DNA from: Massilia varians
Lineage (GTDB): Bacteria > Pseudomonadota > Gammaproteobacteria > Burkholderiales > Burkholderiaceae_D
DNA length: 64,000 nt
Assembly (NCBI RefSeq): GCF_027923905.1
Contig: NZ_AP026966.1
Location: forward strand, 3,349,001 to 3,413,000
Direction of reading: 5' to 3'
Shown here piece after piece: positions 1 through 64,000 of this stretch (positions within the stretch are counted from its first letter, which is position 1; every line of letters begins with the position of its first letter). A program made the translations under genes and the position numbers. The notes below the pieces were generated by a model. That model saw nothing but the letters and a program-made list of their open reading frames with translations. It made no database searches and was not told the origin of the DNA.

Positions 1-1341
1 CGAGGACGGGTAGTACACCACCGGCCCCGGCCAGGTGGCGGGCAGCAAGCCCTTGACCGCGATCCCGCCCTTCGGATACACCTGGGACGAGCCGCCTCCC
101 GACAGCACGCCGGCATCCGCATGGCCGCCGATGACGGCAATGGTGCGCACGCTCTTCGACAGCGGCAGGATGCGGCCTTCGTTCTTGAGCAGGACCATGC
201 CCTCTTCCGCGGTCCGGCGGCTGACCGCGCCGTTGGCGGCGTAGTCGACCGCGCCGCCCGGCTTGACCGGATTGTCGACCACGCCCTTGGCGAACATGGT
301 GCGCAGGATGCGGGTCACCATGTCGTCGAGGCGCTTCTGCGGGACGGCCCCGGTCTTGACGGCCTCGCCCAGCGCGCCGCCGAAGTACTGCGACTTGTCG
401 AATTCCATGCCGGACTGCTGGTCCAGGCCGTTGTTGGCGGCGGCCACGGTGCTGTGGGTGGCGCCCCAGTCGGACATGACATAGCCGCGGAAGCCCCAGT
501 CGCGCTTGAGCACGTCGTTCAGCAGCCAGGAATGCTCGCAGGTATAGGGGCCATTGAGGCGGTTATAGGCGCACATCACCGAGCCGGCGTCGGACTGCTC
601 GAGGGCCAGTTCCATCGCCAGCAGGTCGGACATGCGCAGCGCCGCCTTGTCGATGCGCGCATCGAGTTCGTTGCGGCCGGTCTCCTGGTCGTTGAGCACG
701 AAGTGCTTGAGGGTCGAGATGATCTTGTTCGATTCCACGCCCTTGATCGCCTGGCCGATCATGGTTCCGGCCAGCAGCGGATCCTCGCCCGCGTATTCGA
801 AGTTGCGGCCATTGCGCGGCTCGCGCTGCAGGTTCACGCCGCCGGCCAGCATCACGTTGAAGCCGGCAGCGCGCGCTTCCGAGCCGATCATGGCGCCGCC
901 GGCATAGGCGACCGCCGGGTCCCAGCTCGAGGCCGTGGCCAGGCCGGACGGCAAGGCGGTGGCTTCGCGCACGTTCGGGCCGGCCTGCGAGGCCACGCCC
1001 TGGCCGGCATCGGTTTCGAACAGCGCCGGCAGGCCGAGGCGCGGCGTGCCGGGAATATAGCCGGCCGATTGCGGCAGCGCGTCCGGATGCTTCCTGCTCT
1101 GGCCGAAATCGTGGCCAAAGTAGCCGAACACCCAGCGCAGCTTTTCCTGCTGGGTCATGGCCTGCACGGCCAGGCGGGCGCGCTGGTCGGCGTCCAGGGA
1201 ACGGTCGAGCCAGGGCTTCTGGGCTGGTTCTGCGGGTTCGGGCGCGGCCAGGGAGCCGGCGCCGAACAAGGGAAAGGCGGCGGCGATGGCCGCGACCAGG
1301 GCGGTGCGCGCCATGGCGACGGCGTGGTGCTTGCGTTGCAT
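1..1341 (-). CDS. GH3 beta-glucosidase/beta-xylosidase, C-terminus beyond the window edge
   Basis: Secreted glycoside hydrolase family 3 enzyme that removes non-reducing-end beta-linked glucose or xylose from oligosaccharides. The reverse strand reads 447 codons from the ATG at 1341 and is still open at base 1. A signal peptide ends near the AlaAla of GAGSLAAPEP. The GH3 N-terminal barrel is clear: GGVNLQREPRNGRNFEY, then KHFVLNDQE, and the nucleophile Asp291 in GYVMSDWGA. A GGAGAC ribosome site precedes the start. It lies 31 bp downstream of a GH43 beta-xylosidase gene, so the pair is probably one operon for xylo-oligosaccharides. Substrate (glucose versus xylose) cannot be settled from the family alone. 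Confidence 0.9.
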   Translation of the reverse strand, partial: MQRKHHAVAMARTALVAAIAAAFPLFGAGSLAAPEPAEPAQKPWLDRSLDADQRARLAVQAMTQQEKLRWVFGYFGHDFGQSRKHPDALPQSAGYIPGTPRLGLPALFETDAGQGVASQAGPNVREATALPSGLATASSWDPAVAYAGGAMIGSEARAAGFNVMLAGGVNLQREPRNGRNFEYAGEDPLLAGTMIGQAIKGVESNKIISTLKHFVLNDQETGRNELDARIDKAALRMSDLLAMELALEQSDAGSVMCAYNRLNGPYTCEHSWLLNDVLKRDWGFRGYVMSDWGATHSTVAAANNGLDQQSGMEFDKSQYFGGALGEAVKTGAVPQKRLDDMVTRILRTMFAKGVVDNPVKPGGAVDYAANGAVSRRTAEEGMVLLKNEGRILPLSKSVRTIAVIGGHADAGVLSGGGSSQVYPKGGIAVKGLLPATWPGPVVYYPSS

Positions 1342-1372
1342 GTTGTCTCCAGATCGAATTGTTGTTGTCTGC

Positions 1373-2962
1373 TTATTTAGTGCTGTCGGCCGGCCGGTAC
1401 TCGAACCAGTCGAAATCGGCCCCCGCCATGGGAGCGCCGTCCGGGCCATGCGCGACCATCCCCAGCACCACACCGGTGAAGCCGCCCGCGTCCTCGGAGC
1501 TGAGCGGCGCAGTCGGCGCGCTGCCGAAGTCCGCCACCTCGCGCTTGCCGTCGCGGTAGCCGAACACGTAGCGCTCGGCTGTGGCGCGCACGAACAGCTC
1601 GACCTTGCCGGCGGCCAGGGGCACCTCGCGCACCACGGTGCTCTTGCCTTTCACGCGGGTGAGCAAGCGGACCACGCGCCCCTTGCCGGTTCCGGCAACC
1701 AGCAGCTGGTAGTGGTTGTCCTCGTTCATGCGCAGCGCCAGCCCGGCCTGCTCGCCTTTGGCGCGCGGCGTGAAGTCGAGCAGCGTGGCGGCGCGCATGT
1801 CCAGGTGCGCCTGGCGCTTGCCCACGAAAGCGGGGGTGCCGATGTCTTCCAGCGACAGCTTGCTGCCCTTGAGGCGCAGGAAGCCGGGACGCTCCGACAG
1901 CGACCACAGGTCCTGGGCCGGACCGCGCAGGAAGATCCACTCGCCGCCCAGCTTGGGGCCCTTGAATTCGTCGCGCGCCGCGGTTGCCGGCCACGGGTGC
2001 GGCGCCGGCAGTCCGGGCGCCTGCATCTTCTCGAGGAGCGGCGCGCCGCCATTGATCTTGAGCCAGCCATCCTCGGTCCATTCGACCGGGGCCAGCATGG
2101 TTTCGCGGCCGAGGTGGTGCTTGTGCTTCAGGTGGCGCACCCCCAGCATCACCATGAACCACTTGCCCTCCGGCGTCTGCACCAGGTCGGCGTGCCCGAG
2201 CGCCTGCAACAGCAGGTCCGGCCGGTCGCGGTGGGTCAGGATCGGGTTATCCGGCGCCCCCTCGAACGGTCCCCAGGGCGAGCGCGAGCGCGCCAGGATC
2301 ACCACGTGGCCGTAGGAGGTGCCGCCTTCCGCATGCAGCAGGTAATACCAGCCGTTGATCTTGTACAGGTGCGGCCCTTCGGGCCAGACGCCGCCCAGGC
2401 CATTCCAGATGCGGCGCGGCTTGCCTTTAATCTGGCCGGTGGCGACGTCGACCTCGACCTGGCCGATGCCGCCGCGCTCGCCGCCGTCCTGGTAGGTGAG
2501 GTAGACCTTGCCGTCGTCGTCGAAGAACAGCGAGGGATCGATCCCCTGCACGTCCTTGATCCAGACCGGCTCGGACCACGGGCCGGCCGGATTGGTGGCG
2601 TGGACGATGAAGTTGCCGCCGCCGGCGACGTTGGTGGTGATCATGGTGAAGTGGCCGTTCCCGCAGCGCAGGGTCGGAGCGAAGATGCCCGCCGAGCTTT
2701 TCTGACCCGCCAGCGGCAGCTGGCTTGGACGGTCGAGCGCATGGCCAGCCAGGCGCCAGTTGACCAGGTCCTTGCTGTGGTAGATCGGCACCCCGGGGAA
2801 GTACTCGAAGGTGCTGGTGGCGAGGTAGTAGTCCTCGCCGTCCCGGCAGATGCTGGGGTCGGGGTTGAAGCCCGGGATGACCGGGTTCCTGTACTCGCCT
2901 GCAGAGGCGATGATGGCGCAGGACAAGCCGATGGCTGCCCACGCTGCGATACCGAAGCGCAT
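1373..2962 (-). CDS. GH43 beta-xylosidase / alpha-L-arabinofuranosidase (XynB type)
   Basis: Exo-acting GH43 enzyme of 529 residues that trims xylo-oligosaccharides, possibly also arabinofuranosyl ends. The start at 2962 was chosen because it follows an AAAGGAAC ribosome site and opens a signal peptide (MRFGIAAWAAIGLSCAIIASA); a longer frame from 3049 has neither. The five-bladed propeller shows the three acidic positions: NPDPSICRDG (base Asp), GIDPSLFFDDDG (pKa-modulating Asp) and GVWPEGPHLYK (acid Glu). A C-terminal beta-sandwich of about 200 residues follows, as usual for XynB enzymes of about 530 residues. First gene of an operon with the GH3 gene; a LacI-type operator sits 24 bp upstream of its start. 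Confidence 0.9.
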   Translation of the reverse strand: MRFGIAAWAAIGLSCAIIASAGEYRNPVIPGFNPDPSICRDGEDYYLATSTFEYFPGVPIYHSKDLVNWRLAGHALDRPSQLPLAGQKSSAGIFAPTLRCGNGHFTMITTNVAGGGNFIVHATNPAGPWSEPVWIKDVQGIDPSLFFDDDGKVYLTYQDGGERGGIGQVEVDVATGQIKGKPRRIWNGLGGVWPEGPHLYKINGWYYLLHAEGGTSYGHVVILARSRSPWGPFEGAPDNPILTHRDRPDLLLQALGHADLVQTPEGKWFMVMLGVRHLKHKHHLGRETMLAPVEWTEDGWLKINGGAPLLEKMQAPGLPAPHPWPATAARDEFKGPKLGGEWIFLRGPAQDLWSLSERPGFLRLKGSKLSLEDIGTPAFVGKRQAHLDMRAATLLDFTPRAKGEQAGLALRMNEDNHYQLLVAGTGKGRVVRLLTRVKGKSTVVREVPLAAGKVELFVRATAERYVFGYRDGKREVADFGSAPTAPLSSEDAGGFTGVVLGMVAHGPDGAPMAGADFDWFEYRPADSTK

Positions 2963-2985
2963 CCCAGTTCCTTTCGTCCACGTAA

Positions 2986-2999
2986 TGTTAGCGCAACCA
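2986..2999 (-). promoter_or_regulatory. LacI-family operator resembling the xyl-box
   Basis: On the minus strand this reads TGGTTGCGCTAACA, one base from the xyl-box TGGTAGCGCTAACA described for XylR in Xanthomonas. It lies 24 bp upstream of the GH43 start. Overlapping it is a looser dyad, GTAACC-N6-GGTTGC, around a TATACT hexamer that could be the -10. No LacI-family gene is in the window, so the regulator would be elsewhere. The match is seen directly; the regulator identity is inferred. Confidence 0.6.
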
Positions 3000-3047
3000 G
3001 TATAGGTTACAAAATGGTTACGAGCAACGGAAAGAAAGTGGGAGGAC

Positions 3048-3071
3048 ACGCGCCGGCGGAAACCGGCGCGT
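3048..3071 (-). terminator. Probable maeB terminator hairpin
   Basis: Perfect 9-bp stem ACGCGCCGG / CCGGCGCGT with a 6-base loop, starting 15 bp beyond the maeB stop codon. The following bases on the minus strand are pyrimidine-rich but not a pure T run, so termination strength is uncertain. Confidence 0.55.
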
Positions 3072-3085
3072 GGAGGGCCGCAGGC

Positions 3086-5305
<2,220 letters not shown>

Positions 5306-5485
5306 GGGTTCCTCTTTCTTGATGTGATGCAGAAAAGGGATAGCATACTGCACTGTGCGCCTGGTGTTGTTCCCGCCGCCCAATCGCGCAAGCTGTTGCT
5401 GCATCTTTCACTCTGCCTCGGGCGCGCGATCGCGCGAGAACGGTGTAGCATGGCGGCCTTGTTCCACGCCCAATGCCAGCCGCAG

Positions 5486-6322
5486 ATGACGCACACGCCG
5501 ACTACACCTACGACAGCGCCCCCCGCCTTAGTCGACCTCCCGTGGCGCGACCGCAGGATACAGCTCGAACTCGACTGGGTCGGCCACGCCGATTCCTGCT
5601 ATCCGCCGGTCGTCTTCCTGCACGAGGGCCTGGGTTCGGTTGCGCTCTGGAAGGATTTCCCAGACCGCTTCTGCCGGGCCAACGGCCTGCGCGGCCTCGT
5701 GTATTCCCGTTACGGCTACGGCCGCTCCACCCCGCGTCCACCCGACGAGCCGCAGACCCGGGACTTCCTGCATTACGAGGCCGAGGTGGTGCTGCCGGCG
5801 CTATTGGCCAAACTGGACATCGTCCGCCCCTGGCTGTTCGGCCACAGCGACGGCGCCTCGATCGCGTTGCTGCACGCCGCCCGCCATGGCGCGGACCTGA
5901 GTGGGATCGTGGTCGCCGCTCCCCACATCATGGTCGAGGAGATCGGCCTGGCGTCGATCCGCCAGGCACGCGAAGCCTGGCTGCACGGGCGCTTGCGCGA
6001 ACGCCTGGCGCCGTATCACCTCGACGTCGATTCGGCCTTTCGCAGCTGGAACGATATCTGGCTCGATCCGGCTTTTCGCGACTGGGATATCCGCGCAGAG
6101 GTGGCGAAGATCACCGTCCCGGTACTGGCGATCCAGGGCGAAGGCGACGAATACGGCACGCTCGAGCAGGTGCGCGGCATCCAGCGCCTGGCGCCGCACA
6201 CGCACTTGGCGATCCTGCCTGACTGCGGGCACTCTCCGCATCGTGACCAGGCCGCGCGCATCATCACCGAAGCCGGGCGCTTCATCGTGGGGTACTCCCA
6301 GCCCTTCCATCAGAATAATTGA
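5486..6322 (+). CDS. Alpha/beta hydrolase, substrate unknown
   Basis: Cytoplasmic alpha/beta-hydrolase-fold protein of 278 residues. The oxyanion region VVFLHEGLGSV, the nucleophile elbow GHSDGAS and the late histidine in LPDCGHSPHRD are all present, so it should be active as an esterase, lactonase or similar. The start at 5486 is a choice; an in-frame ATG at 5450 would add 12 residues and neither has a strong ribosome site. It is divergent from maeB, and its stop codon forms the first bases of the regulatory block upstream of hmfH. A role in furan metabolism is possible but not shown by the sequence. Confidence 0.8.
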   Translation: MTHTPTTPTTAPPALVDLPWRDRRIQLELDWVGHADSCYPPVVFLHEGLGSVALWKDFPDRFCRANGLRGLVYSRYGYGRSTPRPPDEPQTRDFLHYEAEVVLPALLAKLDIVRPWLFGHSDGASIALLHAARHGADLSGIVVAAPHIMVEEIGLASIRQAREAWLHGRLRERLAPYHLDVDSAFRSWNDIWLDPAFRDWDIRAEVAKITVPVLAIQGEGDEYGTLEQVRGIQRLAPHTHLAILPDCGHSPHRDQAARIITEAGRFIVGYSQPFHQNN

Positions 6323-6358
6323 TATTATGCATAAACAAACATTATTAGAATAGATGAC
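6320..6358 (+). promoter_or_regulatory. Conserved hmf operator/promoter block upstream of hmfH
   Basis: A 39-bp block matching 10444-10482 upstream of hmfA without gaps, 29 of 39 bases identical. Shared parts are TGATATT, then AAACA-N-TATTAG, then GATGAC. Here it also holds the perfect palindrome TTATGCATAA (6326-6335). A weak -10 (TAATCT, 6369-6374) lies at the same offset as the better TATACT in the hmfA promoter. The most likely ligand is the LysR regulator at 22114. The first three bases are the stop codon of the hydrolase gene. Confidence 0.7.
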
Positions 6359-6440
6359 AGTTCCGCGTTAATCTCGTGTCACATAAGCAGTGACATGGCG
6401 GCCAGCAGCCGCCGTACCTGCACGACATAAGGAGACGCAC

Positions 6441-8192
6441 GTGGCGCATCTGGAACTGGCACAGGAAAGTTTCGACTACCTGATCGTGGGCGGAGGATCG
6501 GCAGGCTGTGTGCTCGCCAACCGCCTGTCCGCCGATCCCGGCATGCGGGTCGCCCTGATCGAGGCCGGCACCGACACGCCGCCGGGCGCGGTACCGGCGG
6601 AAATCCTCGACAGCTACCCGATGCCGCTGTTCTGGGGCGAGCGCTATATCTGGCCGGAGCTGAAAGCGCGCGCCACCGCCGGCGCCGCCCCCAAGGTCTA
6701 CGAACAGGGCCGCGTGATGGGCGGCGGCTCGAGCATCAACGTGCAGGCTGCCAACCGTGGTCTGCCGCGCGACTATGACGGCTGGGCCCGCGATGGCGCG
6801 GACGGCTGGGGCTGGGACGAGGTGCTGCCCTATTTCCGCAAGCTCGAGCGCGACCTCGACTTTCCCGACTCTCCCCTGCACGGCAGCAAGGGCCCGATTC
6901 CGATCCGCCGCATCATGCCCGACGCCTGGCCGCGCTTTTGCCACGCCTTCGCGGCAGGCCTGCGCTCCAGTGGCCTGCCCTACCTGGACGACCAGAACGC
7001 CGAATTCGGCGACGGACTGTTCCCGGCGGCATTCTCGAACATCGACGACCGCCGCGTCTCCACCGCCGTCGGCTACCTCGACGCCGCCACGCGCGCCCGG
7101 CCCAATCTGCGCATCCACGCCGGCATGCGGGTCGAGCAGCTCGTCATGAGGCAGGGCGCGGCGAGCGGCGTGATCGCCGTCGACGCGCGCGGCAACCGGG
7201 TGCGCTTCGCCGCCCGCGAAGTCATCGTCTCGGCGGGCGCGCTGCAATCGCCCGCGCTGCTGCAGCGCGCCGGGATCGGCGATGCCCGGCTGTTGCGCGA
7301 GCTCGGCGTGCCGGTGGTGGCCGACCGGCCCGGCGTCGGCCGCAACCTGCAGGACCACCCGGCACTCACCTTCTGCCACTTCCTGGCTCCGGAATTCCGC
7401 ATGCCGCTGGCGCGCCGCCGCGCCAGCATGACGGCAGCCCGCTTTTCCTCGCAGCTGGACGGCTGCGAGCCGGGCGACATGTACATGTCGAGCGCCACCC
7501 GCGCCGCCTGGCATGCGCTCGGCAACCGCCTGGGCCTGTTCTTCCTCTGGTGTAACCGGCCGTATTCGCGCGGGCAGGTACGGATCCTGTCGTCCGATCC
7601 CCTGGTCGCGCCCGAAGTCGAACTGAACCTGCTCTCGGACGAGCGCGACCTGGAGCGCATGGCGCTCGGCGTGCGCCGGCTTGCGCAAGTACTGCAGCGC
7701 ACCGACCTGCACCGCCACCCCGGCGACTTCTTCCCGGCCGCGTTCTCGCCGCGCATCAAGGCCCTCAGCCGCGTGAGCCCGGCCAACGACCTGCTGACGC
7801 GGCTGCTCGGCATCGGCCTCGACACCCCGGCTCCCCTGCGGCGCTGGATCATCGAGCGCTTCGTTACCGGCGGCCAGCGCATGGCGGCGCTGCTGGCCGA
7901 CGAGGCAGCGCTGCATGCCTTCATCCGCAAGAGCGTGTTCGGGGTGTGGCATGCCAGCGGCACCTGCCGCATGGGCCCTGCGCATGACCGCCAGGCCGTC
8001 ACCGATTCCGAGGGCCGCGTATACGGCGTGGCGAATCTGCGCGTGGTGGACGCCTCGCTCATGCCCAGCCTGCCCTCGGCGAACACCAACATCCCCACCA
8101 TCATGATGGCCGAAAAAATCGCCGACGCGATCCTGTCGCGCCGGCCAGGGGCCGGCATGCGTCAGCAGCGCGTGCTGGCCGTAGATCCCTGA
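6441..8192 (+). CDS. hmfH: HMF/furfural oxidoreductase, GMC family (HmfH)
   Basis: FAD-dependent GMC oxidase, 583 residues. In the Cupriavidus basilensis HMF14 pathway HmfH oxidises 5-hydroxymethylfurfural to 2,5-furandicarboxylic acid and can oxidise furfural. The GTG at 6441 is chosen over the upstream ATG at 6390 because AAGGAG lies 6 bp before it and the Rossmann motif VGGGSAG (residues 16-22) then sits normally near the N-terminus. The catalytic pair is visible as His504 in VWHASGTCRMG and Asn548 in SANTNIPT. First gene of the unit with hmfT and a hydroxylase-like gene. Other GMC substrates are possible in principle, but the surrounding hmfABCDEFG set makes the furan role strong. Confidence 0.88.
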   Translation: MAHLELAQESFDYLIVGGGSAGCVLANRLSADPGMRVALIEAGTDTPPGAVPAEILDSYPMPLFWGERYIWPELKARATAGAAPKVYEQGRVMGGGSSINVQAANRGLPRDYDGWARDGADGWGWDEVLPYFRKLERDLDFPDSPLHGSKGPIPIRRIMPDAWPRFCHAFAAGLRSSGLPYLDDQNAEFGDGLFPAAFSNIDDRRVSTAVGYLDAATRARPNLRIHAGMRVEQLVMRQGAASGVIAVDARGNRVRFAAREVIVSAGALQSPALLQRAGIGDARLLRELGVPVVADRPGVGRNLQDHPALTFCHFLAPEFRMPLARRRASMTAARFSSQLDGCEPGDMYMSSATRAAWHALGNRLGLFFLWCNRPYSRGQVRILSSDPLVAPEVELNLLSDERDLERMALGVRRLAQVLQRTDLHRHPGDFFPAAFSPRIKALSRVSPANDLLTRLLGIGLDTPAPLRRWIIERFVTGGQRMAALLADEAALHAFIRKSVFGVWHASGTCRMGPAHDRQAVTDSEGRVYGVANLRVVDASLMPSLPSANTNIPTIMMAEKIADAILSRRPGAGMRQQRVLAVDP

Positions 8193-8227
8193 CGCCGCGC
8201 CAGACGGCGCAGAAACAGTTCGCAGTC

Positions 8228-8253
8228 GCCCGGTGCTTTCCCAAACACCGGGC
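8228..8253 (+). other. Intercistronic stem-loop between hmfH and hmfT
   Basis: Perfect 8-bp stem GCCCGGTG / CACCGGGC with a 10-base loop and no T run after it. It ends 24 bp before the hmfT start. It may modulate the relative expression of hmfH and hmfT by processing or partial termination; this is inference. Confidence 0.5.
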
Positions 8254-8277
8254 GCTGCTCAACCCTAGGAGACGAAA

Positions 8278-9624
8278 ATGGCTGTGGTCACAAACGAAGT
8301 CGCATTCACGGAGCGGGAGAACAACCGCCATACGCTCAGGGCGGTGGTCGCCTCAACTGTCGGCTGGTCGCTCGACCTGTACGACCTGTTCATCCTGTTG
8401 TTCGTCGCGCCGATCATCGGCCGGCTGTTCTTCCCGTCCGACAACCCGATGTTGTCGCTGGCGGCGGTGTATGCCTCGTTCGGGGTTACCGTGCTGATGC
8501 GGCCGCTGGGCTCGGCCCTGTTCGGGTCCTACGCCGACCGCAAGGGCCGCAAGGCCGCCATGATCGCCTCGATGATCGGGGTCGGCGTCTCCACCGCGGC
8601 CTTCGGCCTGCTGCCGACCGTCGCCCAGATCGGCGTGCTCGCACCGATCCTGTTCATCGTCCTGCGCCTGATCCAGGGCGTGTTCGTGGGCGGCGTGGTC
8701 GCCTCGACCCACACCATCGGCACCGAGTCGGTGGCGCCGCGCTGGCGCGGCGCGGTCTCGGGCCTGATCGGCGGCGGCGGCGCCGGCCTCGGCGCCCTGC
8801 TGGCTTCGGTGGTCTACTGGACCCTGTCCGAGATCTTCCCGGGCGAGGCCTTCGACGAATGGGGCTGGCGCTGGATGTTCTTCACCGGCATCATCAGCGC
8901 CGTGCTGGGCATCACGATCTTCAGCAAGCTCGAAGAATCGCCCATGTTCAAGAAGATGCAGGAAGCCAAGGCACGCAGCAAGGCGACCGTGGTGGCCGAT
9001 GCACATCCGGTCCGCACCCTGTTCAGCGCCAAGTTCCGCAACATCCTGCTGGTCAACCTGTTGCTGACCATCGGCGGCGGCGCCGGCTACTACCTGACCT
9101 CGGGCTTCCTGCCCACCTACCTGAAGGTGGTGACCGGGACCCCGGCCACGACCTCCGGCTTCATCCTGATGCTGGCCAGCGTCGGCGTCATCGTCGCCTC
9201 GATCGCCGCCGGGCACCTGAGCACCCTGATTGGACGCAAGAAGGCCTTCGTCTGGATCGGCGTCGCGCGCCTGATCCTGCTGCCGGCGATCGCCCTCCTG
9301 ATGCCGGGCGTGACCGATACGGTGACGCTGGCGGTCTACGTCATCGTCTTCAGCATGCTCGGCAGCATGGGTTATGCCCCGATCCTGATCTTCCTGAACG
9401 AGCGCTTCCCGACGGCGATTCGCGCCACCGGCACCGGCCTCTCGTGGAACATCGGCTTCGCGATCGGCGGCCTGATGCCGACCTTCGTGTCGCTCAGCTC
9501 GCCGCTGCCGACCGACGTGCCGATGTCGCTGGCACTCTACCTCGCCGGCATCAGCGTCATCTTCCTGATCGGCGCCCTGGTCGTGCCCGAAACCATGGGC
9601 AAGCTCGACGAGCCGCAGTCCTGA
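8278..9624 (+). CDS. hmfT: MFS transporter, probable furan carboxylate/aromatic acid importer (HmfT-like)
   Basis: Twelve-helix major facilitator of 448 residues in the metabolite:H+ symporter (AAHS/MHS-like) group. The conserved loop between helices 2 and 3 reads GSYADRKGRKAAM, and a second such loop, LIGRKKAF, precedes the second half. It begins after a TAGGAGA ribosome site, 85 bp from hmfH. Position between hmfH and hmfABC fits uptake of HMF-derived acids such as furoate or furandicarboxylate. Substrate is inferred from context; the family covers many organic acids. Confidence 0.82.
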   Translation: MAVVTNEVAFTERENNRHTLRAVVASTVGWSLDLYDLFILLFVAPIIGRLFFPSDNPMLSLAAVYASFGVTVLMRPLGSALFGSYADRKGRKAAMIASMIGVGVSTAAFGLLPTVAQIGVLAPILFIVLRLIQGVFVGGVVASTHTIGTESVAPRWRGAVSGLIGGGGAGLGALLASVVYWTLSEIFPGEAFDEWGWRWMFFTGIISAVLGITIFSKLEESPMFKKMQEAKARSKATVVADAHPVRTLFSAKFRNILLVNLLLTIGGGAGYYLTSGFLPTYLKVVTGTPATTSGFILMLASVGVIVASIAAGHLSTLIGRKKAFVWIGVARLILLPAIALLMPGVTDTVTLAVYVIVFSMLGSMGYAPILIFLNERFPTAIRATGTGLSWNIGFAIGGLMPTFVSLSSPLPTDVPMSLALYLAGISVIFLIGALVVPETMGKLDEPQS

Positions 9625-9651
9625 ACGCCTACGGAGATGGAGGAACACACC

Positions 9652-10446
9652 ATGCATGCAAAGGACCAGAAGATCCGCGAACGCTCTGCCCGCTTTCGTG
9701 ACGAGTACGTCGCCGCCACGCCCGGCTGGTACCGCGGCGAGATGCACCTTGGCTTCACCCTGCTGTTCACCGGCAGCGTGATCGCGTGGTGCCTGTTCCA
9801 GATCGAGAATTCGCGCTGGCAGGAATGGATGATCGCGCTGCCGATCTTCCTGTTCGGTAACTGGGCCGAGTGGGCGGCGCACCGCTACCTGCTGCACCGC
9901 CCGAGCAAGTACTTCAACGCGATCTACAAGCGCCACTGCGCGGTGCACCACCAGTTCTTCACCCACGTCACCCTCGAGTACGAGGGACAGAAGATGTGGC
10001 GCGCACTGCTGTTCCCGCCGTTTGCACCGGTGATGTTCGTGCTGGCGGCGCTGCCCTTCGCGCTGCTGGTGGGCTGGCTGTGGTCCGCCAACGCCGGGTA
10101 TATCGCGATGCTGACCATGGCCGGCTACTTCCTCATGTACGAGGCGCTGCACACCCTGTCGCACGTGGTCGACAGCCCCTTCCTCGACCGCCTGCCGCTG
10201 GTGAACACGGTGCGCCGCATGCATGTGATCCACCACCATCCGGAGTTGATGGCCACCCGCAACTTCAACCTGACCTTCCCGATCTGCGATGCCCTGTTCG
10301 GCACCAGCGACTTGCGCAAGGGCCTGTGGGGCACGCTGTTCCACGGCAGCGGGCATGCCACCATGGGCGAAGAAGAGCGGCGCATCGTCGGCCCCGATGC
10401 GGCCACCCCAGTGGCCGAAGACCGGCGCAAGCATCACAATTTGTGA
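9652..10446 (+). CDS. Fatty acid hydroxylase/sterol desaturase superfamily membrane diiron protein
   Basis: Integral membrane protein of 264 residues with about four helices. It carries the histidine clusters that bind the diiron centre of this superfamily: HRYLLH, KRHCAVHHQFF, HTLSH and RRMHVIHHHPE. It should therefore be an O2-dependent hydroxylase or desaturase. The ATG at 9652 is preferred over 9637 because GGAGATGGAGGA lies just upstream. It is 27 bp from hmfT and clearly in the hmfH transcription unit, yet no such enzyme is part of the described HMF pathway. Possible roles are hydroxylation of a substituted furan, or a membrane lipid change that counters furan aldehyde toxicity. Both are speculation. 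Confidence 0.8.
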   Translation: MHAKDQKIRERSARFRDEYVAATPGWYRGEMHLGFTLLFTGSVIAWCLFQIENSRWQEWMIALPIFLFGNWAEWAAHRYLLHRPSKYFNAIYKRHCAVHHQFFTHVTLEYEGQKMWRALLFPPFAPVMFVLAALPFALLVGWLWSANAGYIAMLTMAGYFLMYEALHTLSHVVDSPFLDRLPLVNTVRRMHVIHHHPELMATRNFNLTFPICDALFGTSDLRKGLWGTLFHGSGHATMGEEERRIVGPDAATPVAEDRRKHHNL

Positions 10447-10482
10447 TATTTCGGATCAATAAACACTATTAGGCGTGATGAC
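10444..10482 (+). promoter_or_regulatory. Conserved hmf operator/promoter block upstream of hmfA
   Basis: Second copy of the 39-bp block found upstream of hmfH (6320-6358). It shares TGATATT, AAACA-N-TATTAG and GATGAC at identical spacing, and here contains AATA-N5-TATT. The good -10 hexamer TATACT lies at 10493-10498, so the block covers the -35 region and beyond, as expected where an activator replaces a -35. The block begins at the stop codon of the hydroxylase-like gene. Confidence 0.7.
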
Positions 10483-10492
10483 CTTGCCTCCC

Positions 10493-10498
10493 TATACT
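10493..10498 (+). promoter_or_regulatory. Candidate -10 element of the hmfA promoter
   Basis: TATACT, five of six bases of the sigma-70 consensus, 42 bp before the hmfA start codon. No good -35 is at the expected distance; the conserved operator block occupies that position, consistent with activated transcription. Confidence 0.5.
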
Positions 10499-10539
10499 GA
10501 AATTATCAACACAGGCGTCACGCCCGGGAGTTCGACAGC

Positions 10540-13500
10540 ATGGAAATGAAGATCGCCCATATCGACGGGCAGCAGCAGGCCGGGCCCTTCGTGGGCCGCC
10601 CGATGCGGCGCATCGAGGATGCCTCGCTCCTGACCGGGCGCGGCCAGTACGGCGACGACGTCGGCGTCAAGCCGGGCACCCTGCACGCGGCCATCGTGCG
10701 CTCGCCGCATGCCCACGCGACTCTGAACGGCATCGACAGCAGCCGTGCCGAAACCGCTCCGGGAGTGCGCGCCGTGCTGACCGGGCGCGACCTGGCCGCC
10801 TGGTCCAAGCCCTTCGTGGTCGGCGTCAAGGCGCCGATGGAGATGTGGGCACTGGCGGTGGACCGGGTACGCTATGCGGGCGAGCCGGTCGCGGTGGTGG
10901 TCGCGGATACGCGCTACCTCGCGGAGGACGCCGCGGACCTGCTGGTGGTCGACTACACCCAGCTCGACCCGGTGGTGTCGATCGAGTCCGCGATCCGCCC
11001 CGACGCTCCCATCCTGCACGAAGGCCACGGCAGCAACATCGCCAGCGACCGGAGCTTTCGCTACGGCGACCCGGAAACCGCTTTCGCCAATGCGCCGCAC
11101 ACGGTGGAGCTCACGGTGCACTATCCGCGCAACTCATGCACCCCGATCGAAGGCGCGGTGGTGGTCGCCGACTACCTGTCGGAAGAAGAAGGCTACGACG
11201 TCGCCTCCAACTTCATGGGGCCGTTCTCCCTGCACACCGTGATGGCGCTGGCGCTGCGCGTGCCCGGCCACAAGCTGCGCCACCGTACCTTCCGCGATTC
11301 CGGCGGCAGCTTCGGCGTCAAGCACGCGGTGTTCCAGTACGCGGTGCTGATGTGCCTGGCCTCGCGCAAGGCCGGCGCCCCCGTCAAATGGGTCGAGGAC
11401 CGGCTCGAGCACCTGGGCGGCCTGACCTCGTCCACCAACCGCCTGTCGACCATCCGCGCCGCCGTGGAAGGCGACGGCCGCATCACAGCCCTGTCGTACG
11501 ACCAGTTCGACGACGTCGGCGGCTACCTGCGCGCGCCGGAGCCGGCCACCTTCTACCGCATGCACGGCGTTCTTACCGGCGCTTATGCGATCCCGAACCT
11601 GGCGGTGCGCAACCGCGTGGTGCTGACCAACAAGACCCCGGCCGGCCTGGTGCGTGGCTTCGGCGGGCCCCAGGTTTACTTCCAGCTCGAGCGCCTGATG
11701 CAGCGCATCGCCGTCGAACTGGGGCTGGAGCAGCTCGAGGTCTACCGCCGCAACTTCATTCCCGCCGATGCCTTCCCCTACCAGGCGGCGGCCGGCGCCC
11801 TGATCGACTCGGGCAACTACCAGCGCGCGCTGGAACTGATGCAGGACGAAGGCGGTCTGGCTGCCCTGTACGAAAAGCGCAAGCGCGCCCGTGCCGAAGG
11901 CCGGCTGTACGGCATCGGCTTTGCCGCGATCGTCGAGCCCTCGATCTCGAACATGGGCTACATCACGACCGTCCTGCCGAAGGAAGCGCGCGCCAAGGCC
12001 GGCCCGAAGAACGGCGCCATCGCCTCGGCCAGCGTGGCCATCGACCCACTCGGCGGCATCAACGTCACCATCGCCTCGGCCCCTGCCGGCCAGGGCCACC
12101 GCACCGTGTGCGCCCAGGTGGTGGCCGACGTGCTGGGCGTGGAGCCGGACCAGGTCGCCGTCAACGTCGAATTCGACACCCAGAAGGATGCCTGGTCGGT
12201 CGCGGCCGGCAACTACTCGAGCCGCTTCGCCGGGGCGGTGGCCGGCACCGTGCACCTGGCCGCCGGCAAGATCCGCGACAAGCTGGCGCTGGTGGCGGCG
12301 CCGCAGCTCGGCGTGGACCCGGTCGACGTCGTCTTCGCCGGCGGCAAGGTGCACGCGAAGGGCGACCCGTCACGTTCCCTGCCTTTTCTCCGCATGGCCG
12401 CCAGTCCGCACTGGGCTCCTGGCCTGCTGCCGGAAGGCGTCGAGCCGGGCCTGCGCGAAACCGCCTTCTGGACCGCCCCGCAGCTCGGCGCGCCGGACGA
12501 GCAGGACCGCGTCAACACCTCGGCCGCCTACGGCTTCGCGTTCGACGTATGCGGCGTCGAGATCGACCGCAATACCGGCCGCGTGACGATCGACAAGTAC
12601 GTCACCACCCACGACGCCGGCAAGATCCTGAACCCGGCCCTGGCCGACGGCCAGATCCGCGGCGCGTTTGCCCAGGGCCTGGGCGCGGCATTGATGGAGG
12701 AATTCCGCTACGGCGAGGACGGCAGCTTCCAGTCCGGCACCTTCGCCGACTACCTGGTGCCCACCACCTGCGAAGTGCCGGAACCGCAGATCATCCACAT
12801 CGAGACGCCTTCTCCCTTCACGCCGCTGGGCGCCAAGGGCCTCGGCGAAGGCAACAACATGAGCACGCCGCCGTGCATCGGCAACGCGGTGGCCGACGCA
12901 CTCGGCCTGAAGGACGTCGAACTGCCGCTCACGCCCTCGAAGGTCGCCGACCTGATCGGTGCCGACGAGCCGCCGCCCTCGCCTGCGGTGCGTCAGGCGC
13001 AGGCCGCGCCCGCACCGGCAACGGCCGGCGGCGGCAAGGGTGGCAAAGCGCTCGCCGCGCGCGGCGAAGTGCTGCTCGACGCGCCGCCCGAAGCCGTGTT
13101 CCGGGTCCTGCTCGACCCGGTGGCGCTGGCCAAGGTCATCCCCGGCTGCAACGCGCTGGAGCCGGCGGGAGAACACCGCTACCGGGCCGACGTCAGTGTC
13201 GGCGTGGGCATGATCAAGGCGCGCTACGCCGCCGAGGTGGCGCTGTCCGAACTCGATCCGCCGCGCAGCCTGCGCCTGGCCGGTTCCGGTCTGTCCGCGG
13301 TCGGCAGCGCGCGCGGCAGCGGCGTCGTCACGCTGGAGCCATCGAACGGCGGCACGCTGCTGCGCTACGACTACGCGGCCGAAGTGTCGGGCAAGGTGGC
13401 CGCCGTGGGCAGCCGCATGCTGGAGGGCGCCGCCAAGATCGTGCTGAACCAGCTGTTCGAGCAGCTCGGCCGCGAGGCCGGCGGCAAAGGGGCGGCCGTG

Positions 13501-13566
13501 GCCGCACCCTCAGCGAAACGCGGCCTGCTGGCACGCATCCTGGCCCTGTTTGGAGTACAACGATGA
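10540..13566 (+). CDS. hmfA: 2-furoyl-CoA dehydrogenase, molybdenum large subunit fused to a CoxG-like domain (HmfA)
   Basis: Molybdopterin-binding subunit of the xanthine dehydrogenase/CO dehydrogenase family, 1008 residues. HmfABC hydroxylates 2-furoyl-CoA at C5. Residues about 1-800 are the Mo domains, starting FVGRPMRRIEDASLLTGRG and ending with the catalytic Glu loop GAKGLGEGNNMSTPP. The CODH selenium/copper loop (AYRCSFR) is absent; PAGLVRGFGGPQ stands at that place, arguing against CO oxidation. After a proline/alanine linker, residues about 840-990 form an SRPBCC (CoxG-like) domain, LLDAPPEAVFRVLLDP. CoxG proteins are usually separate, so this is a fusion. A GGGAG ribosome site precedes the start. 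The stop overlaps the hmfB start (ATGA). Confidence 0.9.
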   Translation: MEMKIAHIDGQQQAGPFVGRPMRRIEDASLLTGRGQYGDDVGVKPGTLHAAIVRSPHAHATLNGIDSSRAETAPGVRAVLTGRDLAAWSKPFVVGVKAPMEMWALAVDRVRYAGEPVAVVVADTRYLAEDAADLLVVDYTQLDPVVSIESAIRPDAPILHEGHGSNIASDRSFRYGDPETAFANAPHTVELTVHYPRNSCTPIEGAVVVADYLSEEEGYDVASNFMGPFSLHTVMALALRVPGHKLRHRTFRDSGGSFGVKHAVFQYAVLMCLASRKAGAPVKWVEDRLEHLGGLTSSTNRLSTIRAAVEGDGRITALSYDQFDDVGGYLRAPEPATFYRMHGVLTGAYAIPNLAVRNRVVLTNKTPAGLVRGFGGPQVYFQLERLMQRIAVELGLEQLEVYRRNFIPADAFPYQAAAGALIDSGNYQRALELMQDEGGLAALYEKRKRARAEGRLYGIGFAAIVEPSISNMGYITTVLPKEARAKAGPKNGAIASASVAIDPLGGINVTIASAPAGQGHRTVCAQVVADVLGVEPDQVAVNVEFDTQKDAWSVAAGNYSSRFAGAVAGTVHLAAGKIRDKLALVAAPQLGVDPVDVVFAGGKVHAKGDPSRSLPFLRMAASPHWAPGLLPEGVEPGLRETAFWTAPQLGAPDEQDRVNTSAAYGFAFDVCGVEIDRNTGRVTIDKYVTTHDAGKILNPALADGQIRGAFAQGLGAALMEEFRYGEDGSFQSGTFADYLVPTTCEVPEPQIIHIETPSPFTPLGAKGLGEGNNMSTPPCIGNAVADALGLKDVELPLTPSKVADLIGADEPPPSPAVRQAQAAPAPATAGGGKGGKALAARGEVLLDAPPEAVFRVLLDPVALAKVIPGCNALEPAGEHRYRADVSVGVGMIKARYAAEVALSELDPPRSLRLAGSGLSAVGSARGSGVVTLEPSNGGTLLRYDYAAEVSGKVAAVGSRMLEGAAKIVLNQLFEQLGREAGGKGAAVAAPSAKRGLLARILALFGVQR

Positions 13567-14381
13567 AACCGCAAGCATTCGACTACGCCCGTCCCGCCAG
13601 CCTTGATGAAGCCGTCGCCCTGCTCACCGACGCCGGCGATGACGCGCGCATCCTGGCCGGTGGCCAGTCGCTGATGGCCGTCCTGAACCTGCGCCTGGCC
13701 CAGCCGAGCGTGCTGATCGACATTTCGCGCGTCCCGGACCTGAACTATGTCCGCCCAAGCGGCGGCAAGCTCGCCATCGGCGCCGCCGCGACCCAGGGCA
13801 GCGTCGAGTGGCGCGCCACGCTGGCCACGGAAGTGCCGCTGCTGGCCCAGGCCTTCCCGCACATCTCGCACTTCCAGATCCGCAACCGCGGCACCGTGTG
13901 CGGCTCGCTCGCCCATGCCGACCCGAGCGCCGAGCTGCCCCTGGCCCTGCTGGCCTTAGGGGGCGAAGTGGTGCTGCGCAGCCGCCGCGGCCAGCGCACC
14001 GTCGCCGCAGCCGATTTCTTCCAGGGCATGCTGATGACGGCGCGGGCGCCGGACGAACTGCTGGTGGAAGCGCGCTATCCGCTGGCCCAGCCGGGCGTGC
14101 GCTATGCCTTCGACGAGTTCTCCGGCCGCCATGGCGACTTCGCCATGTGCGCGGTGGCGGCCGTGGTCGGCCCCGACAGTATCCGGCTGGCCGTCGGCGG
14201 CGTCTCGGACCGGCCGACGGTGCGGACCTGGGGCCGCATCGCCGGCGACGACCTGGCGTCGGCGATCAACGATTTCGCCTGGGAGCTGGGCGCCAAGGAC
14301 GACCACCACGCCTCGGCCAAGTTCAGGCGGCAACTGGTGCGCCACCTGGGGCGCGCCGCGATTGAAAAGGCACTCTCATGA
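13563..14381 (+). CDS. hmfB: 2-furoyl-CoA dehydrogenase FAD subunit (HmfB)
   Basis: Medium, FAD-binding subunit of the molybdenum hydroxylase, 272 residues, carrying electrons from the iron-sulfur subunit to its acceptor. The FAD motif AGGQSLMAVLNLRLAQP lies near residue 35 and the second motif RNRGTVCGSLAHADPSAE near residue 105, both typical of the CoxM/XdhB family. A C-terminal CO_deh_flav_C domain follows. Translationally coupled to hmfA and hmfC through ATGA overlaps of 4 bp at both ends, which fits stoichiometric assembly. Confidence 0.92.
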   Translation: MKPQAFDYARPASLDEAVALLTDAGDDARILAGGQSLMAVLNLRLAQPSVLIDISRVPDLNYVRPSGGKLAIGAAATQGSVEWRATLATEVPLLAQAFPHISHFQIRNRGTVCGSLAHADPSAELPLALLALGGEVVLRSRRGQRTVAAADFFQGMLMTARAPDELLVEARYPLAQPGVRYAFDEFSGRHGDFAMCAVAAVVGPDSIRLAVGGVSDRPTVRTWGRIAGDDLASAINDFAWELGAKDDHHASAKFRRQLVRHLGRAAIEKALS

Positions 14382-14956
14382 AAACCTACCGCAAAAACGA
14401 GGTCGTGCGCATCGAACTGGTCCTGAACGGCCAACGGCGCAGCGGCACCTGCGAACCGCGCACCCTGCTGTCGGACTTCCTGCGCCAGGACCTGGGCGCC
14501 ACCGGCACCCACGTCGGCTGCGAGCATGGCGTCTGCGGCGCCTGCACCGTCAACATCGACGGCGTCGCCGGACGCTCCTGCATGACCCTGGCGGTGCAGG
14601 CCGAGGGCTGCCGGATCGAGACCGTCGAAGGGCTGAACGGCGGCCAGGAAGGCCTGTCCGACCTGCAGGAAGCCTTCCGCCGCAACCACGCGCTGCAGTG
14701 CGGCTTCTGCACCGCCGGGATCATGATGTCCTGCACCGACTACCTGCGCCGCAACCCGGACCCGACCGAAGCAGAAGTGCGCGAAATGCTCTCGGGCCAC
14801 CTGTGCCGCTGCACCGGCTACACCAACATCGTCAAGGCCGTGCTGGAAACGGCCGCCGAACGCCTCGGCAGGCCGCACGCTCCCGGCCTGGCCCCGGACA
14901 GCCCGGGTCACGCCGGCGTCGGCGACGCCGGACAGTCCAGGCTGGTCAACGCCTAG
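14378..14956 (+). CDS. hmfC: 2-furoyl-CoA dehydrogenase [2Fe-2S] subunit (HmfC)
   Basis: Small subunit of the molybdenum hydroxylase, 192 residues, with two [2Fe-2S] clusters. The plant-type cluster ligands are in GCEHGVCGACTVNIDG plus a later Cys (GRSCMTL). The second, helical-domain cluster is in CGFCTAGIMMS and LCRCTGYTNIV. The C-terminal tail of about 35 residues, rich in Pro, Gly and Ala, is longer than in most CoxS proteins. The start overlaps the hmfB stop by 4 bp. Together with HmfA and HmfB it forms the furoyl-CoA dehydrogenase. Confidence 0.93.
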   Translation: MKTYRKNEVVRIELVLNGQRRSGTCEPRTLLSDFLRQDLGATGTHVGCEHGVCGACTVNIDGVAGRSCMTLAVQAEGCRIETVEGLNGGQEGLSDLQEAFRRNHALQCGFCTAGIMMSCTDYLRRNPDPTEAEVREMLSGHLCRCTGYTNIVKAVLETAAERLGRPHAPGLAPDSPGHAGVGDAGQSRLVNA

Positions 14957-14992
14957 ATCAACGAAACGAACAATCAACCGGAGGAGAACATC

Positions 14993-16546
14993 GTGCTGGA
15001 TCTTGGACGCACATTCCTGCAAAGCGTCGAACGCAGTCCCCACGCGCTGGCGGTCGTCGACGGCGAGCAGCGCCTTACCTATAGCGAGTGGTACGAACGG
15101 ATACAGCGTGCTTGCGCCGGGCTGGCCGCCCTTGGCCTGGAGCGCGGCGACCACCTGCTGGTGGTGCTGCAGAACCGTATCGAAATGGCCACGCTGCACT
15201 GGGCCTGCCAGTTCAGCGGCGTGATCGCCACGCCACTGAACTGGCGCGCCAAACCCGAGGAAGTCGAGTACTGCCTGCTAGATTCCGGCGCCAAAGCCAT
15301 CGCTTACGAATCCGTCAGCGAAGCGGCGGTCGGCGGCAGCGCGGCCGCGGCCGGCGTGGCCCGGATCGCCGTCGGCGGCGCCGCGGGCGGCACGCTGGCG
15401 TTCGACGAGCTGCTCGCACGCGCTCCCGGGTCGCCGATCCTGGCGGCCCAGGCCGAGGACATCTCGCTGATGCTGTATACCTCGGGCACGACCGGCAAGC
15501 CCAAGGGCGTGCCGCGCCGCCACCGCGCCGAGCGCGCAGGCGCCCTCGGCCACGTCGCCCAGAACCTGTACCGGCGCGGCGAGCGCACGCTCGGCGTCAT
15601 GCCCCTGTACCACACCATGGGCGTGCGCTCGCTGCTGGCGATGGCGCTGGTCGACGGCCTGTTCGTCTGCGTGCCGAAGTTCGACTGCGCCGCCGCGTTC
15701 CGCTCCATCGAACAGGAGCGCGTGACCAACCTGTACCTGGTGCCGACGCTCTACCACGACATGCTGGCATGGCGCGAACAACACGGCGCGGACATCTCCT
15801 CGGTGAGGAAACTCGGCTTTGCCGGCGCACCGATGCCGGATGGCCTGCTCAAGCGCCTGACCGAGGCCTTCCAGCCGGAGCTGTTCGTCAACCACTACGG
15901 CTCGTCCGAGGTGTACACCTTCGCCATCGACCAGGACGCAACCCGCAAGGCGGGCAGCGCCGGACGTGCCGGCATCAACACCCGGCTGCGCGTGGTGCCG
16001 CTCAACGCCGAATCGCCCGAAGGGACCGTGGCGCCGGGCGAGGAAGGCCAGATCATCTGCGACCTGCAGGGCGACGAAGCCTTCGAAGGCTACTGGAACC
16101 GCCCCGACGCCGACGCCAAGTCGATTCGCAGCGGCTGGTACTTCACCGGCGACACCGGCTACATCGACCTCGAGGGCGACCTGTTCGTGACCGGCCGCAT
16201 GGACGACATGATCATCAGCGGCGGCGAAAACATCTCCCCGGTCGACATCGAGTCGGTGCTGTCGCTGCATCCGTCGGTGGACGAGGTGGCGGTGGCCGGC
16301 CTGAAGGACGAGCGCTGGGGCCAGAAGGTGGTCGCCTTCGTCAAGACGCACGGCGTGGTCAGCCCGGAAGCGCTGAACGCTTACTGCCAGTCGTCTGACC
16401 TGCTGAACTTCAAGCGCCCGCGCGAATACGTCTTCGTGCGGGAGATCCCCAAGTCACCGGTCGGCAAGATCCTGCGACGCAAGCTGGTGGCCGGTGAGTA
16501 CGAACCGGTGCCCGCGCCCGGCAACAAGGAAGGAAGTGTGCAATGA
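14993..16546 (+). CDS. hmfD: 2-furoate-CoA ligase, AMP-forming (HmfD)
   Basis: Acyl-CoA synthetase of the ANL superfamily, 517 residues, that activates 2-furoic acid to furoyl-CoA with ATP. The P-loop YTSGTTGKPKGV lies near residue 162, the A5-type motif YGSSEVYTF near 302, and the acyl-adenylate motif WYFTGDTGYID near 382. The C-terminal lysine is in KSPVGKILRRKL. Start GTG at 14993, with GAGGAG 6 bp upstream. The stop overlaps the hmfF start (ATGA). Close relatives include benzoate- and hydroxybenzoate-CoA ligases; furoate is assigned from the hmf context. Confidence 0.88.
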   Translation: MLDLGRTFLQSVERSPHALAVVDGEQRLTYSEWYERIQRACAGLAALGLERGDHLLVVLQNRIEMATLHWACQFSGVIATPLNWRAKPEEVEYCLLDSGAKAIAYESVSEAAVGGSAAAAGVARIAVGGAAGGTLAFDELLARAPGSPILAAQAEDISLMLYTSGTTGKPKGVPRRHRAERAGALGHVAQNLYRRGERTLGVMPLYHTMGVRSLLAMALVDGLFVCVPKFDCAAAFRSIEQERVTNLYLVPTLYHDMLAWREQHGADISSVRKLGFAGAPMPDGLLKRLTEAFQPELFVNHYGSSEVYTFAIDQDATRKAGSAGRAGINTRLRVVPLNAESPEGTVAPGEEGQIICDLQGDEAFEGYWNRPDADAKSIRSGWYFTGDTGYIDLEGDLFVTGRMDDMIISGGENISPVDIESVLSLHPSVDEVAVAGLKDERWGQKVVAFVKTHGVVSPEALNAYCQSSDLLNFKRPREYVFVREIPKSPVGKILRRKLVAGEYEPVPAPGNKEGSVQ

Positions 16547-18021
16547 AGGCAGACGCGAACGCAGAAGTGATGTCGACCGGCAAGGCGCGCGACCTGCGCG
16601 AGTGGCTGGCCCACCTGGAAGCGACGCAGCGCCTGGCGGTGATCCGCGAAGGCGTGCCGCTCGAACACCGGCTCGCGGCGATCGCCAAGCGCCTCGACGG
16701 CGCCCAGGCCGCCTATTTCCCGCGCCCGGGCGGCCATGACATTCCCGTGGTGTCCGGCTTCGTCTCGCGCCGCGCCTGGATCGCCGAGGCGATGGGCGTG
16801 GAACAGGCAGGGCTGCTGGCCGCCTTTCGCAAGGCGGTCGAGCACCCGCTGCCCTGGCGCGAGGTCGACGCCGGCGCGGCGTGCCAGCAGGTCGTGCACC
16901 GCTTCGGCCAGGACGAGCAGGAGCTCGACCTGCACACCCTGCTGCCGATCCCGACCCACAGCGAACATGACAACGGTCCCTACATCACCGCCGGGCTGGT
17001 GATCGCGCGCAATCCGGTCACGGGCGTGCAGAACGTGTCGATCAACCGCATCCAGGTGCACGGCCGCGACCGCATGGCGATCCTGATGCTGCCGCGCCAC
17101 CTGCTGGCCTTCTACCAGGCGGCCGAGGCGAACGACCAGCCACTCGACGTGGCGGTGGTGATCGGCGCCGATCCGCTCACCCTGCTCGCTTCTCAGGCGA
17201 TCACGCCGATCGACCACGATGAGCTGGAAATCGCGGGCGCCCTGCACGGCGCGCCGCTGCCGGTCGCGAAGTGCCTCACCAGCGAGGTGCGCGTGCCTGC
17301 CAACGCCGAAATCGTCATCGAAGGCAAGCTGCTCCCGAAGCTGCGCGAGCCGGAGGGCCCCTTCGGCGAGTTCCCGAAGTATTACAGCGCCCAGGAGAAC
17401 CGCGAGGTGATCGTGGTGGAGGCCGTGACCCACCGCTACAATCCGATCTACCACACCATCGTGCCGGCCGAAATGGAGCACCTGCTGCTCGGTTCGATCC
17501 CGCGCGAGGCCACCATGCTGGCCCACCTGCAGCGCAGCTTCCCCGGCGTGCTCGACGTCCACCTGTCGGTCGGCGGCGTGGGCCGCTACCACCTGTACGT
17601 CAAGTTCCGCAAGCAGCGCGAAGGTGAGCCGCGCAACGTCATCCTCGGCGCCTTCGGCGCCCACTACGACATCAAGCAGGTCACGGTGGTGGACGAGGAC
17701 GTCGACGTGCACGATCCGCAGCAGGTCGAATGGGCGGTCGCCACCCGCTTCCAGGCCGACCGCGACCTGATCGTCATCTCGGGCGCGCAGGGCTCGGTGC
17801 TCGACCCCTCGACCACGGTGGGCTACACCGGCGACGGCGTCGCCCCGCCGCACCTGCAGGGCATCAGCGCCAAGATGGGCCTGGACGCCACCAAGCCGGT
17901 GGCTTACCACGGCCACGTCTTTACCAAGGTGCGCATCCCGGGCGAGACCGAGATCGACCTCGACCAGGAGATCGTGCGCGGCGCCGCCATCGACTGGTCG
18001 AACGTGACGGTGCGCACATGA
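16543..18021 (+). CDS. hmfF: 2,5-furandicarboxylate decarboxylase, UbiD family (HmfF)
   Basis: Prenylated-FMN-dependent decarboxylase of 492 residues, the usual UbiD size. HmfF removes one carboxylate from 2,5-furandicarboxylic acid to give 2-furoic acid. UbiD landmarks include NVSINRIQVHGRDRMAI, KLREPEGPFGEFPKYYS (the acidic and Arg catalytic region near residues 265-280) and the C-terminal DATKPVAYHGHVF. It overlaps hmfD and hmfG by 4 bp each. The cofactor is presumably made by the UbiX-like HmfG next door. Its place between the ligase and HmfG, rather than next to hmfH, makes one operon from what are separate hmfABCDE and hmfFGH groups in C. basilensis. Confidence 0.88.
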   Translation: MKADANAEVMSTGKARDLREWLAHLEATQRLAVIREGVPLEHRLAAIAKRLDGAQAAYFPRPGGHDIPVVSGFVSRRAWIAEAMGVEQAGLLAAFRKAVEHPLPWREVDAGAACQQVVHRFGQDEQELDLHTLLPIPTHSEHDNGPYITAGLVIARNPVTGVQNVSINRIQVHGRDRMAILMLPRHLLAFYQAAEANDQPLDVAVVIGADPLTLLASQAITPIDHDELEIAGALHGAPLPVAKCLTSEVRVPANAEIVIEGKLLPKLREPEGPFGEFPKYYSAQENREVIVVEAVTHRYNPIYHTIVPAEMEHLLLGSIPREATMLAHLQRSFPGVLDVHLSVGGVGRYHLYVKFRKQREGEPRNVILGAFGAHYDIKQVTVVDEDVDVHDPQQVEWAVATRFQADRDLIVISGAQGSVLDPSTTVGYTGDGVAPPHLQGISAKMGLDATKPVAYHGHVFTKVRIPGETEIDLDQEIVRGAAIDWSNVTVRT

Positions 18022-18620
18022 GCAAGCCGCGCCTGGTCGTCGCCATCACCGGCGCCAGCGGCGCCATCTACGGCGTGCGCCTGCTGCAGGCCCTGCGTGA
18101 ATCAGGCGCTTGCGAATCGCACCTGGTGATGTCGTCGTCGGGCGTCATGACGGCCCAGCAGGAACTCGACCTGCGCCGCGCCGACATCGAGGCGCTTGCC
18201 GACGTGGTGCACAACGTCAAGGACATCGGCGCGACCATCGCCAGCGGTTCGTTCCGGTCGGCCGGCATGGTGGTGGCGCCCTGCTCCATGAAAACCCTGG
18301 CCAGCATCGCCCACGGGCTGGCCGACAACCTGGTTGCGCGCGCGGCCGACGTGATGCTCAAGGAGCGGCGCCGGCTGGTGCTGGTCGTACGCGAAACCCC
18401 GCTCAACCTCGCGCACCTGCGCAACATGACGAGCGTGACCGAGATGGGCGGCATCATCTTTCCGCCGGTGCCGGCCTTCTACACCCGTCCCGGCTCGCTC
18501 GACGAGCTCGTCGACCATACCGTCGGGCGCCTGCTCGACCTGTTCGACCTTCCCCACGATGGCCTCGTCAAACGCTGGGAAGGCATGAGCAAGCAAACAA
18601 GCGAACAACGCAATCAATAA
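18018..18620 (+). CDS. hmfG: Flavin prenyltransferase, UbiX family (HmfG)
   Basis: Makes prenylated FMN from FMN and dimethylallyl phosphate for UbiD-type decarboxylases. Length 200 residues, as usual. Shows the FMN-binding start VVAITGASGAIYGVRLLQAL, the SSSGV segment, APCSMKTLASIAHGLADNL, and ERRRLVLVVRETPL with the phosphate-binding Arg. The ATG at 18018 overlaps the hmfF stop, so the two are translationally coupled. It should serve HmfF; a separate UbiX for ubiquinone synthesis is expected elsewhere on the chromosome. Confidence 0.93.
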   Translation: MSKPRLVVAITGASGAIYGVRLLQALRESGACESHLVMSSSGVMTAQQELDLRRADIEALADVVHNVKDIGATIASGSFRSAGMVVAPCSMKTLASIAHGLADNLVARAADVMLKERRRLVLVVRETPLNLAHLRNMTSVTEMGGIIFPPVPAFYTRPGSLDELVDHTVGRLLDLFDLPHDGLVKRWEGMSKQTSEQRNQ

Positions 18621-18636
18621 CCTCCAGGAGAACAGC

Positions 18637-19452
18637 ATGACCCAAGCAACCCAACTGAACCACCCGGCCCACCAGCTGCTCGACAACCTCAAGGGCTTCC
18701 GCGTGGAAGTCGACCCGGAGCGCCAGCGTGCCGACATCATCCTGTCGAACGGCCAGTTCAACATCATCTCGATGGCCCAGCGCGACCAGCTGCGCCTGGT
18801 GTTCGAGGCGCTCGACTTCGACGAGCGCGTGCGCGTGATCGTGCTGCGCGCCGAAGGCCAGCACTTCTCCAGCGGCGGCGACATCAGGGGCTTCCTCGAG
18901 GCCAGCCCGGAGCACGTGTCCAAGCTGGCCTGGAACATCGCCGCCCCGGCGCGCTGCAGCAAACCGGTGATCGCCGCCAACCGCGGTTTCTGCTTCGGCG
19001 TGGGCTTCGAGATCTCGCTGGCCTGCGACTTCCGCATCGCCACCGACACCACCTTCTACGCGCTGCCGGAGCAGAAACTCGGCCAGATCCCGGGCTCGGG
19101 CGGCTCGGCGCGCCTGCAGAAGATGGTCGGCATCACGCGCACCAAGGACATCGTGATGCGCTCGCGCCGCATCCCGGGCCAGCAGGCCTACGACTGGGGC
19201 GTGGCCACCGAATGCGTGCCCGACGCCGAACTGGAAGCGGCCACCGACCGCCTGGTCGACGAACTACGCGCCTTCTCGCCGATCGCCCAGCGCACCGCCA
19301 AGAAGCTCCTGAACGACACCGAGGATTCGCCGCTGTCGATCGCCATCGAGCTGGAAGGCCACTGCTACAGCCGCCTGCGTTCCTCGGACGACTTCCGCGA
19401 AGGCGTCGAAGCCTTCCATGCGAAGCGTTCCCCTAGCTTCAACGGCAGCTGA
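18637..19452 (+). CDS. hmfE: Crotonase-family protein, 2-oxoglutaryl-CoA hydrolase (HmfE)
   Basis: Enoyl-CoA hydratase/isomerase superfamily protein of 271 residues. In the hmf pathway it releases CoA after the hydroxylated furan ring opens, giving 2-oxoglutarate. The crotonase oxyanion-hole segments are AEGQHFSSGGDIRGF (near residues 70-84) and NRGFCFGVGFEISLACDFRIA (near 109-129). A glutamate follows in ALPEQKLGQIPGSGG. AGGAGAAC precedes the start; the gap to hmfG is 16 bp. Because it sits with HmfABCD, the hydrolase role is preferred over a fatty acid hydratase. Confidence 0.85.
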   Translation: MTQATQLNHPAHQLLDNLKGFRVEVDPERQRADIILSNGQFNIISMAQRDQLRLVFEALDFDERVRVIVLRAEGQHFSSGGDIRGFLEASPEHVSKLAWNIAAPARCSKPVIAANRGFCFGVGFEISLACDFRIATDTTFYALPEQKLGQIPGSGGSARLQKMVGITRTKDIVMRSRRIPGQQAYDWGVATECVPDAELEAATDRLVDELRAFSPIAQRTAKKLLNDTEDSPLSIAIELEGHCYSRLRSSDDFREGVEAFHAKRSPSFNGS

Positions 19453-19471
19453 ACCCAGGGGGAAGCTCCGG

Positions 19472-20923
19472 ATGAGCAATCTGAACGCACGCAACTACAT
19501 CGACGGGCAGTGGCAGGGCGCCGCGTCCGGCGCCGTCGGCGAAAGTCGCAACCCGGCCGACGGCAGCGTCATCGGCAGCTACGCCGCCAGCGGCACTGAA
19601 GATGCACGGCTGGCCATCGCCGGCGCGCGCCGGGCTTTTGACGGCTCGCTGTGGCCGCACGATGCGCGCCTGCGCCAGCTGGTGCTGCTGGAGTGGGCGC
19701 AGCGCCTCGAGCAGCGCCCCGAACTACCCGCCCTGCTCACCCAGGAAAACGGCAAGGTGCTGGCGCAGTCGCGCGGCGAGCTGGCGGCGGCCATCTCGGA
19801 AATCCGCTACTACGCGGGCCTGACCCGCCACATCCCGGGGCACTTCATGGAAGTCGAGCCGGGCGCCTACTCGGCCACGCTGCGCGAGGCGGCCGGGGTG
19901 GCGGGCCTGATCATCCCGTGGAACGCGCCGGTGGTGCTCTTGATCCGCTCGCTCGCGCCGGCTCTGGCGGCCGGCTGCACCGTAGTCATCAAGCCGGCGC
20001 ACCAGACCGCACTGATCACCACCGAGGTGCTGCGCGAACTGGCGGCGGTGGAAAGCCTGCCGCACGGGGTGCTCAACCTGGTGCTGGAACGGGGCAGCGA
20101 GGTGGCGCAGGAACTGGTGGCCTCGGCCGAGGTGGACGTGCTGAGCTTTACCGGCTCCAACCTGACCGGCCAGCGCATCATGGCGGCCGCCGCCCCGACC
20201 ATGAAGAAGCTGTCGCTGGAGCTGGGCGGCAAGTCGAGCTGCCTGGTGTTTCCCGACGCCGACATCAGGTCCGTGGCCCAGCGCCTGGCCACGGCGGCGA
20301 CCATCATTTCGGGCCAGCAGTGCACGGCCGCGCGCCGCGTGCTGGTGCATGCCTCGCGTTTCGATGAGATGAAGCGCGCCCTGAAGGCGGCACTGGAAGC
20401 AATCGTCGTCGCGCCGGGCGACGCTCCGGGCGCCGGCATGGGGCCGCTGATCGACGGCGAGTCGCTCGATCGCGTGTCGTGCGACGTCGAACGCGCCCTC
20501 GACATGTGCGACGAAGTGGTGCTGCGCGGCGGGCGTGGCGACGGCAAGCTGGCGGACGGCCACTTCTTGAGCCCGACCCTGGTCGCGCACGCCGATACCG
20601 GCGCCTTCTTCACCCAGGACGAGATCTTCGGCCCCTTCGTCGTGCTCGAGAAATTCGAGGACGAGAAGGACGCGGTGGCGCGCGCCAACCATAGCGTGTT
20701 CGGGCTGTCCGCGAGTGTCTGGACGGCGGACGGCGACCGCGCCATGCGCCTGGCGCGCGCGCTGCGCAACGGCACCGTCTGGATCAACGACCACAACCGG
20801 CTGTTCGCCGAAGCGGAAACCGGCGGCTACCGCCGCAGCGGCATCGGCCGCCTGCATGGCTACGAAGGCCTGGCCGACTTCCTCGAGACCAAGCACATCT
20901 TCCGCAACGCCGGCCTGGTCTGA
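19472..20923 (+). CDS. NAD(P)-dependent aldehyde dehydrogenase of the hmf operon
   Basis: Aldehyde dehydrogenase of 483 residues. The start at 19472 follows an AGGGGGA ribosome site; the frame is open further upstream without one. NAD-fold segment FTGSNLTGQRIM, general base in LELGGKSSCLVF (Glu), and catalytic Cys in GQQCTAARRVL are all present. Likely oxidises furfural or the HMF aldehyde to the acid, sharing the job with HmfH. A second possibility is oxidation of 2-oxoglutarate semialdehyde from the arabinose pathway, since no dedicated enzyme for that step is in the window. Gap to hmfE is 19 bp. Confidence 0.85.
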   Translation: MSNLNARNYIDGQWQGAASGAVGESRNPADGSVIGSYAASGTEDARLAIAGARRAFDGSLWPHDARLRQLVLLEWAQRLEQRPELPALLTQENGKVLAQSRGELAAAISEIRYYAGLTRHIPGHFMEVEPGAYSATLREAAGVAGLIIPWNAPVVLLIRSLAPALAAGCTVVIKPAHQTALITTEVLRELAAVESLPHGVLNLVLERGSEVAQELVASAEVDVLSFTGSNLTGQRIMAAAAPTMKKLSLELGGKSSCLVFPDADIRSVAQRLATAATIISGQQCTAARRVLVHASRFDEMKRALKAALEAIVVAPGDAPGAGMGPLIDGESLDRVSCDVERALDMCDEVVLRGGRGDGKLADGHFLSPTLVAHADTGAFFTQDEIFGPFVVLEKFEDEKDAVARANHSVFGLSASVWTADGDRAMRLARALRNGTVWINDHNRLFAEAETGGYRRSGIGRLHGYEGLADFLETKHIFRNAGLV

Positions 20924-20958
20924 AGCCGGACAACAAACTGAAAACTACAGGAGACAAC

Positions 20959-22068
20959 ATGAGTTACCTCGAAGGACAGCGCCGCAAGGCGATGCTTGCG
21001 GGCGCATGCCTGGCCGGCTTCCTCTCGGCACCGGCATGCGCACAGGGAAACGTCACGGTGTACGGCATCGTCGATGCGGCGCTGGCCCGCATCAGCAATG
21101 CCAATGCCGAAGGGAAGGCCGTCACCAAAGTGCCGTCGCTGACCGGCAGCCTGCCCTCGCGCATCGGCTTTCGCGGCGAGGAAGCCCTGGGCAAGGGCCT
21201 GAGCGCAGTCTTCGCGGTAGAGGCCGGCTTCGGCCCCGACACCGGCCTGTCCGGCCAGGGCAACCGCCTGTTCGGCCGCCAGGCCTGGGTCGGTCTCAAG
21301 GGCGGCTGGGGCACGCTGCAGCTGGGCCGGGTGATGAACATGACCTACCTCAGCACCGCCAGGAGCGACGTGCTCGGCCCCGCCCTGTTCTCGATCAGCA
21401 GCATCGACCTCTACCTGCCGAATGCGCGCAGCGACAATGCGCTGGCCTATGTGGGCAACTTCAAGGGCTGGACCGTCGGCGCCAGCTACAGCCTCGGGCG
21501 CGACGCGTCCTCGGCCGGCGGGGCCGCGGCAACCGGCTGCCCGGGCGAACTGGCGGCCGACGACGACGCCTGCCGCCAGATCACCGCGCTGCTCGGCTAC
21601 GAGACCGACGCATTCGGCATCAATGCCGTCTACGACCGGATGCGCGGCGGCCCGGGCGCGGCGAACGGCCTCACGAGCAGCGCAAACACCGACCGCCGCG
21701 TAGGCATCAACGCCTACGTCATGCTCGGACGCACCAAGCTGGGCGGCGGCATGTTTGCCAGGACCACGGATGCCGCGCCCGGCAGGACCGAATCGGACCT
21801 TTACTATCTGGGGGTCAGCCATCCCCTCAGCGCCAGCCTGACGCTCGACGCCCAGGTCGCGCGCAAGGCGGTCGACGCATCGGCCGACGATTCGAACCTG
21901 ATGGCCGCGCGCCTCACCTACGCGTTCTCGAAGCGTACCGCCGTGTACGGTGCGGTCGGGCGCATGGACAACCGGGGTCAGGCGGCGATCGCCCTCGACG
22001 TGGGCGGCAGCGCGGCGCCGGGACGCACGCAGAACGGGATCATGGCCGGGCTGCGGCACTCATTCTGA
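20959..22068 (+). CDS. Gram-negative trimeric porin
   Basis: Outer-membrane beta-barrel porin of 369 residues, OmpC-like Porin_4 family typical of betaproteobacteria. A signal peptide ends at SAPACAQG; the mature start NVTVYGIVDAALARIS and the segment SRIGFRGEEALGKGL are standard for this family, as is the terminal Phe (GLRHSF). AGGAGACAAC precedes the start. As the last structural gene of the hmf unit it probably helps furan acids cross the outer membrane. Specificity cannot be read from the sequence. Confidence 0.9.
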   Translation: MSYLEGQRRKAMLAGACLAGFLSAPACAQGNVTVYGIVDAALARISNANAEGKAVTKVPSLTGSLPSRIGFRGEEALGKGLSAVFAVEAGFGPDTGLSGQGNRLFGRQAWVGLKGGWGTLQLGRVMNMTYLSTARSDVLGPALFSISSIDLYLPNARSDNALAYVGNFKGWTVGASYSLGRDASSAGGAAATGCPGELAADDDACRQITALLGYETDAFGINAVYDRMRGGPGAANGLTSSANTDRRVGINAYVMLGRTKLGGGMFARTTDAAPGRTESDLYYLGVSHPLSASLTLDAQVARKAVDASADDSNLMAARLTYAFSKRTAVYGAVGRMDNRGQAAIALDVGGSAAPGRTQNGIMAGLRHSF

Positions 22069-22113
22069 AGTAAGATGCCGGCTTCGGACATCAATACCTG
22101 AAGCCACATTCCC

Positions 22114-23088
22114 ATGGACTTGCGCCAGATTCACTACTTCATTGCGCTGTACGAGGAAGGCACCGTCACCCGTGCCGCGCACAGGCTGAACATCGTCCAG
22201 CCAGCCCTGAGCATGCAGATCGGCAGGCTGGAGGATCACCTCAGCCAGAAACTGTTCGAGCGAGGCAAGCAGGGCATGGTGCCGACCGCCGCCGCGCGTC
22301 AGATGTATCGCCTGTTCGTCCCCATCGTGCGCGACTTCTCGAATGCCGAGGCCCAGATGCTCAGCAGCGAGGGAGAAATCCGCGGACACGTGAAGATCGG
22401 CCTGATCGCCTCGATCACCGAAGGGGTGCTGGTCGAGACGCTGAGCGACTTCTCGAACAAGTATCCGGAGGTGGACGTGACGGTGAGCGACGGCTATACC
22501 AGCACGCTGACGGACTGGGTCACGGCGGGACGGCTGGATGCGGCCATCGTCAACAAGCCGCGCCGCCCGCTGGCGCTCGACGTCGAGCACATCGTCGACG
22601 AGGAGATGGTCCTGATCACCGGGGCCGGCCTGGCGGCCAGCCTGCCGCAGAACCTGGCCTTGCGCCAGGTGCCCGCGCTGGGCTTGCCGCTCGTCCTGCC
22701 GAGCCGCGGCCATGGCCTGCGCAGCAACATCGACAGCTTCGCCGAGAACGAGAACATCGAGCTGACGGCCAAGTTCGAAATCGACTCTCTGATCGCGGCC
22801 ATCAACCTGGTCGAGCGCTGCCCGGTGGCCAGCATCGTCCCGCGTGTCGCGGTGCACCGGCAGCTGGCCAGCGGGTCGCTGCGCGCCCATGCCATCGTGT
22901 CGCCGAGGCTGGTGCGGCGCGTGGTGAGCGTGTCGCACCCGCGCCGCCCGCTGAATCCGGCCACCAAGCTGTTCGTGTCGATGCTGGCGGCGAACCTGCG
23001 CCTGCGCACACCGGGGGCGCAGGCGGAAGGCGAAACGCAGGGCGCCGCGCAGGAAGTGTCCGGCCTGGACCGGCCCGAAGCGGATTAA
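22114..23088 (+). CDS. LysR-type regulator of the hmf cluster (HmfR candidate)
   Basis: LysR-type transcription factor of 324 residues. The N-terminal winged HTH reads MDLRQIHYFIALYEEGTVTR and continues through RLNIVQPALSMQIGRLEDHL; the effector domain starts near residue 90 (EIRGHVKIGLIASI). The tail after residue 300 is Glu/Ala-rich and probably disordered. It lies 45 bp downstream of the porin on the same strand and faces a convergent GH43 gene, so it belongs to the hmf cluster and may be co-transcribed. It is the obvious candidate to bind the 39-bp blocks upstream of hmfH and hmfA; no such block is in front of its own gene. Confidence 0.85.
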   Translation: MDLRQIHYFIALYEEGTVTRAAHRLNIVQPALSMQIGRLEDHLSQKLFERGKQGMVPTAAARQMYRLFVPIVRDFSNAEAQMLSSEGEIRGHVKIGLIASITEGVLVETLSDFSNKYPEVDVTVSDGYTSTLTDWVTAGRLDAAIVNKPRRPLALDVEHIVDEEMVLITGAGLAASLPQNLALRQVPALGLPLVLPSRGHGLRSNIDSFAENENIELTAKFEIDSLIAAINLVERCPVASIVPRVAVHRQLASGSLRAHAIVSPRLVRRVVSVSHPRRPLNPATKLFVSMLAANLRLRTPGAQAEGETQGAAQEVSGLDRPEAD

Positions 23089-23109
23089 TTCCTTCGATCG
23101 ATACCTGCT

Positions 23110-24129
23110 TCAGCGCGACGGCCGGGCCACACGCGCATCCGGCACCGGAGCCCCGAAGTCCGGCGTGCCGTCCGGTCGCCACGTGATGGGCTGCGCGCGC
23201 GTATGGCGGTTCGGGTCGAACAGGGAGTCGCCCGTGATCTTTTCGTAGTTGCGCGCGTGATAGACCAGGATGTCCTGCTTGCCGTCCGGCGTGGTGGTGA
23301 AGGAATTGTGTTCCGGGCCGTACTGCCCGGTCGCCGCATTGGTGCGGAACACCGGCACTGGCGACTTGGTCCATACGGCCGGATCGAGCAGATTGGCGGA
23401 TTCCGCGGCCGTCAACAGGCCCAGGCTGTAGCTGGCGTCAGTGGCGCTGGCGGAATACGTCATGAAAACGCGGCCATTCTTCACCAGCACGGCCGGGGCC
23501 TCGTTGACGTGATGGGTCATCTTCTCCCACGCATAGTGGGGCGTGGTCAAGAGCGTCGCCGGACCCTGGATCGACAGCGGCGTGTCCATCTTCGCGAGGT
23601 ACACGGCCGTCATGTGCCGGTCCGCCGTGGGCGGCTTCTGGGTCCAGGCCAGGTAGCGCTGGCCCTTGACCACGAAGGTGGTCGCATCAAGGGCAAAGGA
23701 TTCCCAGCCGGTCTTGAGCTGCCCCCGTTCGATCCACTGCCCTTCCAGGGGATTGGCGGCGGCATTCTCGAGCACGTAGAGGCGGATGTCGAAAGGGGCG
23801 TCCTCGCGTCCGGCCGTGAAGTACAGGTACCACTTGCCGTCGATATGGTGCAGCTCGGGCGCCCAGATGTGGCGGCTCATCGGGCCGCCGACATGCTTGC
23901 GCCAGACGACCCTGGCCTCGGCCTTGCCCAGCTCGTCCAGCGAACGGGTGCGGCGCAGTTCGATCCGGTCGTATTCCGGGACGGTGGCCGTGTAGTAGTA
24001 ATAGCCGTCGCCATGCAGGGTCACATGCGGATCGGCCCGCTGCAGCACCAGCGGGTTGGCGAATTCCGCTGCGGCGGCCGGCAAGGCCAGCGCGAGCGCC
24101 AGTGCGAAGCTCAGACGGGCTTTCATCAT
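23110..24129 (-). CDS. Secreted GH43 exo-alpha-1,5-L-arabinofuranosidase
   Basis: GH43 enzyme of 339 residues with a signal peptide (MMKARLSFALALALALPAAAAEF). It resembles the subfamily of exo-1,5-alpha-L-arabinofuranosidases: LQRADPHVTLHGDGYYYYTATVPEYDRIELRR is the characteristic start with the base Asp. The middle Asp is in SFALDATTFVVKGQ and the acid Glu in HHVNEAPAVLVKNG. It should release arabinose from linear arabinan in the periplasm or outside. The gene is 16 bp downstream of the LysR gene, so the two are one unit. A paralogue without signal peptide is at 44692. Confidence 0.88.
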   Translation of the reverse strand: MMKARLSFALALALALPAAAAEFANPLVLQRADPHVTLHGDGYYYYTATVPEYDRIELRRTRSLDELGKAEARVVWRKHVGGPMSRHIWAPELHHIDGKWYLYFTAGREDAPFDIRLYVLENAAANPLEGQWIERGQLKTGWESFALDATTFVVKGQRYLAWTQKPPTADRHMTAVYLAKMDTPLSIQGPATLLTTPHYAWEKMTHHVNEAPAVLVKNGRVFMTYSASATDASYSLGLLTAAESANLLDPAVWTKSPVPVFRTNAATGQYGPEHNSFTTTPDGKQDILVYHARNYEKITGDSLFDPNRHTRAQPITWRPDGTPDFGAPVPDARVARPSR

Positions 24130-24145
24130 GTTCAGGGTCCTCGGT

Positions 24146-25087
24146 TCAGTAGATCTCGGAGGCCGCCAGCCTCACCTGCTTGAGCAGCAGGTCCGCGCCC
24201 GGCGCCAGCAGGTGGTCCTGCTGGCGGATGATGCCGAAGGCGTCCATCTTGCAGGGCAGCTCGATCGGCAGGATGCGCATCACGTTCAGCGACGCGTAGT
24301 ACTGCGCCACTTCCTGCGGCATCACGTGCAGCGAATCGGTCTGCTGCAGCAGCGTGGTGATGAGCAGCAGCGCGGTGGTGTCGACCACGTTCACGGGAGG
24401 CTGCAGGCCGGCGCGGCGGAACATCATGTCGAAGCGGTGGCGCAGGATGCTGCCGGGCGGCGGCAGGATCCAGGGCTGGTCGGCGATGTCTTCCAGGCGC
24501 AGGTCCTTCGCTTCGAGCAGCGCATGGCCGGGACGCACCACGGCGCAGGCGGGTTCCTCGGTCAGCTCCTCGTACACCAGGCCGCTCGAGTCTTCCTTCT
24601 CCAGGATGCGGCCGATCATGAAGTCGAGCGTGCCGCGCTGGAGCTTGTCGAGCAGGACGTTGCTGGGCTCGAGGTGCACGCCGATGCGCAGCAAGGGCGC
24701 CTGCTCCTTGATGCGCGCGATCGCGCGCGGCAGCAGCGCCATCGCCGGCGACATGATGACGCCTACTTCCACCTGCCCGGACAGGCCGGCCTTCAGGGCG
24801 ACCAGGTCGTCGTGCGCCAGCGCCAGACTGGTGAGCGCCATGCGCGCGTGGCGGATCATGGTCTCGCCGTAGATGGTCGGTTCCATCCCGCGCGGCAGGC
24901 GCTCGAACAGGCGCACCTCCAGCATCTCTTCCAGGTCCTTGATCTGCTTGGACGCCGCCGGCTGCGTCATGTGGAGTTCCTCGGCCGCGCGGTGGATGTT
25001 GCGGTAGTCGTCCAGCGCGATCAGGAGCAGCAGCTGGCGCGTCTTGAGGCGCGCCTTCAGAAACCAGTTTGGGTTCGTCGTATCCAT
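24146..25087 (-). CDS. LysR-type regulator of the arabinose island (GbpR-like)
   Basis: LysR-type regulator of 313 residues. It begins MDTTNPNWFLKARLKTRQLL, like the GbpR/GguR regulators that control sugar ABC transporters with GguC (AraD1) in alphaproteobacteria and betaproteobacteria. The HTH includes HMTQPAASKQIKDLEEML; the effector domain follows residue 90 (GQVEVGVIMSPA). It sits inside the minus-strand operon: after the importer genes and a GH43 gene, before another GH43 gene. A dyad related to the three island promoters lies 9 bp upstream of its start, suggesting autoregulation. Likely inducer is L-arabinose or a pathway acid; this is inference. Confidence 0.85.
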   Translation of the reverse strand: MDTTNPNWFLKARLKTRQLLLLIALDDYRNIHRAAEELHMTQPAASKQIKDLEEMLEVRLFERLPRGMEPTIYGETMIRHARMALTSLALAHDDLVALKAGLSGQVEVGVIMSPAMALLPRAIARIKEQAPLLRIGVHLEPSNVLLDKLQRGTLDFMIGRILEKEDSSGLVYEELTEEPACAVVRPGHALLEAKDLRLEDIADQPWILPPPGSILRHRFDMMFRRAGLQPPVNVVDTTALLLITTLLQQTDSLHVMPQEVAQYYASLNVMRILPIELPCKMDAFGIIRQQDHLLAPGADLLLKQVRLAASEIY

Positions 25088-25095
25088 CAGGAAAT

Positions 25096-25113
25096 CATAT
25101 CATTTGTGATATC
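25096..25113 (-). promoter_or_regulatory. LysR operator dyad in front of the regulator gene
   Basis: Minus strand reads GATATCACAAATGATATG, matching the pattern GATAYC-N6-GNTATS of the three island promoters; within it ATATCA-N4-TGATAT is a perfect palindrome (25097-25112). It lies 9 bp upstream of the LysR start codon, a position suited to autorepression. Confidence 0.6.
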
Positions 25114-25142
25114 GATCCAATGGAAATGCCGCTCGATGGCTA

Positions 25143-26105
25143 TCACTTGCAGCCAGGCGAGGGGTTGGCGGCCGGCCCTTCCGCCGTTTGCGCCACCGGC
25201 AGCATCTTGCCGTCCGGGCCGTAGTGCAGTTCTTCCACCGCGACCGAGCGGCGGTATTCGCCGCCGGTCGGCAGCTTGCCGTTGTGGTAGAAGATGTAGG
25301 ACTTGCCGTTGAACTCGACGATGGCTTGGTGGATCGTGTTGACGTTGCTGTTCTTTTCCATGATCACCCCGCCGTAGGACCAGGGCCCGGTGGCCGTCGG
25401 GCCGCTCATCACCACGGTCTCTTCGGGGAACTTGCGCGAGTACGAGAGGTAGTAGGTGCCCTTGCGCTTGTGCAGGTAGGCCGCTTCCACGAAGTTGTCC
25501 AGGCCCACGGTGTGGATCGGACCGTCGAGCTCGATCATGTTGGGCTTGAGCTTGGCGTACTTCATCACCGTGTTGCCCCAGTACAGATAGGCCTGGCCAT
25601 CGTCGTCGATGAAGACAGCCGGGTCGATGTCGTCCCACGGAATATCGGTTTGCTTGGTCATGTCGTTGGTGATCAGCGCGGTGCCGCGCGCGTCCACGAA
25701 GGGCCCGGTCGGGCTATCGGAGACGGCCACGCCGATCGCCTTGCTCTTGAGGGCGGCGTGGTCCACAGTCGAATAGAAATAGTACTTGCCATTGCGCTCG
25801 ACGATGTCGGAAGCCCAGGCGTCGCGCCCGGCCCACTTGAAGGTGCTGTAGCGCAGGGGCGAACCGTGATCGGTCCACTTCTTCATGTCGCAGCTGGAGT
25901 AGACGCGCCACTCGTTCATCACGTACTCCTTGCCGCCGACGGGCGCTTCGTCCTTGCCGACATAGACGTAGACGCGGCCGTTGTCGACCAGCGCGGCCGG
26001 GTCGGCGGTGAAGATGTCCTTCACGATGGGATTCGAAGCCCCGGCCAGGGGCGCGGCCAATGCAGCGGCCAGTCCGGCCACGAGTACGGACATCTTATTC
26101 ATCAC
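25143..26105 (-). CDS. Secreted GH43 alpha-L-arabinofuranosidase/xylosidase-like enzyme
   Basis: GH43 enzyme of 320 residues with a signal peptide (ending LAGASNP). Propeller landmarks are IFTADPAALVDNGRVYVYVG (base Asp), DIDPAVFIDDDGQAYLYWG (middle Asp) and NFVEAAYLHKRKGTYYLSY (acid Glu). This fits debranching arabinofuranosidases of the CjAbf43A type, though xylosidase activity cannot be excluded. It is 26 bp downstream of yjfF and upstream of the LysR gene in the importer operon, which supports a role in freeing the arabinose that the importer takes up. Confidence 0.85.
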   Translation of the reverse strand: MMNKMSVLVAGLAAALAAPLAGASNPIVKDIFTADPAALVDNGRVYVYVGKDEAPVGGKEYVMNEWRVYSSCDMKKWTDHGSPLRYSTFKWAGRDAWASDIVERNGKYYFYSTVDHAALKSKAIGVAVSDSPTGPFVDARGTALITNDMTKQTDIPWDDIDPAVFIDDDGQAYLYWGNTVMKYAKLKPNMIELDGPIHTVGLDNFVEAAYLHKRKGTYYLSYSRKFPEETVVMSGPTATGPWSYGGVIMEKNSNVNTIHQAIVEFNGKSYIFYHNGKLPTGGEYRRSVAVEELHYGPDGKMLPVAQTAEGPAANPSPGCK

Positions 26106-26131
26106 GTCTCCTTATATATTGCTCTTATTTA

Positions 26132-27109
26132 TTAGCTTTGCTTCTGACGGAAGCCCATCAGGCGTTGGACCACGCAGAACACGAACAGCAGCGCGCCGAT
26201 GACGATCTTGGTCCACCAGGAGCTGAGGGTGCCGTCGAAGGCGATCAGGGTCTGGATGGTGCCGAGCACCAGCACGCCCGACAGCGCGCCGAGGATGTAG
26301 CCGTAGCCGCCGGTCAGCAGGGTGCCGCCGATGACCACCGCCGCGATGGCATCGAGCTCGGTGCCCTGCGCATGCAGGCCGTACCCGGACAGCATGTAGA
26401 ACGAGAACAGCAGGCCGCCCAGCGCCGCGCAGAAGCCGCTGAAGGCATACACCGCTACCTTGGTGCGGCCCACGGCCAGGCCCATCATCGCGGCCGACTG
26501 CTCGTTGCCGCCGATGGCGTACACCGCGCGTCCGAAGGACGAGTAATGCGCCATCCACACCGCCAGCAGCAGCATGGCGATCGCGATCAGGGCGCCCGGC
26601 GACAGGAAGCCGCCCAGGAAGGGCAACTGGGTCTGCGACATGGCCACGAACAGCGGATCCTCGATGGTGATCGACTCGATGCTGATCAGGTAGCACAGGC
26701 CGCGCGCCAGGAACATGCCGGCCAGGGTGACGATGAAGGGCTGCAGGCGGAAGACATGGATGATGGTGCCCATCGCGCCGCCAAATGCTGCGCCGCCCAG
26801 CAGCACGATGGCGATCACCGCCAGCGGCGGCCAATGCGCCACCTGCAGCAGCCAGGCCGCAACCATGGTGCTCAGGGCCAGCACCGCGCCCACAGACAGG
26901 TCGATGCCGCCGGATAGGATCACGACGCCCATGCCGATCGCCAGCACCAGCAGGAAGGCGTTGTCGATCAGGAGATTGAGCATCACCTGCAGCGACAGGA
27001 AGCCGTCATATGCCTGGCCGCCGGCCAGCAGCATGGCCGCCAGCAGGACCACGGTCGCGGCCGAGGTGAACCAGGGCGCGCTCGACACGCGCGTGGTCAA
27101 TGCGTTCAT
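26132..27109 (-). CDS. yjfF: Sugar (furanose) ABC transporter permease, YjfF-like
   Basis: Inner-membrane permease of the BPD_transp_2/AraH family, 325 residues, about nine helices. Start at 27109 follows AGGAGG and overlaps the ytfT stop by 4 bp (ATGA). Conserved segment LSGGIDLSVGAVLALSTMVA and the late loop DAIAAVVIGGTLLTGGYGYI are typical. It is the fourth gene of ytfQ-ytfR-ytfT-yjfF, which in E. coli imports galactofuranose and in Shewanella (AraUVWZ) L-arabinose. Here the surrounding arabinan enzymes point to L-arabinose, probably its furanose form. Confidence 0.9.
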   Translation of the reverse strand: MNALTTRVSSAPWFTSAATVVLLAAMLLAGGQAYDGFLSLQVMLNLLIDNAFLLVLAIGMGVVILSGGIDLSVGAVLALSTMVAAWLLQVAHWPPLAVIAIVLLGGAAFGGAMGTIIHVFRLQPFIVTLAGMFLARGLCYLISIESITIEDPLFVAMSQTQLPFLGGFLSPGALIAIAMLLLAVWMAHYSSFGRAVYAIGGNEQSAAMMGLAVGRTKVAVYAFSGFCAALGGLLFSFYMLSGYGLHAQGTELDAIAAVVIGGTLLTGGYGYILGALSGVLVLGTIQTLIAFDGTLSSWWTKIVIGALLFVFCVVQRLMGFRQKQS

Positions 27110-28170
27110 GCCGCCCTCCTCTTCCACAGGCTCTTGAACTGGTCGGACTGCGAGATGCAGACCAGGAACACCACGCTTGCTTTCACGACCATGTTGACCT
27201 CGGGCGGGACGCCCAGCGAATAGATGGTGTAGGTGAGCGTCTGGATGATCAGCGCCCCGATGATGCTGCCCATCAGCGAGAACTTGCCGCCGGCGAGCGA
27301 GGTGCCGCCCAGCGTGACCGCAAGGATGGCGTCCAGCTCCAGCATCAGGCCGGCGTTGTTGGCGTCCGCGCTCTTCACATTGGAACTGATCATCAGCCCG
27401 GCCATGCCGGCGCAGGCCGCGCTGAACACATAGACGAAGACGACCAGGGCCGCGGTGCGGATGCCGGCCAGGCGCGCCGCCACCGGATTGATGCCAACCG
27501 CCTGGATGAACAGGCCCAGCGCCGTGTGCCGCAGCAGCAGGCTGGTGGCGGCGAACACCGCGATCACCACGAACAGCGCGAACGGCAGTCCGAGCAAGTA
27601 GCCGCTACCCAGGAAGAAGAAGGGCTGGTAGTAGACGGTAACGATCTGGCCGTCGGTGAGCAGCTGGGCCAGGCCGCGCCCGGCCACCATCAGGATCAGG
27701 GTGGCGACGATCGGCTGCAGGCCCAGGCCCGCCACCAGTGCCCCGTTCCACAGCCCGCACAGCACGGCGGCGCCCAAGGCGGCCAGCAGGGCCAGTCCCA
27801 TCGGCGTCTGCGCCACGTACTCGGGCACGCCGTTGTTGATCACCATGGTGCCGCCGATGAGCATCGAGGCGACGGTGCCGGACAGGGCCACCACCGCGCC
27901 CACCGAGATGTCGATGCCGCGCGTGGCGATCACCAGGGTCATGCCGATCGCGGCCAGCATCAAGGGAGCGGCGCGGTTGACGATGTCGACCAGGCTGCCG
28001 TACAGGTGGCCGTCCTTGATCTCCAGGTGGAAGAAGCCGGGGATCAGGAGGAAGTCGATCAGGAGCAGCAGCGCCAGCGCGGCCAGGGGGCGGAACAGCG
28101 AATGCTGGAACAACGAGGGTTTTGCCGACTGCGCGGGCGCCAGCACGGTTTCCTTGACAGCGACGTTCAT
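27106..28170 (-). CDS. ytfT: Sugar (furanose) ABC transporter permease, YtfT-like
   Basis: Second permease of the importer, 354 residues. Shows VIATRGIDISVGAVVALSGTVA and DAILAVTLGGTSLAGGKFSL, the counterparts of the conserved YjfF segments. It forms a heterodimer with YjfF and docks the ATPase YtfR. Both ends overlap neighbours by 4 bp (ytfR stop with its ATG, its stop with the yjfF ATG), so expression is tightly coupled. Confidence 0.9.
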   Translation of the reverse strand: MNVAVKETVLAPAQSAKPSLFQHSLFRPLAALALLLLIDFLLIPGFFHLEIKDGHLYGSLVDIVNRAAPLMLAAIGMTLVIATRGIDISVGAVVALSGTVASMLIGGTMVINNGVPEYVAQTPMGLALLAALGAAVLCGLWNGALVAGLGLQPIVATLILMVAGRGLAQLLTDGQIVTVYYQPFFFLGSGYLLGLPFALFVVIAVFAATSLLLRHTALGLFIQAVGINPVAARLAGIRTAALVVFVYVFSAACAGMAGLMISSNVKSADANNAGLMLELDAILAVTLGGTSLAGGKFSLMGSIIGALIIQTLTYTIYSLGVPPEVNMVVKASVVFLVCISQSDQFKSLWKRRAA

Positions 28171-29690
28171 GCGCTGCCCTCCCCGGCGATCACGTGCAGC
28201 ACCGTGCTGTCGTCCAGCTCACCGCGGCCGTACTCGCCGCAGGCCTTGCGGTCGCGCATGACCACGATGCGGTCGCTCACGCGCAGCACCTCGGGCAGCT
28301 CGGACGAGATGAACAGAATCGACATGCCCTTGCGGCACAGGGTGGTAACGTAATCCATGATTTCCTGCTTGGCGCGCACATCGATGCCGCGCGTCGGTTC
28401 GTCGAGGATCATCAGCTTCGGCTCGGTGGCCAGCCAGCGCGCCAGCAGGACCTTCTGCTGGTTGCCGCCGGAGAGCGTGCCGATCGGCGTTTCGATGCTC
28501 GCCGTCTTGATCCCCAGTTGTTTCACATAGTGGGCCGCGAGTTCCTGCTGGCGGCGCATCGGGATCGCGCGCAGCAATCCCTGGCGCGCCTGCAGCGCCA
28601 GGATCAGGTTTTCGCGCACCGACAGGGCCAGGATCGCGCCCTCGTGCTTGCGGTCTTCGGAGCAGAAGCCGATGCCCTGTTGGATGGCGTCGCGCGGCGT
28701 GGAGAACACGCGGCTGCGGCCGTCGATTTCGATCGCGCCGGCGTCGGCCTTGTCGGCCCCGAACAGCAGGCGCGCGGTCTCGGTGCGGCCGGAACCGAGC
28801 AGGCCGGCCAGGCCGAGCAATTCTCCCTTGCGGATCTCGAGGTCGATCGGGTTCAGCACCCCCTTGCGCGCCAGCGCCTTGGTGCGCAGGAAGGTCTCGG
28901 TGGCTTCGCCGGCTGCGGCGCAGGCACTGCCGGTTTCTTCCTGCGCCTCGGCCGGTGCGCCGATCATCTTGTTGACCAGGGCCAGGCGCGACAGCTCGCT
29001 GCACAGGTACTCGCCTTCGCGCTCGCCGTTGCGCATCACGGTGATGCGGTCGGAGATCGCGTAGGTCTGGTCGAGGAAGTGGGTGACGAACAGGATCGCC
29101 ATGCCATGCTCGCGCAAGCCGCGCAGCACCGAGAACAGCAGCTGGACTTCGTTCTCGTCCAGGCTGGAGGTGGGTTCATCGAGGATCAGGACCTTGCTCG
29201 AAATGTTCAGGGCGCGCGCGATCGCCACCATCTGCTGGATCGCCAGCGGATAGCTCGACAGGGGCTGGGAGACGTCAACATCGATCTGCAGGCGTTTTAA
29301 TAGTTCGGCAGCCTGGCGGCGCATGCCGCGCCAATCGATCATGCCGAAGCGGCGTGGGTAGCGTCCGATGAAGATGTTTTCCGCAACCGACAGGTTCGGG
29401 CACAGATTCACTTCCTGGTAGACCGTGCTGATGCCGAGCTGCTGGGCGTCTTGGGTGGACGTCGGCGCGATCGCGCGGCCATCCAGCTGGATGCTGCCGC
29501 GCTCGGGCTGGTAGACGCCGGTCAGGACCTTGATGAGGGTCGACTTGCCGGCGCCGTTCTGGCCCATCAACGTGTGGACTTCGCCGGGAAACAGGCGCAG
29601 GCCCGCATCAAGCAGCGCCTTCACGCCCGGGAACTGCTTGTGGATGCCGGTCACTTCCAGGACCGGCGCCACGGTGGTCGAGGCGAGCAT
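28167..29690 (-). CDS. ytfR: Sugar (furanose) ABC transporter ATP-binding protein, YtfR-like
   Basis: Double-domain ABC ATPase of 507 residues, as for YtfR, AraG and RbsA. First half: Walker A GQNGAGKST (near residue 43), signature SSYPLAIQQMVAIARAL, Walker B VLILDEPTSSLD. Second half: degenerate Walker A GLLGSGRTE, signature LSGGNQQKVLLARWL, Walker B LMILDEPTRGID. Start at 29690 chosen for its position 7 bp after the ytfQ stop. The degenerate second Walker A is normal in this group. Confidence 0.94.
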   Translation of the reverse strand: MLASTTVAPVLEVTGIHKQFPGVKALLDAGLRLFPGEVHTLMGQNGAGKSTLIKVLTGVYQPERGSIQLDGRAIAPTSTQDAQQLGISTVYQEVNLCPNLSVAENIFIGRYPRRFGMIDWRGMRRQAAELLKRLQIDVDVSQPLSSYPLAIQQMVAIARALNISSKVLILDEPTSSLDENEVQLLFSVLRGLREHGMAILFVTHFLDQTYAISDRITVMRNGEREGEYLCSELSRLALVNKMIGAPAEAQEETGSACAAAGEATETFLRTKALARKGVLNPIDLEIRKGELLGLAGLLGSGRTETARLLFGADKADAGAIEIDGRSRVFSTPRDAIQQGIGFCSEDRKHEGAILALSVRENLILALQARQGLLRAIPMRRQQELAAHYVKQLGIKTASIETPIGTLSGGNQQKVLLARWLATEPKLMILDEPTRGIDVRAKQEIMDYVTTLCRKGMSILFISSELPEVLRVSDRIVVMRDRKACGEYGRGELDDSTVLHVIAGEGSA

Positions 29691-29697
29691 GGCCGCC

Positions 29698-30660
29698 TCA
29701 GTATTTACGGTTCGGGAATTCCTTGGCCGCGACTTCAGCTGGGAACACACCCTCGTTCACGGTAATACGCTTCGGCACCGGCTTGCCCGCCTTGACCATT
29801 TGCGCGGTCTGGATCAGCTGCGGCCCGAGCAGTGGGTTGCACTCGACGGTGACGTTGAGCTTACCCTGCAACATGGCCTCGAACGCGCCGCGCACGCCGT
29901 CGATCGACACCACCAGGATGTCCTTGCCCGGTTTCAGGCCCGCTTCCTCGATGGCCTGGATCGCGCCGATCGCCATGTCGTCGTTGTGCGCGTACAGCAC
30001 GTTGATGTTCTTGCGGTCGGATTTGAGGAAGGCTTCCATCACCTCCTTGCCCTTGGCGCGTGTGAAGTCGCCGGTCTGCGAGCGGATGATCTTCAGCTTC
30101 GGATGGTCCTTGATGACTTCAGCGAAGCCGGCCTTGCGGTCGATCGCCGGCGCCGAGCCGACGGTGCCCTGCAGCTCGACGATGTTGTAGCTGCGGTTCG
30201 GGTTCTTCTTCTGGTGCTCGACCAGCCAGCGCGCGGCGCGGCGGCCCTCTTCCACGAAATCGGAACCGATGAAGCTCACGTACAGCGAGGGGTCGCTGAC
30301 CTTGACGGCGCGGTCGGTGAGGATGACCGGGATCTTGGCGGCCTTGGCTTCGCGCAGCACGGTGTCCCAGCCGGATTCGACGACCGGCGAGAAGGCGATT
30401 ACGTCGACGCGCTGGGCGATGAAGGAGCGGATTGCCTTGACCTGGTTTTCCTGGCGCTGCTGGGCGTCGGCGAACTTCAGGTTGACGCCGGCCGCCTTGG
30501 CGGCGCTCTTGATCGAGGCGGTGTTGGCGGTGCGCCATTCGCTTTCGGCGCCGACCTGGGAGAAGCCGATGGTGAGGGGTTTGGCGGCGTAGGCCGGCAT
30601 CGCGCAAGCGATGGCACAGGCGGCGGCGCTACCCAGGAAGGTTCTGCGGGTGAGGGTCAT
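29698..30660 (-). CDS. ytfQ: Periplasmic sugar-binding protein of the importer, YtfQ-like
   Basis: Solute-binding protein of 320 residues, first gene of the importer operon. The start at 30660 follows AAGG and opens a signal with a twin-arginine motif, MTLTRRTFLGSAAACAIACA, suggesting Tat export. The mature part begins KPLTIGFSQVGAESEWRTAN, very like E. coli YtfQ, which binds galactofuranose. Ligand is probably L-arabinofuranose in this arabinan island (inference). Its promoter holds one of the three 43-bp conserved blocks. Confidence 0.92.
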   Translation of the reverse strand: MTLTRRTFLGSAAACAIACAMPAYAAKPLTIGFSQVGAESEWRTANTASIKSAAKAAGVNLKFADAQQRQENQVKAIRSFIAQRVDVIAFSPVVESGWDTVLREAKAAKIPVILTDRAVKVSDPSLYVSFIGSDFVEEGRRAARWLVEHQKKNPNRSYNIVELQGTVGSAPAIDRKAGFAEVIKDHPKLKIIRSQTGDFTRAKGKEVMEAFLKSDRKNINVLYAHNDDMAIGAIQAIEEAGLKPGKDILVVSIDGVRGAFEAMLQGKLNVTVECNPLLGPQLIQTAQMVKAGKPVPKRITVNEGVFPAEVAAKEFPNRKY

Positions 30661-30714
30661 TACCTTAGTCTCCGGTATTGTTGTTTCGCAATCGTAAGAC
30701 AAAGTGTGATGCTG

Positions 30715-30757
30715 ATCCAATCATATTTGTCTTTGATCAGATACCTGATTTGATATC
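30715..30757 (-). promoter_or_regulatory. Conserved 43-bp LysR-type promoter block upstream of ytfQ
   Basis: One of three same-length blocks in the island. On the plus strand it has TCCAATCATAT, a variable 13-base middle, GATACC and a final GATATC. Read toward the gene, the dyad GATATC-N6-GGTATC lies about 31 bp upstream of a TTGGAT -35, followed after 18 bp by TACGAT. The dyad is centred about 88 bp before the start codon. Confidence 0.75.
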
Positions 30758-30860
30758 AGTAGATGCACGACGCATCAAAACAGTGTTCAGCGCAGATTTC
30801 CAAGGACAGCTGCTACATACTCAACTACTATTATTTCCACACGACAACATGGAGTTGAAA

Positions 30861-31751
30861 ATGGCTCGCCGTAGTAACAAGGGTTTGGCAAACGACCTGG
30901 TCGCCCTGCCCTGGCAATTCAGCGCCGCGCTCGCAGTCAGCGCCTTTTTCGGGATCCGCTGGATACTGCCGGGTTTTCTTCCCGAGCGCGGCGCGCTGTC
31001 GGCACTGAAAGCGCATCTCGAGGCGCTGTCCTGGATCGTCTTTGCCGCATTGGCCTGCATGGCATTGCTGGCGGCGCTGCGTGCTGGAATCCAGGGGTTG
31101 AAGCAGGCAGCTGGCTTCCGGTCCAGCCGGCAGCGCGCGCGAATGCGCGTCGTCCCGGATGCGCTACCGGTCTCGAAGCCAGGCGCTGCCAGCCTTCCTG
31201 CTGCGCCGACGGCATGGTCGCTCGATGCGCTGCGCACGCTGGAATGGAAGCGCTTCGAGCTGCTCTGCGCCAGGTACTACGAAGCCGTCGGCTTTACCAC
31301 GGCGACCCTGGCCGCGGGGCCGGACGGCGGCATCGACGTCAAGCTGTTCAAGGTCGATCCGGCGAAACCGCTGGCGATCGTCCAGTGCAAGGCCTGGAAT
31401 ACCCATCCGGTCGGGGTCAAGGAAGTTCGCGAGCTGCTCGGCGTGATGGTGCACGAAGGCGTCGGGAGAGGCATCTTCGTCACCACCGGAACCTACACGC
31501 CGGATGCGCTGCAGTTCGGCGCGGCGAACCCGCTCCAGCTGCTCGACGGCGAGGCATTCGCCAGGAAAATCCTCGACCTCCCGCTCGACAAGCAGAAGGC
31601 GCTGCTCGACGTCGCCTTCGAAGGCGACTACCGCACACCAACCTGCGCCTCCTGCGGCACCAAGATGGTCGCGCGCGACAGCAAGCGCGGGGCATTCTGG
31701 GGCTGCATCTACTACCCGCGCTGCAAGACGACGTTCGCGATGCGCGCCTGA
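30861..31751 (+). CDS. Membrane-anchored Mrr-like restriction endonuclease with C-terminal zinc ribbon
   Basis: Protein of 296 residues and the only plus-strand gene inside the island. Two predicted helices come first (near residues 15-37 and 55-75), then an Mrr_cat/PD-(D/E)XK domain: LRTLEWKRFELLCARYYEAVG, GPDGGIDVKLF (catalytic Asp) and AIVQCKAW (Gln-x-Lys). A C4 zinc ribbon of the topoisomerase type ends it: CASCGTKM and GCIYYPRCKTTF. GGAG lies 6 bp before the chosen ATG; an ATG at 30849 is also possible. No methyltransferase is nearby, so it is probably a stand-alone type IV-like nuclease or DNA-repair factor; the membrane anchor is unexplained. Confidence 0.82.
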   Translation: MARRSNKGLANDLVALPWQFSAALAVSAFFGIRWILPGFLPERGALSALKAHLEALSWIVFAALACMALLAALRAGIQGLKQAAGFRSSRQRARMRVVPDALPVSKPGAASLPAAPTAWSLDALRTLEWKRFELLCARYYEAVGFTTATLAAGPDGGIDVKLFKVDPAKPLAIVQCKAWNTHPVGVKEVRELLGVMVHEGVGRGIFVTTGTYTPDALQFGAANPLQLLDGEAFARKILDLPLDKQKALLDVAFEGDYRTPTCASCGTKMVARDSKRGAFWGCIYYPRCKTTFAMRA

Positions 31752-31758
31752 AGCCTCA

Positions 31759-34104
31759 CTAGCGCAGCAGCCGCAGGCCGTACAGGCCGCCCGCCACCGA
31801 TCCCGGCTTGGCCACGAAGCGCACCGACAACGCGTTCGGCTTGGCCTGCAGGATGGCCGCCGGCAGCGCGTAGTCGACGGTGTAGAACTCCTGGGCGGCA
31901 TCCTTGGCGAGCGTCACTTCGGCCAGCAGCACGCCATTCACCTCGATATCGAAGCGCCGTCCCGCATCGGCCCTGGCGAAGGTCAGGCGCAGCAACCTCG
32001 CTTCTCCTTTCGGATCCTTCAGCTCATAGCTGAACCACTTCTTCGCATGCCGCCAGTGGCGTCCACCGTTCACGCCCGCATCGATGCCCTCGCCCTTGAA
32101 GAAGTGGTCCGACTCCGGCTGCTGTTCGCCCGGCGCCACCTGGTCGACGGTAGCAGCGTCCAGCGCAAGCCGGTCCGCTTCGCGGGCGGCATTCTCGGCA
32201 CGCATGCGCTCAAAATTGGCCGGTGTCGAATGCTGCCAGTACATCGTGTAGCGCGACTCGTGCACGCGGAAGAAGGGAATGAACTCGGTCGCGCTGCCCG
32301 CAGCGCCCTGCACCAGCCCCGGCGCGGTAAAGGTCAGCGGCTTGCCTTTCACGGGCTTGAAACGGCGCAGGAAGTCGAGGGAGTCGCTGACAAGCATCGG
32401 CGCCGCTTCCAGCGGACACAACGGCCCGCCCGCGATATGGCCCATGCGCGACTCATCGGCCAGGTAGTTCAACTGCTCGTCGCCGAACATGCGCGTCTTT
32501 GCGGCCAGCACGATCGGGCCGTGCAGCACGGCATAGTAGTTCGATTTGTCCGGCATCTGCTCCAGACGCGTGCTCATCGGCAGCTGCACGTCCACCCGGT
32601 CGCCCTTCTTCCACGCGCGCGCCACACTTACGTAGCCTCCCGGCGCCGTGTCGAGCTTCACCGCCCTGCCGTTCACCTTCACCACCAGCTTTCCGGCAGC
32701 GACCCAGCCCGGATAGCGGATCTTCATGGTAAAGCTGCCCGGTTCATCCACCGTCAGTCGGGTGCTGCCCTCGTCCGGGAAGCGCGTCGACTGGGTGATG
32801 CGCACGCCCTTCTCACGCCAGTGCAGGGTCGAGGGGATGAACAGGTTCACGAACAGCGCATCGCCCTCGTGCGCGTAGATGAATTCGCCGTACTTCGCGT
32901 GGCTTTCGATGCCCGAGCCGACGCAGCACCACATGCCCTTGTCGACCTGCGAATACACACGGTAGTGATTCGGCCGCATCGGCGTGAAGTAGACGAAGCC
33001 GCCGCCCGGGCGCTGCGAGGACAGGATATGGTTGTACAGCGCGCGCTCGTAATAGTCGCCGTAGCTGCCCTTCTGCTCCGACTGGAACAGCATGCCGGTC
33101 AGCTTGAGCATGTTGTAGGTATTGCAGGTCTCGGGCCCTTCGACCTCGCCAATCATGGAACCGAAGTCTCCAGTGTCGTGGAAGTGCTCCTTGACGCTGT
33201 TGCCGCCGATCGCCACCGAACGGCGCTCGACTACCGTCTGCCAGAAGAATTGCGCGGCCCGGTCCAGGTCCTGGCGCCCCGTCATGTCGGCGATGCGCTT
33301 GAAACCGATCACTTTCGGAATCTGCGTGTTCGCATGCAGGCCGCTCAAGTGGTCCTGCCCTTGCGCCAGCGGCTGCAGCACCGCCTGGTGCGAAAAGCGC
33401 AATGCCAGCGAGAGGTATTTGTCCTCGCCCGTCATCTGCGCTACGTCGGCGAAGATCTCGTTCATGCCGCCGTGTTCGGCGCGCAGCATCTGCTGCATCT
33501 GCTCTTCGCTCAAGTGCGCGCTCAGGCGCAGCGCCCAGTTGGACAGCGCGATCAGCACCGCGCGAGCATCCTCGTTGCCGGCGTAGCGGTGGGCATCGCG
33601 CAGGCCCGCGTAGACCTTGTGCAGGTTGTACCAGGGGACCCACTTGCCGTTGACCGAGAAGTTGCTGGCTTCCATCTTGCCGGCCGCGATGTCGCGCCAG
33701 GCCTGGCGTCCGCCGGGAATGCCGCCTACATAGCCGTCGCCGTTCGCTTCCTGGGCACGCTTGAGCTCCGCCACGAAGTAGTTCAGGCGGCGCAACACCT
33801 CGGCGTCGCCGGTTGCGGCGTACATCAGCGCCAGGGCCGACAGGTAGTGGCCGCCCATGTGGCCGTCCAGCCCTGTCGATTCCCAATTGCCGTAGCTCGG
33901 CTGGCGCGGGTTCAAGCCGGCCTCGCGCAGGAACGGCGCCAGCAGGCGGTCCGGCCCCATCGCCATCATGTAATTCAGGTCGGTGGTCTGGGCGTCGAGG
34001 AAGGGGCCGGGCTTCAGGCGTACGTCGGCCAGGGGGAACAACTCGGCCGCCTGAGCCCAGGCGGTCGATACGAGCAAAGCAAGTGCGGCGAGACGGAGCT
34101 TCAT
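31759..34104 (-). CDS. GH127 beta-L-arabinofuranosidase
   Basis: Secreted enzyme of 781 residues with a signal peptide (ending AWAQAAE). GH127 enzymes cleave beta-L-arabinofuranosyl linkages using a zinc-bound cysteine. The signature residues are here: Glu325 and Cys327 in GPETCNTYNM plus Cys393-Cys394 in MWCCVGSG, matching the zinc ligands and nucleophile region of HypBA1; Glu306 in GGNSVKEHF is the probable acid/base. Residues about 650-781 form an extra beta-sandwich (DUF6805-like). Its ATG overlaps the stop of the upstream arabinanase gene by 4 bp. Likely targets are arabinosylated extensin-type glycans or pectin side chains. Confidence 0.9.
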   Translation of the reverse strand: MKLRLAALALLVSTAWAQAAELFPLADVRLKPGPFLDAQTTDLNYMMAMGPDRLLAPFLREAGLNPRQPSYGNWESTGLDGHMGGHYLSALALMYAATGDAEVLRRLNYFVAELKRAQEANGDGYVGGIPGGRQAWRDIAAGKMEASNFSVNGKWVPWYNLHKVYAGLRDAHRYAGNEDARAVLIALSNWALRLSAHLSEEQMQQMLRAEHGGMNEIFADVAQMTGEDKYLSLALRFSHQAVLQPLAQGQDHLSGLHANTQIPKVIGFKRIADMTGRQDLDRAAQFFWQTVVERRSVAIGGNSVKEHFHDTGDFGSMIGEVEGPETCNTYNMLKLTGMLFQSEQKGSYGDYYERALYNHILSSQRPGGGFVYFTPMRPNHYRVYSQVDKGMWCCVGSGIESHAKYGEFIYAHEGDALFVNLFIPSTLHWREKGVRITQSTRFPDEGSTRLTVDEPGSFTMKIRYPGWVAAGKLVVKVNGRAVKLDTAPGGYVSVARAWKKGDRVDVQLPMSTRLEQMPDKSNYYAVLHGPIVLAAKTRMFGDEQLNYLADESRMGHIAGGPLCPLEAAPMLVSDSLDFLRRFKPVKGKPLTFTAPGLVQGAAGSATEFIPFFRVHESRYTMYWQHSTPANFERMRAENAAREADRLALDAATVDQVAPGEQQPESDHFFKGEGIDAGVNGGRHWRHAKKWFSYELKDPKGEARLLRLTFARADAGRRFDIEVNGVLLAEVTLAKDAAQEFYTVDYALPAAILQAKPNALSVRFVAKPGSVAGGLYGLRLLR

Positions 34105-35117
34105 GGCAGGCGGACGCTCTGGTAACGGTTGAGTTCAGACTGGTCGACAAGCGGCCAGCCGTCGCCGTCCCATTTCATCTCCAGCACCTTCAGTTTTTGC
34201 TTGTAGCGATCGGCGCTTTCATAGGCGTGCAACACCATGACATCCTTGCCGTCGAAGGTATAGGCGCTGTTGTGGCCCAACCCCTTCCAGTCGCGGTCGC
34301 CCTGGATGACGAGGGTGCCGCCGCCCTTGGCCATGTCCACGCCCTGGCGGTCGAGGTAGGGGCCGGTGATGGCTTTGGCGCGGCCGACCACCACCTTGTA
34401 GGTGCTGTCCTTGCCCTTGCAGCACAGGTCCCAGGAAGCGAACAGGTAGTACCAGCCGTTCTTCCTGAAGATGAACGGCGCCTCGATCTGGGCCGGACCT
34501 GCTTCCTCGTCCGGCACGTAGGCCGGACGCTCGCGGCGGGCGATGGTGTGCCATTCCTGCGGTTCGGCCAGCTTCGTGCGGCTGGCGTCGAGCTTGACGA
34601 GCTTCAGGCCCGTCCAGAAGGAGCCGAAGGACATCCAGGGCGTGCCGTTCTCATCGTCGATTACATGCGAGTCGATGGCGTTCCACAGGTCGCGCCCGGG
34701 CACCGACTGCAGCACCATGCCCTGGTCTTCCCACTTGTAGTTCGGCGAGCGCGGATCGAGCGTGGTGTTGACCGTCACGCCGATACCGGAGGTGTTCTTG
34801 CCGAAGCCCGACACCGAGTAGTACAGGTAGTACTTGCCGTTGTTGTGGTAGATGTCCGGCGCCCAGATGTGGTCGTTGAAGGTCGGCGCCGCCGTCTTGG
34901 CCCAGGTGGGCTGGCCGGCGAAGATGCGGCCTTCCGGCTTCCAGGACTTCATGTCGCTTGAACTGTAGAGGGTGATGCCGGGGCCGGTGCTGAAGAGGTA
35001 GTACTGGCCGCCCTCTTTCGCCATGACGGGGTCGTGGACTTCGAGTTGGGCGGCGGAGGCTGGGAGCGCGGTGGCGAGAGCCAGCGCGCACGCGCCAAGG
35101 CGGGAAAGTAGAGACAT
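34101..35117 (-). CDS. GH43 endo-1,5-alpha-L-arabinanase
   Basis: Secreted GH43 arabinanase of 338 residues (signal peptide ending LPASAAQ). The blade motifs are those of arabinan endo-hydrolases: VHDPVMAKEGGQYYLFSTGPG (base Asp), WNAIDSHVIDDENGTPW (middle Asp) and PAQIEAPFIFRKNGWYYLF (acid Glu), with DHIWAPDIYHNNGKYYLYYS between. Cuts the alpha-1,5-arabinan backbone, feeding the exo-acting GH43 and GH51 enzymes. It is followed by GH127 with a 4-bp overlap and preceded, across a repeat element, by GH51. Confidence 0.9.
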   Translation of the reverse strand: MSLLSRLGACALALATALPASAAQLEVHDPVMAKEGGQYYLFSTGPGITLYSSSDMKSWKPEGRIFAGQPTWAKTAAPTFNDHIWAPDIYHNNGKYYLYYSVSGFGKNTSGIGVTVNTTLDPRSPNYKWEDQGMVLQSVPGRDLWNAIDSHVIDDENGTPWMSFGSFWTGLKLVKLDASRTKLAEPQEWHTIARRERPAYVPDEEAGPAQIEAPFIFRKNGWYYLFASWDLCCKGKDSTYKVVVGRAKAITGPYLDRQGVDMAKGGGTLVIQGDRDWKGLGHNSAYTFDGKDVMVLHAYESADRYKQKLKVLEMKWDGDGWPLVDQSELNRYQSVRLP

Positions 35118-35142
35118 TGCGAACTCCTGAACAGTCGCGACC

Positions 35143-35256
35143 CGTAGGGTGGGCAGGTTTCCTGCCCACGCGGTGATAGTCTGCTGCGAGATCGACGGGC
35201 ACGAAATCGGAGCCGTTATCGATCACCGCGTGGGCGGCGAAGCCGCCCACCCTACG
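35143..35256. repeat. BIME-like pair of palindromic repeats between GH51 and arabinanase genes
   Basis: Two palindromic units in opposite orientation about 48 bp apart. Unit one runs from GTAGGGTGGGC to GCCCACGCGGTGAT; unit two from ATCACCGCGTGGGC to GCCCACCCTACG. Related units occur at 40778-40856 and 45671-45743, with the reverse arrangement. They fill most of the 141-bp gap inside an apparent operon. Confidence 0.85.
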
Positions 35257-35258
35257 AA

Positions 35259-36803
35259 TTACGCGTCGACCGAGACAACCACCACCGACTTGGCCGGCAC
35301 CTTCAGCGTCAGCTTGCCATTTACCGCCTTAACGCTGTACGGCGCCGGTTTGATAGCCTGCGGCTGCTCGAAGGTGTTGTGCGCATCCATCGCCTCGGCG
35401 GTCAGCACCTGCCCGGTGGCACCAAGCGCGGCCTGGCCCTTCAGGTCGATGTTCACGTCGCTGGCCTGGTGCGGGTTGGTGTTCACCAGGGCCACCCAGA
35501 CCTTGCCGTCCTTGCCACGTGCGCTCGATGCGCTGATACCCGGGATGCTCTGGTTGTCGCTCGAGTAGGCCACGTCGTTGTTCACGGCCGTCGGCAGCGA
35601 GGTCGCGTCCTGGAACGGTATGTACATCTTGTAGGCGTGGTAGGTCGGGGTCAAGAGCATCTTCTCCTTGTCGGTGATGATCATCGCCTGCAGCACGTTG
35701 ACCATCTGCGCGATGTTCGTCATGCGGACGCGCTCGGCGTGGGCATGGAAGATGTTGAAGTTCAGCGCCGCCACCACCGCGTCGCGCAGGGTGTTACGCT
35801 GGAACAGGAAGCCCGGGTTGGTGCCCGGCTCGACGTCGTACCAGGTGCCCCATTCGTCGACATAGAATCCGATCTTCTTCTTCGGATCGTTCTTGTCGAG
35901 GACCGCAAGGTTGTTGCGGATCAGCTCATCCATGCGCAGGGTCTGGCGCATGGTCGAGAACCATTCCGATTCCGGGAAGCCGATCGCGGCGCCCTTCTTG
36001 TCCCAGTTGCCGGTCGGGAGCGTGTAGTAGTGGAAGCTGATGCCGTCGGTGCCGCGCGCGGCGTCGCGGCTCAGCACATCGGTCCACTTGGTGTCGTTGT
36101 CGTTGCCGCCGCTGGCGACGATCTTCGGACGCGCGTTCGGCGGCGTCTTCAGGAAGGTGGCGTAGTGGTTGTACAGCTGCGCGTAGTATTCCGGCTTCAT
36201 GTTGCCGCCGCAGCCCCAGGCTTCGTTGCCGATGCCGAAGAAGGCGACCTTGAACGGCTCCTTGCGGCCGTTCTTGCGGCGCTGCTCGGCCAGGGTCGAC
36301 TTGGTGTCCGAGGTCATGTACTCGAGCCACTCGGCCATCTCCTGCGGGGTGCCGGAGCCGAGGTTGCCGTTGACGTACGCTTCGGTGCCGAGGATGTCGA
36401 CTAAATCGAAGAACTCGTGGGTACCGACCGCATTGTCCTCGGCCACGCCGCCCCAGTGGGTATTGACCTTCACCGGGCGCTTGTTGCGCGGGCCGATGCC
36501 GTCGCGCCAGTGGTACTCGTCGGCGAAGCAGCCGCCCGGCCAGCGCACCAGCGGCACCTTCAGTTCCTTCAGGGCGCCGACCACGTCGTTGCGCCAGCCG
36601 CGGGTGTTCGGGATCTTCGAATCCGGACCCACCCACAAGCCTTCGTAGATGCCGGTGCCGAGGTGTTCGGCGAACTGGCCGTAGACGTTCTTGTTGATCA
36701 CCGGGCCTGGTTTGGTGGCGTCGATGCTCACGTTCACCTGGGCGAAGGCCGAGGCCGATGCAAGGACGCTGAGCGCGAGGATGGTCGGTTTGAATACGTT
36801 CAC
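35259..36803 (-). CDS. abfA: GH51 alpha-L-arabinofuranosidase
   Basis: Exo-acting GH51 enzyme of 514 residues that frees alpha-linked arabinofuranose from arabinan and arabinoxylan. Unlike many cytoplasmic GH51 enzymes it has a signal peptide (MNVFKPTILALSVLASASAFA). The GTG at 36803 follows CAGGAGAC; a longer frame to 37004 runs into the upstream gene and is rejected. GH51 landmarks: QFAEHLGTGIYEGLWVG, VRWPGGCFADEYHWRDGIGP, acid/base Glu in GIGNEAWGCGG and nucleophile Glu in VDEWGTWYD. It lies 25 bp downstream of the GH97 gene, in one operon. Confidence 0.93.
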   Translation of the reverse strand: MNVFKPTILALSVLASASAFAQVNVSIDATKPGPVINKNVYGQFAEHLGTGIYEGLWVGPDSKIPNTRGWRNDVVGALKELKVPLVRWPGGCFADEYHWRDGIGPRNKRPVKVNTHWGGVAEDNAVGTHEFFDLVDILGTEAYVNGNLGSGTPQEMAEWLEYMTSDTKSTLAEQRRKNGRKEPFKVAFFGIGNEAWGCGGNMKPEYYAQLYNHYATFLKTPPNARPKIVASGGNDNDTKWTDVLSRDAARGTDGISFHYYTLPTGNWDKKGAAIGFPESEWFSTMRQTLRMDELIRNNLAVLDKNDPKKKIGFYVDEWGTWYDVEPGTNPGFLFQRNTLRDAVVAALNFNIFHAHAERVRMTNIAQMVNVLQAMIITDKEKMLLTPTYHAYKMYIPFQDATSLPTAVNNDVAYSSDNQSIPGISASSARGKDGKVWVALVNTNPHQASDVNIDLKGQAALGATGQVLTAEAMDAHNTFEQPQAIKPAPYSVKAVNGKLTLKVPAKSVVVVSVDA

Positions 36804-36828
36804 TACTGTCTCCTGTTCTGTCGAACTC

Positions 36829-38748
36829 TTATTGGAATACGGCGACGAAGCCGCCGTGCGCTTTGATACTGATCTTGTGCTTGCCGCCCTTGAGGCGCGA
36901 CTGGGTGAAGCTGCGTTCAGCGTCGCCGTCCGTGATGAGCGTGCCACCCGTCTTGCCGATAAAGGACAGGTCCAGCTCGAGCGACTTGTCGGCTGCGTCG
37001 GCATTCAGGCCGGCCACGTACCAGGCCTTGCCGGCCCTGCGCGCGATCACGACATGGCGGCCGGGGTAGCCGTCGACGAAGCGGGTCTCGTCCCAGCTGC
37101 GCGGCAGGTCCTGCAGGAAACCCTTCACATAAGCCGGCGCGGTGGCCATGCCATCCGGCGTGTCGGCGAAATGCTGGATCCCGGACAGGAACAGCAGCGA
37201 CTCGGCCAGCTCGAAGCCGTTGCGGGTCTTGCGCTGGATCTTCGGGATGTCGCCGAACACCGTGGGCGTGAAGTCCATCGGGTCGAACAGGTTGCGCGTG
37301 AACGGCAGCATCGCGGCATGGGGCGCGACCGCGTCCTGGTCGCTTTGTTCGAAGGTGGTGAACTCGAAGCCGCGCACTGCCTCCACGGTCATCAGGTTCG
37401 GGTAGGTGCGCGACCAGCCGCGCGGCAGCGTGGCCCCGTGGAAGTTCACCAGGAGGCCCGCCTTGGCGGCATCGTTCAGGATGTCGACGTAGTAGGCGAT
37501 CATCGACTGGCCGTCGCCGGCGAAGAAGTCGATCTTCACGCCCTTGACGCCCATCTCGACCAGCTTCGCGAATTCGCGGGTGCGCGCTTCGCGGGTGAGC
37601 AAGGCGCTTTTCGGGGTGAACGGGGTCTTGTTCCAGTCGCCCGACGAGTTGTACCAGACCAGGATGCCGATGTTCTTCCTGGCGCCGTACTGCACCAGCT
37701 CGCGCATCTTGGCGTCGCCGATACTGCGGTCCCAGCCGGCGTCCACCAGGGTGTACTCCCAGCGCATGTCTGCCGCGTAGTCGATAAACTTCTTCTGGAC
37801 CTCGAAGACGGTGCCTTCATCCTTCAGCAGCGCCCAACTCCACGAGGCATGACCGGGCTGGATGCGCGCCTTGTCGAAAGCAATGGCCGGAGCGGCCAGG
37901 TCGGTGCCGAGCGTGGATTCGACCAGGGTCTTCAGGGAACCGAGCGCGATCACGCGCCAGGGAGTCACCAGCTCGCCACGGCTTTCCGCGAGCAGCGCGC
38001 CGTTGGTGAACACTTCGGCGGCCATCGGAGGAGCGAGCCGGTAGCGGCCTTCCGGCGATTCGGCGTCGAGGCGCGAGGCGTGGAAGCTGCCGTCCATGTT
38101 CGCCTCGGTCAACGCCACCCAGGTGTCGCCGCTGCGGAACAGGGCCGGGAAGACCCAGCCGGCGGGCATCGGGGACCGGGTGCCGACCGCGATCTCGCGC
38201 TGGTAGTGCTCTTCGTAGGACGGGTTGGTGTTCGACCAGCCGGTCTGCGCCACCGCCATCGGCTGCAGCCAGGCCTTGGCGGACTTGTCGAAGCTGAAGC
38301 CGGTGGCCTCGGAGATGAACTTCTTATGCGGCAGCGCCGGCTCGGCTACCCGATAGCGGAAGGCGACGCCGTCGTTCGAGACGCGGAAAGCCAGGTCCAT
38401 GGCCTGGCCCTGGGCGTTGCGCACGGTGTAGACCTGCTCGTTCGCGGCGTAGCTGATGCGTCGCTTCTTGCCGGTGGCAAGCTCGTAGTTGTCGCGGACC
38501 GGCTTGATCGCGGAGGTGGAGGCGATCTTGAGCCCGGTCGCGAGGTCGGCGCCCTCCAGTCGCAAACCGAGAGGGGACGGGAGGATGACGGGTTTGCCGT
38601 GGCGGGCGACCGTATAGGTGAGTGCACCGTTCGAGGCGGCGCTGACGGTTACGGCAATGTGGCCGTCCGGGCTGGTCAGGGCGGCGGCGTGCGCCTGGGT
38701 GCTGAAGATGGCGGCAAGGGCCAGGGTGGTGCGGGTCAAGACGGTCAT
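36829..38748 (-). CDS. GH97 glycosidase, probably retaining (alpha-galactosidase or beta-L-arabinopyranosidase)
   Basis: Secreted GH97 enzyme of 639 residues (signal peptide ending TQAHAAAL). It has the N-terminal beta-sandwich (LTSPDGHIAVTVS), the TIM barrel with VDAGWDRSIG, and the C-terminal sheet. GVKIDFFAGDGQSMIAYY and MTVEAVRGFEF are the positions of nucleophile Asp and acid/base Glu in retaining GH97 members, so a retaining mechanism is likely. Within an arabinan and galactan island, alpha-galactosidase or beta-L-arabinopyranosidase activity fits better than the SusB alpha-glucosidase role. First of a set GH97-GH51-arabinanase-GH127. Confidence 0.87.
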   Translation of the reverse strand: MTVLTRTTLALAAIFSTQAHAAALTSPDGHIAVTVSAASNGALTYTVARHGKPVILPSPLGLRLEGADLATGLKIASTSAIKPVRDNYELATGKKRRISYAANEQVYTVRNAQGQAMDLAFRVSNDGVAFRYRVAEPALPHKKFISEATGFSFDKSAKAWLQPMAVAQTGWSNTNPSYEEHYQREIAVGTRSPMPAGWVFPALFRSGDTWVALTEANMDGSFHASRLDAESPEGRYRLAPPMAAEVFTNGALLAESRGELVTPWRVIALGSLKTLVESTLGTDLAAPAIAFDKARIQPGHASWSWALLKDEGTVFEVQKKFIDYAADMRWEYTLVDAGWDRSIGDAKMRELVQYGARKNIGILVWYNSSGDWNKTPFTPKSALLTREARTREFAKLVEMGVKGVKIDFFAGDGQSMIAYYVDILNDAAKAGLLVNFHGATLPRGWSRTYPNLMTVEAVRGFEFTTFEQSDQDAVAPHAAMLPFTRNLFDPMDFTPTVFGDIPKIQRKTRNGFELAESLLFLSGIQHFADTPDGMATAPAYVKGFLQDLPRSWDETRFVDGYPGRHVVIARRAGKAWYVAGLNADAADKSLELDLSFIGKTGGTLITDGDAERSFTQSRLKGGKHKISIKAHGGFVAVFQ

Positions 38749-38765
38749 GACAGTATCCCGTTAGC

Positions 38766-38845
38766 CCGTCGTTCCGGCGCAGGCCGGAACCCAAGTTTGC
38801 GTGCACTCAGGCGAAATTGGATCACGGCCTACGCCGGGATGACGG
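38766..38845. repeat. Extragenic inverted repeat, about 36-bp arms
   Basis: Imperfect inverted repeat between the SDR and GH97 genes. The left arm begins CCGTCGTTCCGGCGCAGGCC and the right arm ends with the near complement (GGCCTACGCCGGGATGACGG). This is the general form of the CGTCATTCC-type extragenic repeats of proteobacterial genomes. It could act as a transcript end or stability element between the pathway genes and the hydrolase genes. Confidence 0.75.
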
Positions 38846-38897
38846 TTCTGAAGTTGGAGGTAGAAAGCGACGACAGCGGAGTGCTACCCGCCAAACA

Positions 38898-39665
38898 TCA
38901 CGTCCAGCCCGCGTCGACGACGAAATCCTGCGCCGTGCACATCTTGCTGTCGTCGGCGCCGAGGAACAGCACCATGGCGGCGATATCGTCCGGCATCAGT
39001 TTGCCCGGCAGGCACTGGGCCTTCTTGATCTCGAGCTCCGCCGCCTCGTCCACCCACAGGTCGATCTGGCGCTGGGTCATGACCCAGCCCGGCGTGACGG
39101 TGTTCACGCGCACGCCGAAGGGGCCGAGGTCGCGCGCCAGGCTGCGGGTCAGCCCGATCACGGCCGCCTTGGTGGTGGCGTAGACCGGATAACCGGCGCC
39201 CTTGGCGTGCCAGGACATCGAGGAAAAATTGATGATGGAGCCGCCGCCCATCTTCTTCATGCCCGGCAGGACCGCCTGCGCGGTGAAGAACATGGGGCGC
39301 TGGTTGATGGCGATGCGCTCGTTCCAGTAGTCGAGCGAGACTTCCTCGATGTCGTGGCGCTGGTCGTTGGCGGCGTTATTGACCAGCACCTCGAAGTCGC
39401 CCAGCTGTTCGGCCAGCTCGGCCATCGTGCGCTGCAGCGCGGGGATGTCGGTGATGTCGCAATGACGGAACACCGGCGCAGGGTAGCCGGCGTCAAGCAG
39501 CCTCGCGCACAGCGCTTCGCTGGCCGCTGCCGCAATGTCGACGAAGGCGACCACCGCGCCCTGCTCCACGAACGCTGTGACGATCGCTTCGCCGATGCCG
39601 GTGCCGCCTCCCGTCACGAATACCCGCCTGTCCTGCAGGCTGGGATACCTGGCCAACTTTGTCAT
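38898..39665 (-). CDS. SDR-family sugar dehydrogenase, probable L-arabinose 1-dehydrogenase
   Basis: Short-chain dehydrogenase of 255 residues. Cofactor motif TGGGTGIGEA (near residue 19), LVNNAAND, catalytic SSMSW serine and YATTK, and the C-terminal GADDSKMCTAQDFVVDAGWT. Asp in VDIAA after beta-2 favours NAD. In this gene set the missing first step is oxidation of L-arabinose to arabinono-lactone, so that role is inferred; SDRs with this job (and for L-fucose) are known from Burkholderia and relatives. Follows araD1 by 63 bp. Confidence 0.75.
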   Translation of the reverse strand: MTKLARYPSLQDRRVFVTGGGTGIGEAIVTAFVEQGAVVAFVDIAAAASEALCARLLDAGYPAPVFRHCDITDIPALQRTMAELAEQLGDFEVLVNNAANDQRHDIEEVSLDYWNERIAINQRPMFFTAQAVLPGMKKMGGGSIINFSSMSWHAKGAGYPVYATTKAAVIGLTRSLARDLGPFGVRVNTVTPGWVMTQRQIDLWVDEAAELEIKKAQCLPGKLMPDDIAAMVLFLGADDSKMCTAQDFVVDAGWT

Positions 39666-39728
39666 GCTTGTCTCCGTCCGTTCTTATTGTGCTGCGGCCT
39701 TGCTCTTCGGTCAATGCGCCGCGGGTTC

Positions 39729-40721
39729 CTAGAGCGCCTTCACCTTCGCGAAGCCGGTATCAACCACGGCCAGGCGGTTGCGCAGCGCGGGGCCGAACTG
39801 CGGCGACGCGACTTCGAAGATCTCGCCGGGCGCGACCTGGATGCCGTCGGCGAAGCTCAGGGTGGCGGTGCCGAAGAAATGGATGTGTACGTCCCCAGGA
39901 CGCTTGAACAGGCCGTACTTGAAATGGTGGTGCTCGAGGTTTTCGATGCTGTGCGACATGTTCTGCTCGCCGCTGACAAACGCCTTTTCCCAGCGTACCT
40001 GGCCGTCCTTGCCGAGGATGCGCGAGGTGCCCGACACGTGGCCCGGCAGCTCGCCCACCAGCAGCGCCGGTCCCAGGCCGCAGTTGCGCAGCTTCGAGTG
40101 GGCCAGGTAGAGGTAGTTCTGGCGTTCGGTGACGTGGTCCGAGAACTCGTTGCCGATGGCGTAGCCGAGGCGGTAAGGCTGGCCGTCGTCGCCGATCAGG
40201 TACAGGCCCGCGATCTCCGGTTCCTCGCCGCCGTCGAGCGCGAACTCGGGCATCTCGATGTCCTGGTTTGTTGTCCGCACGATCGAGCCGTCGCCCTTGT
40301 AGAACCATTCCGGCTGCACGCCGGGCGTGCCGGATGCCGGCTTGCCGCCTTCCACGCCCATGCGGAACATCTTCATCGAGTCGCTCAGGGCCTCGACGTC
40401 GCCGCCGATCTTCTTGTGCATGGCGTCGCGGGTGTCGGCGCTGCCCAGGTGGGTCAGGCCGGTGCCGGTGACGTAGCAGTGGGCGGCGTCCGGGTGGTCG
40501 AGCGGGGGCAGGATGCGCCCCGCGCGGGCGACGTCCTCGTAGTGAAGGTGCTCGCTGGTGGCGGCGCTGTCGGCCAGTTGCTCCAGGCCGGCGCCGGCGG
40601 CGATGGCGGCGCGCGCCAGCTCGCGGGTGGTGGCGTAGCCGCCAACGACGCGGATGGTGTTCTCGTGCAGGATGCCGATGCGGCGTTCCTGGGATTCGGT
40701 GATGAATTGTACGAGCAGCAT
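39729..40721 (-). CDS. araD1: AraD1/GguC family L-2-keto-3-deoxyarabonate dehydratase
   Basis: Fumarylacetoacetate hydrolase superfamily protein of 330 residues. It belongs to the AraD1/GguC group, which dehydrates L-2-keto-3-deoxyarabonate to 2-oxoglutarate semialdehyde. Family segments: AHCYVTGTGLTHLGSADTRDAM, PEWFYKGDGSIV, and metal-binding acids in EEPEIAGLYLIGDDG and AIGNEFSDH. The ATG at 40721 follows GGGAGA; upstream frame comes from a repeat element and is rejected. The gene lies between araC and the SDR gene, completing the pathway order. Confidence 0.88.
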   Translation of the reverse strand: MLLVQFITESQERRIGILHENTIRVVGGYATTRELARAAIAAGAGLEQLADSAATSEHLHYEDVARAGRILPPLDHPDAAHCYVTGTGLTHLGSADTRDAMHKKIGGDVEALSDSMKMFRMGVEGGKPASGTPGVQPEWFYKGDGSIVRTTNQDIEMPEFALDGGEEPEIAGLYLIGDDGQPYRLGYAIGNEFSDHVTERQNYLYLAHSKLRNCGLGPALLVGELPGHVSGTSRILGKDGQVRWEKAFVSGEQNMSHSIENLEHHHFKYGLFKRPGDVHIHFFGTATLSFADGIQVAPGEIFEVASPQFGPALRNRLAVVDTGFAKVKAL

Positions 40722-40777
40722 GGCCCGGTCTCCCAATATTGATGTTCGTTCGACGATGCGATTGTTCAAACGCTGGT

Positions 40778-40856
40778 TGACCGCGTGGGCAGGAAACCTG
40801 CCCACCCTACAAAGGCGGTTTCTGTAGGGTGGGCGGGTCTCCCGCCCACGCGGTCA
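40778..40856. repeat. BIME-like palindromic repeat pair between araC and araD1
   Basis: Two units facing each other: TGACCGCGTGGGC through GCCCACCCTAC, a 14-base spacer, then GTAGGGTGGGC through GCCCACGCGGTCA. The whole is itself an inverted repeat and can fold into one long stem. Same family as 35143-35256 and 45671-45743. Confidence 0.85.
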
Positions 40857-40868
40857 GCTCATGTCTGA

Positions 40869-42614
40869 TCAGTGAGAATGCTTGGGCACCGCCGACCCGC
40901 GGCACCCCACCAGGAAATCGAAGTCGCAGCCCTCGTCCGCCTGCAGCACGTGGTCCAGGTAGAGCCGCTGGTAACCGCTGTGCTGCACCGGCTTGTCCTG
41001 CGCGGCGCGCTCGGCCAGGCGGCTGTGGATCTCCTCGTCCGACAGCTCGATGTTCAGGCCGCCGCCGGCGCAGTCCAGCTGGATCCAGTCGCCGTCGCGC
41101 ACGATCCCGAGCGGGCCGCCGGCCATGGCTTCCGGCGCCACGTGCAGCACCACGGTGCCGTAGGCGGTGCCGCTCATGCGCGCGTCCGAGATGCGCACCA
41201 TGTCGGTGATGCCCTGGGCCAGCAGCTTGGGCGGCAGGCCCATGTTGCCCACTTCGGCCATCCCCGGGTAGCCCTTGGGCCCGCAGTTCTTCATCACCAG
41301 GATGGAATTCGCATCGACGTCCAGGTCCGGGTCGACGATGCGCTGCTTGTAGTGGTCAAAGTCCTCGAACACGACGGCGCGGCCGCGGTGCTGCATCAGG
41401 TGGGGCGATGCCGCGGAGGGTTTCAGCACCGCGCCGCGCGGCGCCAGGTTGCCGCGCAGGATGCGGATGCCGCCGTCCTCGATCAGCGGGGTGTCCAGCT
41501 TGCGGATCACTTCGTCGTTGTAGATCGGCGCGTCCTGGCAGTTCTCCCACAGGCTCTTGCCGTTGACGGTGAGCGCCTCCTTGTGCCTGAGCAGGCCGCC
41601 CTCGCCCAGGCGCCGGATCACGCCGGGCAGGCCGCCGGCATAATAGAACTCCTCCATCAGGTATTTGCCCGAGGGGAGCAGGTCGACGATGGTCGGGGTG
41701 CCCTTGCCGATCGCGGTCCAGTCTTCCAGTTCGAGCGGCACGCCGACGCGGCCGGCGATCGCCTTCAGGTGGATCACGGCGTTGGTCGATCCGCCGATCG
41801 CGGCGTTCACGCGAATCGCATTCTCGAAGTTCTCGCGCTTGAGGATTTTCGACAGGCGCAGGTCTTCGTGCACCATCTCGACGATGCGGATGCCCGACAT
41901 GTGGGCCAGCACGTAGCGGCGCGCGTCCACCGCGGGAATCGCGGCATTGTGCGGCAGCGAGGTGCCGAGCGATTCGGCCATGCAGGCCATGGTCGACGCG
42001 GTGCCCATGGTGTTGCAGGTGCCCGCCGAGCGCGAATGGCCGGCTTCGGCGGACAGGAAATCGTGCATCGTGATGTGACCGGCCTTGGCCTGCTCGTGCA
42101 GCTGCCAGACGGCGGTGCCAGAGCCGATGTCCTTGCCGTTCAGCTTACCGTTGAGCATGGGGCCGCCGGTGACCACGATGGTCGGCAGGTCGACGCTGGC
42201 CGCGCCCATCAGCAGAGCCGGGGTGGTCTTGTCGCAGCCCACCAGCAGCACCACGGCGTCCATCGGATTGCCGCGGATGGATTCCTCGACGTCCATGCTG
42301 GCCAGGTTCCGGGTCAGCATGGCGGTCGGGCGCAGGTTCGATTCGCCGTTCGAGAACACCGGGAACTCGACCGGGAAGCCACCGGCTTCCAGGATGCCGC
42401 GCTTGACGTGTTCGGCCAGTTTGCGGAAGTGGGCGTTGCAGGGGGTGAGTTCGGACCAGGTGTTGCAGATGCCGATGATCGGCTTGCCCTGGAATTCATG
42501 GTCGGGAATGCCCTGGTTCTTCATCCAGCTCCGGTACATGAAGCCGTTCTTGTCCTGGGTCCCGAACCACGCTGCCGAGCGCAACGTGGTCTTCTTCTTC
42601 TCCGTCTCGGACAT
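40869..42614 (-). CDS. araC: L-arabinonate dehydratase, IlvD/Edd family
   Basis: Iron-sulfur dehydratase of 581 residues converting L-arabinonate to L-2-keto-3-deoxyarabonate. The three cluster cysteines, Cys59 (SELTPCNAH), Cys127 (LVGCDKTTP) and Cys200 (SAGTCNTMG), stand at the same numbers as in the characterised Rhizobium leguminosarum L-arabinonate dehydratase. The start MSETEKKKTTLRSAAWFGTQ is typical of the sugar-acid branch and not of branched-chain DHAD. Ribosome site AAGGAGAAGG. Its promoter, in the 99-bp gap to the lactonase gene, carries one of the three 43-bp blocks. Confidence 0.93.
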   Translation of the reverse strand: MSETEKKKTTLRSAAWFGTQDKNGFMYRSWMKNQGIPDHEFQGKPIIGICNTWSELTPCNAHFRKLAEHVKRGILEAGGFPVEFPVFSNGESNLRPTAMLTRNLASMDVEESIRGNPMDAVVLLVGCDKTTPALLMGAASVDLPTIVVTGGPMLNGKLNGKDIGSGTAVWQLHEQAKAGHITMHDFLSAEAGHSRSAGTCNTMGTASTMACMAESLGTSLPHNAAIPAVDARRYVLAHMSGIRIVEMVHEDLRLSKILKRENFENAIRVNAAIGGSTNAVIHLKAIAGRVGVPLELEDWTAIGKGTPTIVDLLPSGKYLMEEFYYAGGLPGVIRRLGEGGLLRHKEALTVNGKSLWENCQDAPIYNDEVIRKLDTPLIEDGGIRILRGNLAPRGAVLKPSAASPHLMQHRGRAVVFEDFDHYKQRIVDPDLDVDANSILVMKNCGPKGYPGMAEVGNMGLPPKLLAQGITDMVRISDARMSGTAYGTVVLHVAPEAMAGGPLGIVRDGDWIQLDCAGGGLNIELSDEEIHSRLAERAAQDKPVQHSGYQRLYLDHVLQADEGCDFDFLVGCRGSAVPKHSH

Positions 42615-42675
42615 GCCTTCTCCTTGGGCGTGTAATTCAGCAATGAGGAAAGTCTACAATGCGGCCCAGATAACT

Positions 42676-42718
42676 TTCCAATCAAATATTTCGCAATATT
42701 GATACCGAATTTGTTATC
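42676..42718 (-). promoter_or_regulatory. Conserved 43-bp LysR-type promoter block upstream of araC
   Basis: Same-length match to blocks at 30715 and 50126. Toward araC it reads GATAAC-N6-GGTATC (dyad), then about 22 bp to TTGATTGGAA, whose TTGGAA is a -35 with weak -10 options 17-19 bp on. The dyad overlaps the stop codon of the lactonase gene. It starts a new transcript at araC inside the gene row. Confidence 0.78.
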
Positions 42719-43598
42719 TGAGCCCGCCGAGAAAGCGCGATTCCGGCAGGCCTTGCAGGTCGAGTTCGTGGCGGAACATGGCGCCCGACAGGGGGGCGGC
42801 CAGGCGGTCGCCCGCCGTCATGCCGAGCCATGCGCTGCTGAGGTACAGGGTCGACAGACCGGGGCCGCCGAAAGCCGGACAGCTCGGTTGCGGCGCAGCC
42901 AGGGCCAGCACCCGGTCCAGCCGGCCCTCGGGCGTGTAGCGCATCACCTGCCCCGCTCCCCAGCGCGTGGTCCACAGGCAGCCTTCGGCGTCGATGCAGG
43001 AACCGTCCGGTTCGCCCGGCGCCGCGTCGGCCGCGACGAACACCCGCGAGGCGCCGATCGCGCCGCTGTGCGGGTCGTAGTCGCAATACCGGATCTCGCG
43101 CGTGACCGAATCGGCATAGTACATACGCCGCCCATCCGGGCTGAAGCAGATGCTGTTGGCAATCGCGGCAGGCGCAAGCGGCAGGCGCTCGAGGCTCAGG
43201 TCCGTATTCAGGCGGTAGAAGCCGCCCAGCGCGCGCTTGGGGCCGTCCTCCTGGTTGAACATGCCGAACACGAAGCGGCCCTGGCGGTCGCAACGCCCGT
43301 CGTTCAGGCGGGTGGCGGGCAGCCCGGCTTCGACCTCCACGATGTGTCGCAGCTCGCCGGTCGAGAAGCGGAAGGAGGCCAGGCCGGACGCCAGCCCCAG
43401 CAGCAGGCAATCGTCGCTGTCCGTCAGCGCGAAGCAGCACAGGCGCTCCGGCATGCGCCACTTGAGGCTCCTGCCGGTCGCCGGCGAATACGACCACAGG
43501 GCCGCCGCCGGAATGTCGGTCCACAGCAGGCGCCCGGTGCGCTCGCACCACAGCACGCATTCGCCCAGTTCGTGGCGCTCGTCGAGGAAGTGCTCCAT
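42714..43598 (-). CDS. SMP-30/gluconolactonase family L-arabinolactonase
   Basis: Six-bladed propeller lactonase of 294 residues that would open L-arabinono-1,4-lactone to L-arabinonate. Metal ligands are recognisable: Glu in HELGECVLW, Asn in AIANSICFSPDG and Asp in EPDGSCIDAEGCLW. The ATG at 43598 overlaps the galM stop; a GTG at 43601 is an alternative. It lies directly upstream of the araC promoter block and downstream of galM, so it follows the order epimerase, lactonase, dehydratase, AraD1, dehydrogenase. Confidence 0.88.
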   Translation of the reverse strand: MEHFLDERHELGECVLWCERTGRLLWTDIPAAALWSYSPATGRSLKWRMPERLCCFALTDSDDCLLLGLASGLASFRFSTGELRHIVEVEAGLPATRLNDGRCDRQGRFVFGMFNQEDGPKRALGGFYRLNTDLSLERLPLAPAAIANSICFSPDGRRMYYADSVTREIRYCDYDPHSGAIGASRVFVAADAAPGEPDGSCIDAEGCLWTTRWGAGQVMRYTPEGRLDRVLALAAPQPSCPAFGGPGLSTLYLSSAWLGMTAGDRLAAPLSGAMFRHELDLQGLPESRFLGGLR

Positions 43599-44668
43599 CA
43601 CGATTGCGCGCCCTGCACCGAGAAGCGCCAGCGCGACTCGGTGCGGTACACCTGGCCGGGGCGCAGGATCACGTTCGGGAAGCGCGGCCGGTTCGGCGAA
43701 TCCGGGAAATGCTGGGGTTCCAGGCAGAAGCCGCTGCGATGCCCGTGGCTGCGGCCCTTGCCGGATAGCGAGCCGTCCAGGAAGTTCCCGCTATAGAACT
43801 GCACGCCCGGCTCCTCGGTGAACAGCTCCAGCACCCTGCCCGAGAGCGGCTCGAGCACGTGGGCCGCGCGCGTCATTTCCCTGCCGTTCGGCTTGTTGAG
43901 CACGAAATTGTGATCGTAGCCCTGGCCATGGCGCAGCTGCTTGTCCGGCTGGCCGACGCGCTCGCCGATCGGGCGCGGCAGGCGGAAATCGAAGGGCGTG
44001 CCGGTGACCGGCGACAGCGTGCCCAGCGGGATCGCTGCCGCATCGATGCCCACGAAGGTGTCGGCATCGATGGTGAGCAGGTGCTCCAGGATGTCGCCCT
44101 CGCCGGCCAGGTTGAAGTAGCTGTGCTGGGTGAGGTTGACCGGGGTGGGCCGGTCGGTGACGGCCTCCACGCGCATCACCAGCTCATTGTCGTCGTTCAG
44201 CCCGTAGACCACGCTGACGTCCAGGTTGCCTGGATAGCCCTGTTCGCCGTCCGGGCTGCGGTAGGCCAGGCGCAGGCTGTCGCCCTCGACGCTGGCCTGC
44301 CACTTCACCTTGTGGAAGCCGCCGGGCCCGCCATGCAGGTGGTGGTCGCCGTCGTTCGCCGGCAGGACGATTTCGCGGCCGTCGAGCATGAAGCGGCCCT
44401 TGGCAATGCGGTTGCCGTAGCGGCCGATCAGGGCGCCGAAGTATGGATGCTCGCCTTCGTAGGCGCCCAGGCCGTCCAGGCCCAGCACCACGTCGGCCAG
44501 GCGCCCCTCGCGGTCGGGCGCGTGCAGCTCGGTGATGATGCCGCCGAAATCGATGATTCTGGCCACCAGGCCGTTCGCGTTGGCCAAGGTGTATTCGGTG
44601 ATGGCCTGGCCGTTGGCCAGCCGGCCATAAGGCGCCAGGGTGATGCCGCGCGTGTTCAGGTCTCGCAA
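43598..44668 (-). CDS. galM: Aldose 1-epimerase (mutarotase)
   Basis: Interconverts alpha and beta anomers of free sugars, here probably arabinose or galactose set free by the island's hydrolases. About 356 residues. Family segments: GRYGNRIAKGRF, HHLHGGPGGFHKV (catalytic His region), NLTQHSYFNLAG (second His) and EEPGVQFYSGNFLDG (catalytic Glu). A TTG start at 44668 is chosen since AGGAAG lies 7 bp upstream; a GTG at 44683 would add five residues. No signal peptide, so cytoplasmic. Gap to the upstream GH43 gene is 23 bp. Confidence 0.88.
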   Translation of the reverse strand: MRDLNTRGITLAPYGRLANGQAITEYTLANANGLVARIIDFGGIITELHAPDREGRLADVVLGLDGLGAYEGEHPYFGALIGRYGNRIAKGRFMLDGREIVLPANDGDHHLHGGPGGFHKVKWQASVEGDSLRLAYRSPDGEQGYPGNLDVSVVYGLNDDNELVMRVEAVTDRPTPVNLTQHSYFNLAGEGDILEHLLTIDADTFVGIDAAAIPLGTLSPVTGTPFDFRLPRPIGERVGQPDKQLRHGQGYDHNFVLNKPNGREMTRAAHVLEPLSGRVLELFTEEPGVQFYSGNFLDGSLSGKGRSHGHRSGFCLEPQHFPDSPNRPRFPNVILRPGQVYRTESRWRFSVQGAQS

Positions 44669-44691
44669 TGCGTTCTTCCTCACTCGGTGGC

Positions 44692-45642
44692 TCAGTCGGT
44701 CGATGCGCGGCCGAACACCGGCATGCCTGCTTCGTCCCAGCGCAGGGTCTTCACGAAGGTATGGCGGTCGGGGTTCCACAGCGGGTCGCCGACAATCTCG
44801 GTATACGTGCGGGCGTGGTAGACCAGCAGCACGGTGTCGCCGTCTTCGGCATAGGTGAAGCTGTTGTGGCCCGGGCCGTAGATGCCGTGCTCGTAGCAGG
44901 TGCGCAGGACCGGCTCGCGCGACTTGGTCCAGGAGCCCGGGTCCAGCAGATCGGCCTCTTCATGGGCCCACAGCAGGCCCATGGCGTAGTTCTCGTCGGT
45001 GGCACTGGCCGAATAACTGATGAATACCCTTCCGTTGCGGCGCAGTACCGACGGACCTTCGTTGACCCGGAAGCCGCGCGTCTCCCAGTCGAACTCGGGT
45101 TTGCTGAGCATGACCGGCTTGCCCTCGATCTGCCACGGCGTCTTCATCGGCGCGATGTAGAGGTTCGAATTGCCTTCGATCTCGTGATCCTTCTGCGCCC
45201 ACAGGTAGTACAGCTGGCCCTTGTGCGTGAAGGTGGTAGCGTCCAGGCAGAAACTGTCGATGCCGGTGTCGACCTGGCCCATGAACTCCCATTCGCCCTC
45301 GAGCGGGTTGGCATTGCGGTTGCGGATCGCGTACATGCGGTGCTGGAACAGCTGGTACTTGATCTCGCGGCTCGGGGCGGCCGCAAAGTAGATATACCAG
45401 GCGCCCCCGTTGAAGTGGATCTCCGGCGCCCATACCAGTTCGCAGTAGGGGCCGGTGTCCGGCTTGGTCCAGACGTCCACCGTCTCGGCATCCGCCAGGC
45501 CGGCAATGGTGGTGGCGCGGCGCAGTTCGATGCGGTCGTATTGGGGCACCGAGGCGGTGAAATAGTAGTAGCCGTCCGTGTGCTTGTAGATGTAGGGGTC
45601 GGCGCGCTGTTCGATCAGGGGTTTCAGGATGGTTTCTTGCAT
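44692..45642 (-). CDS. Cytoplasmic GH43 exo-alpha-L-arabinofuranosidase
   Basis: GH43 enzyme of 316 residues, same subfamily as 23110-24129 (EQRADPYIYKHTDGYYYFTASVPQYDRIELRR is nearly the same blade one), but without a signal peptide: it begins MQETILKPLIEQRADPYIY. Middle Asp in SFCLDATTFTHKG and acid Glu in FRVNEGPSVLRRNG. It should cut short arabino-oligosaccharides after import. The neighbouring GPH symporter upstream would bring such oligosaccharides in, and galM follows. Confidence 0.87.
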   Translation of the reverse strand: MQETILKPLIEQRADPYIYKHTDGYYYFTASVPQYDRIELRRATTIAGLADAETVDVWTKPDTGPYCELVWAPEIHFNGGAWYIYFAAAPSREIKYQLFQHRMYAIRNRNANPLEGEWEFMGQVDTGIDSFCLDATTFTHKGQLYYLWAQKDHEIEGNSNLYIAPMKTPWQIEGKPVMLSKPEFDWETRGFRVNEGPSVLRRNGRVFISYSASATDENYAMGLLWAHEEADLLDPGSWTKSREPVLRTCYEHGIYGPGHNSFTYAEDGDTVLLVYHARTYTEIVGDPLWNPDRHTFVKTLRWDEAGMPVFGRASTD

Positions 45643-45670
45643 CGTTAATCTCGTTTCAAAGTTTGCTTAT

Positions 45671-45743
45671 CACCGCGTGGGCGGGAGACCCGCCCACCCT
45701 ACAAAGGCATTCGTAGGGTGGGCAGGTTTCCTGCCCACGCGGT
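45671..45743. repeat. BIME-like palindromic repeat pair between GH43 and symporter genes
   Basis: ACCGCGTGGGC through GCCCACCCTAC, a short spacer, then GTAGGGTGGGC through GCCCACGCGGT. Third copy of the family, in the same face-to-face arrangement as 40778-40856. Confidence 0.85.
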
Positions 45744-45752
45744 CAACGCATG

Positions 45753-47105
45753 TCAGCCGGCGACGTAGCCGGCTGTGCGCATGTCGGCCTTGACAGTGTC
45801 GTAATACGCGTCGCTGATCCGGTACTTGAACATCAGCACGCCCATCAGGAAGTGGAAGAAGCCCGGGATCACCGACAGCATCAGGGCGATGCCCTGCAGC
45901 GCCAGCGTCGACTGCGCCTGGTTGGGCTGGTACTGGAAGTAATCCAGCAGGATACCCACCATGCCGCCCGCGATCGCCATGCCGACCTTCTGGCACACCG
46001 AGATGCCGCCAAAGGCGAAGCCCGACACGCGCTTGCCGGTCTTGACCTGGCCGTAGTCGATGGTCTCGGCGATCGCCGACCAGAACACCGGCGCGTGCAG
46101 GTCGACCACCAGCGACAGGATGAAGTACAGGACGAAGGCCAGCACGATGTCGCCCGGCTGCACCAGGAAGTAGATCATCAGGCTGATGAGGGCGACCAGG
46201 ATCTGCGTGTTGCGGAACAGCTTGACCTTGCAGTAGAACTTGGTGGTCCAGGTGGACACCACCATGGCCAGGATCGCGGCCGCCACGCCCGTGGACAGGA
46301 AGGCCGAGACGATGGCGGTGTCGCCGCCCAGGTAGTATTTGGCGTAGTAGATCGCCACCGAGCCGCGGATCACGTAGCCGATGGTGCCGGTCACGCACAC
46401 CGCGCACAGGATCAGCCACTGGTCGTTGCGCATCAGGACGCGCACCTGGTCGATGAGCGGCTGCTTGTCGACCTTGTGGACGACGCGTTCGGTGGTGGTG
46501 AAGAAGCACAGCAGGAACAGCAGCACGCCCATCGCGGCCATCACCGCCATCGCCACCTGGTAGCCGGCGGCCGGGTTCTTGGGGTCCCACCAGCTGGCCA
46601 GCATCGGCACGATGATGGTCACCATGAAGGCGCCGATCTTGGCGAAGAACAAACGGTAGCCGTTGGCCGACAGGCGTTCCTGCGGGTCGGACGTCAATCC
46701 GCTGATCAGGGAGATGTAGGGAATGCCGACGCCCGCCGTCATCAGGGTCATCAGGATGTAGGTCGAATAGGCCCAGATGAGCTTTGCATCGTAGCTCCAG
46801 TCGGGCGTGGTGAAGACCAGGAACACGCTGAGGCCATAGGGCACGGAGAGCAGCAGCAGCCAGGGCCGGTAGCGCCCCCAGCCGGTGAGCACCGCGTCGG
46901 TCACCTGCCCCATCGCGAGGTCGGCCACGGCGCCCACCACCTTCACGGCCACGAACAGCGCCGCCAGGTCGGCGGTGTGGATGCCGTAGATGTCGGTGTA
47001 GAAGAAGGTGATGATCAGCATCATCGACGAGATCACCACGTTGAGCGCCATGTCGCCGGCGCCGAAACCCGCTTTTTCGAGGGTGGAGAGTTTGTGTGTC
47101 CGCAT
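45753..47105 (-). CDS. GPH-family sugar:cation symporter
   Basis: Glycoside-pentoside-hexuronide:cation symporter of 450 residues with about twelve helices. It starts KLSTLEKAGFGAGDMALN, and the loop GQVTDAVLTGWGRYRPWLLL is the conserved MelB/XynP-like motif after helix 2. Transports oligosaccharides or pentosides with Na+ or H+. Between the TonB receptor (28 bp upstream) and a cytoplasmic arabinofuranosidase, it most likely moves arabino-oligosaccharides across the inner membrane, parallel to the ABC importer for the monosaccharide. Confidence 0.88.
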   Translation of the reverse strand: MRTHKLSTLEKAGFGAGDMALNVVISSMMLIITFFYTDIYGIHTADLAALFVAVKVVGAVADLAMGQVTDAVLTGWGRYRPWLLLLSVPYGLSVFLVFTTPDWSYDAKLIWAYSTYILMTLMTAGVGIPYISLISGLTSDPQERLSANGYRLFFAKIGAFMVTIIVPMLASWWDPKNPAAGYQVAMAVMAAMGVLLFLLCFFTTTERVVHKVDKQPLIDQVRVLMRNDQWLILCAVCVTGTIGYVIRGSVAIYYAKYYLGGDTAIVSAFLSTGVAAAILAMVVSTWTTKFYCKVKLFRNTQILVALISLMIYFLVQPGDIVLAFVLYFILSLVVDLHAPVFWSAIAETIDYGQVKTGKRVSGFAFGGISVCQKVGMAIAGGMVGILLDYFQYQPNQAQSTLALQGIALMLSVIPGFFHFLMGVLMFKYRISDAYYDTVKADMRTAGYVAG

Positions 47106-47133
47106 GTGCCTTCCCTTCTGAACGACGCGGGGC

Positions 47134-50031
47134 CTACATCTTCCAGCGCAAGGCGACCGAGACCGAACGTCCGACCTGGACCGTACCGAAATTGGTCAAC
47201 TGCTCGTTGCCCGCATTGCCGAAGTGGTAGTACTGCCGCTGCATTTCGTTGGTCAGGTTGATGGCGCCGACATCGACCGACATCCTGTCGTCGATCTTGT
47301 AGGACACCTGCATGTCCACGCTCTTTTCGGGTTGACGCCAGATACCGATCGGATTGGCAAACAGGGCGGCTTCGTTGGCGGCCAGGAAGGCGGAACGCCA
47401 GACATAGGACAAGCGCGCGCTGACCGGACCCTTCTCATAAGCCAGGGTAGCGTTGTAGGAGCGATCGGAGACCCCGAAGAACGGTGTCTCGAGCTGGGCG
47501 ATGATCTCGCCGGCGCTATTCGCCTCGGGAACGTTCTGTGACGAGCTCAGCTTGGTAAAGCTGCCCTGGAAACCCAGGCCGTCCAGCGGGCCGGGGAGCC
47601 ACTTCGGGAAGTAGATCAAGCCGATCTCGACGCCCTTGATGGTGCCGTCGGAGGCGTTGACCGGCGAGTTGATGACGTAGTCATAGCCGTTCGTATGGTC
47701 GCCGCCCGAGGTCGAGTTGCGGAACGGGTCGTCCGCCGGATCGACGTGAATCTTGCGACGCAGGGGCACGACCAGGCCGTCGATCTTGCGCTTGAACAGC
47801 GTGCCATAGAGTGCGCTGTCCTTCTGGAAGTACCACTCCCCGGTCAGGTCGAAGTTGGTCGAGAGCGTCGGTTTCAGGTCCGGATTGCCGCCGCTGCCCG
47901 AGCCATACCCCACCCGCGACACGTCGTCGGCGAGTTGCAGGACAGGGTTCAGGTCGCCGAAGTTCGGGCGCCGCAGGGTTTTACCGAAGTTGAAGCGCGT
48001 GACGACGTCCTTGGCCGGATCGTAGGTCAGGGTCAGGCTGGGCAGGAACCTGCTGGTCGACTTGTCGGCGCCGGACGCCGTCACCGCCCGGGTCGTGGCA
48101 TCGACCTTATAGAAGCGCATGTCGGTATTGACCCTGGTATAGCGCACGCCGGCATTGGCGCGCAGACGGTTGCCGAACAGCTCGCTCTGGAAATTCCCCA
48201 TGAGGTAGAGATTGCTCGTCTTTTCCTTGATCTCGAAGGTCTTCTGCAGGCTCAGTTGGTCCGTGGTCAGGAAGTTGCTGTTGACCGAGTGGTAGAGCTT
48301 GCGCCACTCGTCGATGTTGTCGCGGATGGTATAGGCATTCGGTTCCACCCACGAGCGCGGAACGTCCGAGATGTCCTTGCCGAAGTTCGCGTTGGTAATG
48401 GCATACTGCGGACCCAGCGAGGCAAGGTTGCGGCCCAGGAAGGCCGATTGCGTCCGGTTGGCCTCCGACGCCTTGCGGACGTCGTGGCGCAGCCCGAATT
48501 GAAGCGTCTGCAGCGCACCCCAGTCGGCGTCGAACACGCCCGCCAGGCTGGCTGTCGCGGCGCTGCCCTTGTTGCGGTTGGCGTTATCGTAGAACTCCGC
48601 CACATTCCACTTGCTCGGATCGACCAGGTCGGCATTGTCATTGAAACGGAAGGCGGTATCGCCGCCGGCATTGAAGTCGACGTCGATGGAAGGGGCAACG
48701 CGGTCGATCCGGGTGGCGGTGAATTGCGTGTCGAATTCGCTCGTCTGGAACGACAGGTCGCCGTCCAGTTTCAGGCGCTCGCCGACGTTCCACTTGCCGT
48801 TCAGGGCGTACACGAAGGAATCGGTTTTCGAGGTGGTGTAGTCGCCGCTGTTGAAGCCATACACGTTGTTGACCTTGCGGGACTTGATGACGTTGGTTCC
48901 CGGGAAGGTCGTGATCGTCCCCGCCGGGTTGCTGCCGAGATCGCCCCACCAGTCGACAAAGCTGAACAGCAGCTGATTGAAGGCCTTGTCGCGATACCCG
49001 TTGTACATCGATTCGAAGGTGTAGACCGCATCGCTGTTCGGTTTCCACTGCAGGGCGATATTCGCGGCCGGGCGCTTGCGTTCACCCTGGACGTCGCTCT
49101 GGAAAACGGCGTCGCGCGCCAGATAATACGGAGTGGCCTTGCCGTTGAAATTCAGCGTCGAGCCCGCGGCCATCGGCAAGCCGGTACGGGTACCGGGGGC
49201 CCAGACATCGTTGTCGAAGATGCGCTGCAAGGGCGTATAACCGGCCGGCACTTCGGCCGCATTCGGGCTGGTGAATGGCACCATGGCGCCCGGCGTCACG
49301 CTCTCGTTGCGGTATCTGGTCTGGGTGGCGGCCAGGTTGACCAGCGCGCCGACCTCGCCAAAGCCGGTCTCCCAGCGATTGCTGAACATGGCGCTGAGCT
49401 GGGGGTTCCATTTTTTTGCAGGATCCAGGTAGGTCTCGCGCGCCGAGATCGACACTTGCGGGCCCTTGAAATCGAAGGGCCGCAGCGACTTGACGTCGAT
49501 CTGGCCGGCGATGCCGGTTTCCAGCTGGCTGGCGTCACGCGTCTTGTACACGTCGATCTGGCGCACCAGGGTCGAGGGAATGTCCTGCAGCGCGACCTGG
49601 GTGCCCGAGGCGGTAAAGATATTCCGCCCGTTCCAGGTGGTCTGGACGTCGGGCAGGCCGCGGATGGACAAGGCGCCGACTTCGCCACCGGCGCGGTTGG
49701 TGACCTGGATCCCCGTCACGCGCTGCAGCGCTTCGACGACATTGTTATCGGGGAGCTTGCCGATGTCTTCGGCAACGACCGATTCCACCACCTGGTCGCT
49801 GATGCGCTTGATCGCCAGGCTCTTGATGAGCGACGCCTTGACGCCCGTGACGACCACGGTCTGCGTGTCGCCCGGCTCGGTCGTTTCGGCACTGGCGGCG
49901 GGGGAGATTTCCTGGGCGCCGACCGTGGCGGCGCCCATCAGGCCGGCGCCGGCGAGTGCGGCGACCGTGGCGCGAAGTGCGAAGGCGTGACCGGTACTGG
50001 CCGCAACGCGGCCGAACGATGTGCGTTTCAT
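47134..50031 (-). CDS. TonB-dependent receptor for arabinan/pectin oligosaccharides
   Basis: Outer-membrane receptor of 965 residues, of the large Caulobacter/Xanthomonas sugar-receptor type. The ATG at 50031 follows AGGAGAC and opens a signal peptide ending VGAQEIS. The plug domain begins after DTQTVVVTGVKASLIKSLAI and contains LPDNNVVEALQRVTGIQVT; the barrel ends in the expected aromatic-rich strand SVSVALRWKM, though the last residue is Met rather than Phe. Upstream lies the third 43-bp promoter block, and the symporter gene follows, so uptake through both membranes is co-regulated with araC and the importer. Confidence 0.92.
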   Translation of the reverse strand: MKRTSFGRVAASTGHAFALRATVAALAGAGLMGAATVGAQEISPAASAETTEPGDTQTVVVTGVKASLIKSLAIKRISDQVVESVVAEDIGKLPDNNVVEALQRVTGIQVTNRAGGEVGALSIRGLPDVQTTWNGRNIFTASGTQVALQDIPSTLVRQIDVYKTRDASQLETGIAGQIDVKSLRPFDFKGPQVSISARETYLDPAKKWNPQLSAMFSNRWETGFGEVGALVNLAATQTRYRNESVTPGAMVPFTSPNAAEVPAGYTPLQRIFDNDVWAPGTRTGLPMAAGSTLNFNGKATPYYLARDAVFQSDVQGERKRPAANIALQWKPNSDAVYTFESMYNGYRDKAFNQLLFSFVDWWGDLGSNPAGTITTFPGTNVIKSRKVNNVYGFNSGDYTTSKTDSFVYALNGKWNVGERLKLDGDLSFQTSEFDTQFTATRIDRVAPSIDVDFNAGGDTAFRFNDNADLVDPSKWNVAEFYDNANRNKGSAATASLAGVFDADWGALQTLQFGLRHDVRKASEANRTQSAFLGRNLASLGPQYAITNANFGKDISDVPRSWVEPNAYTIRDNIDEWRKLYHSVNSNFLTTDQLSLQKTFEIKEKTSNLYLMGNFQSELFGNRLRANAGVRYTRVNTDMRFYKVDATTRAVTASGADKSTSRFLPSLTLTYDPAKDVVTRFNFGKTLRRPNFGDLNPVLQLADDVSRVGYGSGSGGNPDLKPTLSTNFDLTGEWYFQKDSALYGTLFKRKIDGLVVPLRRKIHVDPADDPFRNSTSGGDHTNGYDYVINSPVNASDGTIKGVEIGLIYFPKWLPGPLDGLGFQGSFTKLSSSQNVPEANSAGEIIAQLETPFFGVSDRSYNATLAYEKGPVSARLSYVWRSAFLAANEAALFANPIGIWRQPEKSVDMQVSYKIDDRMSVDVGAINLTNEMQRQYYHFGNAGNEQLTNFGTVQVGRSVSVALRWKM

Positions 50032-50125
50032 ACGTCTCCTGGTGTCGTTGTCGTTATTGCCGCTGTGTCGCGGCTTTGCTGTTATTACATGCTCGACAGG
50101 GATGGTAGGCGGTGCAATGAGATCG

Positions 50126-50168
50126 TTCCAATCAAATTTTTGGCCGATCCGATACCGAAACATGTATC
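50126..50168 (-). promoter_or_regulatory. Conserved 43-bp LysR-type promoter block upstream of the TonB receptor
   Basis: Same-length match to 30715 and 42676. The dyad here is GATAC-N8-GTATC, then TTGATTGGAA with -35 TTGGAA and a TACCAT -10 candidate 18 bp on. Its dyad is centred about 128 bp before the start codon, so the leader is longer than in the other two. Confidence 0.75.
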
Positions 50169-50256
50169 GGGTGCCTGCCCCCGCCTGTACGGCAGCGGCG
50201 GCGCGCATGTTCAGCGCCACGCTGGCGCACAGGGCGGCCGACAGGCTGCAGGGCTC

Positions 50257-51759
50257 TCACTCGCGGACCAGACTGACGTCGTCCAGCATCAGCCACTGCC
50301 CGTGCTTGCCCTCGGTGTAGACACCGATCTGCACGCTGCCGTTGCGCACGGCGATGCCGGGCAGCGTGACCTGCGTCCAGGCGCCGAGCGCCCCGCTGAA
50401 CTGGTGCGCGACTTCCGGAGCGCCATGGCCGCTGGCGAACAGGCGCGCCACGCCCTGCCCACCGCTGCTCCTGACCCAGGCACGCAGGGTGTAGCTGCCG
50501 TTCGGCAGCGCGATGTCCTGAACCGCGCTGCCCATGCTCGGATCAGCATGGCGCAGCACCAGCGCCCAGCGGCTGTTGCGCCCTTCCAGGGCATTCACGA
50601 TGGGTGCGGCCCCTTGAAGGCTGGTCCAGCTGGTGCGCCAGCCGGCCACGCTGGTCTGCGTGACGCGGTCGGCTTCGAAACCCGGGTTGAGCACGTAGTT
50701 GTTGCCCTTGCCGACCGACCAGCGGCCCTTGGCGGCATCGAGCGTGAACTCGCTGAGCGAGTTGAACACCGGCTTGCTGCCCTCGAAGGAGAGCGGCGCC
50801 CAGATGTTGTAACCGATGCCGTTGGCCGCGTAGTTGCTCCAGCGGTCGCCGGCGTACAGCACCAAGCTGCCGTCGCTGCCCTGGACGGCAACGAAGAAGC
50901 CGTTCTGCGACACGTGCGAAAAGTCGGCCTCGGTTCCCTCGATCAGCTTTTCAGGCGTGTAGGGGCCGGTGATGCTGGTCGCGGTCATGTAGAAGCTACG
51001 CGAAGCGTTCCAGCCATGCAGGTCCGACGAGCAAAAGTAGTACAGGCCCTTGTACTTGAACATGGCGTTGCCCTCGCGCCCGCCTGCCGGCGCCGAATGC
51101 ACCAGGATCGCGGGTTCGACCGCCAGGAAGTCCGCCGCGCGCAGCGGCGCCACGTAGAGCTTGCGCCGGTCGCCGCCGCTGCTGAAGACAAGATACGCCT
51201 GGCCGTCGTCGTCCACGAACACGGTCTGGTCGCCGGAGGTGGGCGTCGCCACCCGCTCGATATGGGTCTGCAGGCGCTGGAACACGAAGGGTCCGGTGGG
51301 CGAGTCGCTGGTCGCGAACAGGACGCCACTGCCCTTGTCCGTGCTGCCGTACTGGGTCAGCAGCACGTATTTGCCGGTGCGCCTGTTGTGCACCACACCC
51401 AGCCGCCCGACCCAGCCCGGCTGGTCGAACATCTTGCCGGCGGCGCCCGTCTTGAGCACCTCGCCTTCGAACTTCCAGTTCACCAGGTCGGTGGACGAGT
51501 AGGCCGTCACCGCGCTGAACGTCGGGTTGGCGCCGTTCGGCTGCGGCGCCGGCTCCCTGGCATAGCTGACCGCCTCGGCGTATTTGGCGCCGTACCAGTA
51601 GTACCTGTCGCCCACTTTCAGGATGCCGCCGCCCTGCGCATAGACCGGCGTGCCGGAGGTGTCCTTCCAGAAGACGCCGTTGCGGATGGTCGATTCGGCG
51701 GCGCCGGCGTGAGGCGGCATCACGGCGAGCAGCGCGCCCAGGAGCCACATGCGCTTCAT
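50257..51759 (-). CDS. Secreted GH43 enzyme resembling exo-beta-1,3-galactanase, with C-terminal CBM-like domain
   Basis: Protein of 500 residues (signal peptide ending PHAGAAE). The first blade reads VYAQGGGILKVGDRYYWYGAKY, the pattern of galactan-acting GH43 members (subfamily 24 type), in which the usual catalytic base Asp is absent. Residues about 160-260 hold SGDQTVFVDDDGQAYLVFSS (middle Asp) and GGREGNAMFKYKGLYYF (acid Glu). Residues about 355-500 form a galactose-binding-like beta-sandwich (NYVLNPGFEADRV, LMLDDVSLVRE). Probably acts on arabinogalactan side chains. Its start overlaps the GH28 stop by 4 bp. Confidence 0.78.
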   Translation of the reverse strand: MKRMWLLGALLAVMPPHAGAAESTIRNGVFWKDTSGTPVYAQGGGILKVGDRYYWYGAKYAEAVSYAREPAPQPNGANPTFSAVTAYSSTDLVNWKFEGEVLKTGAAGKMFDQPGWVGRLGVVHNRRTGKYVLLTQYGSTDKGSGVLFATSDSPTGPFVFQRLQTHIERVATPTSGDQTVFVDDDGQAYLVFSSGGDRRKLYVAPLRAADFLAVEPAILVHSAPAGGREGNAMFKYKGLYYFCSSDLHGWNASRSFYMTATSITGPYTPEKLIEGTEADFSHVSQNGFFVAVQGSDGSLVLYAGDRWSNYAANGIGYNIWAPLSFEGSKPVFNSLSEFTLDAAKGRWSVGKGNNYVLNPGFEADRVTQTSVAGWRTSWTSLQGAAPIVNALEGRNSRWALVLRHADPSMGSAVQDIALPNGSYTLRAWVRSSGGQGVARLFASGHGAPEVAHQFSGALGAWTQVTLPGIAVRNGSVQIGVYTEGKHGQWLMLDDVSLVRE

Positions 51760-53060
51760 GGATGAGCCGCCACGCGCCTGCCGTTGACGACCACGTTCTC
51801 CAGCCGCAGCCTGGTCACGTCCGCCGTCTCCAGCTTGTCCTTCTGCAGCTGCACGTCGAAGTCCTTGAGCAGGACCTCGCTGATCGTGGTTTGCCCCGGG
51901 TTCGGCTTGATCGTCCCGAAGGCCTTGAGGCGTCCGCGGATGCCGACCAGGCTGATGTTGCGCACGATCGATTGCGGCGGCGGCGCCCCCTTCAGGTCAA
52001 AGTACTGGGTCCAGGGCTCGATGGTGACGATCTGGCCGCCGGAGTCGTCGACCGTGATATTCCTGAAGTGGATGTTCTCGTAGTGCTGCGGCGTGTCCGG
52101 CCGCAGCTTGAAGACGGCCAGGCTGTCCACCTTGCCCGTCACCCGGCAATCTTCGATGAGCACGTCGCGCACCAGGGTCGCCTCGCTGCCGAGGGCCAGC
52201 ATGTGGTGGCCGCGCCGGAACTCGCAGTTGCGCACCCGGATGCCGATCACCGGCGGGCTGTCCTTGTCCTGCATCGCGAACGGTCCCTTCGAGCCCTTGG
52301 CGGCGATGCAGTCGTCCGTCACCGAGAAGTAACAGCCCTCGACCAGCACCTGCTGGCAGCTGTCCAGGTCGATGCCGTCGGAGCTGGGCGCCTGGTGGTA
52401 GTCGTCGGGCACCACGAAGCGCGCATTGCGCACCGTGACGTCCTGGCAGCGGTACAGGTGCAGGTTCCAGAACTGCGAATCCTTGAAGGTGACGCCCTCG
52501 ATGGTGACGTTCCTGGAAGCTTCGATCAGGCCCAGGCGCGCGCGCGGGATGCCGATGTTCTTGAAATTGTAGGGATCGGGAGCGGCATTGCGCAGCTTCC
52601 AGAACAGGTCCCAGATCGGCCGGCCGGCGCCGTCGAAGGTGCCGGCGCCGCTGATGCGCAAGCCGTCGCAGCCGTTCGCATTGATCAGCGCCGGATTGAA
52701 GTTGGGCGCGAAGTGCCCTTCGATGCGGGTACGGCCGGCCGGGAAGTGGCGCAGGTCGAGCGAGCAGCGCAGCACCGCGCCCTGCTCCAGGTGCAGGTTC
52801 ACCTTGGGCTTGAGGAACAGCGCGCCGCTGACGAACACGCCGCTCGGCACCACGACGGTGCCGCCGCCCTGCGCCGCCAGGTGGTCGATGGTCTTCTGGA
52901 TCGCCGCGGTGTTGACCGTGGCGGCATCGGCGACGGCGCCGAACTCCGTGACCGCGCTTCTCCTGCCCGGCGCGCCAGAGGACGGCGCAGCGCAGCCCCA
53001 CAGGGGAGCGGAAAGTAAAGACAGCGTCAAGGCGCGGCGGGTGGAGAGACGGTTCGGCAT
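51756..53060 (-). CDS. GH28 polygalacturonase-family lipoprotein
   Basis: Parallel beta-helix pectin hydrolase of 434 residues. The ATG at 53060 follows AGGAAAC; the signal MPNRLSTRRALTLSLLSAPL runs into the lipobox LWGC, so it is probably a lipoprotein (the RR pair may indicate Tat export). Catalytic region: SSDGIDLDSC, TDDCIAAKGS and RGHHMLALGSEA, the counterparts of NTDGID, DDCIA and GHG-SIGSE in GH28, with the Asp residues and His kept. The last site is VDSLAVFKLRP rather than R-IKT, so substrate may be a decorated galacturonan or rhamnogalacturonan. Operon with the galactanase-like gene. Confidence 0.86.
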   Translation of the reverse strand: MPNRLSTRRALTLSLLSAPLWGCAAPSSGAPGRRSAVTEFGAVADAATVNTAAIQKTIDHLAAQGGGTVVVPSGVFVSGALFLKPKVNLHLEQGAVLRCSLDLRHFPAGRTRIEGHFAPNFNPALINANGCDGLRISGAGTFDGAGRPIWDLFWKLRNAAPDPYNFKNIGIPRARLGLIEASRNVTIEGVTFKDSQFWNLHLYRCQDVTVRNARFVVPDDYHQAPSSDGIDLDSCQQVLVEGCYFSVTDDCIAAKGSKGPFAMQDKDSPPVIGIRVRNCEFRRGHHMLALGSEATLVRDVLIEDCRVTGKVDSLAVFKLRPDTPQHYENIHFRNITVDDSGGQIVTIEPWTQYFDLKGAPPPQSIVRNISLVGIRGRLKAFGTIKPNPGQTTISEVLLKDFDVQLQKDKLETADVTRLRLENVVVNGRRVAAHP

Positions 53061-53155
53061 GCTGGTTTCCTGGGCTCCTGTTTCGTGGGTGGCCGATGCG
53101 GCACCCAAGATATAGACGAAAACCGGCAATTAATCTCTATCCGCCGCCAGGATAA

Positions 53156-54952
53156 TCACATTGTTGATTGCTTCTCGACGGCTGGGGGTGCAAGCGCGTC
53201 CACGTCGGCGGCCTCGCTTGGCGGCGGCAGGATGTCCGCCACGGGCGCATCCGGAGCGACGTCGAGCGTGCGCAGCGCGTCCTGGACCACGCTGGCGAAC
53301 ACCGGCGCCGCCACCCGTCCGCCGAAGTAGCCGCCTTCGGTCGGCTCGTCGATCATCACGGCGACGATGATGCGCGGGCGCGACACCGGCGCGAAGCCGA
53401 CGAAGCCGGCGATGTAGCGGTTGGTGTAGCGTCCCGCCACCGGCTTGTGGGCGGTGCTGGTCTTGCCCGCCACCCGGTAGCCGGGCACGCGCGCGCGCGG
53501 CGCGGTCCCGCCCGGCCAGGTGGCGCGCTCCATCATGGCGCGCACCGCGCCGGCGCTTTCGCGGGAGATGACCGGGCGCGACACCGGCGCCTCGTCCACT
53601 TTCAGGAGGCTGAGCGGAATCATGTCGCCGTCGCGCGCGAACACCAGGTAGGACTGCGCCATCTGCATGAGCGAAGTCGCCATGCCGTGTCCATAGCTGA
53701 TGGTGGCCTGCTCGATCGGCTTCCAGGAACGGTGCGGGCGCAGGCTGCCGGCGGCGGTGCCGGGAAAGCCCAGCTGCGGCGGCTGGCCGAAGCCCACCTG
53801 GGTCAGCATGGCCCACATGTCCTGGGCCGGCATCTGCAGCGCCAGCTTGACGGTGCCGACGTTGGAAGACTTCTGCAGCACCTCGGCCACCGTCAGGGTG
53901 CCGTGCCGGCTGGCGTCGCGGATCGTCGCGCGGCCGATGCTGAGGCGCCCGGGGGCCGTCTCCACCAGGGTATCGGGCGTGGCCAGGCCCTTTTCCAGCG
54001 CCAGCGCGATAGTGAAGGGCTTGATCACCGAGCCCGGTTCGTAGATGTCGGTGAGGGCGCGGTTGCGCAGCTGCGCCCCGGTCAGGCCGCGGCGTTCGTT
54101 CGGATCGTAGTCCGGCAGGTTGGCCAGCGCCAGCACCTCGCCGCTGCCCGCGTCGAGCACCACGATGGCGCCGGCGGCGGCCTGGTGGCGCTCGACCGCG
54201 GCCTTCAGGTGGCTGCGCGCCGCATGCTGGATCCGGCCGTCGATCGACAGCGCCAGGTCGCGGCCGTCGCGCGCCGGCAGGCGTCCGCCCGCGTCTTCCG
54301 CGATGCGCCCGAGGCGGTCGCGGATCACGCGCCGGCTGCCGACCGTGCCGCCCAGGCTGGCCTGGTGCGCCAGCTCGATGCCTTCCTGCCCGCGATCCTC
54401 GACGTCGTTGAAGCCCACCACGTGCGCGGTCAGGGAGCCGTGCGGGTAATGGCGCTTGCTTTCCTTGCGGCTGTGGATGCCGGCGATGCCGAGCGCCTCG
54501 ACCCGCCCGGCCGTGGCCATGTCGACCTGGCGCTTCAGGTAGACGAAGCCGCGCCGCGAGTCCAGCTTGGCGTCGATTTCCGCGCGGCTCAGGCCGAGCT
54601 GGCGCGCCAGTTCGTCCAGTTGCGCAGGCGGGGCGCCGCGCGCCTCGGCGGGAATCGCCCAGACGGCGCGCGCCGGCAGCGACAGCGCCAGCACCTCGCC
54701 GTTGCGGTCGAGGATGCGTCCGCGCGTGGCCGGCAGTTCCAGCGTGCGTGCATAGCGGGCCGCGCCCTGCTTCTGCAGGAAGTCGTCCGACCACAACTGC
54801 AGCCAGACCGCGCGTCCGGCCAGGGTCGCGAAGGCGGCGAACAGCACCGCCAGCAGCAGGCGCGAACGCCAGGCCGGCAGGCGGCTCTCCAGCACCGGAT
54901 TGGTGCTGAAGGCGTGGCCGCGGCCGGTAGCGACGCGCGCCGGATCGGCCAT
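53156..54952 (-). CDS. Class B penicillin-binding protein, FtsI-like paralogue
   Basis: Transpeptidase that cross-links peptidoglycan, 598 residues, close to E. coli FtsI (588). One N-terminal helix (near residues 30-50), a dimerisation domain starting LELPATRGRILDRNGEVLAL, then the transpeptidase: Ser308 in the SVIK tetrad and SSN at 362-364. The third motif reads KTST at 497-500 where nearly all such enzymes have KTG. It is remote from any division-cell wall cluster, so it is probably a second, FtsI-like copy. It follows the TRIC gene with no gap (stop TAG directly followed by ATG), an odd pairing. Confidence 0.9.
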   Translation of the reverse strand: MADPARVATGRGHAFSTNPVLESRLPAWRSRLLLAVLFAAFATLAGRAVWLQLWSDDFLQKQGAARYARTLELPATRGRILDRNGEVLALSLPARAVWAIPAEARGAPPAQLDELARQLGLSRAEIDAKLDSRRGFVYLKRQVDMATAGRVEALGIAGIHSRKESKRHYPHGSLTAHVVGFNDVEDRGQEGIELAHQASLGGTVGSRRVIRDRLGRIAEDAGGRLPARDGRDLALSIDGRIQHAARSHLKAAVERHQAAAGAIVVLDAGSGEVLALANLPDYDPNERRGLTGAQLRNRALTDIYEPGSVIKPFTIALALEKGLATPDTLVETAPGRLSIGRATIRDASRHGTLTVAEVLQKSSNVGTVKLALQMPAQDMWAMLTQVGFGQPPQLGFPGTAAGSLRPHRSWKPIEQATISYGHGMATSLMQMAQSYLVFARDGDMIPLSLLKVDEAPVSRPVISRESAGAVRAMMERATWPGGTAPRARVPGYRVAGKTSTAHKPVAGRYTNRYIAGFVGFAPVSRPRIIVAVMIDEPTEGGYFGGRVAAPVFASVVQDALRTLDVAPDAPVADILPPPSEAADVDALAPPAVEKQSTM

Positions 54953-55594
54953 CTAGCGCTGCTCCCGCGCTTCGTCGAAGCTGCTGGTATCGGCTTCCAG
55001 CACCGGCAGGGCCAGGCCGAAATGCAGCGCCAGCAGGCGCAGGGCGAAGCCCGACGCGATCGCCGAGGTGGTGGCGATGCCGGCGGCCACGCCCAGTTCC
55101 AGCAAGCCGAGGTAGAGCACGCCGGTGGCGAACGACACGGTGGCGTACAGATCGCGCTGCAGCACCAGCGGCACCTGGTTGCACAGGACGTCACGCAGCA
55201 GGCCGCCGAACACGCCGGTGGCCATGCCCATCAGGATCACCACCACCCAATGGGCGCCGGTGGAAGCAGCGACGTCGCAGCCGATCACGGTGAACGCCAC
55301 CAGCCCGAGCGCGTCCAGCCACAGGAAGGCGGTCCTGAGGCGGTGCATGCGGCGCGCCAGCAGGGCCGCGGCGATCGCGGCGCCGACGGTGTAGGCCAGG
55401 TATTCGGGATGGGCGACCCAGCCGAGCGGATAGTGGCCGATGAGCAGGTCGCGGATGGTGCCTCCGCCCAGCGCGGTCACGGTGCCCACCACGCACAGGC
55501 CGAACAGGTCCATGCGGCGGCGCATGCCCATCAGGGCGCCCGATGCGGCTTCGGCCGCGATGGCGACCAGGTAGATCGTGTGGAGCAGGCTCAT
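54953..55594 (-). CDS. TRIC/UPF0126 family membrane channel (YicG-like)
   Basis: Inner-membrane protein of 213 residues with seven helices in two repeats, each with the glycine-rich kink: TALGGGTIRDLLIG and GVFGGLLRDVL. This is the bacterial trimeric intracellular cation channel family (UPF0126, E. coli YicG and YadS); physiological cargo in bacteria is unclear (cation or amino acid). The C-terminal 20 residues are hydrophilic. Its stop codon directly abuts the PBP start codon. Confidence 0.9.
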   Translation of the reverse strand: MSLLHTIYLVAIAAEAASGALMGMRRRMDLFGLCVVGTVTALGGGTIRDLLIGHYPLGWVAHPEYLAYTVGAAIAAALLARRMHRLRTAFLWLDALGLVAFTVIGCDVAASTGAHWVVVILMGMATGVFGGLLRDVLCNQVPLVLQRDLYATVSFATGVLYLGLLELGVAAGIATTSAIASGFALRLLALHFGLALPVLEADTSSFDEAREQR

Positions 55595-55714
55595 TCTCTG
55601 GGGTTGGGGACGGATGGAGGACGGACTCGGTGCGGGGCATGGTACGATGCGGCCATCGATGTGTCCAATGCATAATCTTTGCCATATCGATGCATCTTTA
55701 ACATAGGACCACGC

Positions 55715-56602
55715 TTGAACATCAAACAGCTGGAGCACCTCATCGCGGTCGCCGAGGCGCGCTCCTTCAGCCGCGCCGCGGAGCGCCTGTTCATCACCCA
55801 GCCGGCCCTGAGCCGCAGCATCCGGGCGCTCGAGGAAGACCTGGGCGCGCCGCTGTTCGACCGGATCGGCAAGCGCATCGAGCTCACGCCGCTGGGCAAC
55901 CACGTGCTCGAGCGCGCCGGCCGCCTGGTGCGCGACTCGGGCGAGCTGGCGCGCAGCGCCGACATCTTCCGCCAGGGCGGGGGCGGCGCGCTGCGCATCG
56001 GGATGGGTTCGGGGCCGGCCGCCATGCTGATGGCGCCGCTGCTGTGCCACATGGCCGAACGGCACCCGGGGGTCCGGCTCGGCATCACGCGCGGGGCCCT
56101 GGCGCTGCAGCTGGTGCAGCTGCGTGCCGGCCAGCTCGACGCCCTGGTGGCGGACGCGCGCAGCATCGCGCCGGCGCAAGACCTGCTGGTCGGCCCGCTC
56201 GGGGAGCTGCGCACCTGCTTCGCCTGCCGCCCGGGCCACCCGCTGCTGGAGCACGACACGCTCACGTTCGAGCAGCTGCTGGCCTATCCGGTCGCCTCGA
56301 CTCCCCTGTCCGACGAAGTGGCGCGCCTCCTGGTGGCCGCCTACGGACCGGCGGCCCTGCCGGAACGGATGGTAACCCTGCAGTGCGAGGACGTGGCCAG
56401 CCTGGTGGATGCGGTCGGCCGCTCGCAGGCCCTGTTCCTGGGGCTGGCGGCGGCGGCGCGCGCCGGCGGCCTGGCCGAACTGCCGCTGCGCCCGCGCCTC
56501 GATGCGCGGGCGCGCTTCGCCTGCGTGACCCTGGCGGGGCGCACCGAAGCGCCCTTGCTGCCGGCCTTCCGGGCCTTCGCGGCGGGCCTGTTGCGGGACT
56601 GA
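55715..56602 (+). CDS. LysR-type transcription regulator
   Basis: LysR-type regulator of 295 residues with HTH FSRAAERLFITQPALSRSIR and effector domain from about residue 88. The start is taken as TTG at 55715 (MNIKQLEHLIAVAEA), after a TAGGAC site; another TTG at 55679 would add 12 residues unlike the family. Divergent from the TRIC-PBP pair with a gap of about 120 bp, so it may control that pair; this is not proven. The region around 55671-55700 has TGCAT repeats (atgcat, tgcatc) that may be its operator. Confidence 0.85.
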   Translation: MNIKQLEHLIAVAEARSFSRAAERLFITQPALSRSIRALEEDLGAPLFDRIGKRIELTPLGNHVLERAGRLVRDSGELARSADIFRQGGGGALRIGMGSGPAAMLMAPLLCHMAERHPGVRLGITRGALALQLVQLRAGQLDALVADARSIAPAQDLLVGPLGELRTCFACRPGHPLLEHDTLTFEQLLAYPVASTPLSDEVARLLVAAYGPAALPERMVTLQCEDVASLVDAVGRSQALFLGLAAAARAGGLAELPLRPRLDARARFACVTLAGRTEAPLLPAFRAFAAGLLRD

Positions 56603-56643
56603 GGGGTGACAGCGCGTTGATTTTTCTGGGCATCAAGCTAAAA

Positions 56644-56659
56644 TGAACCAATTAGTTCA
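56644..56659 (+). promoter_or_regulatory. Palindrome upstream of the TetR gene
   Basis: TGAACCAATTAGTTCA, with 5-base arms TGAAC/GTTCA and an AATT centre, ending 14 bp before the TetR start. Typical size and position for a TetR autoregulatory operator. Confidence 0.6.
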
Positions 56660-56673
56660 GAATTGGAGCGGCA

Positions 56674-57306
56674 ATGCGGACCAAAAGCGCGGCAAAACGG
56701 CAGGCGATCCTGGATGCGGCGGCGGCCATCTTCCAGGAACAGGGTTTCGAGCGCACATCCATGGAAGACATCCGCAAGCGCGCCGATTTTTCCAAGGCCA
56801 CCCTGTACAGCTACTTCCCCTCGAAGGAAGAGCTGTTCATGGAGATCGTCATCGACGCCACCGATGCCCAGTTCCAGGCGACCCTCGACGCGCTCGGCCC
56901 GGGCGGCGAGGACATCGGGCAGGCCTTGATCAGCTTCGGCACGCGCTTCCTCACCCTGCTCTACCTGACGCCGGTGGCGGCGGTACGGCGGCTGGTGGTG
57001 TCCGAGGCCGGGCGCTCGGAGCTGGGCAGGAAGTGCTTCGAGATCGGACCGGTGCGCAGCATGGCGGTGGTGGCCGACTACCTCGAGGCCGCCATGGCGC
57101 AGGGCAAACTCAAGCGGGCCGACCCGCGCCTCGCGGCGCTGCAGCTCAAAGGCCTGCTCGAGGCCGAGTGGATCGCCCCCTTCATGTTCCAGACCCTGGA
57201 CGCGCCCCCGACCGAGGCGCTGGCCGCGTCGGTGGAACGCGCGGTGGCGGTGTTCATGGCCGCCTACGGACCGGTGCGCGCCGCCGGGAAGAAGAACAAG
57301 CCTTAG
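56674..57306 (+). CDS. TetR/AcrR-family repressor
   Basis: Repressor of 210 residues. HTH: ILDAAAAIFQEQGFERTSME followed by ADFSKATLYSYFPSKEELF (near residues 10-50), the TetR_N signature. The ligand domain resembles the AefR-type C-terminal domain. A palindrome ends 14 bp upstream of the ATG. The next gene follows 11 bp downstream on the same strand, and the FUSC efflux-like gene converges beyond it. Target probably includes its own promoter; effector unknown. Confidence 0.9.
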   Translation: MRTKSAAKRQAILDAAAAIFQEQGFERTSMEDIRKRADFSKATLYSYFPSKEELFMEIVIDATDAQFQATLDALGPGGEDIGQALISFGTRFLTLLYLTPVAAVRRLVVSEAGRSELGRKCFEIGPVRSMAVVADYLEAAMAQGKLKRADPRLAALQLKGLLEAEWIAPFMFQTLDAPPTEALAASVERAVAVFMAAYGPVRAAGKKNKP

Positions 57307-57317
57307 GAAAGCACAGC

Positions 57318-57716
57318 ATGGAAACCCAACAACTGTGGGTCGAGCCGGTCGGCGGCATCATCGTTGCGCGCATCCGCGGCGCCTGCACCGAAGCCCTGCT
57401 CGAGGAATGCCAGCGCCGCGTGATCTCCCTGGTGCAGGACACGCGCCAGGTGAAGGTCCTGTACGACTCGCTCGAGATGGACGTGCCGTCGGTCGACATC
57501 GCCCTGGTCCAGCAGAACCTGGAGTCGCGCGCCTGGGAGCGCTACGGCCCCCTGCCCTTGCGCCGCGCGATCCTGGTTGCGAACACCCGCATCGCCTACC
57601 TGGCCCGGATCGCCTTCGGCGAGCTGGGCGAAGGCAGCTACCGGGTGTTCTACAACGACCTGGCGGCGGCGCTGCGCTGGCTCGACGAGCCCCCGCAAAC
57701 CCCTCCTGAAGGCTAG
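57318..57716 (+). CDS. Small conserved hypothetical protein, possibly STAS-like
   Basis: Protein of 132 residues, no signal peptide or membrane segment. It begins METQQLWVEPVGGIIVARIR and has alternating strand/helix segments (KVLYDSLEMDVPSV, ILVANTRIAYLARIAFGEL) reminiscent of SpoIIAA/STAS folds, but no known motif allows a firm assignment. TAGGAAA lies 6 bp upstream of its ATG. It is 11 bp from the TetR gene and overlaps the end of the convergent FUSC gene by 4 bp. Probably co-transcribed with the TetR gene. Confidence 0.7.
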   Translation: METQQLWVEPVGGIIVARIRGACTEALLEECQRRVISLVQDTRQVKVLYDSLEMDVPSVDIALVQQNLESRAWERYGPLPLRRAILVANTRIAYLARIAFGELGEGSYRVFYNDLAAALRWLDEPPQTPPEG

Positions 57717-58801
57717 CGCGTCCGCTGCGGCGCCAGGCGGCGCAGCCAGGCGCCGGCGCCAGCGCGCAAGCGCGGGTTGTGCAGGCACCAGCCACCGGCC
57801 AGGCCGATCGCGCAGCCGAGCAGGGTGTCGAAGAAGCGCGCCTGCACCAGCGCGGCCGGCGCCGCATGGCCCAGCGTCGCGGCATCGGCCAGCAGGATCG
57901 TCAGCGGCGTGATGAGCACCGCGGCCAGCGCGTAGTGGCGCACCACCAGCATCTCGATCAGGAAGGTCAGCAGCGTCACCATCAGGGACACCGACCAGCC
58001 GGACAGCGGCAGCGACAGCAGGCCCCAGGCCAGGGCCACGCCGGCGCCGGTGCCGAGCACGCGCTGCAGCTGGCGGTTCCAGACCGCGCGCAGCGAGGCG
58101 CCCTGGATCACCGCCAGGCAGCTGACCGGCACCCAGTAGGGCTTGTCGAGCGCCAGGGCGTGCGCCGCCAGCAGCGAGACGCCGACCGCGGCGCCGATCA
58201 CGACCGCGTCCAGCACCATGTAGTCGAAGGCGAAGGCCGGCAGCGGCGGCTGCGGCGCCGGCGCATGGCGCCGCAGCATGAAGATGCTGTAGAAAAAGCC
58301 GACCGCGCAGGCCAGCAGGCTGCCGAAGCCGATCAGGCCGGCCATGCGCGGCAGGTCGGCCGCCGTGAGCGGGCTATAGGCGCCGATCGCGGCGGCCATC
58401 ACGAAGAACAGGCCGCCCGGCGGCCCGAGCGCGTAGATGCGCGATGTCGTCATTACCAGCACCGTGATCGCGACCAGGGCTGGCACGATCGCGGGCGGCC
58501 ACAGTCCGCTCACCATCCCGAGCGTATAGCAGGCCAGCATGGCGAAGGCGCAGGCCAGCAGCGCCACCATGCGCCGCGCCAGCGAGGTGGCAGGCAGGTA
58601 CAGGAACACCAGGCCGCCCAGCGAGGCCACCAGGCCGTCGCCGATGCGGCCGAGCGCAGCCGCGGCCACCAGCGGCAGCCCGGAGGACAGCGCCGCGGCC
58701 AGGGGCATCTGCCAGGCGCGGTCGCTGGCCTGGATGGTGGTCAGCTGGCGCAGCTCTTCGGACAGGAAGGCCCGCACCCGCTGCCGGCGTGCGTCGGGCA
58801 T
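57713..58801 (-). CDS. FUSC-family membrane protein
   Basis: Inner-membrane protein of 362 residues with two sets of about five helices, the FUSC/AaeB-like aromatic-acid exporter fold, but without the large cytoplasmic domain of AaeB. The conserved second-half segment is LDKPYWVPVSCLAVIQGASLRAVWNRQLQRVLGT. Start at 58801 taken because it begins just after the DoxX stop (7 bp); a longer frame overlaps DoxX. With DoxX and the dioxygenase it may protect from aromatic or quinone-like compounds. Substrate unknown. Confidence 0.82.
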   Translation of the reverse strand: MPDARRQRVRAFLSEELRQLTTIQASDRAWQMPLAAALSSGLPLVAAAALGRIGDGLVASLGGLVFLYLPATSLARRMVALLACAFAMLACYTLGMVSGLWPPAIVPALVAITVLVMTTSRIYALGPPGGLFFVMAAAIGAYSPLTAADLPRMAGLIGFGSLLACAVGFFYSIFMLRRHAPAPQPPLPAFAFDYMVLDAVVIGAAVGVSLLAAHALALDKPYWVPVSCLAVIQGASLRAVWNRQLQRVLGTGAGVALAWGLLSLPLSGWSVSLMVTLLTFLIEMLVVRHYALAAVLITPLTILLADAATLGHAAPAALVQARFFDTLLGCAIGLAGGWCLHNPRLRAGAGAWLRRLAPQRTR

Positions 58802-58808
58802 GGGCCGC

Positions 58809-59237
58809 TCAGTTGAAGCGTCCTGCCGTGCCGCCCAGGCTGTAGCGGCCGGCGCCCAGCAGCGCAACGGCCAGCGCCGCGGCGATGAACATGCCCTGCA
58901 GCTCGAGCGCCCAGCCGCCGGTCTCGTTGAGCGTGAAGAACTGCGCGGTATGGGCCAGCAGGATCGCCACGATCATGTTGATCACCACCACCAGCGCGGC
59001 GGCGCGGGTGAACAGTCCGACCAGGATCAGGAGCGGCGCCACCACTTCGCCGATGTAGACGCCATAGGCGAAGACCGCCGGCAGGCCGGCGCCCTGCACC
59101 ATGCCGACGATCGGGCCGATCCCGCCGGCCAGCTTGGAAAAGCCATGGAACAGCAGGATGAGCGCGAGCGCCGCGCGCAGCAGCAGCTTGCCTTCGTCGT
59201 CCATGCTGCGGGGTCCGACAACATTTGCGGTTTGCAT
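58809..59237 (-). CDS. DoxX family membrane protein
   Basis: Four-helix inner-membrane protein of 142 residues. DoxX landmark LLRAALALILLFHGFSKLAGGIG comes near residue 20, followed by GVYIGEVVAPLLILVGLFTR. DoxX proteins are thought to act in redox or thiol stress and in aromatic catabolism clusters. The ATG at 59237 follows GGAAGGAG. Between the dioxygenase and FUSC genes in one minus-strand row. Confidence 0.88.
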   Translation of the reverse strand: MQTANVVGPRSMDDEGKLLLRAALALILLFHGFSKLAGGIGPIVGMVQGAGLPAVFAYGVYIGEVVAPLLILVGLFTRAAALVVVINMIVAILLAHTAQFFTLNETGGWALELQGMFIAAALAVALLGAGRYSLGGTAGRFN

Positions 59238-59308
59238 GATCACTCCTTCCGGATGAGTAGTATTGACATCATCGCGCGTCGCCAGCTTGGCGGGCGCACC
59301 GTTCGCGT

Positions 59309-60094
59309 TCATTCGAAGGCGTAGGCGTCCATCGCCAGCACGCCGTGTTCGACGCTGGCGTGCAGGCGCGTGGCGCGCGCCTGCGGGCCTGCGGCGCCCA
59401 TGGCGACGAACAGGGGCAGCAGGTGCTCGTCGGTCGGGTGGTTGCGCACCGCGTGCGGGGCGCGCGAGCGGTAGTCGAGCAGCTCGGCCTGCTCGCCGTT
59501 CTCGAGCGAGGCCTGCATCCAGCGGGCGAAGTCTTCCACCCACGCGGGCGCCGGCGCCTCGACCGCCTGGCCCCGGTACTCGTGCAGGTTATGGGTCAGC
59601 GAACCCGAGGCCAGCACCAGCACGCCTTCGTCACGCAGCGCGCCCAGGGCCTGGCCGATGCGCAGGTGGGCGGCGGGATCGCCGTCGCGCAGGATCGAAA
59701 GCTGGGTGACCGGCACGTCGGCCTCGGGATACATCAGGCGCAGCGGCACCCAGGCGCCGTGGTCGAGCCCGCGCGCCGGGCTGCGCCCGGCCTCGATGCC
59801 GGCTTGTGCGAGCAGCGCCCAAGCGCGTTCGGCCAACTCCGGCGCGCCCGGCGCCGGATACTGGATCTCGAACAGGGCGCGCGGAAAGCCGCCGAAGTCG
59901 TGGATGGTGGCGGGCTGCCGGGCCAGGCTCACGGCCGGGACGCCAACGGTCTCCCAGTGCGCCGACACGGCCAGCACCGCGCGCGGCCGCGGCAGCGTCG
60001 CGCCCAGCTTCTCGAGGAAACGGCGGGCCGGGCTGTCCTGCAGCGCCAGCATGGGCGAACCGTGGGAAATGAACAGTGCGGGAAGGCGGGTCAT
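59309..60094 (-). CDS. LigB/DODA-family extradiol dioxygenase
   Basis: Zinc- or iron-dependent dioxygenase of 261 residues related to 4,5-DOPA extradiol dioxygenase (YgiD). Metal and catalytic histidines are seen in LFISHGSPML, VSAHWETVG, TIHDFGGFP and SLTHNLHEY, with NHPTDEHLLPLFVAMGA near the end. The ATG at 60094 follows GAGGAGAGAC; an ATG at 60121 is possible. Probably controlled by the LysR gene 100 bp upstream, which is frameshifted. Ring-cleavage substrate unknown. Confidence 0.88.
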   Translation of the reverse strand: MTRLPALFISHGSPMLALQDSPARRFLEKLGATLPRPRAVLAVSAHWETVGVPAVSLARQPATIHDFGGFPRALFEIQYPAPGAPELAERAWALLAQAGIEAGRSPARGLDHGAWVPLRLMYPEADVPVTQLSILRDGDPAAHLRIGQALGALRDEGVLVLASGSLTHNLHEYRGQAVEAPAPAWVEDFARWMQASLENGEQAELLDYRSRAPHAVRNHPTDEHLLPLFVAMGAAGPQARATRLHASVEHGVLAMDAYAFE

Positions 60095-60193
60095 GGCGTC
60101 TCTCCTCATGAAAGACCTCATTGTATTGTCTTGCCCCGCCCCGATAAATAGCTCTACAAGGATATAACTATTCCATTAAACGAAACAATCGTT

Positions 60194-61097
60194 TCAGTCG
60201 CGCCAGGGCGGTTCCGCAAAGGCCTCGACCAGGAAATCGACGAGCGCCCGCACCTTCGGCGCCAGGAATTTACGGGGAAGGATAGACCGCATGGATGCCC
60301 AGCGCGATCGAGCGCCAGCCCGGCATCACTTCCACCAGAGCGCCCTCGGCCAGGTCGGCGCCGACCATGAAGCTGGGCTGGAGGATGATGCCCTGGCCGG
60401 CCAGGGCGGCGGCGCGGCAGGTGTCGCCATTGTTGGCGCGCATGCGCGGCTGCACCTTCACCGCCTCCTCGCCGCCGGGGCCGGAAAAGCTCCAGGTGTC
60501 GCCGGCCGCGAACAGGCTGTAGCCGATCACGGCATGGCGCGCCAGCTCGGCCGGGCGTGCCGGGGCGCCGTGGGCGGCCAGGTAGGCCGGCGCGGCGCAG
60601 GCCACCAGCCGGGTCGAGGCGAGCGGCCGGCTCACCAGCGAGGACGCGGACAGCTGGCCGATGCGCACGGCCAGGTCGTAACCCTCGTCCACCAGGTCGG
60701 CCACCCGGTCCGACAGGGTGATGTCGAGTTCCAGCCCGGGATGGCGCTCGAGCAGGCGCGGCCACAGCGGCGCCAGGTGCAGCAGGCCGAAACTGAGCGG
60801 CACGTTGGCCCGGACCACGCCCTGGGCCGTGCTGTTGCCGGAGCCAAGTTCGGCTTCCGCTTCCTCGAGCCGGTCCAGCAGTTCGCGGCAGCGCGCGTGG
60901 AACAGCTCGCCTTCCGCGGTGCTCGACAAGCGGCGCGTGGTCCGGTGCAGCAGGCGCACGCCGAGCCGTTCCTCGAGCTCGGCCACGTGGCGCGACACCG
61001 CCGCCTTCGACATGCCGAGCCTTCCTGCCGCCGCCGTGAAGCCGCCCGCCTCCACCACGGCCGCGAACACCCGCATTTCCTCGAACCGGTCGGTCAT
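60194..61097 (-). pseudogene. LysR-type regulator with a C-terminal frameshift
   Basis: LysR regulator whose open frame runs from 61097 to 60270 (275 residues) and stops after GIHAVYPSP. Removing one base in the run of four C on the minus strand (60274-60277) continues the usual LysR ending: YPSRKFLAPKVRALVDFLVE, then AFAEPPWRD and a stop at 60194. HTH (FTAAAGRLGMSKAAVSRHVA) and nearly all of the effector domain are intact. Either a true 1-bp insertion, removing the last helix, or a sequencing error in a homopolymer. Sits upstream of the dioxygenase, DoxX and FUSC genes as their likely regulator. Confidence 0.8.
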
Positions 61098-61199
61098 TCA
61101 TTCATCCTCGTTTGCCATGATGAGCGCGATTCTACCCCCGGATCTCGCCGGCCCCGGCGGGATCTGCCACAATGGGCGGACACACGGGAGCCGCACGCC

Positions 61200-61574
61200 A
61201 TGTATCACCCACTGAACCGCCAATCGATCGCCACCCTGGTCAGGGATTTTTATGCCGATGTCCGGCGCGACAGCCTGTTGCAGCCGGTATTCGACGGCGC
61301 CATCGGCGCCGGCTGGGAAGCTCACCTCGAACGCATGGTCGACTTCTGGTGCTCGGTGATGCTCTCCAGCAGCGAGTTCAAGGGCAATGTGTACGGCAAG
61401 CACATGGCCCTGCAAGGGATCGAGGCCGAGCACTTCCGCCGCTGGCTCGGCCGGTTCGAGGCGCATGCGCGGCGCCTGTTCGAGCCGGACACCGCCGGCG
61501 CCTTCCTGGCGGCGGCGCGGCGCATCGCCGCCAGCCTCCAGTACGGGTATTTCGGCCGCGTCGAGGTGGCCTGA
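61200..61574 (+). CDS. Group III truncated haemoglobin
   Basis: Haem protein of 124 residues, family of group III truncated globins. Short helices with IATLVRDFYADVRRDSLLQPVF, the FWCSVMLSSSEFKGN segment, and the proximal His in YGKHMALQGI. Such globins are linked to NO or O2 chemistry at low oxygen. It is followed 10 bp later by a DUF1971 gene, a combination that supports an NO/nitrite stress role. Confidence 0.9.
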   Translation: MYHPLNRQSIATLVRDFYADVRRDSLLQPVFDGAIGAGWEAHLERMVDFWCSVMLSSSEFKGNVYGKHMALQGIEAEHFRRWLGRFEAHARRLFEPDTAGAFLAAARRIAASLQYGYFGRVEVA

Positions 61575-61584
61575 GGAGAACACC

Positions 61585-61860
61585 ATGAAAGACCTGCCCG
61601 CCGGGCTGGAACACTACAAGAGCACGCCCGTGTTCGACCAGGACAGCGTGCCGGCCGGACTGCGGCGTGCGCACAGCACGGCTGCCGGGGTCTGGGGCCG
61701 CATCGTCGTTCACGCGGGCAGCCTGCGCTACGTGATCGAGGCGCCCGACACGGAACAGCACCTGCTGGCGCCGGGGAAGCCCGGCATCGTCGAGCCAGGC
61801 GTGCCGCACCACGTCGCGACCGAGGGACCGGTGCGGTTCTGCGTCGAGTTCTACCGCTAG
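61585..61860 (+). CDS. DUF1971 (YeaR/TehB-N-like) cupin protein
   Basis: Small beta-rich protein of 91 residues. It begins LPAGLEHYKSTPVFDQDSVP, followed by RAHSTAAGVWGRIVVHAG, the DUF1971 signature found in E. coli YeaR (nitrate-induced) and at the N-terminus of some TehB proteins. GAGGAG precedes the ATG. Co-transcribed with the truncated haemoglobin gene. Function unproven; context suggests nitrosative or tellurite-type stress. Confidence 0.88.
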   Translation: MKDLPAGLEHYKSTPVFDQDSVPAGLRRAHSTAAGVWGRIVVHAGSLRYVIEAPDTEQHLLAPGKPGIVEPGVPHHVATEGPVRFCVEFYR

Positions 61861-61963
61861 CTTGCCGGGCGGCGGCGCTACAGCGCACGCGATTCGCATT
61901 GCATCGCGGCCCGGGTTTCGGTATGTTCAATCCTGTCCGCGACCACGACGAAAGGCACGCATC

Positions 61964-62458
61964 ATGTTCCTCGAACGCGTCTGTATCGCCACCGATGGGT
62001 CGGACCTGGCCGTCCGCGCCGCCCAGATGGGCGCCCTGCTGGCGCGCTCCGGCGCCGGACGCATCGTCGCGGTCGCGGTGGCGCAACCGCATTTCCACCT
62101 GCCGGAGAGCGGCGCCGCCGCACCAGGCAGCCAGGCCGTGCAGGCGGAGTTCGCCCGCGCCCGCCAGGCCGCCCAGGCCCACGTCGACACGGTGCTGGAG
62201 ATCGCCCGCCAGGCCGGCGTCAGCTGCGACGCCGAGACGCCGCTGGCCTCGGCGCCCGGCCCCGACATCGTCCGGCTGGCGGAAGAACATGGATGCGACC
62301 TCATCGTGATGGGCACGCACGGACCGAACGACGCCAACCGCCGCCTGATGGGCAGCGTGGCGCAGTACGTGCTGGCCAATTCCGCCATTCCCGTGCTCCT
62401 GTTGCGCGACCCGCGCGAAGCCTCGCAGCCCGACTTCATCGAGGGTGTCGCGTCCTGA
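61964..62458 (+). CDS. Universal stress protein (UspA family)
   Basis: Single UspA domain, 164 residues. Starts FLERVCIATDGSDLAVRAAQ; the ATP-binding-type ending G-2X-G-9X-G-S/T is represented by VMGTHGPNDANRRLMGSVAQ, so the spacing is kept though Asn replaces some usual residues. Plus strand, 103 bp after the DUF1971 gene; convergent with a second UspA gene. Stress or low-oxygen role likely. Confidence 0.92.
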   Translation: MFLERVCIATDGSDLAVRAAQMGALLARSGAGRIVAVAVAQPHFHLPESGAAAPGSQAVQAEFARARQAAQAHVDTVLEIARQAGVSCDAETPLASAPGPDIVRLAEEHGCDLIVMGTHGPNDANRRLMGSVAQYVLANSAIPVLLLRDPREASQPDFIEGVAS

Positions 62459-62488
62459 ACCGGAGCATGGAATCCTGCGGCCGGCGAT

Positions 62489-62962
62489 TCAGTGCGCCTG
62501 CTCCTGCGCCCCGTGCGCGGCCGGACGCAGCACCATGACCGGCACCGGCGCGCCGGCCAGCACCGCCTGGGTCACGCTGCCGGCCAGCAGCCGGCTCAGG
62601 CCGCGCCGCCCGTGCGAGCCCATCACGATCAGGTCGCACTGCTGCTCGCGCGCGGTGTCGACGATCGCCTCGGCCGGGTCGAGCGCGCTGCAGGTGAGCG
62701 CCGTGGCCTGCACGCCGGCAGTGCGGCAGCGCGCCACGATCGCATCGACATAGCGCTGGGCGTGTTCCAGCAGGACGTCGATCTGCAGGCCCGGATCGTA
62801 GGCCATGGCGCCTTCGAGCGACTGGAAGGTGGGTTCGGGAACGGCGACGGACAAGGCCACGATCTCGCTGCCTTCGCGGCCGTGCACGAACTCGATGGCG
62901 GCATCGACCGCCGCCTCGGAAACGGGAGACCCGTCGGTGGGGACCAGGATACGTCGGTACAT
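62489..62962 (-). CDS. Universal stress protein (UspA family)
   Basis: Second UspA protein, 157 residues: MYRRILVPTDGSPVSEAAVD and the nucleotide-binding end VMGSHGRRGLSRLLAGSVTQ, which matches the ATP-binding consensus well. Convergent with the UspA gene at 61964. An FNR-like box lies 66 bp upstream of its start, suggesting induction at low oxygen. The PFK gene precedes it on the same strand. Confidence 0.94.
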   Translation of the reverse strand: MYRRILVPTDGSPVSEAAVDAAIEFVHGREGSEIVALSVAVPEPTFQSLEGAMAYDPGLQIDVLLEHAQRYVDAIVARCRTAGVQATALTCSALDPAEAIVDTAREQQCDLIVMGSHGRRGLSRLLAGSVTQAVLAGAPVPVMVLRPAAHGAQEQAH

Positions 62963-63028
62963 GGCAAGCTCCTGATAGGAATGGTCGAACGGTAGAGGCC
63001 AGTCTGTCCTTGCAGATGCTAAAAATCT

Positions 63029-63042
63029 TTGACCTGGATCAA
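63029..63042 (-). promoter_or_regulatory. FNR/ANR-like box upstream of the uspA gene
   Basis: TTGACCTGGATCAA, matching TTGAY-N4-RTCAA. It is centred about 73 bp before the UspA start codon (62962) and lies 2 bp beyond the PFK stop, a suitable place for an activator site of the UspA promoter. Confidence 0.65.
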
Positions 63043-63044
63043 AA

Positions 63045-64000
63045 TCAAGCCGGTGTCATGACGCTCTGGGGAGCGTCCGGAAGCACGCGGTCGCCGAAAC
63101 AGATGCCGAGCTCGCGCGCCGTGCGCACCATGTCGCCATCGACCGGCACCCGCTTGCTGCGCCCCGCCACCTCGCCCAGGGGCACGGTGCCGATCTCCTG
63201 GCCGCCCAGCGCCACCATCACGCCCGATTCGCCGCGCGCCAGCGCACGCACCGCGGCGGCGCCGAAGCGCGCCGCGGTCACGCGATCGAAAGCGGATGGG
63301 CTGCCGCCGCGCAACAGGTGGCCCAGCACCACGCTGCGGCATTCCTTGCCGGTGCGCCCGGCCAGCTGCGCTTCGACCCAGGCGCCGATGCCGCCCAGGC
63401 GTTCGGCATGCCCGCCGCCGGGCGCCGCCAGGCGTGCGCGCTCGCCGCCGAGCGGCTGCGCTCCCTCGGCGGCCACGACGATGGCATGGCGCCGGCCGGC
63501 GGCGTCGCGCCGGCCGATGGCGTCGGCCACGACCTCGAGGTCGAAGGGAATTTCGGGCAGCAGGATCGCATGGGCGCCCCCGGCCATGCCGGCGTGCAGC
63601 GCGATCCAGCCGGCGTAGCGCCCCATCACCTCGACCACCATCACGCGGTGCTGGCTGTCGGCGGTGGTGTGCAGGCGGTCGATGCATTCGGTGGCGAAGC
63701 CGGCCGCCGTGTCGAAGCCGAAAGTCTGGAAGGTCCGGTCGAGGTCGTTGTCGATGGTCTTGGGCACGCCGACCACGGGCAGGCCCTGGCGCTGCAGGCA
63801 GGCGGCGATTTCCATCGAACTGTCGCCGCCGACCATCACCAGCGCATCGAAGCCGCGCTGGCGGCACAGGCCGACCAGCTCGGCGCTGCGGTCCTGCTCC
63901 GCCATGCCGCCCGCGCCCGCTACCGGGTAGCGCAGCGGGTTACCGCGATTGGTGCTGCCGAGGATGGTGCCCCCGAGGTGGCCGATGCCGTGCACGGCTT
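63045..64000 (-). CDS. pfkA: 6-phosphofructokinase, N-terminus beyond the window edge
   Basis: Group A phosphofructokinase, about 318 residues present; the 5' end runs off the window (the GTG at 63995 is internal). Landmarks: GGTILGSTNRGNP, GGDSSMEIA, PKTIDNDLDRTF, MGRYAGWIAL and GHLLRGGSPSAFDR. ATP-type enzymes usually show GGDGS and PGTIDND, and pyrophosphate-type show GGDD and PKTIDND; here Ser follows GGD while the Lys version PKTIDND is present. Phosphoryl donor is therefore uncertain. Placement beside Usp and globin genes suggests a role under low oxygen. Confidence 0.9.
   Translation of the reverse strand, partial: AVHGIGHLGGTILGSTNRGNPLRYPVAGAGGMAEQDRSAELVGLCRQRGFDALVMVGGDSSMEIAACLQRQGLPVVGVPKTIDNDLDRTFQTFGFDTAAGFATECIDRLHTTADSQHRVMVVEVMGRYAGWIALHAGMAGGAHAILLPEIPFDLEVVADAIGRRDAAGRRHAIVVAAEGAQPLGGERARLAAPGGGHAERLGGIGAWVEAQLAGRTGKECRSVVLGHLLRGGSPSAFDRVTAARFGAAAVRALARGESGVMVALGGQEIGTVPLGEVAGRSKRVPVDGDMVRTARELGICFGDRVLPDAPQSVMTPA

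Follow-up and report, generated by a model that had tools for sequence, protein, structure and literature searches.

We analyzed a 64,000-nucleotide stretch of the Massilia varians genome (hereafter the window) and found three 43-bp blocks that are very probably the upstream halves of LysR-activated promoters, with the LysR-type regulator encoded at 24146–25087 on the minus strand as their common switch. The initial annotation had proposed that a sugar importer, a catabolic pathway and outer-membrane uptake are likely one regulon, and this was supported by the prediction of sites upstream of ytfQ in relatives, the fixed position of the −10 element, the co-occurrence of the sites with the LysR gene and the presence of sites in the divergent regions beside LysR genes.

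The genes behind the three blocks all lie on the minus strand, and their strand and the gaps between them suggest three operons. The ytfQ operon would consist of genes for a ytfQ/gafA-like periplasmic sugar-binding protein (29698–30660), a ytfR/gafB-like ABC ATPase (28167–29690), ytfT-like (27106–28170) and yjfF-like (26132–27127, scanned from 27109) ABC permeases of family PF02653, a GH43 glycosidase (25143–26105; PF04616), the LysR regulator and, downstream of the LysR gene, a further GH43 glycosidase (23110–24129; PF04616). The binding protein appears closely similar to YtfQ/GafA, its 395.9 bits against the NCBIfam YtfQ model for galactofuranose falling under the equivalog cut-off of 510, and the ATPase reached 673.5 bits with YtfR, under the cut-off of 850. 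The gene at 25143–26105 was considered as the lactonase of this operon and rejected, being a GH43 gene; neither a lactonase nor a semialdehyde dehydrogenase was found among the cluster genes scanned against NCBIfam and Pfam. A gene for an Mrr-type restriction endonuclease (30861–31751, plus strand) is divergent from ytfQ and has the intergenic region in common with it.

The araC operon would begin with an IlvD/Edd-type sugar-acid dehydratase, a probable L-arabonate dehydratase (40869–42614; 947.7 bits with PRK06131, cut-off 539, and 832.1 with the L-arabinonate dehydratase model PRK13016, whose cut-off of 882 is not reached). It would continue with a GguC/AraD1 family protein, probably acting at the next pathway step (39729–40727; NF040903, 523.7 bits, over the cut-off of 340), an SDR aldose dehydrogenase (38898–39665; XylDhXylBProt, 337.4 bits, under the cut-off of 400) and, by Pfam, GH97, GH51-type arabinofuranosidase, GH43 and GH127 beta-L-arabinofuranosidase genes (31759–38748). 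The third operon would comprise the TonB-dependent receptor (47134–50031; TIGR01782, 563.5 bits, over 310), an MFS_2 sugar transporter (45753–47105; PF13347), a GH43 glycosidase (44692–45642; PF04616) and an aldose 1-epimerase (43598–44671; PRK11055, 300.4 bits, over 240).

The blocks upstream of ytfQ (30715–30757), araC (42676–42718) and the TonB-receptor gene (50126–50168) read as described in the initial annotation and align without gaps. Within the alignment, 23 of 43 columns are identical, compared with 4 of the 60 before it and 5 of the 60 after it, and the elements TCCAATCA, GATACC and TATC are fixed in all three. Read toward the genes, the dyad proposed earlier, GATAMC-N6-GGTATC, holds for ytfQ (GATATC-N6-GGTATC, 30740–30757) and araC (GATAAC-N6-GGTATC, 42701–42718), whereas that of the TonB receptor (GATACA-N6-GGTATC, 50151–50168) deviates at the sixth base. 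All three, on the minus strand, are predicted LysR-type recognition sites on the evidence of the block alignment and, for ytfQ, of conservation upstream of that gene. The distance of about 31 bp from the dyad to the TTGGAW hexamer proved correct when measured from center to center; from the dyad end to the hexamer it is 19 bp.

We scanned the whole 5.58-Mb genome for the 18 fixed bases (TCCAATCA-N16-GATACC-N8-TATC), allowing up to three mismatches, as chance copies elsewhere would have counted against the proposal. The scan returned three matches, all with no mismatch and all being the three blocks; the reversed pattern gave one match. As the pattern was taken from the blocks themselves, the scan shows how rare they are, and independent support has to be sought in other genomes. 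By itself, the dyad GATACC-N8-TATC is found at eight distinct places (nine rows, with one palindrome counted twice). Four of the five places outside the blocks are within open reading frames and, having no −35 element, were taken as chance matches, while the fifth (211836) precedes a GH3 glycosidase gene and has ATTAG at the right distance. It is hardly credible that the blocks are a common strong promoter consensus or recent copies with no regulator-specific meaning: they do include the −35 element and are followed by a −10 downstream, but only three copies exist in 5.58 Mb, their flanks are unrelated, and the dyad is outside the core promoter and kept across genera.

All three predicted promoters read on the minus strand. 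For ytfQ (30691–30720), a −35 TTGGAT (30715–30720) and a −10 TACGAT (30691–30696) are separated by an 18-bp spacer, with a predicted start near 30684; for araC (42651–42681), TTGGAA (42676–42681) and TAGACT (42651–42656) are 19 bp apart, with a start near 42644; and for the TonB receptor (50102–50131), TTGGAA (50126–50131) and TACCAT (50102–50107) are 18 bp apart, with a start near 50095. We studied this anatomy in 79 distinct sites that contain ATTGG and have a profile score of at least 25. In 69 of them, a TAnnnT −10 element started at offset 19 behind the 42-mer, and in eight at offset 20 (77 of 79 together), while none of the 79 had one at offsets 12–18, where about two per offset are expected by chance. 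The fixed −10 offset identifies TTGGAW as the −35 with a spacer of 18 bp (19 bp for araC), and it places the dyad center at −64.5 (−65.5 for araC). The LysR-type architecture claimed for the dyad near −65 is supported by this, with the center at about −64.5 as reckoned from the −10 and a predicted start; reckoned in this way, the blocks carry a dyad of the ATA-n10-TAT type near −65.

With capitals for bases present in at least 80% and small letters for those in at least 60% of the sites, the 79-site consensus is GATA-N3-AAa-N2-G-N-TATC-g-N8-aAAAAa-N-TgATTGGA-t-N-g-N-TAT-N12-TA-N2-AT. Columns 47–49, the TAT within the spacer, and the AT of a GAT overlapping the −35 are each present in at least 80% of the 79 sites; the closing C needed for a full ATC half is not conserved. 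We infer that the spacer TAT and the GAT overlapping the −35 make a loose GAT-N8-TAT centered near −31, a candidate LysR activation site.

For support from outside the window, we trained a profile on 21 distinct sites before dehydratase, TonB or MFS genes (two from the window and 19 from relatives), excluding the ytfQ promoters, and searched the stretch of at most 400 bp before ytfQ in 80 LysR loci. The training set was not fully independent of the ytfQ block, as the 19 sites from relatives had been found by the consensus of all three window blocks. A usable ytfQ start was present in 71 loci and lacking in nine. The best upstream site reached at least 5 bits in 70 of the 71 and at least 10 bits in 68, although many loci come from close relatives and the 70 are not 70 independent events; the loci belong to Massilia, Janthinobacterium, Pseudoduganella, Duganella, Undibacterium and Roseateles. 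The two scores were reached by 0.95 and 0.83% of 4000 random windows of 400 bp drawn from these loci, some of them with real sites. A consensus scan at three mismatches found sites in 53 of the 80 loci. In one genome (G306), a TonB receptor 81% identical to that of the window carries a site (two mismatches) although it is located approximately 0.55 Mb away from the cluster, while the in-cluster TonB receptor is another protein (31%) with a site of its own.

A variant site, GATACC-N6-GATATC-N16-TTATTAG, stands before a GH3 glycosidase gene outside the window (genome 211813–211853; G000:C1, locus L178). We compared 30 GH3 loci, consisting of 19 orthologues (at least 72% identity), of which 18 were scored over 450 bp upstream (L246 has too little upstream sequence), and 11 paralogues (44–47%). 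A site scoring at least 25 was found in 14 of the 18 orthologues, the four without being L231, L232, L233 and L245; in L232 and L233, a separate search placed the site just past the scanned stretch. None of the 11 paralogues scored above −4, and random windows from the GH3 loci, real sites included, had a median of −19.9 and 95 and 99% points of −1.0 and 35.5. The −10 was at offset 19 in 11 of the 14 sites but not in the other three, M. varians's own included, and in this genome the GH3 promoter is therefore a less certain member of the regulon than the three blocks. GH3 orthologues of at least 75% identity were present in 19 of 39 LysR-positive vs. none of 22 LysR-negative genomes of the genus. 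A LysR paralogue of about 40% identity was considered as the reader of GH3-type sites and rejected: the seven LysR-negative genus genomes having only this paralogue (38–40%) gave no match, at one mismatch, to the site in its TTATTRG form.

To relate the sites to the regulator, we recorded sites with at most two mismatches in 294 genomes of the family, 122 of which were LysR-positive (at least 60% identity) and 172 LysR-negative; these genomes are related, and the counts are not independent. Two or more sites were found in 82 of the LysR-positive vs. 2 of the LysR-negative genomes (LysR thus accompanying 82 of 84), and one or more in 102 vs. 27. Among the 27 same-genus genomes of this sample, at least one site was present in all 13 LysR-positive and none of the 14 LysR-negative genomes. 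At the same stringency, 40 of the 122 LysR-positive genomes had fewer than two sites and 20 had none. We take the two LysR-negative genomes with multiple sites to be assembly effects and no true exceptions: in G238, the LysR gene and its neighbors are broken by frameshifts, and in G213, the contig stops inside ytfR, ahead of the expected position of LysR.

The second sample consisted of 61 genomes of the genus, 39 with LysR (in G323 over half its length) and 22 without, scanned at up to three mismatches, and 47 of the 61 had a match. Eight of the 22 LysR-negative genomes had one to three matches at three mismatches. The inspected matches, those in G316, G126 and G301 and one of the two in G239, were judged chance; G280, G193 and G296 also have matches. 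The remaining genome, G303, has sites before araC (two mismatches) and ytfQ (three mismatches; G303:C9, loci L224 and L225), while the 17 kb that follow yjfF contain no LysR orthologue and none with more than 30% identity was found genome-wide; its listed contamination is 7%. We regard G303 as a real exception that speaks against the LysR protein as the binder.

The LysR gene and the sites move together as parts of one gene cluster, and their co-occurrence alone therefore does not identify the binder. A site is located between LysR and a divergent gene in four loci (L011, L016, L019 and L030), the neighbor being, as named by eye, a porin-like protein of 364–378 residues in three and an SMP-30-lactonase-like protein in one, and in L182, a site adjoins a divergent LysR gene with 68% identity. 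Seven plasmid loci encode LysR relatives of 41–59% identity. In Paraburkholderia, Diaphorobacter and Azospirillum lipoferum, a site with up to three mismatches is in the divergent region of the LysR gene, and in Azospirillum brasilense, it stands before ytfQ; the plasmid loci of Comamonadaceae (L163), Halomonas (L165) and Methylobacterium (L168) showed no site at three mismatches.

The window LysR matched 49 NCBIfam models, of which the 25 listed are LysR-type regulators, the best spanning residues 13–309; its best PDB sequence matches are likewise LysR-type regulators, and the protein qualifies as a full-length member of the type. It is 99% identical to the LysR of M. alkalitolerans and, at E ≤ 1e-20, matches only itself in the genome. 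The best curated model is PcaQ with 181.8 bits, under the cut-off of 303.8 and thus short of an equivalog assignment. Its identity is approximately 41% both with the LysR encoded next to chvE in A. brasilense and with that on the Halomonas plasmid, and its relatives are probably GbpR-, AraR- and PcaQ-like LysR proteins. The available excerpt of PMC5002191 gives ATA-n10-TAT as the site spacing of PcaQ and places the inverted repeats of OccR at −64 and −33. The window dyad has exactly the PcaQ spacing; different from PcaQ of Sinorhizobium, the Massilia regulator falls under the model's cut-off and its targets are sugar genes.

The second LysR gene of the window (22114–23088) was considered as the regulator and rejected, since it adjoins a cluster of aromatics type and no match of at least 50% identity was found in the 10-kb flanks of the 80 LysR loci. 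That separate cluster (8278–23088, plus strand) looks like one for aromatic-compound catabolism, with genes for an MFS carrier, a fatty-acid-hydroxylase-type protein, a molybdopterin oxidoreductase with a CoxG domain, a UbiD decarboxylase, an enoyl-CoA hydratase, an aldehyde dehydrogenase and a porin.

Variants of the promoter design were seen in further relatives (L170, L171, L172, L175, L177, L179 and L182) before Melibiase_2, TonB, GH39, DgoK, sugar-binding-protein and GH3-like genes, with right ends reading TGATTGG, TCATTGG or TTATTGG, and they may reflect one broad regulon or several LysR paralogues. Such variants before other genes, the ChvE-like among them, mean that more than one regulator may use the design, and together with the sites kept in G303, they lend something to the alternative that the blocks are bound by some other regulator with its gene elsewhere, the LysR gene being a mere neighbor. 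We nevertheless consider that alternative improbable. Sites stand in the divergent regions of LysR genes and their neighbors even in other genera, the dyad has PcaQ-like spacing, and the window LysR has no second match in the genome. Nor do the other LysR candidates, the paralogue and the second window LysR, fit the distribution of sites and loci.

Among comparable systems, GbpR, the LysR regulator of Agrobacterium chvE, acts in the presence of sugars according to the available part of PMC4086400. The window regulator resembles it through A. brasilense, where a LysR approximately 41% identical to it adjoins chvE, ytfQ and sugar-acid genes; the likeness thus runs via this protein and not a characterized GbpR, and the Massilia targets differ in being the ytfQ, dehydratase and TonB operons. 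The Azospirillum LysR gene beside chvE is presumably GbpR itself, and its neighborhood encodes YtfQ, ChvE, a dehydratase, an aldehyde dehydrogenase, a dihydrodipicolinate-synthase-type protein and a lactonase.

In Halomonas, the LysR protein AraR is predicted from its motif to control araMFGHCY, genes of arabinose uptake and oxidation, as far as the available part of PMC5507952 describes it. Compared by that description and not by motif, the Halomonas case has one divergent operon and araR, whereas in Massilia the promoters number three to four, lie dispersed and include that of a TonB receptor. In Shewanella ANA-3, GafABCD (ytfQRT-yjfF) is an L-arabinofuranose-specific importer within a predicted AraR regulon (PMC10191376, available portion). 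The Massilia importer is of the same class and, too, is inside a predicted arabinose regulon. Shewanella AraR is not known to be a LysR protein. With the Shewanella importer specificity and the Halomonas AraR prediction, the arabinose theme is well founded.

Judged by model scores, the enzymes alone leave room for other pentoses. It is unlikely, but less so than a different binder, that the regulon is real but responds to a different sugar or acid (D-galactose, D-fucose, D-xylose or an aldonate), or to several aldoses in the manner of GbpR. The regulation of chvE by GbpR with sugars (PMC4086400, in part) points this way, as do the sites before ChvE-like and DgoK genes in relatives and the xylose dehydrogenase model that, under its cut-off, best fits the SDR enzyme. 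Against it, families of the arabinofuranosidase type abound among the window targets, and in Shewanella an importer of this class binds L-arabinofuranose (PMC10191376, in part).

The LysR gene appears to have a promoter of its own. The initial annotation noted a related dyad 9 bp before the LysR gene at 24146; the dyad is present (GATATC-N6-GATATG, 25096–25113, minus strand), ending in G rather than C, but the gap is 8 nt before the ATG, and 24146 is the 3′ end of the gene, which starts at 25087 on the minus strand. The right half is contained in an extended −10 element, TGATATGAT (25094–25102), which is followed by 6 nt and the ATG, and by eye no ribosome site was visible between the two. Among the 80 LysR loci, which are related and in Janthinobacterium partly nearly identical, TANNRT was found 5–8 nt before the ATG in 60, at exactly 6 nt in 51, and was missing in 20. 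Of the 51 loci with the 6-nt distance, 48 have the TGn extension. Across the same loci, TGnTANNRT-N6-ATG occurs at 47 of 2651 open reading frame starts, those of LysR included. The simplest reading is that the LysR transcript would be leaderless, starting at the A of the ATG, and that LysR would bind on its own −10. In three loci with divergent LysR (L011, L016 and L019), the ATG instead follows a stretch that by eye resembles a ribosome site.

The dyad may be no operator, with the extended −10 alone under selection, and the left half is indeed absent in 12 of the 51 loci, from several genera. We hold this to be the lesser chance by some way, as 39 of the 51 keep, at the dyad spacing, a left half within one mismatch of GATATC, and further GATATC copies are found upstream in Janthinobacterium. 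These extra GATATC-like copies precede the LysR dyad in L062–L069, L071, L073 and L074, which suggests an array of operator half-sites.

Reading the dyad as an operator, we see about an even chance that the system is a double loop. The regulator would be a late gene of the ytfQ operon that it activates and would also have an internal leaderless promoter, whose extended −10 within an operator half would bring self-repression while the inducer raises the whole operon. The same grammar (dyad, A-tract, ATTGG, 18 bp and TAnnAT) would have been reused in the family to recruit scattered glycosidase and TonB-receptor genes.

In the mechanism that we propose, a tetramer of the LysR protein would sit on the dyad GATANC-N6-GNTATC near −64.5, the recognition site of the −65 type. 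With inducer, it would shift to the weaker site around the −35, the GAT-N8-TAT near −31 that includes TTGGAW, and there contact RNA polymerase at a promoter whose −35 is poor and whose −10 is TAnnAT. Three functions would thereby be switched on jointly: import by the ABC transporter of arabinofuranose type (ytfQRT-yjfF), oxidation of arabinose along with the cutting of arabinan (the araC operon), and uptake across the outer and inner membranes (TonB receptor, MFS carrier and epimerase). By occupying the extended −10 of its own leaderless promoter, LysR would limit its own synthesis, while transcripts running on from the ytfQ promoter may provide a positive loop in addition. The binding, the activation site, the autoregulation, the inducer (L-arabinose, its lactone or L-arabonate), the operon extents and the transcription starts in this scheme are all inferred.

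LysR regulons of such shape are already known, and one for arabinose was predicted earlier in Halomonas. We found no description of one in Massilia or its family in the literature searched, a coverage with most subscription journals outside it; as far as that literature reaches, the regulon in this family, the inclusion of a TonB receptor and dispersed targets, and the leaderless self-overlapping promoter are new. The results provide a testable map of regulator, operator and promoters for the use of plant arabinan in Massilia and its relatives, together with a site model that suffices for finding additional targets across genomes, and the predicted leaderless, self-overlapping LysR promoter would represent a compact feedback design.
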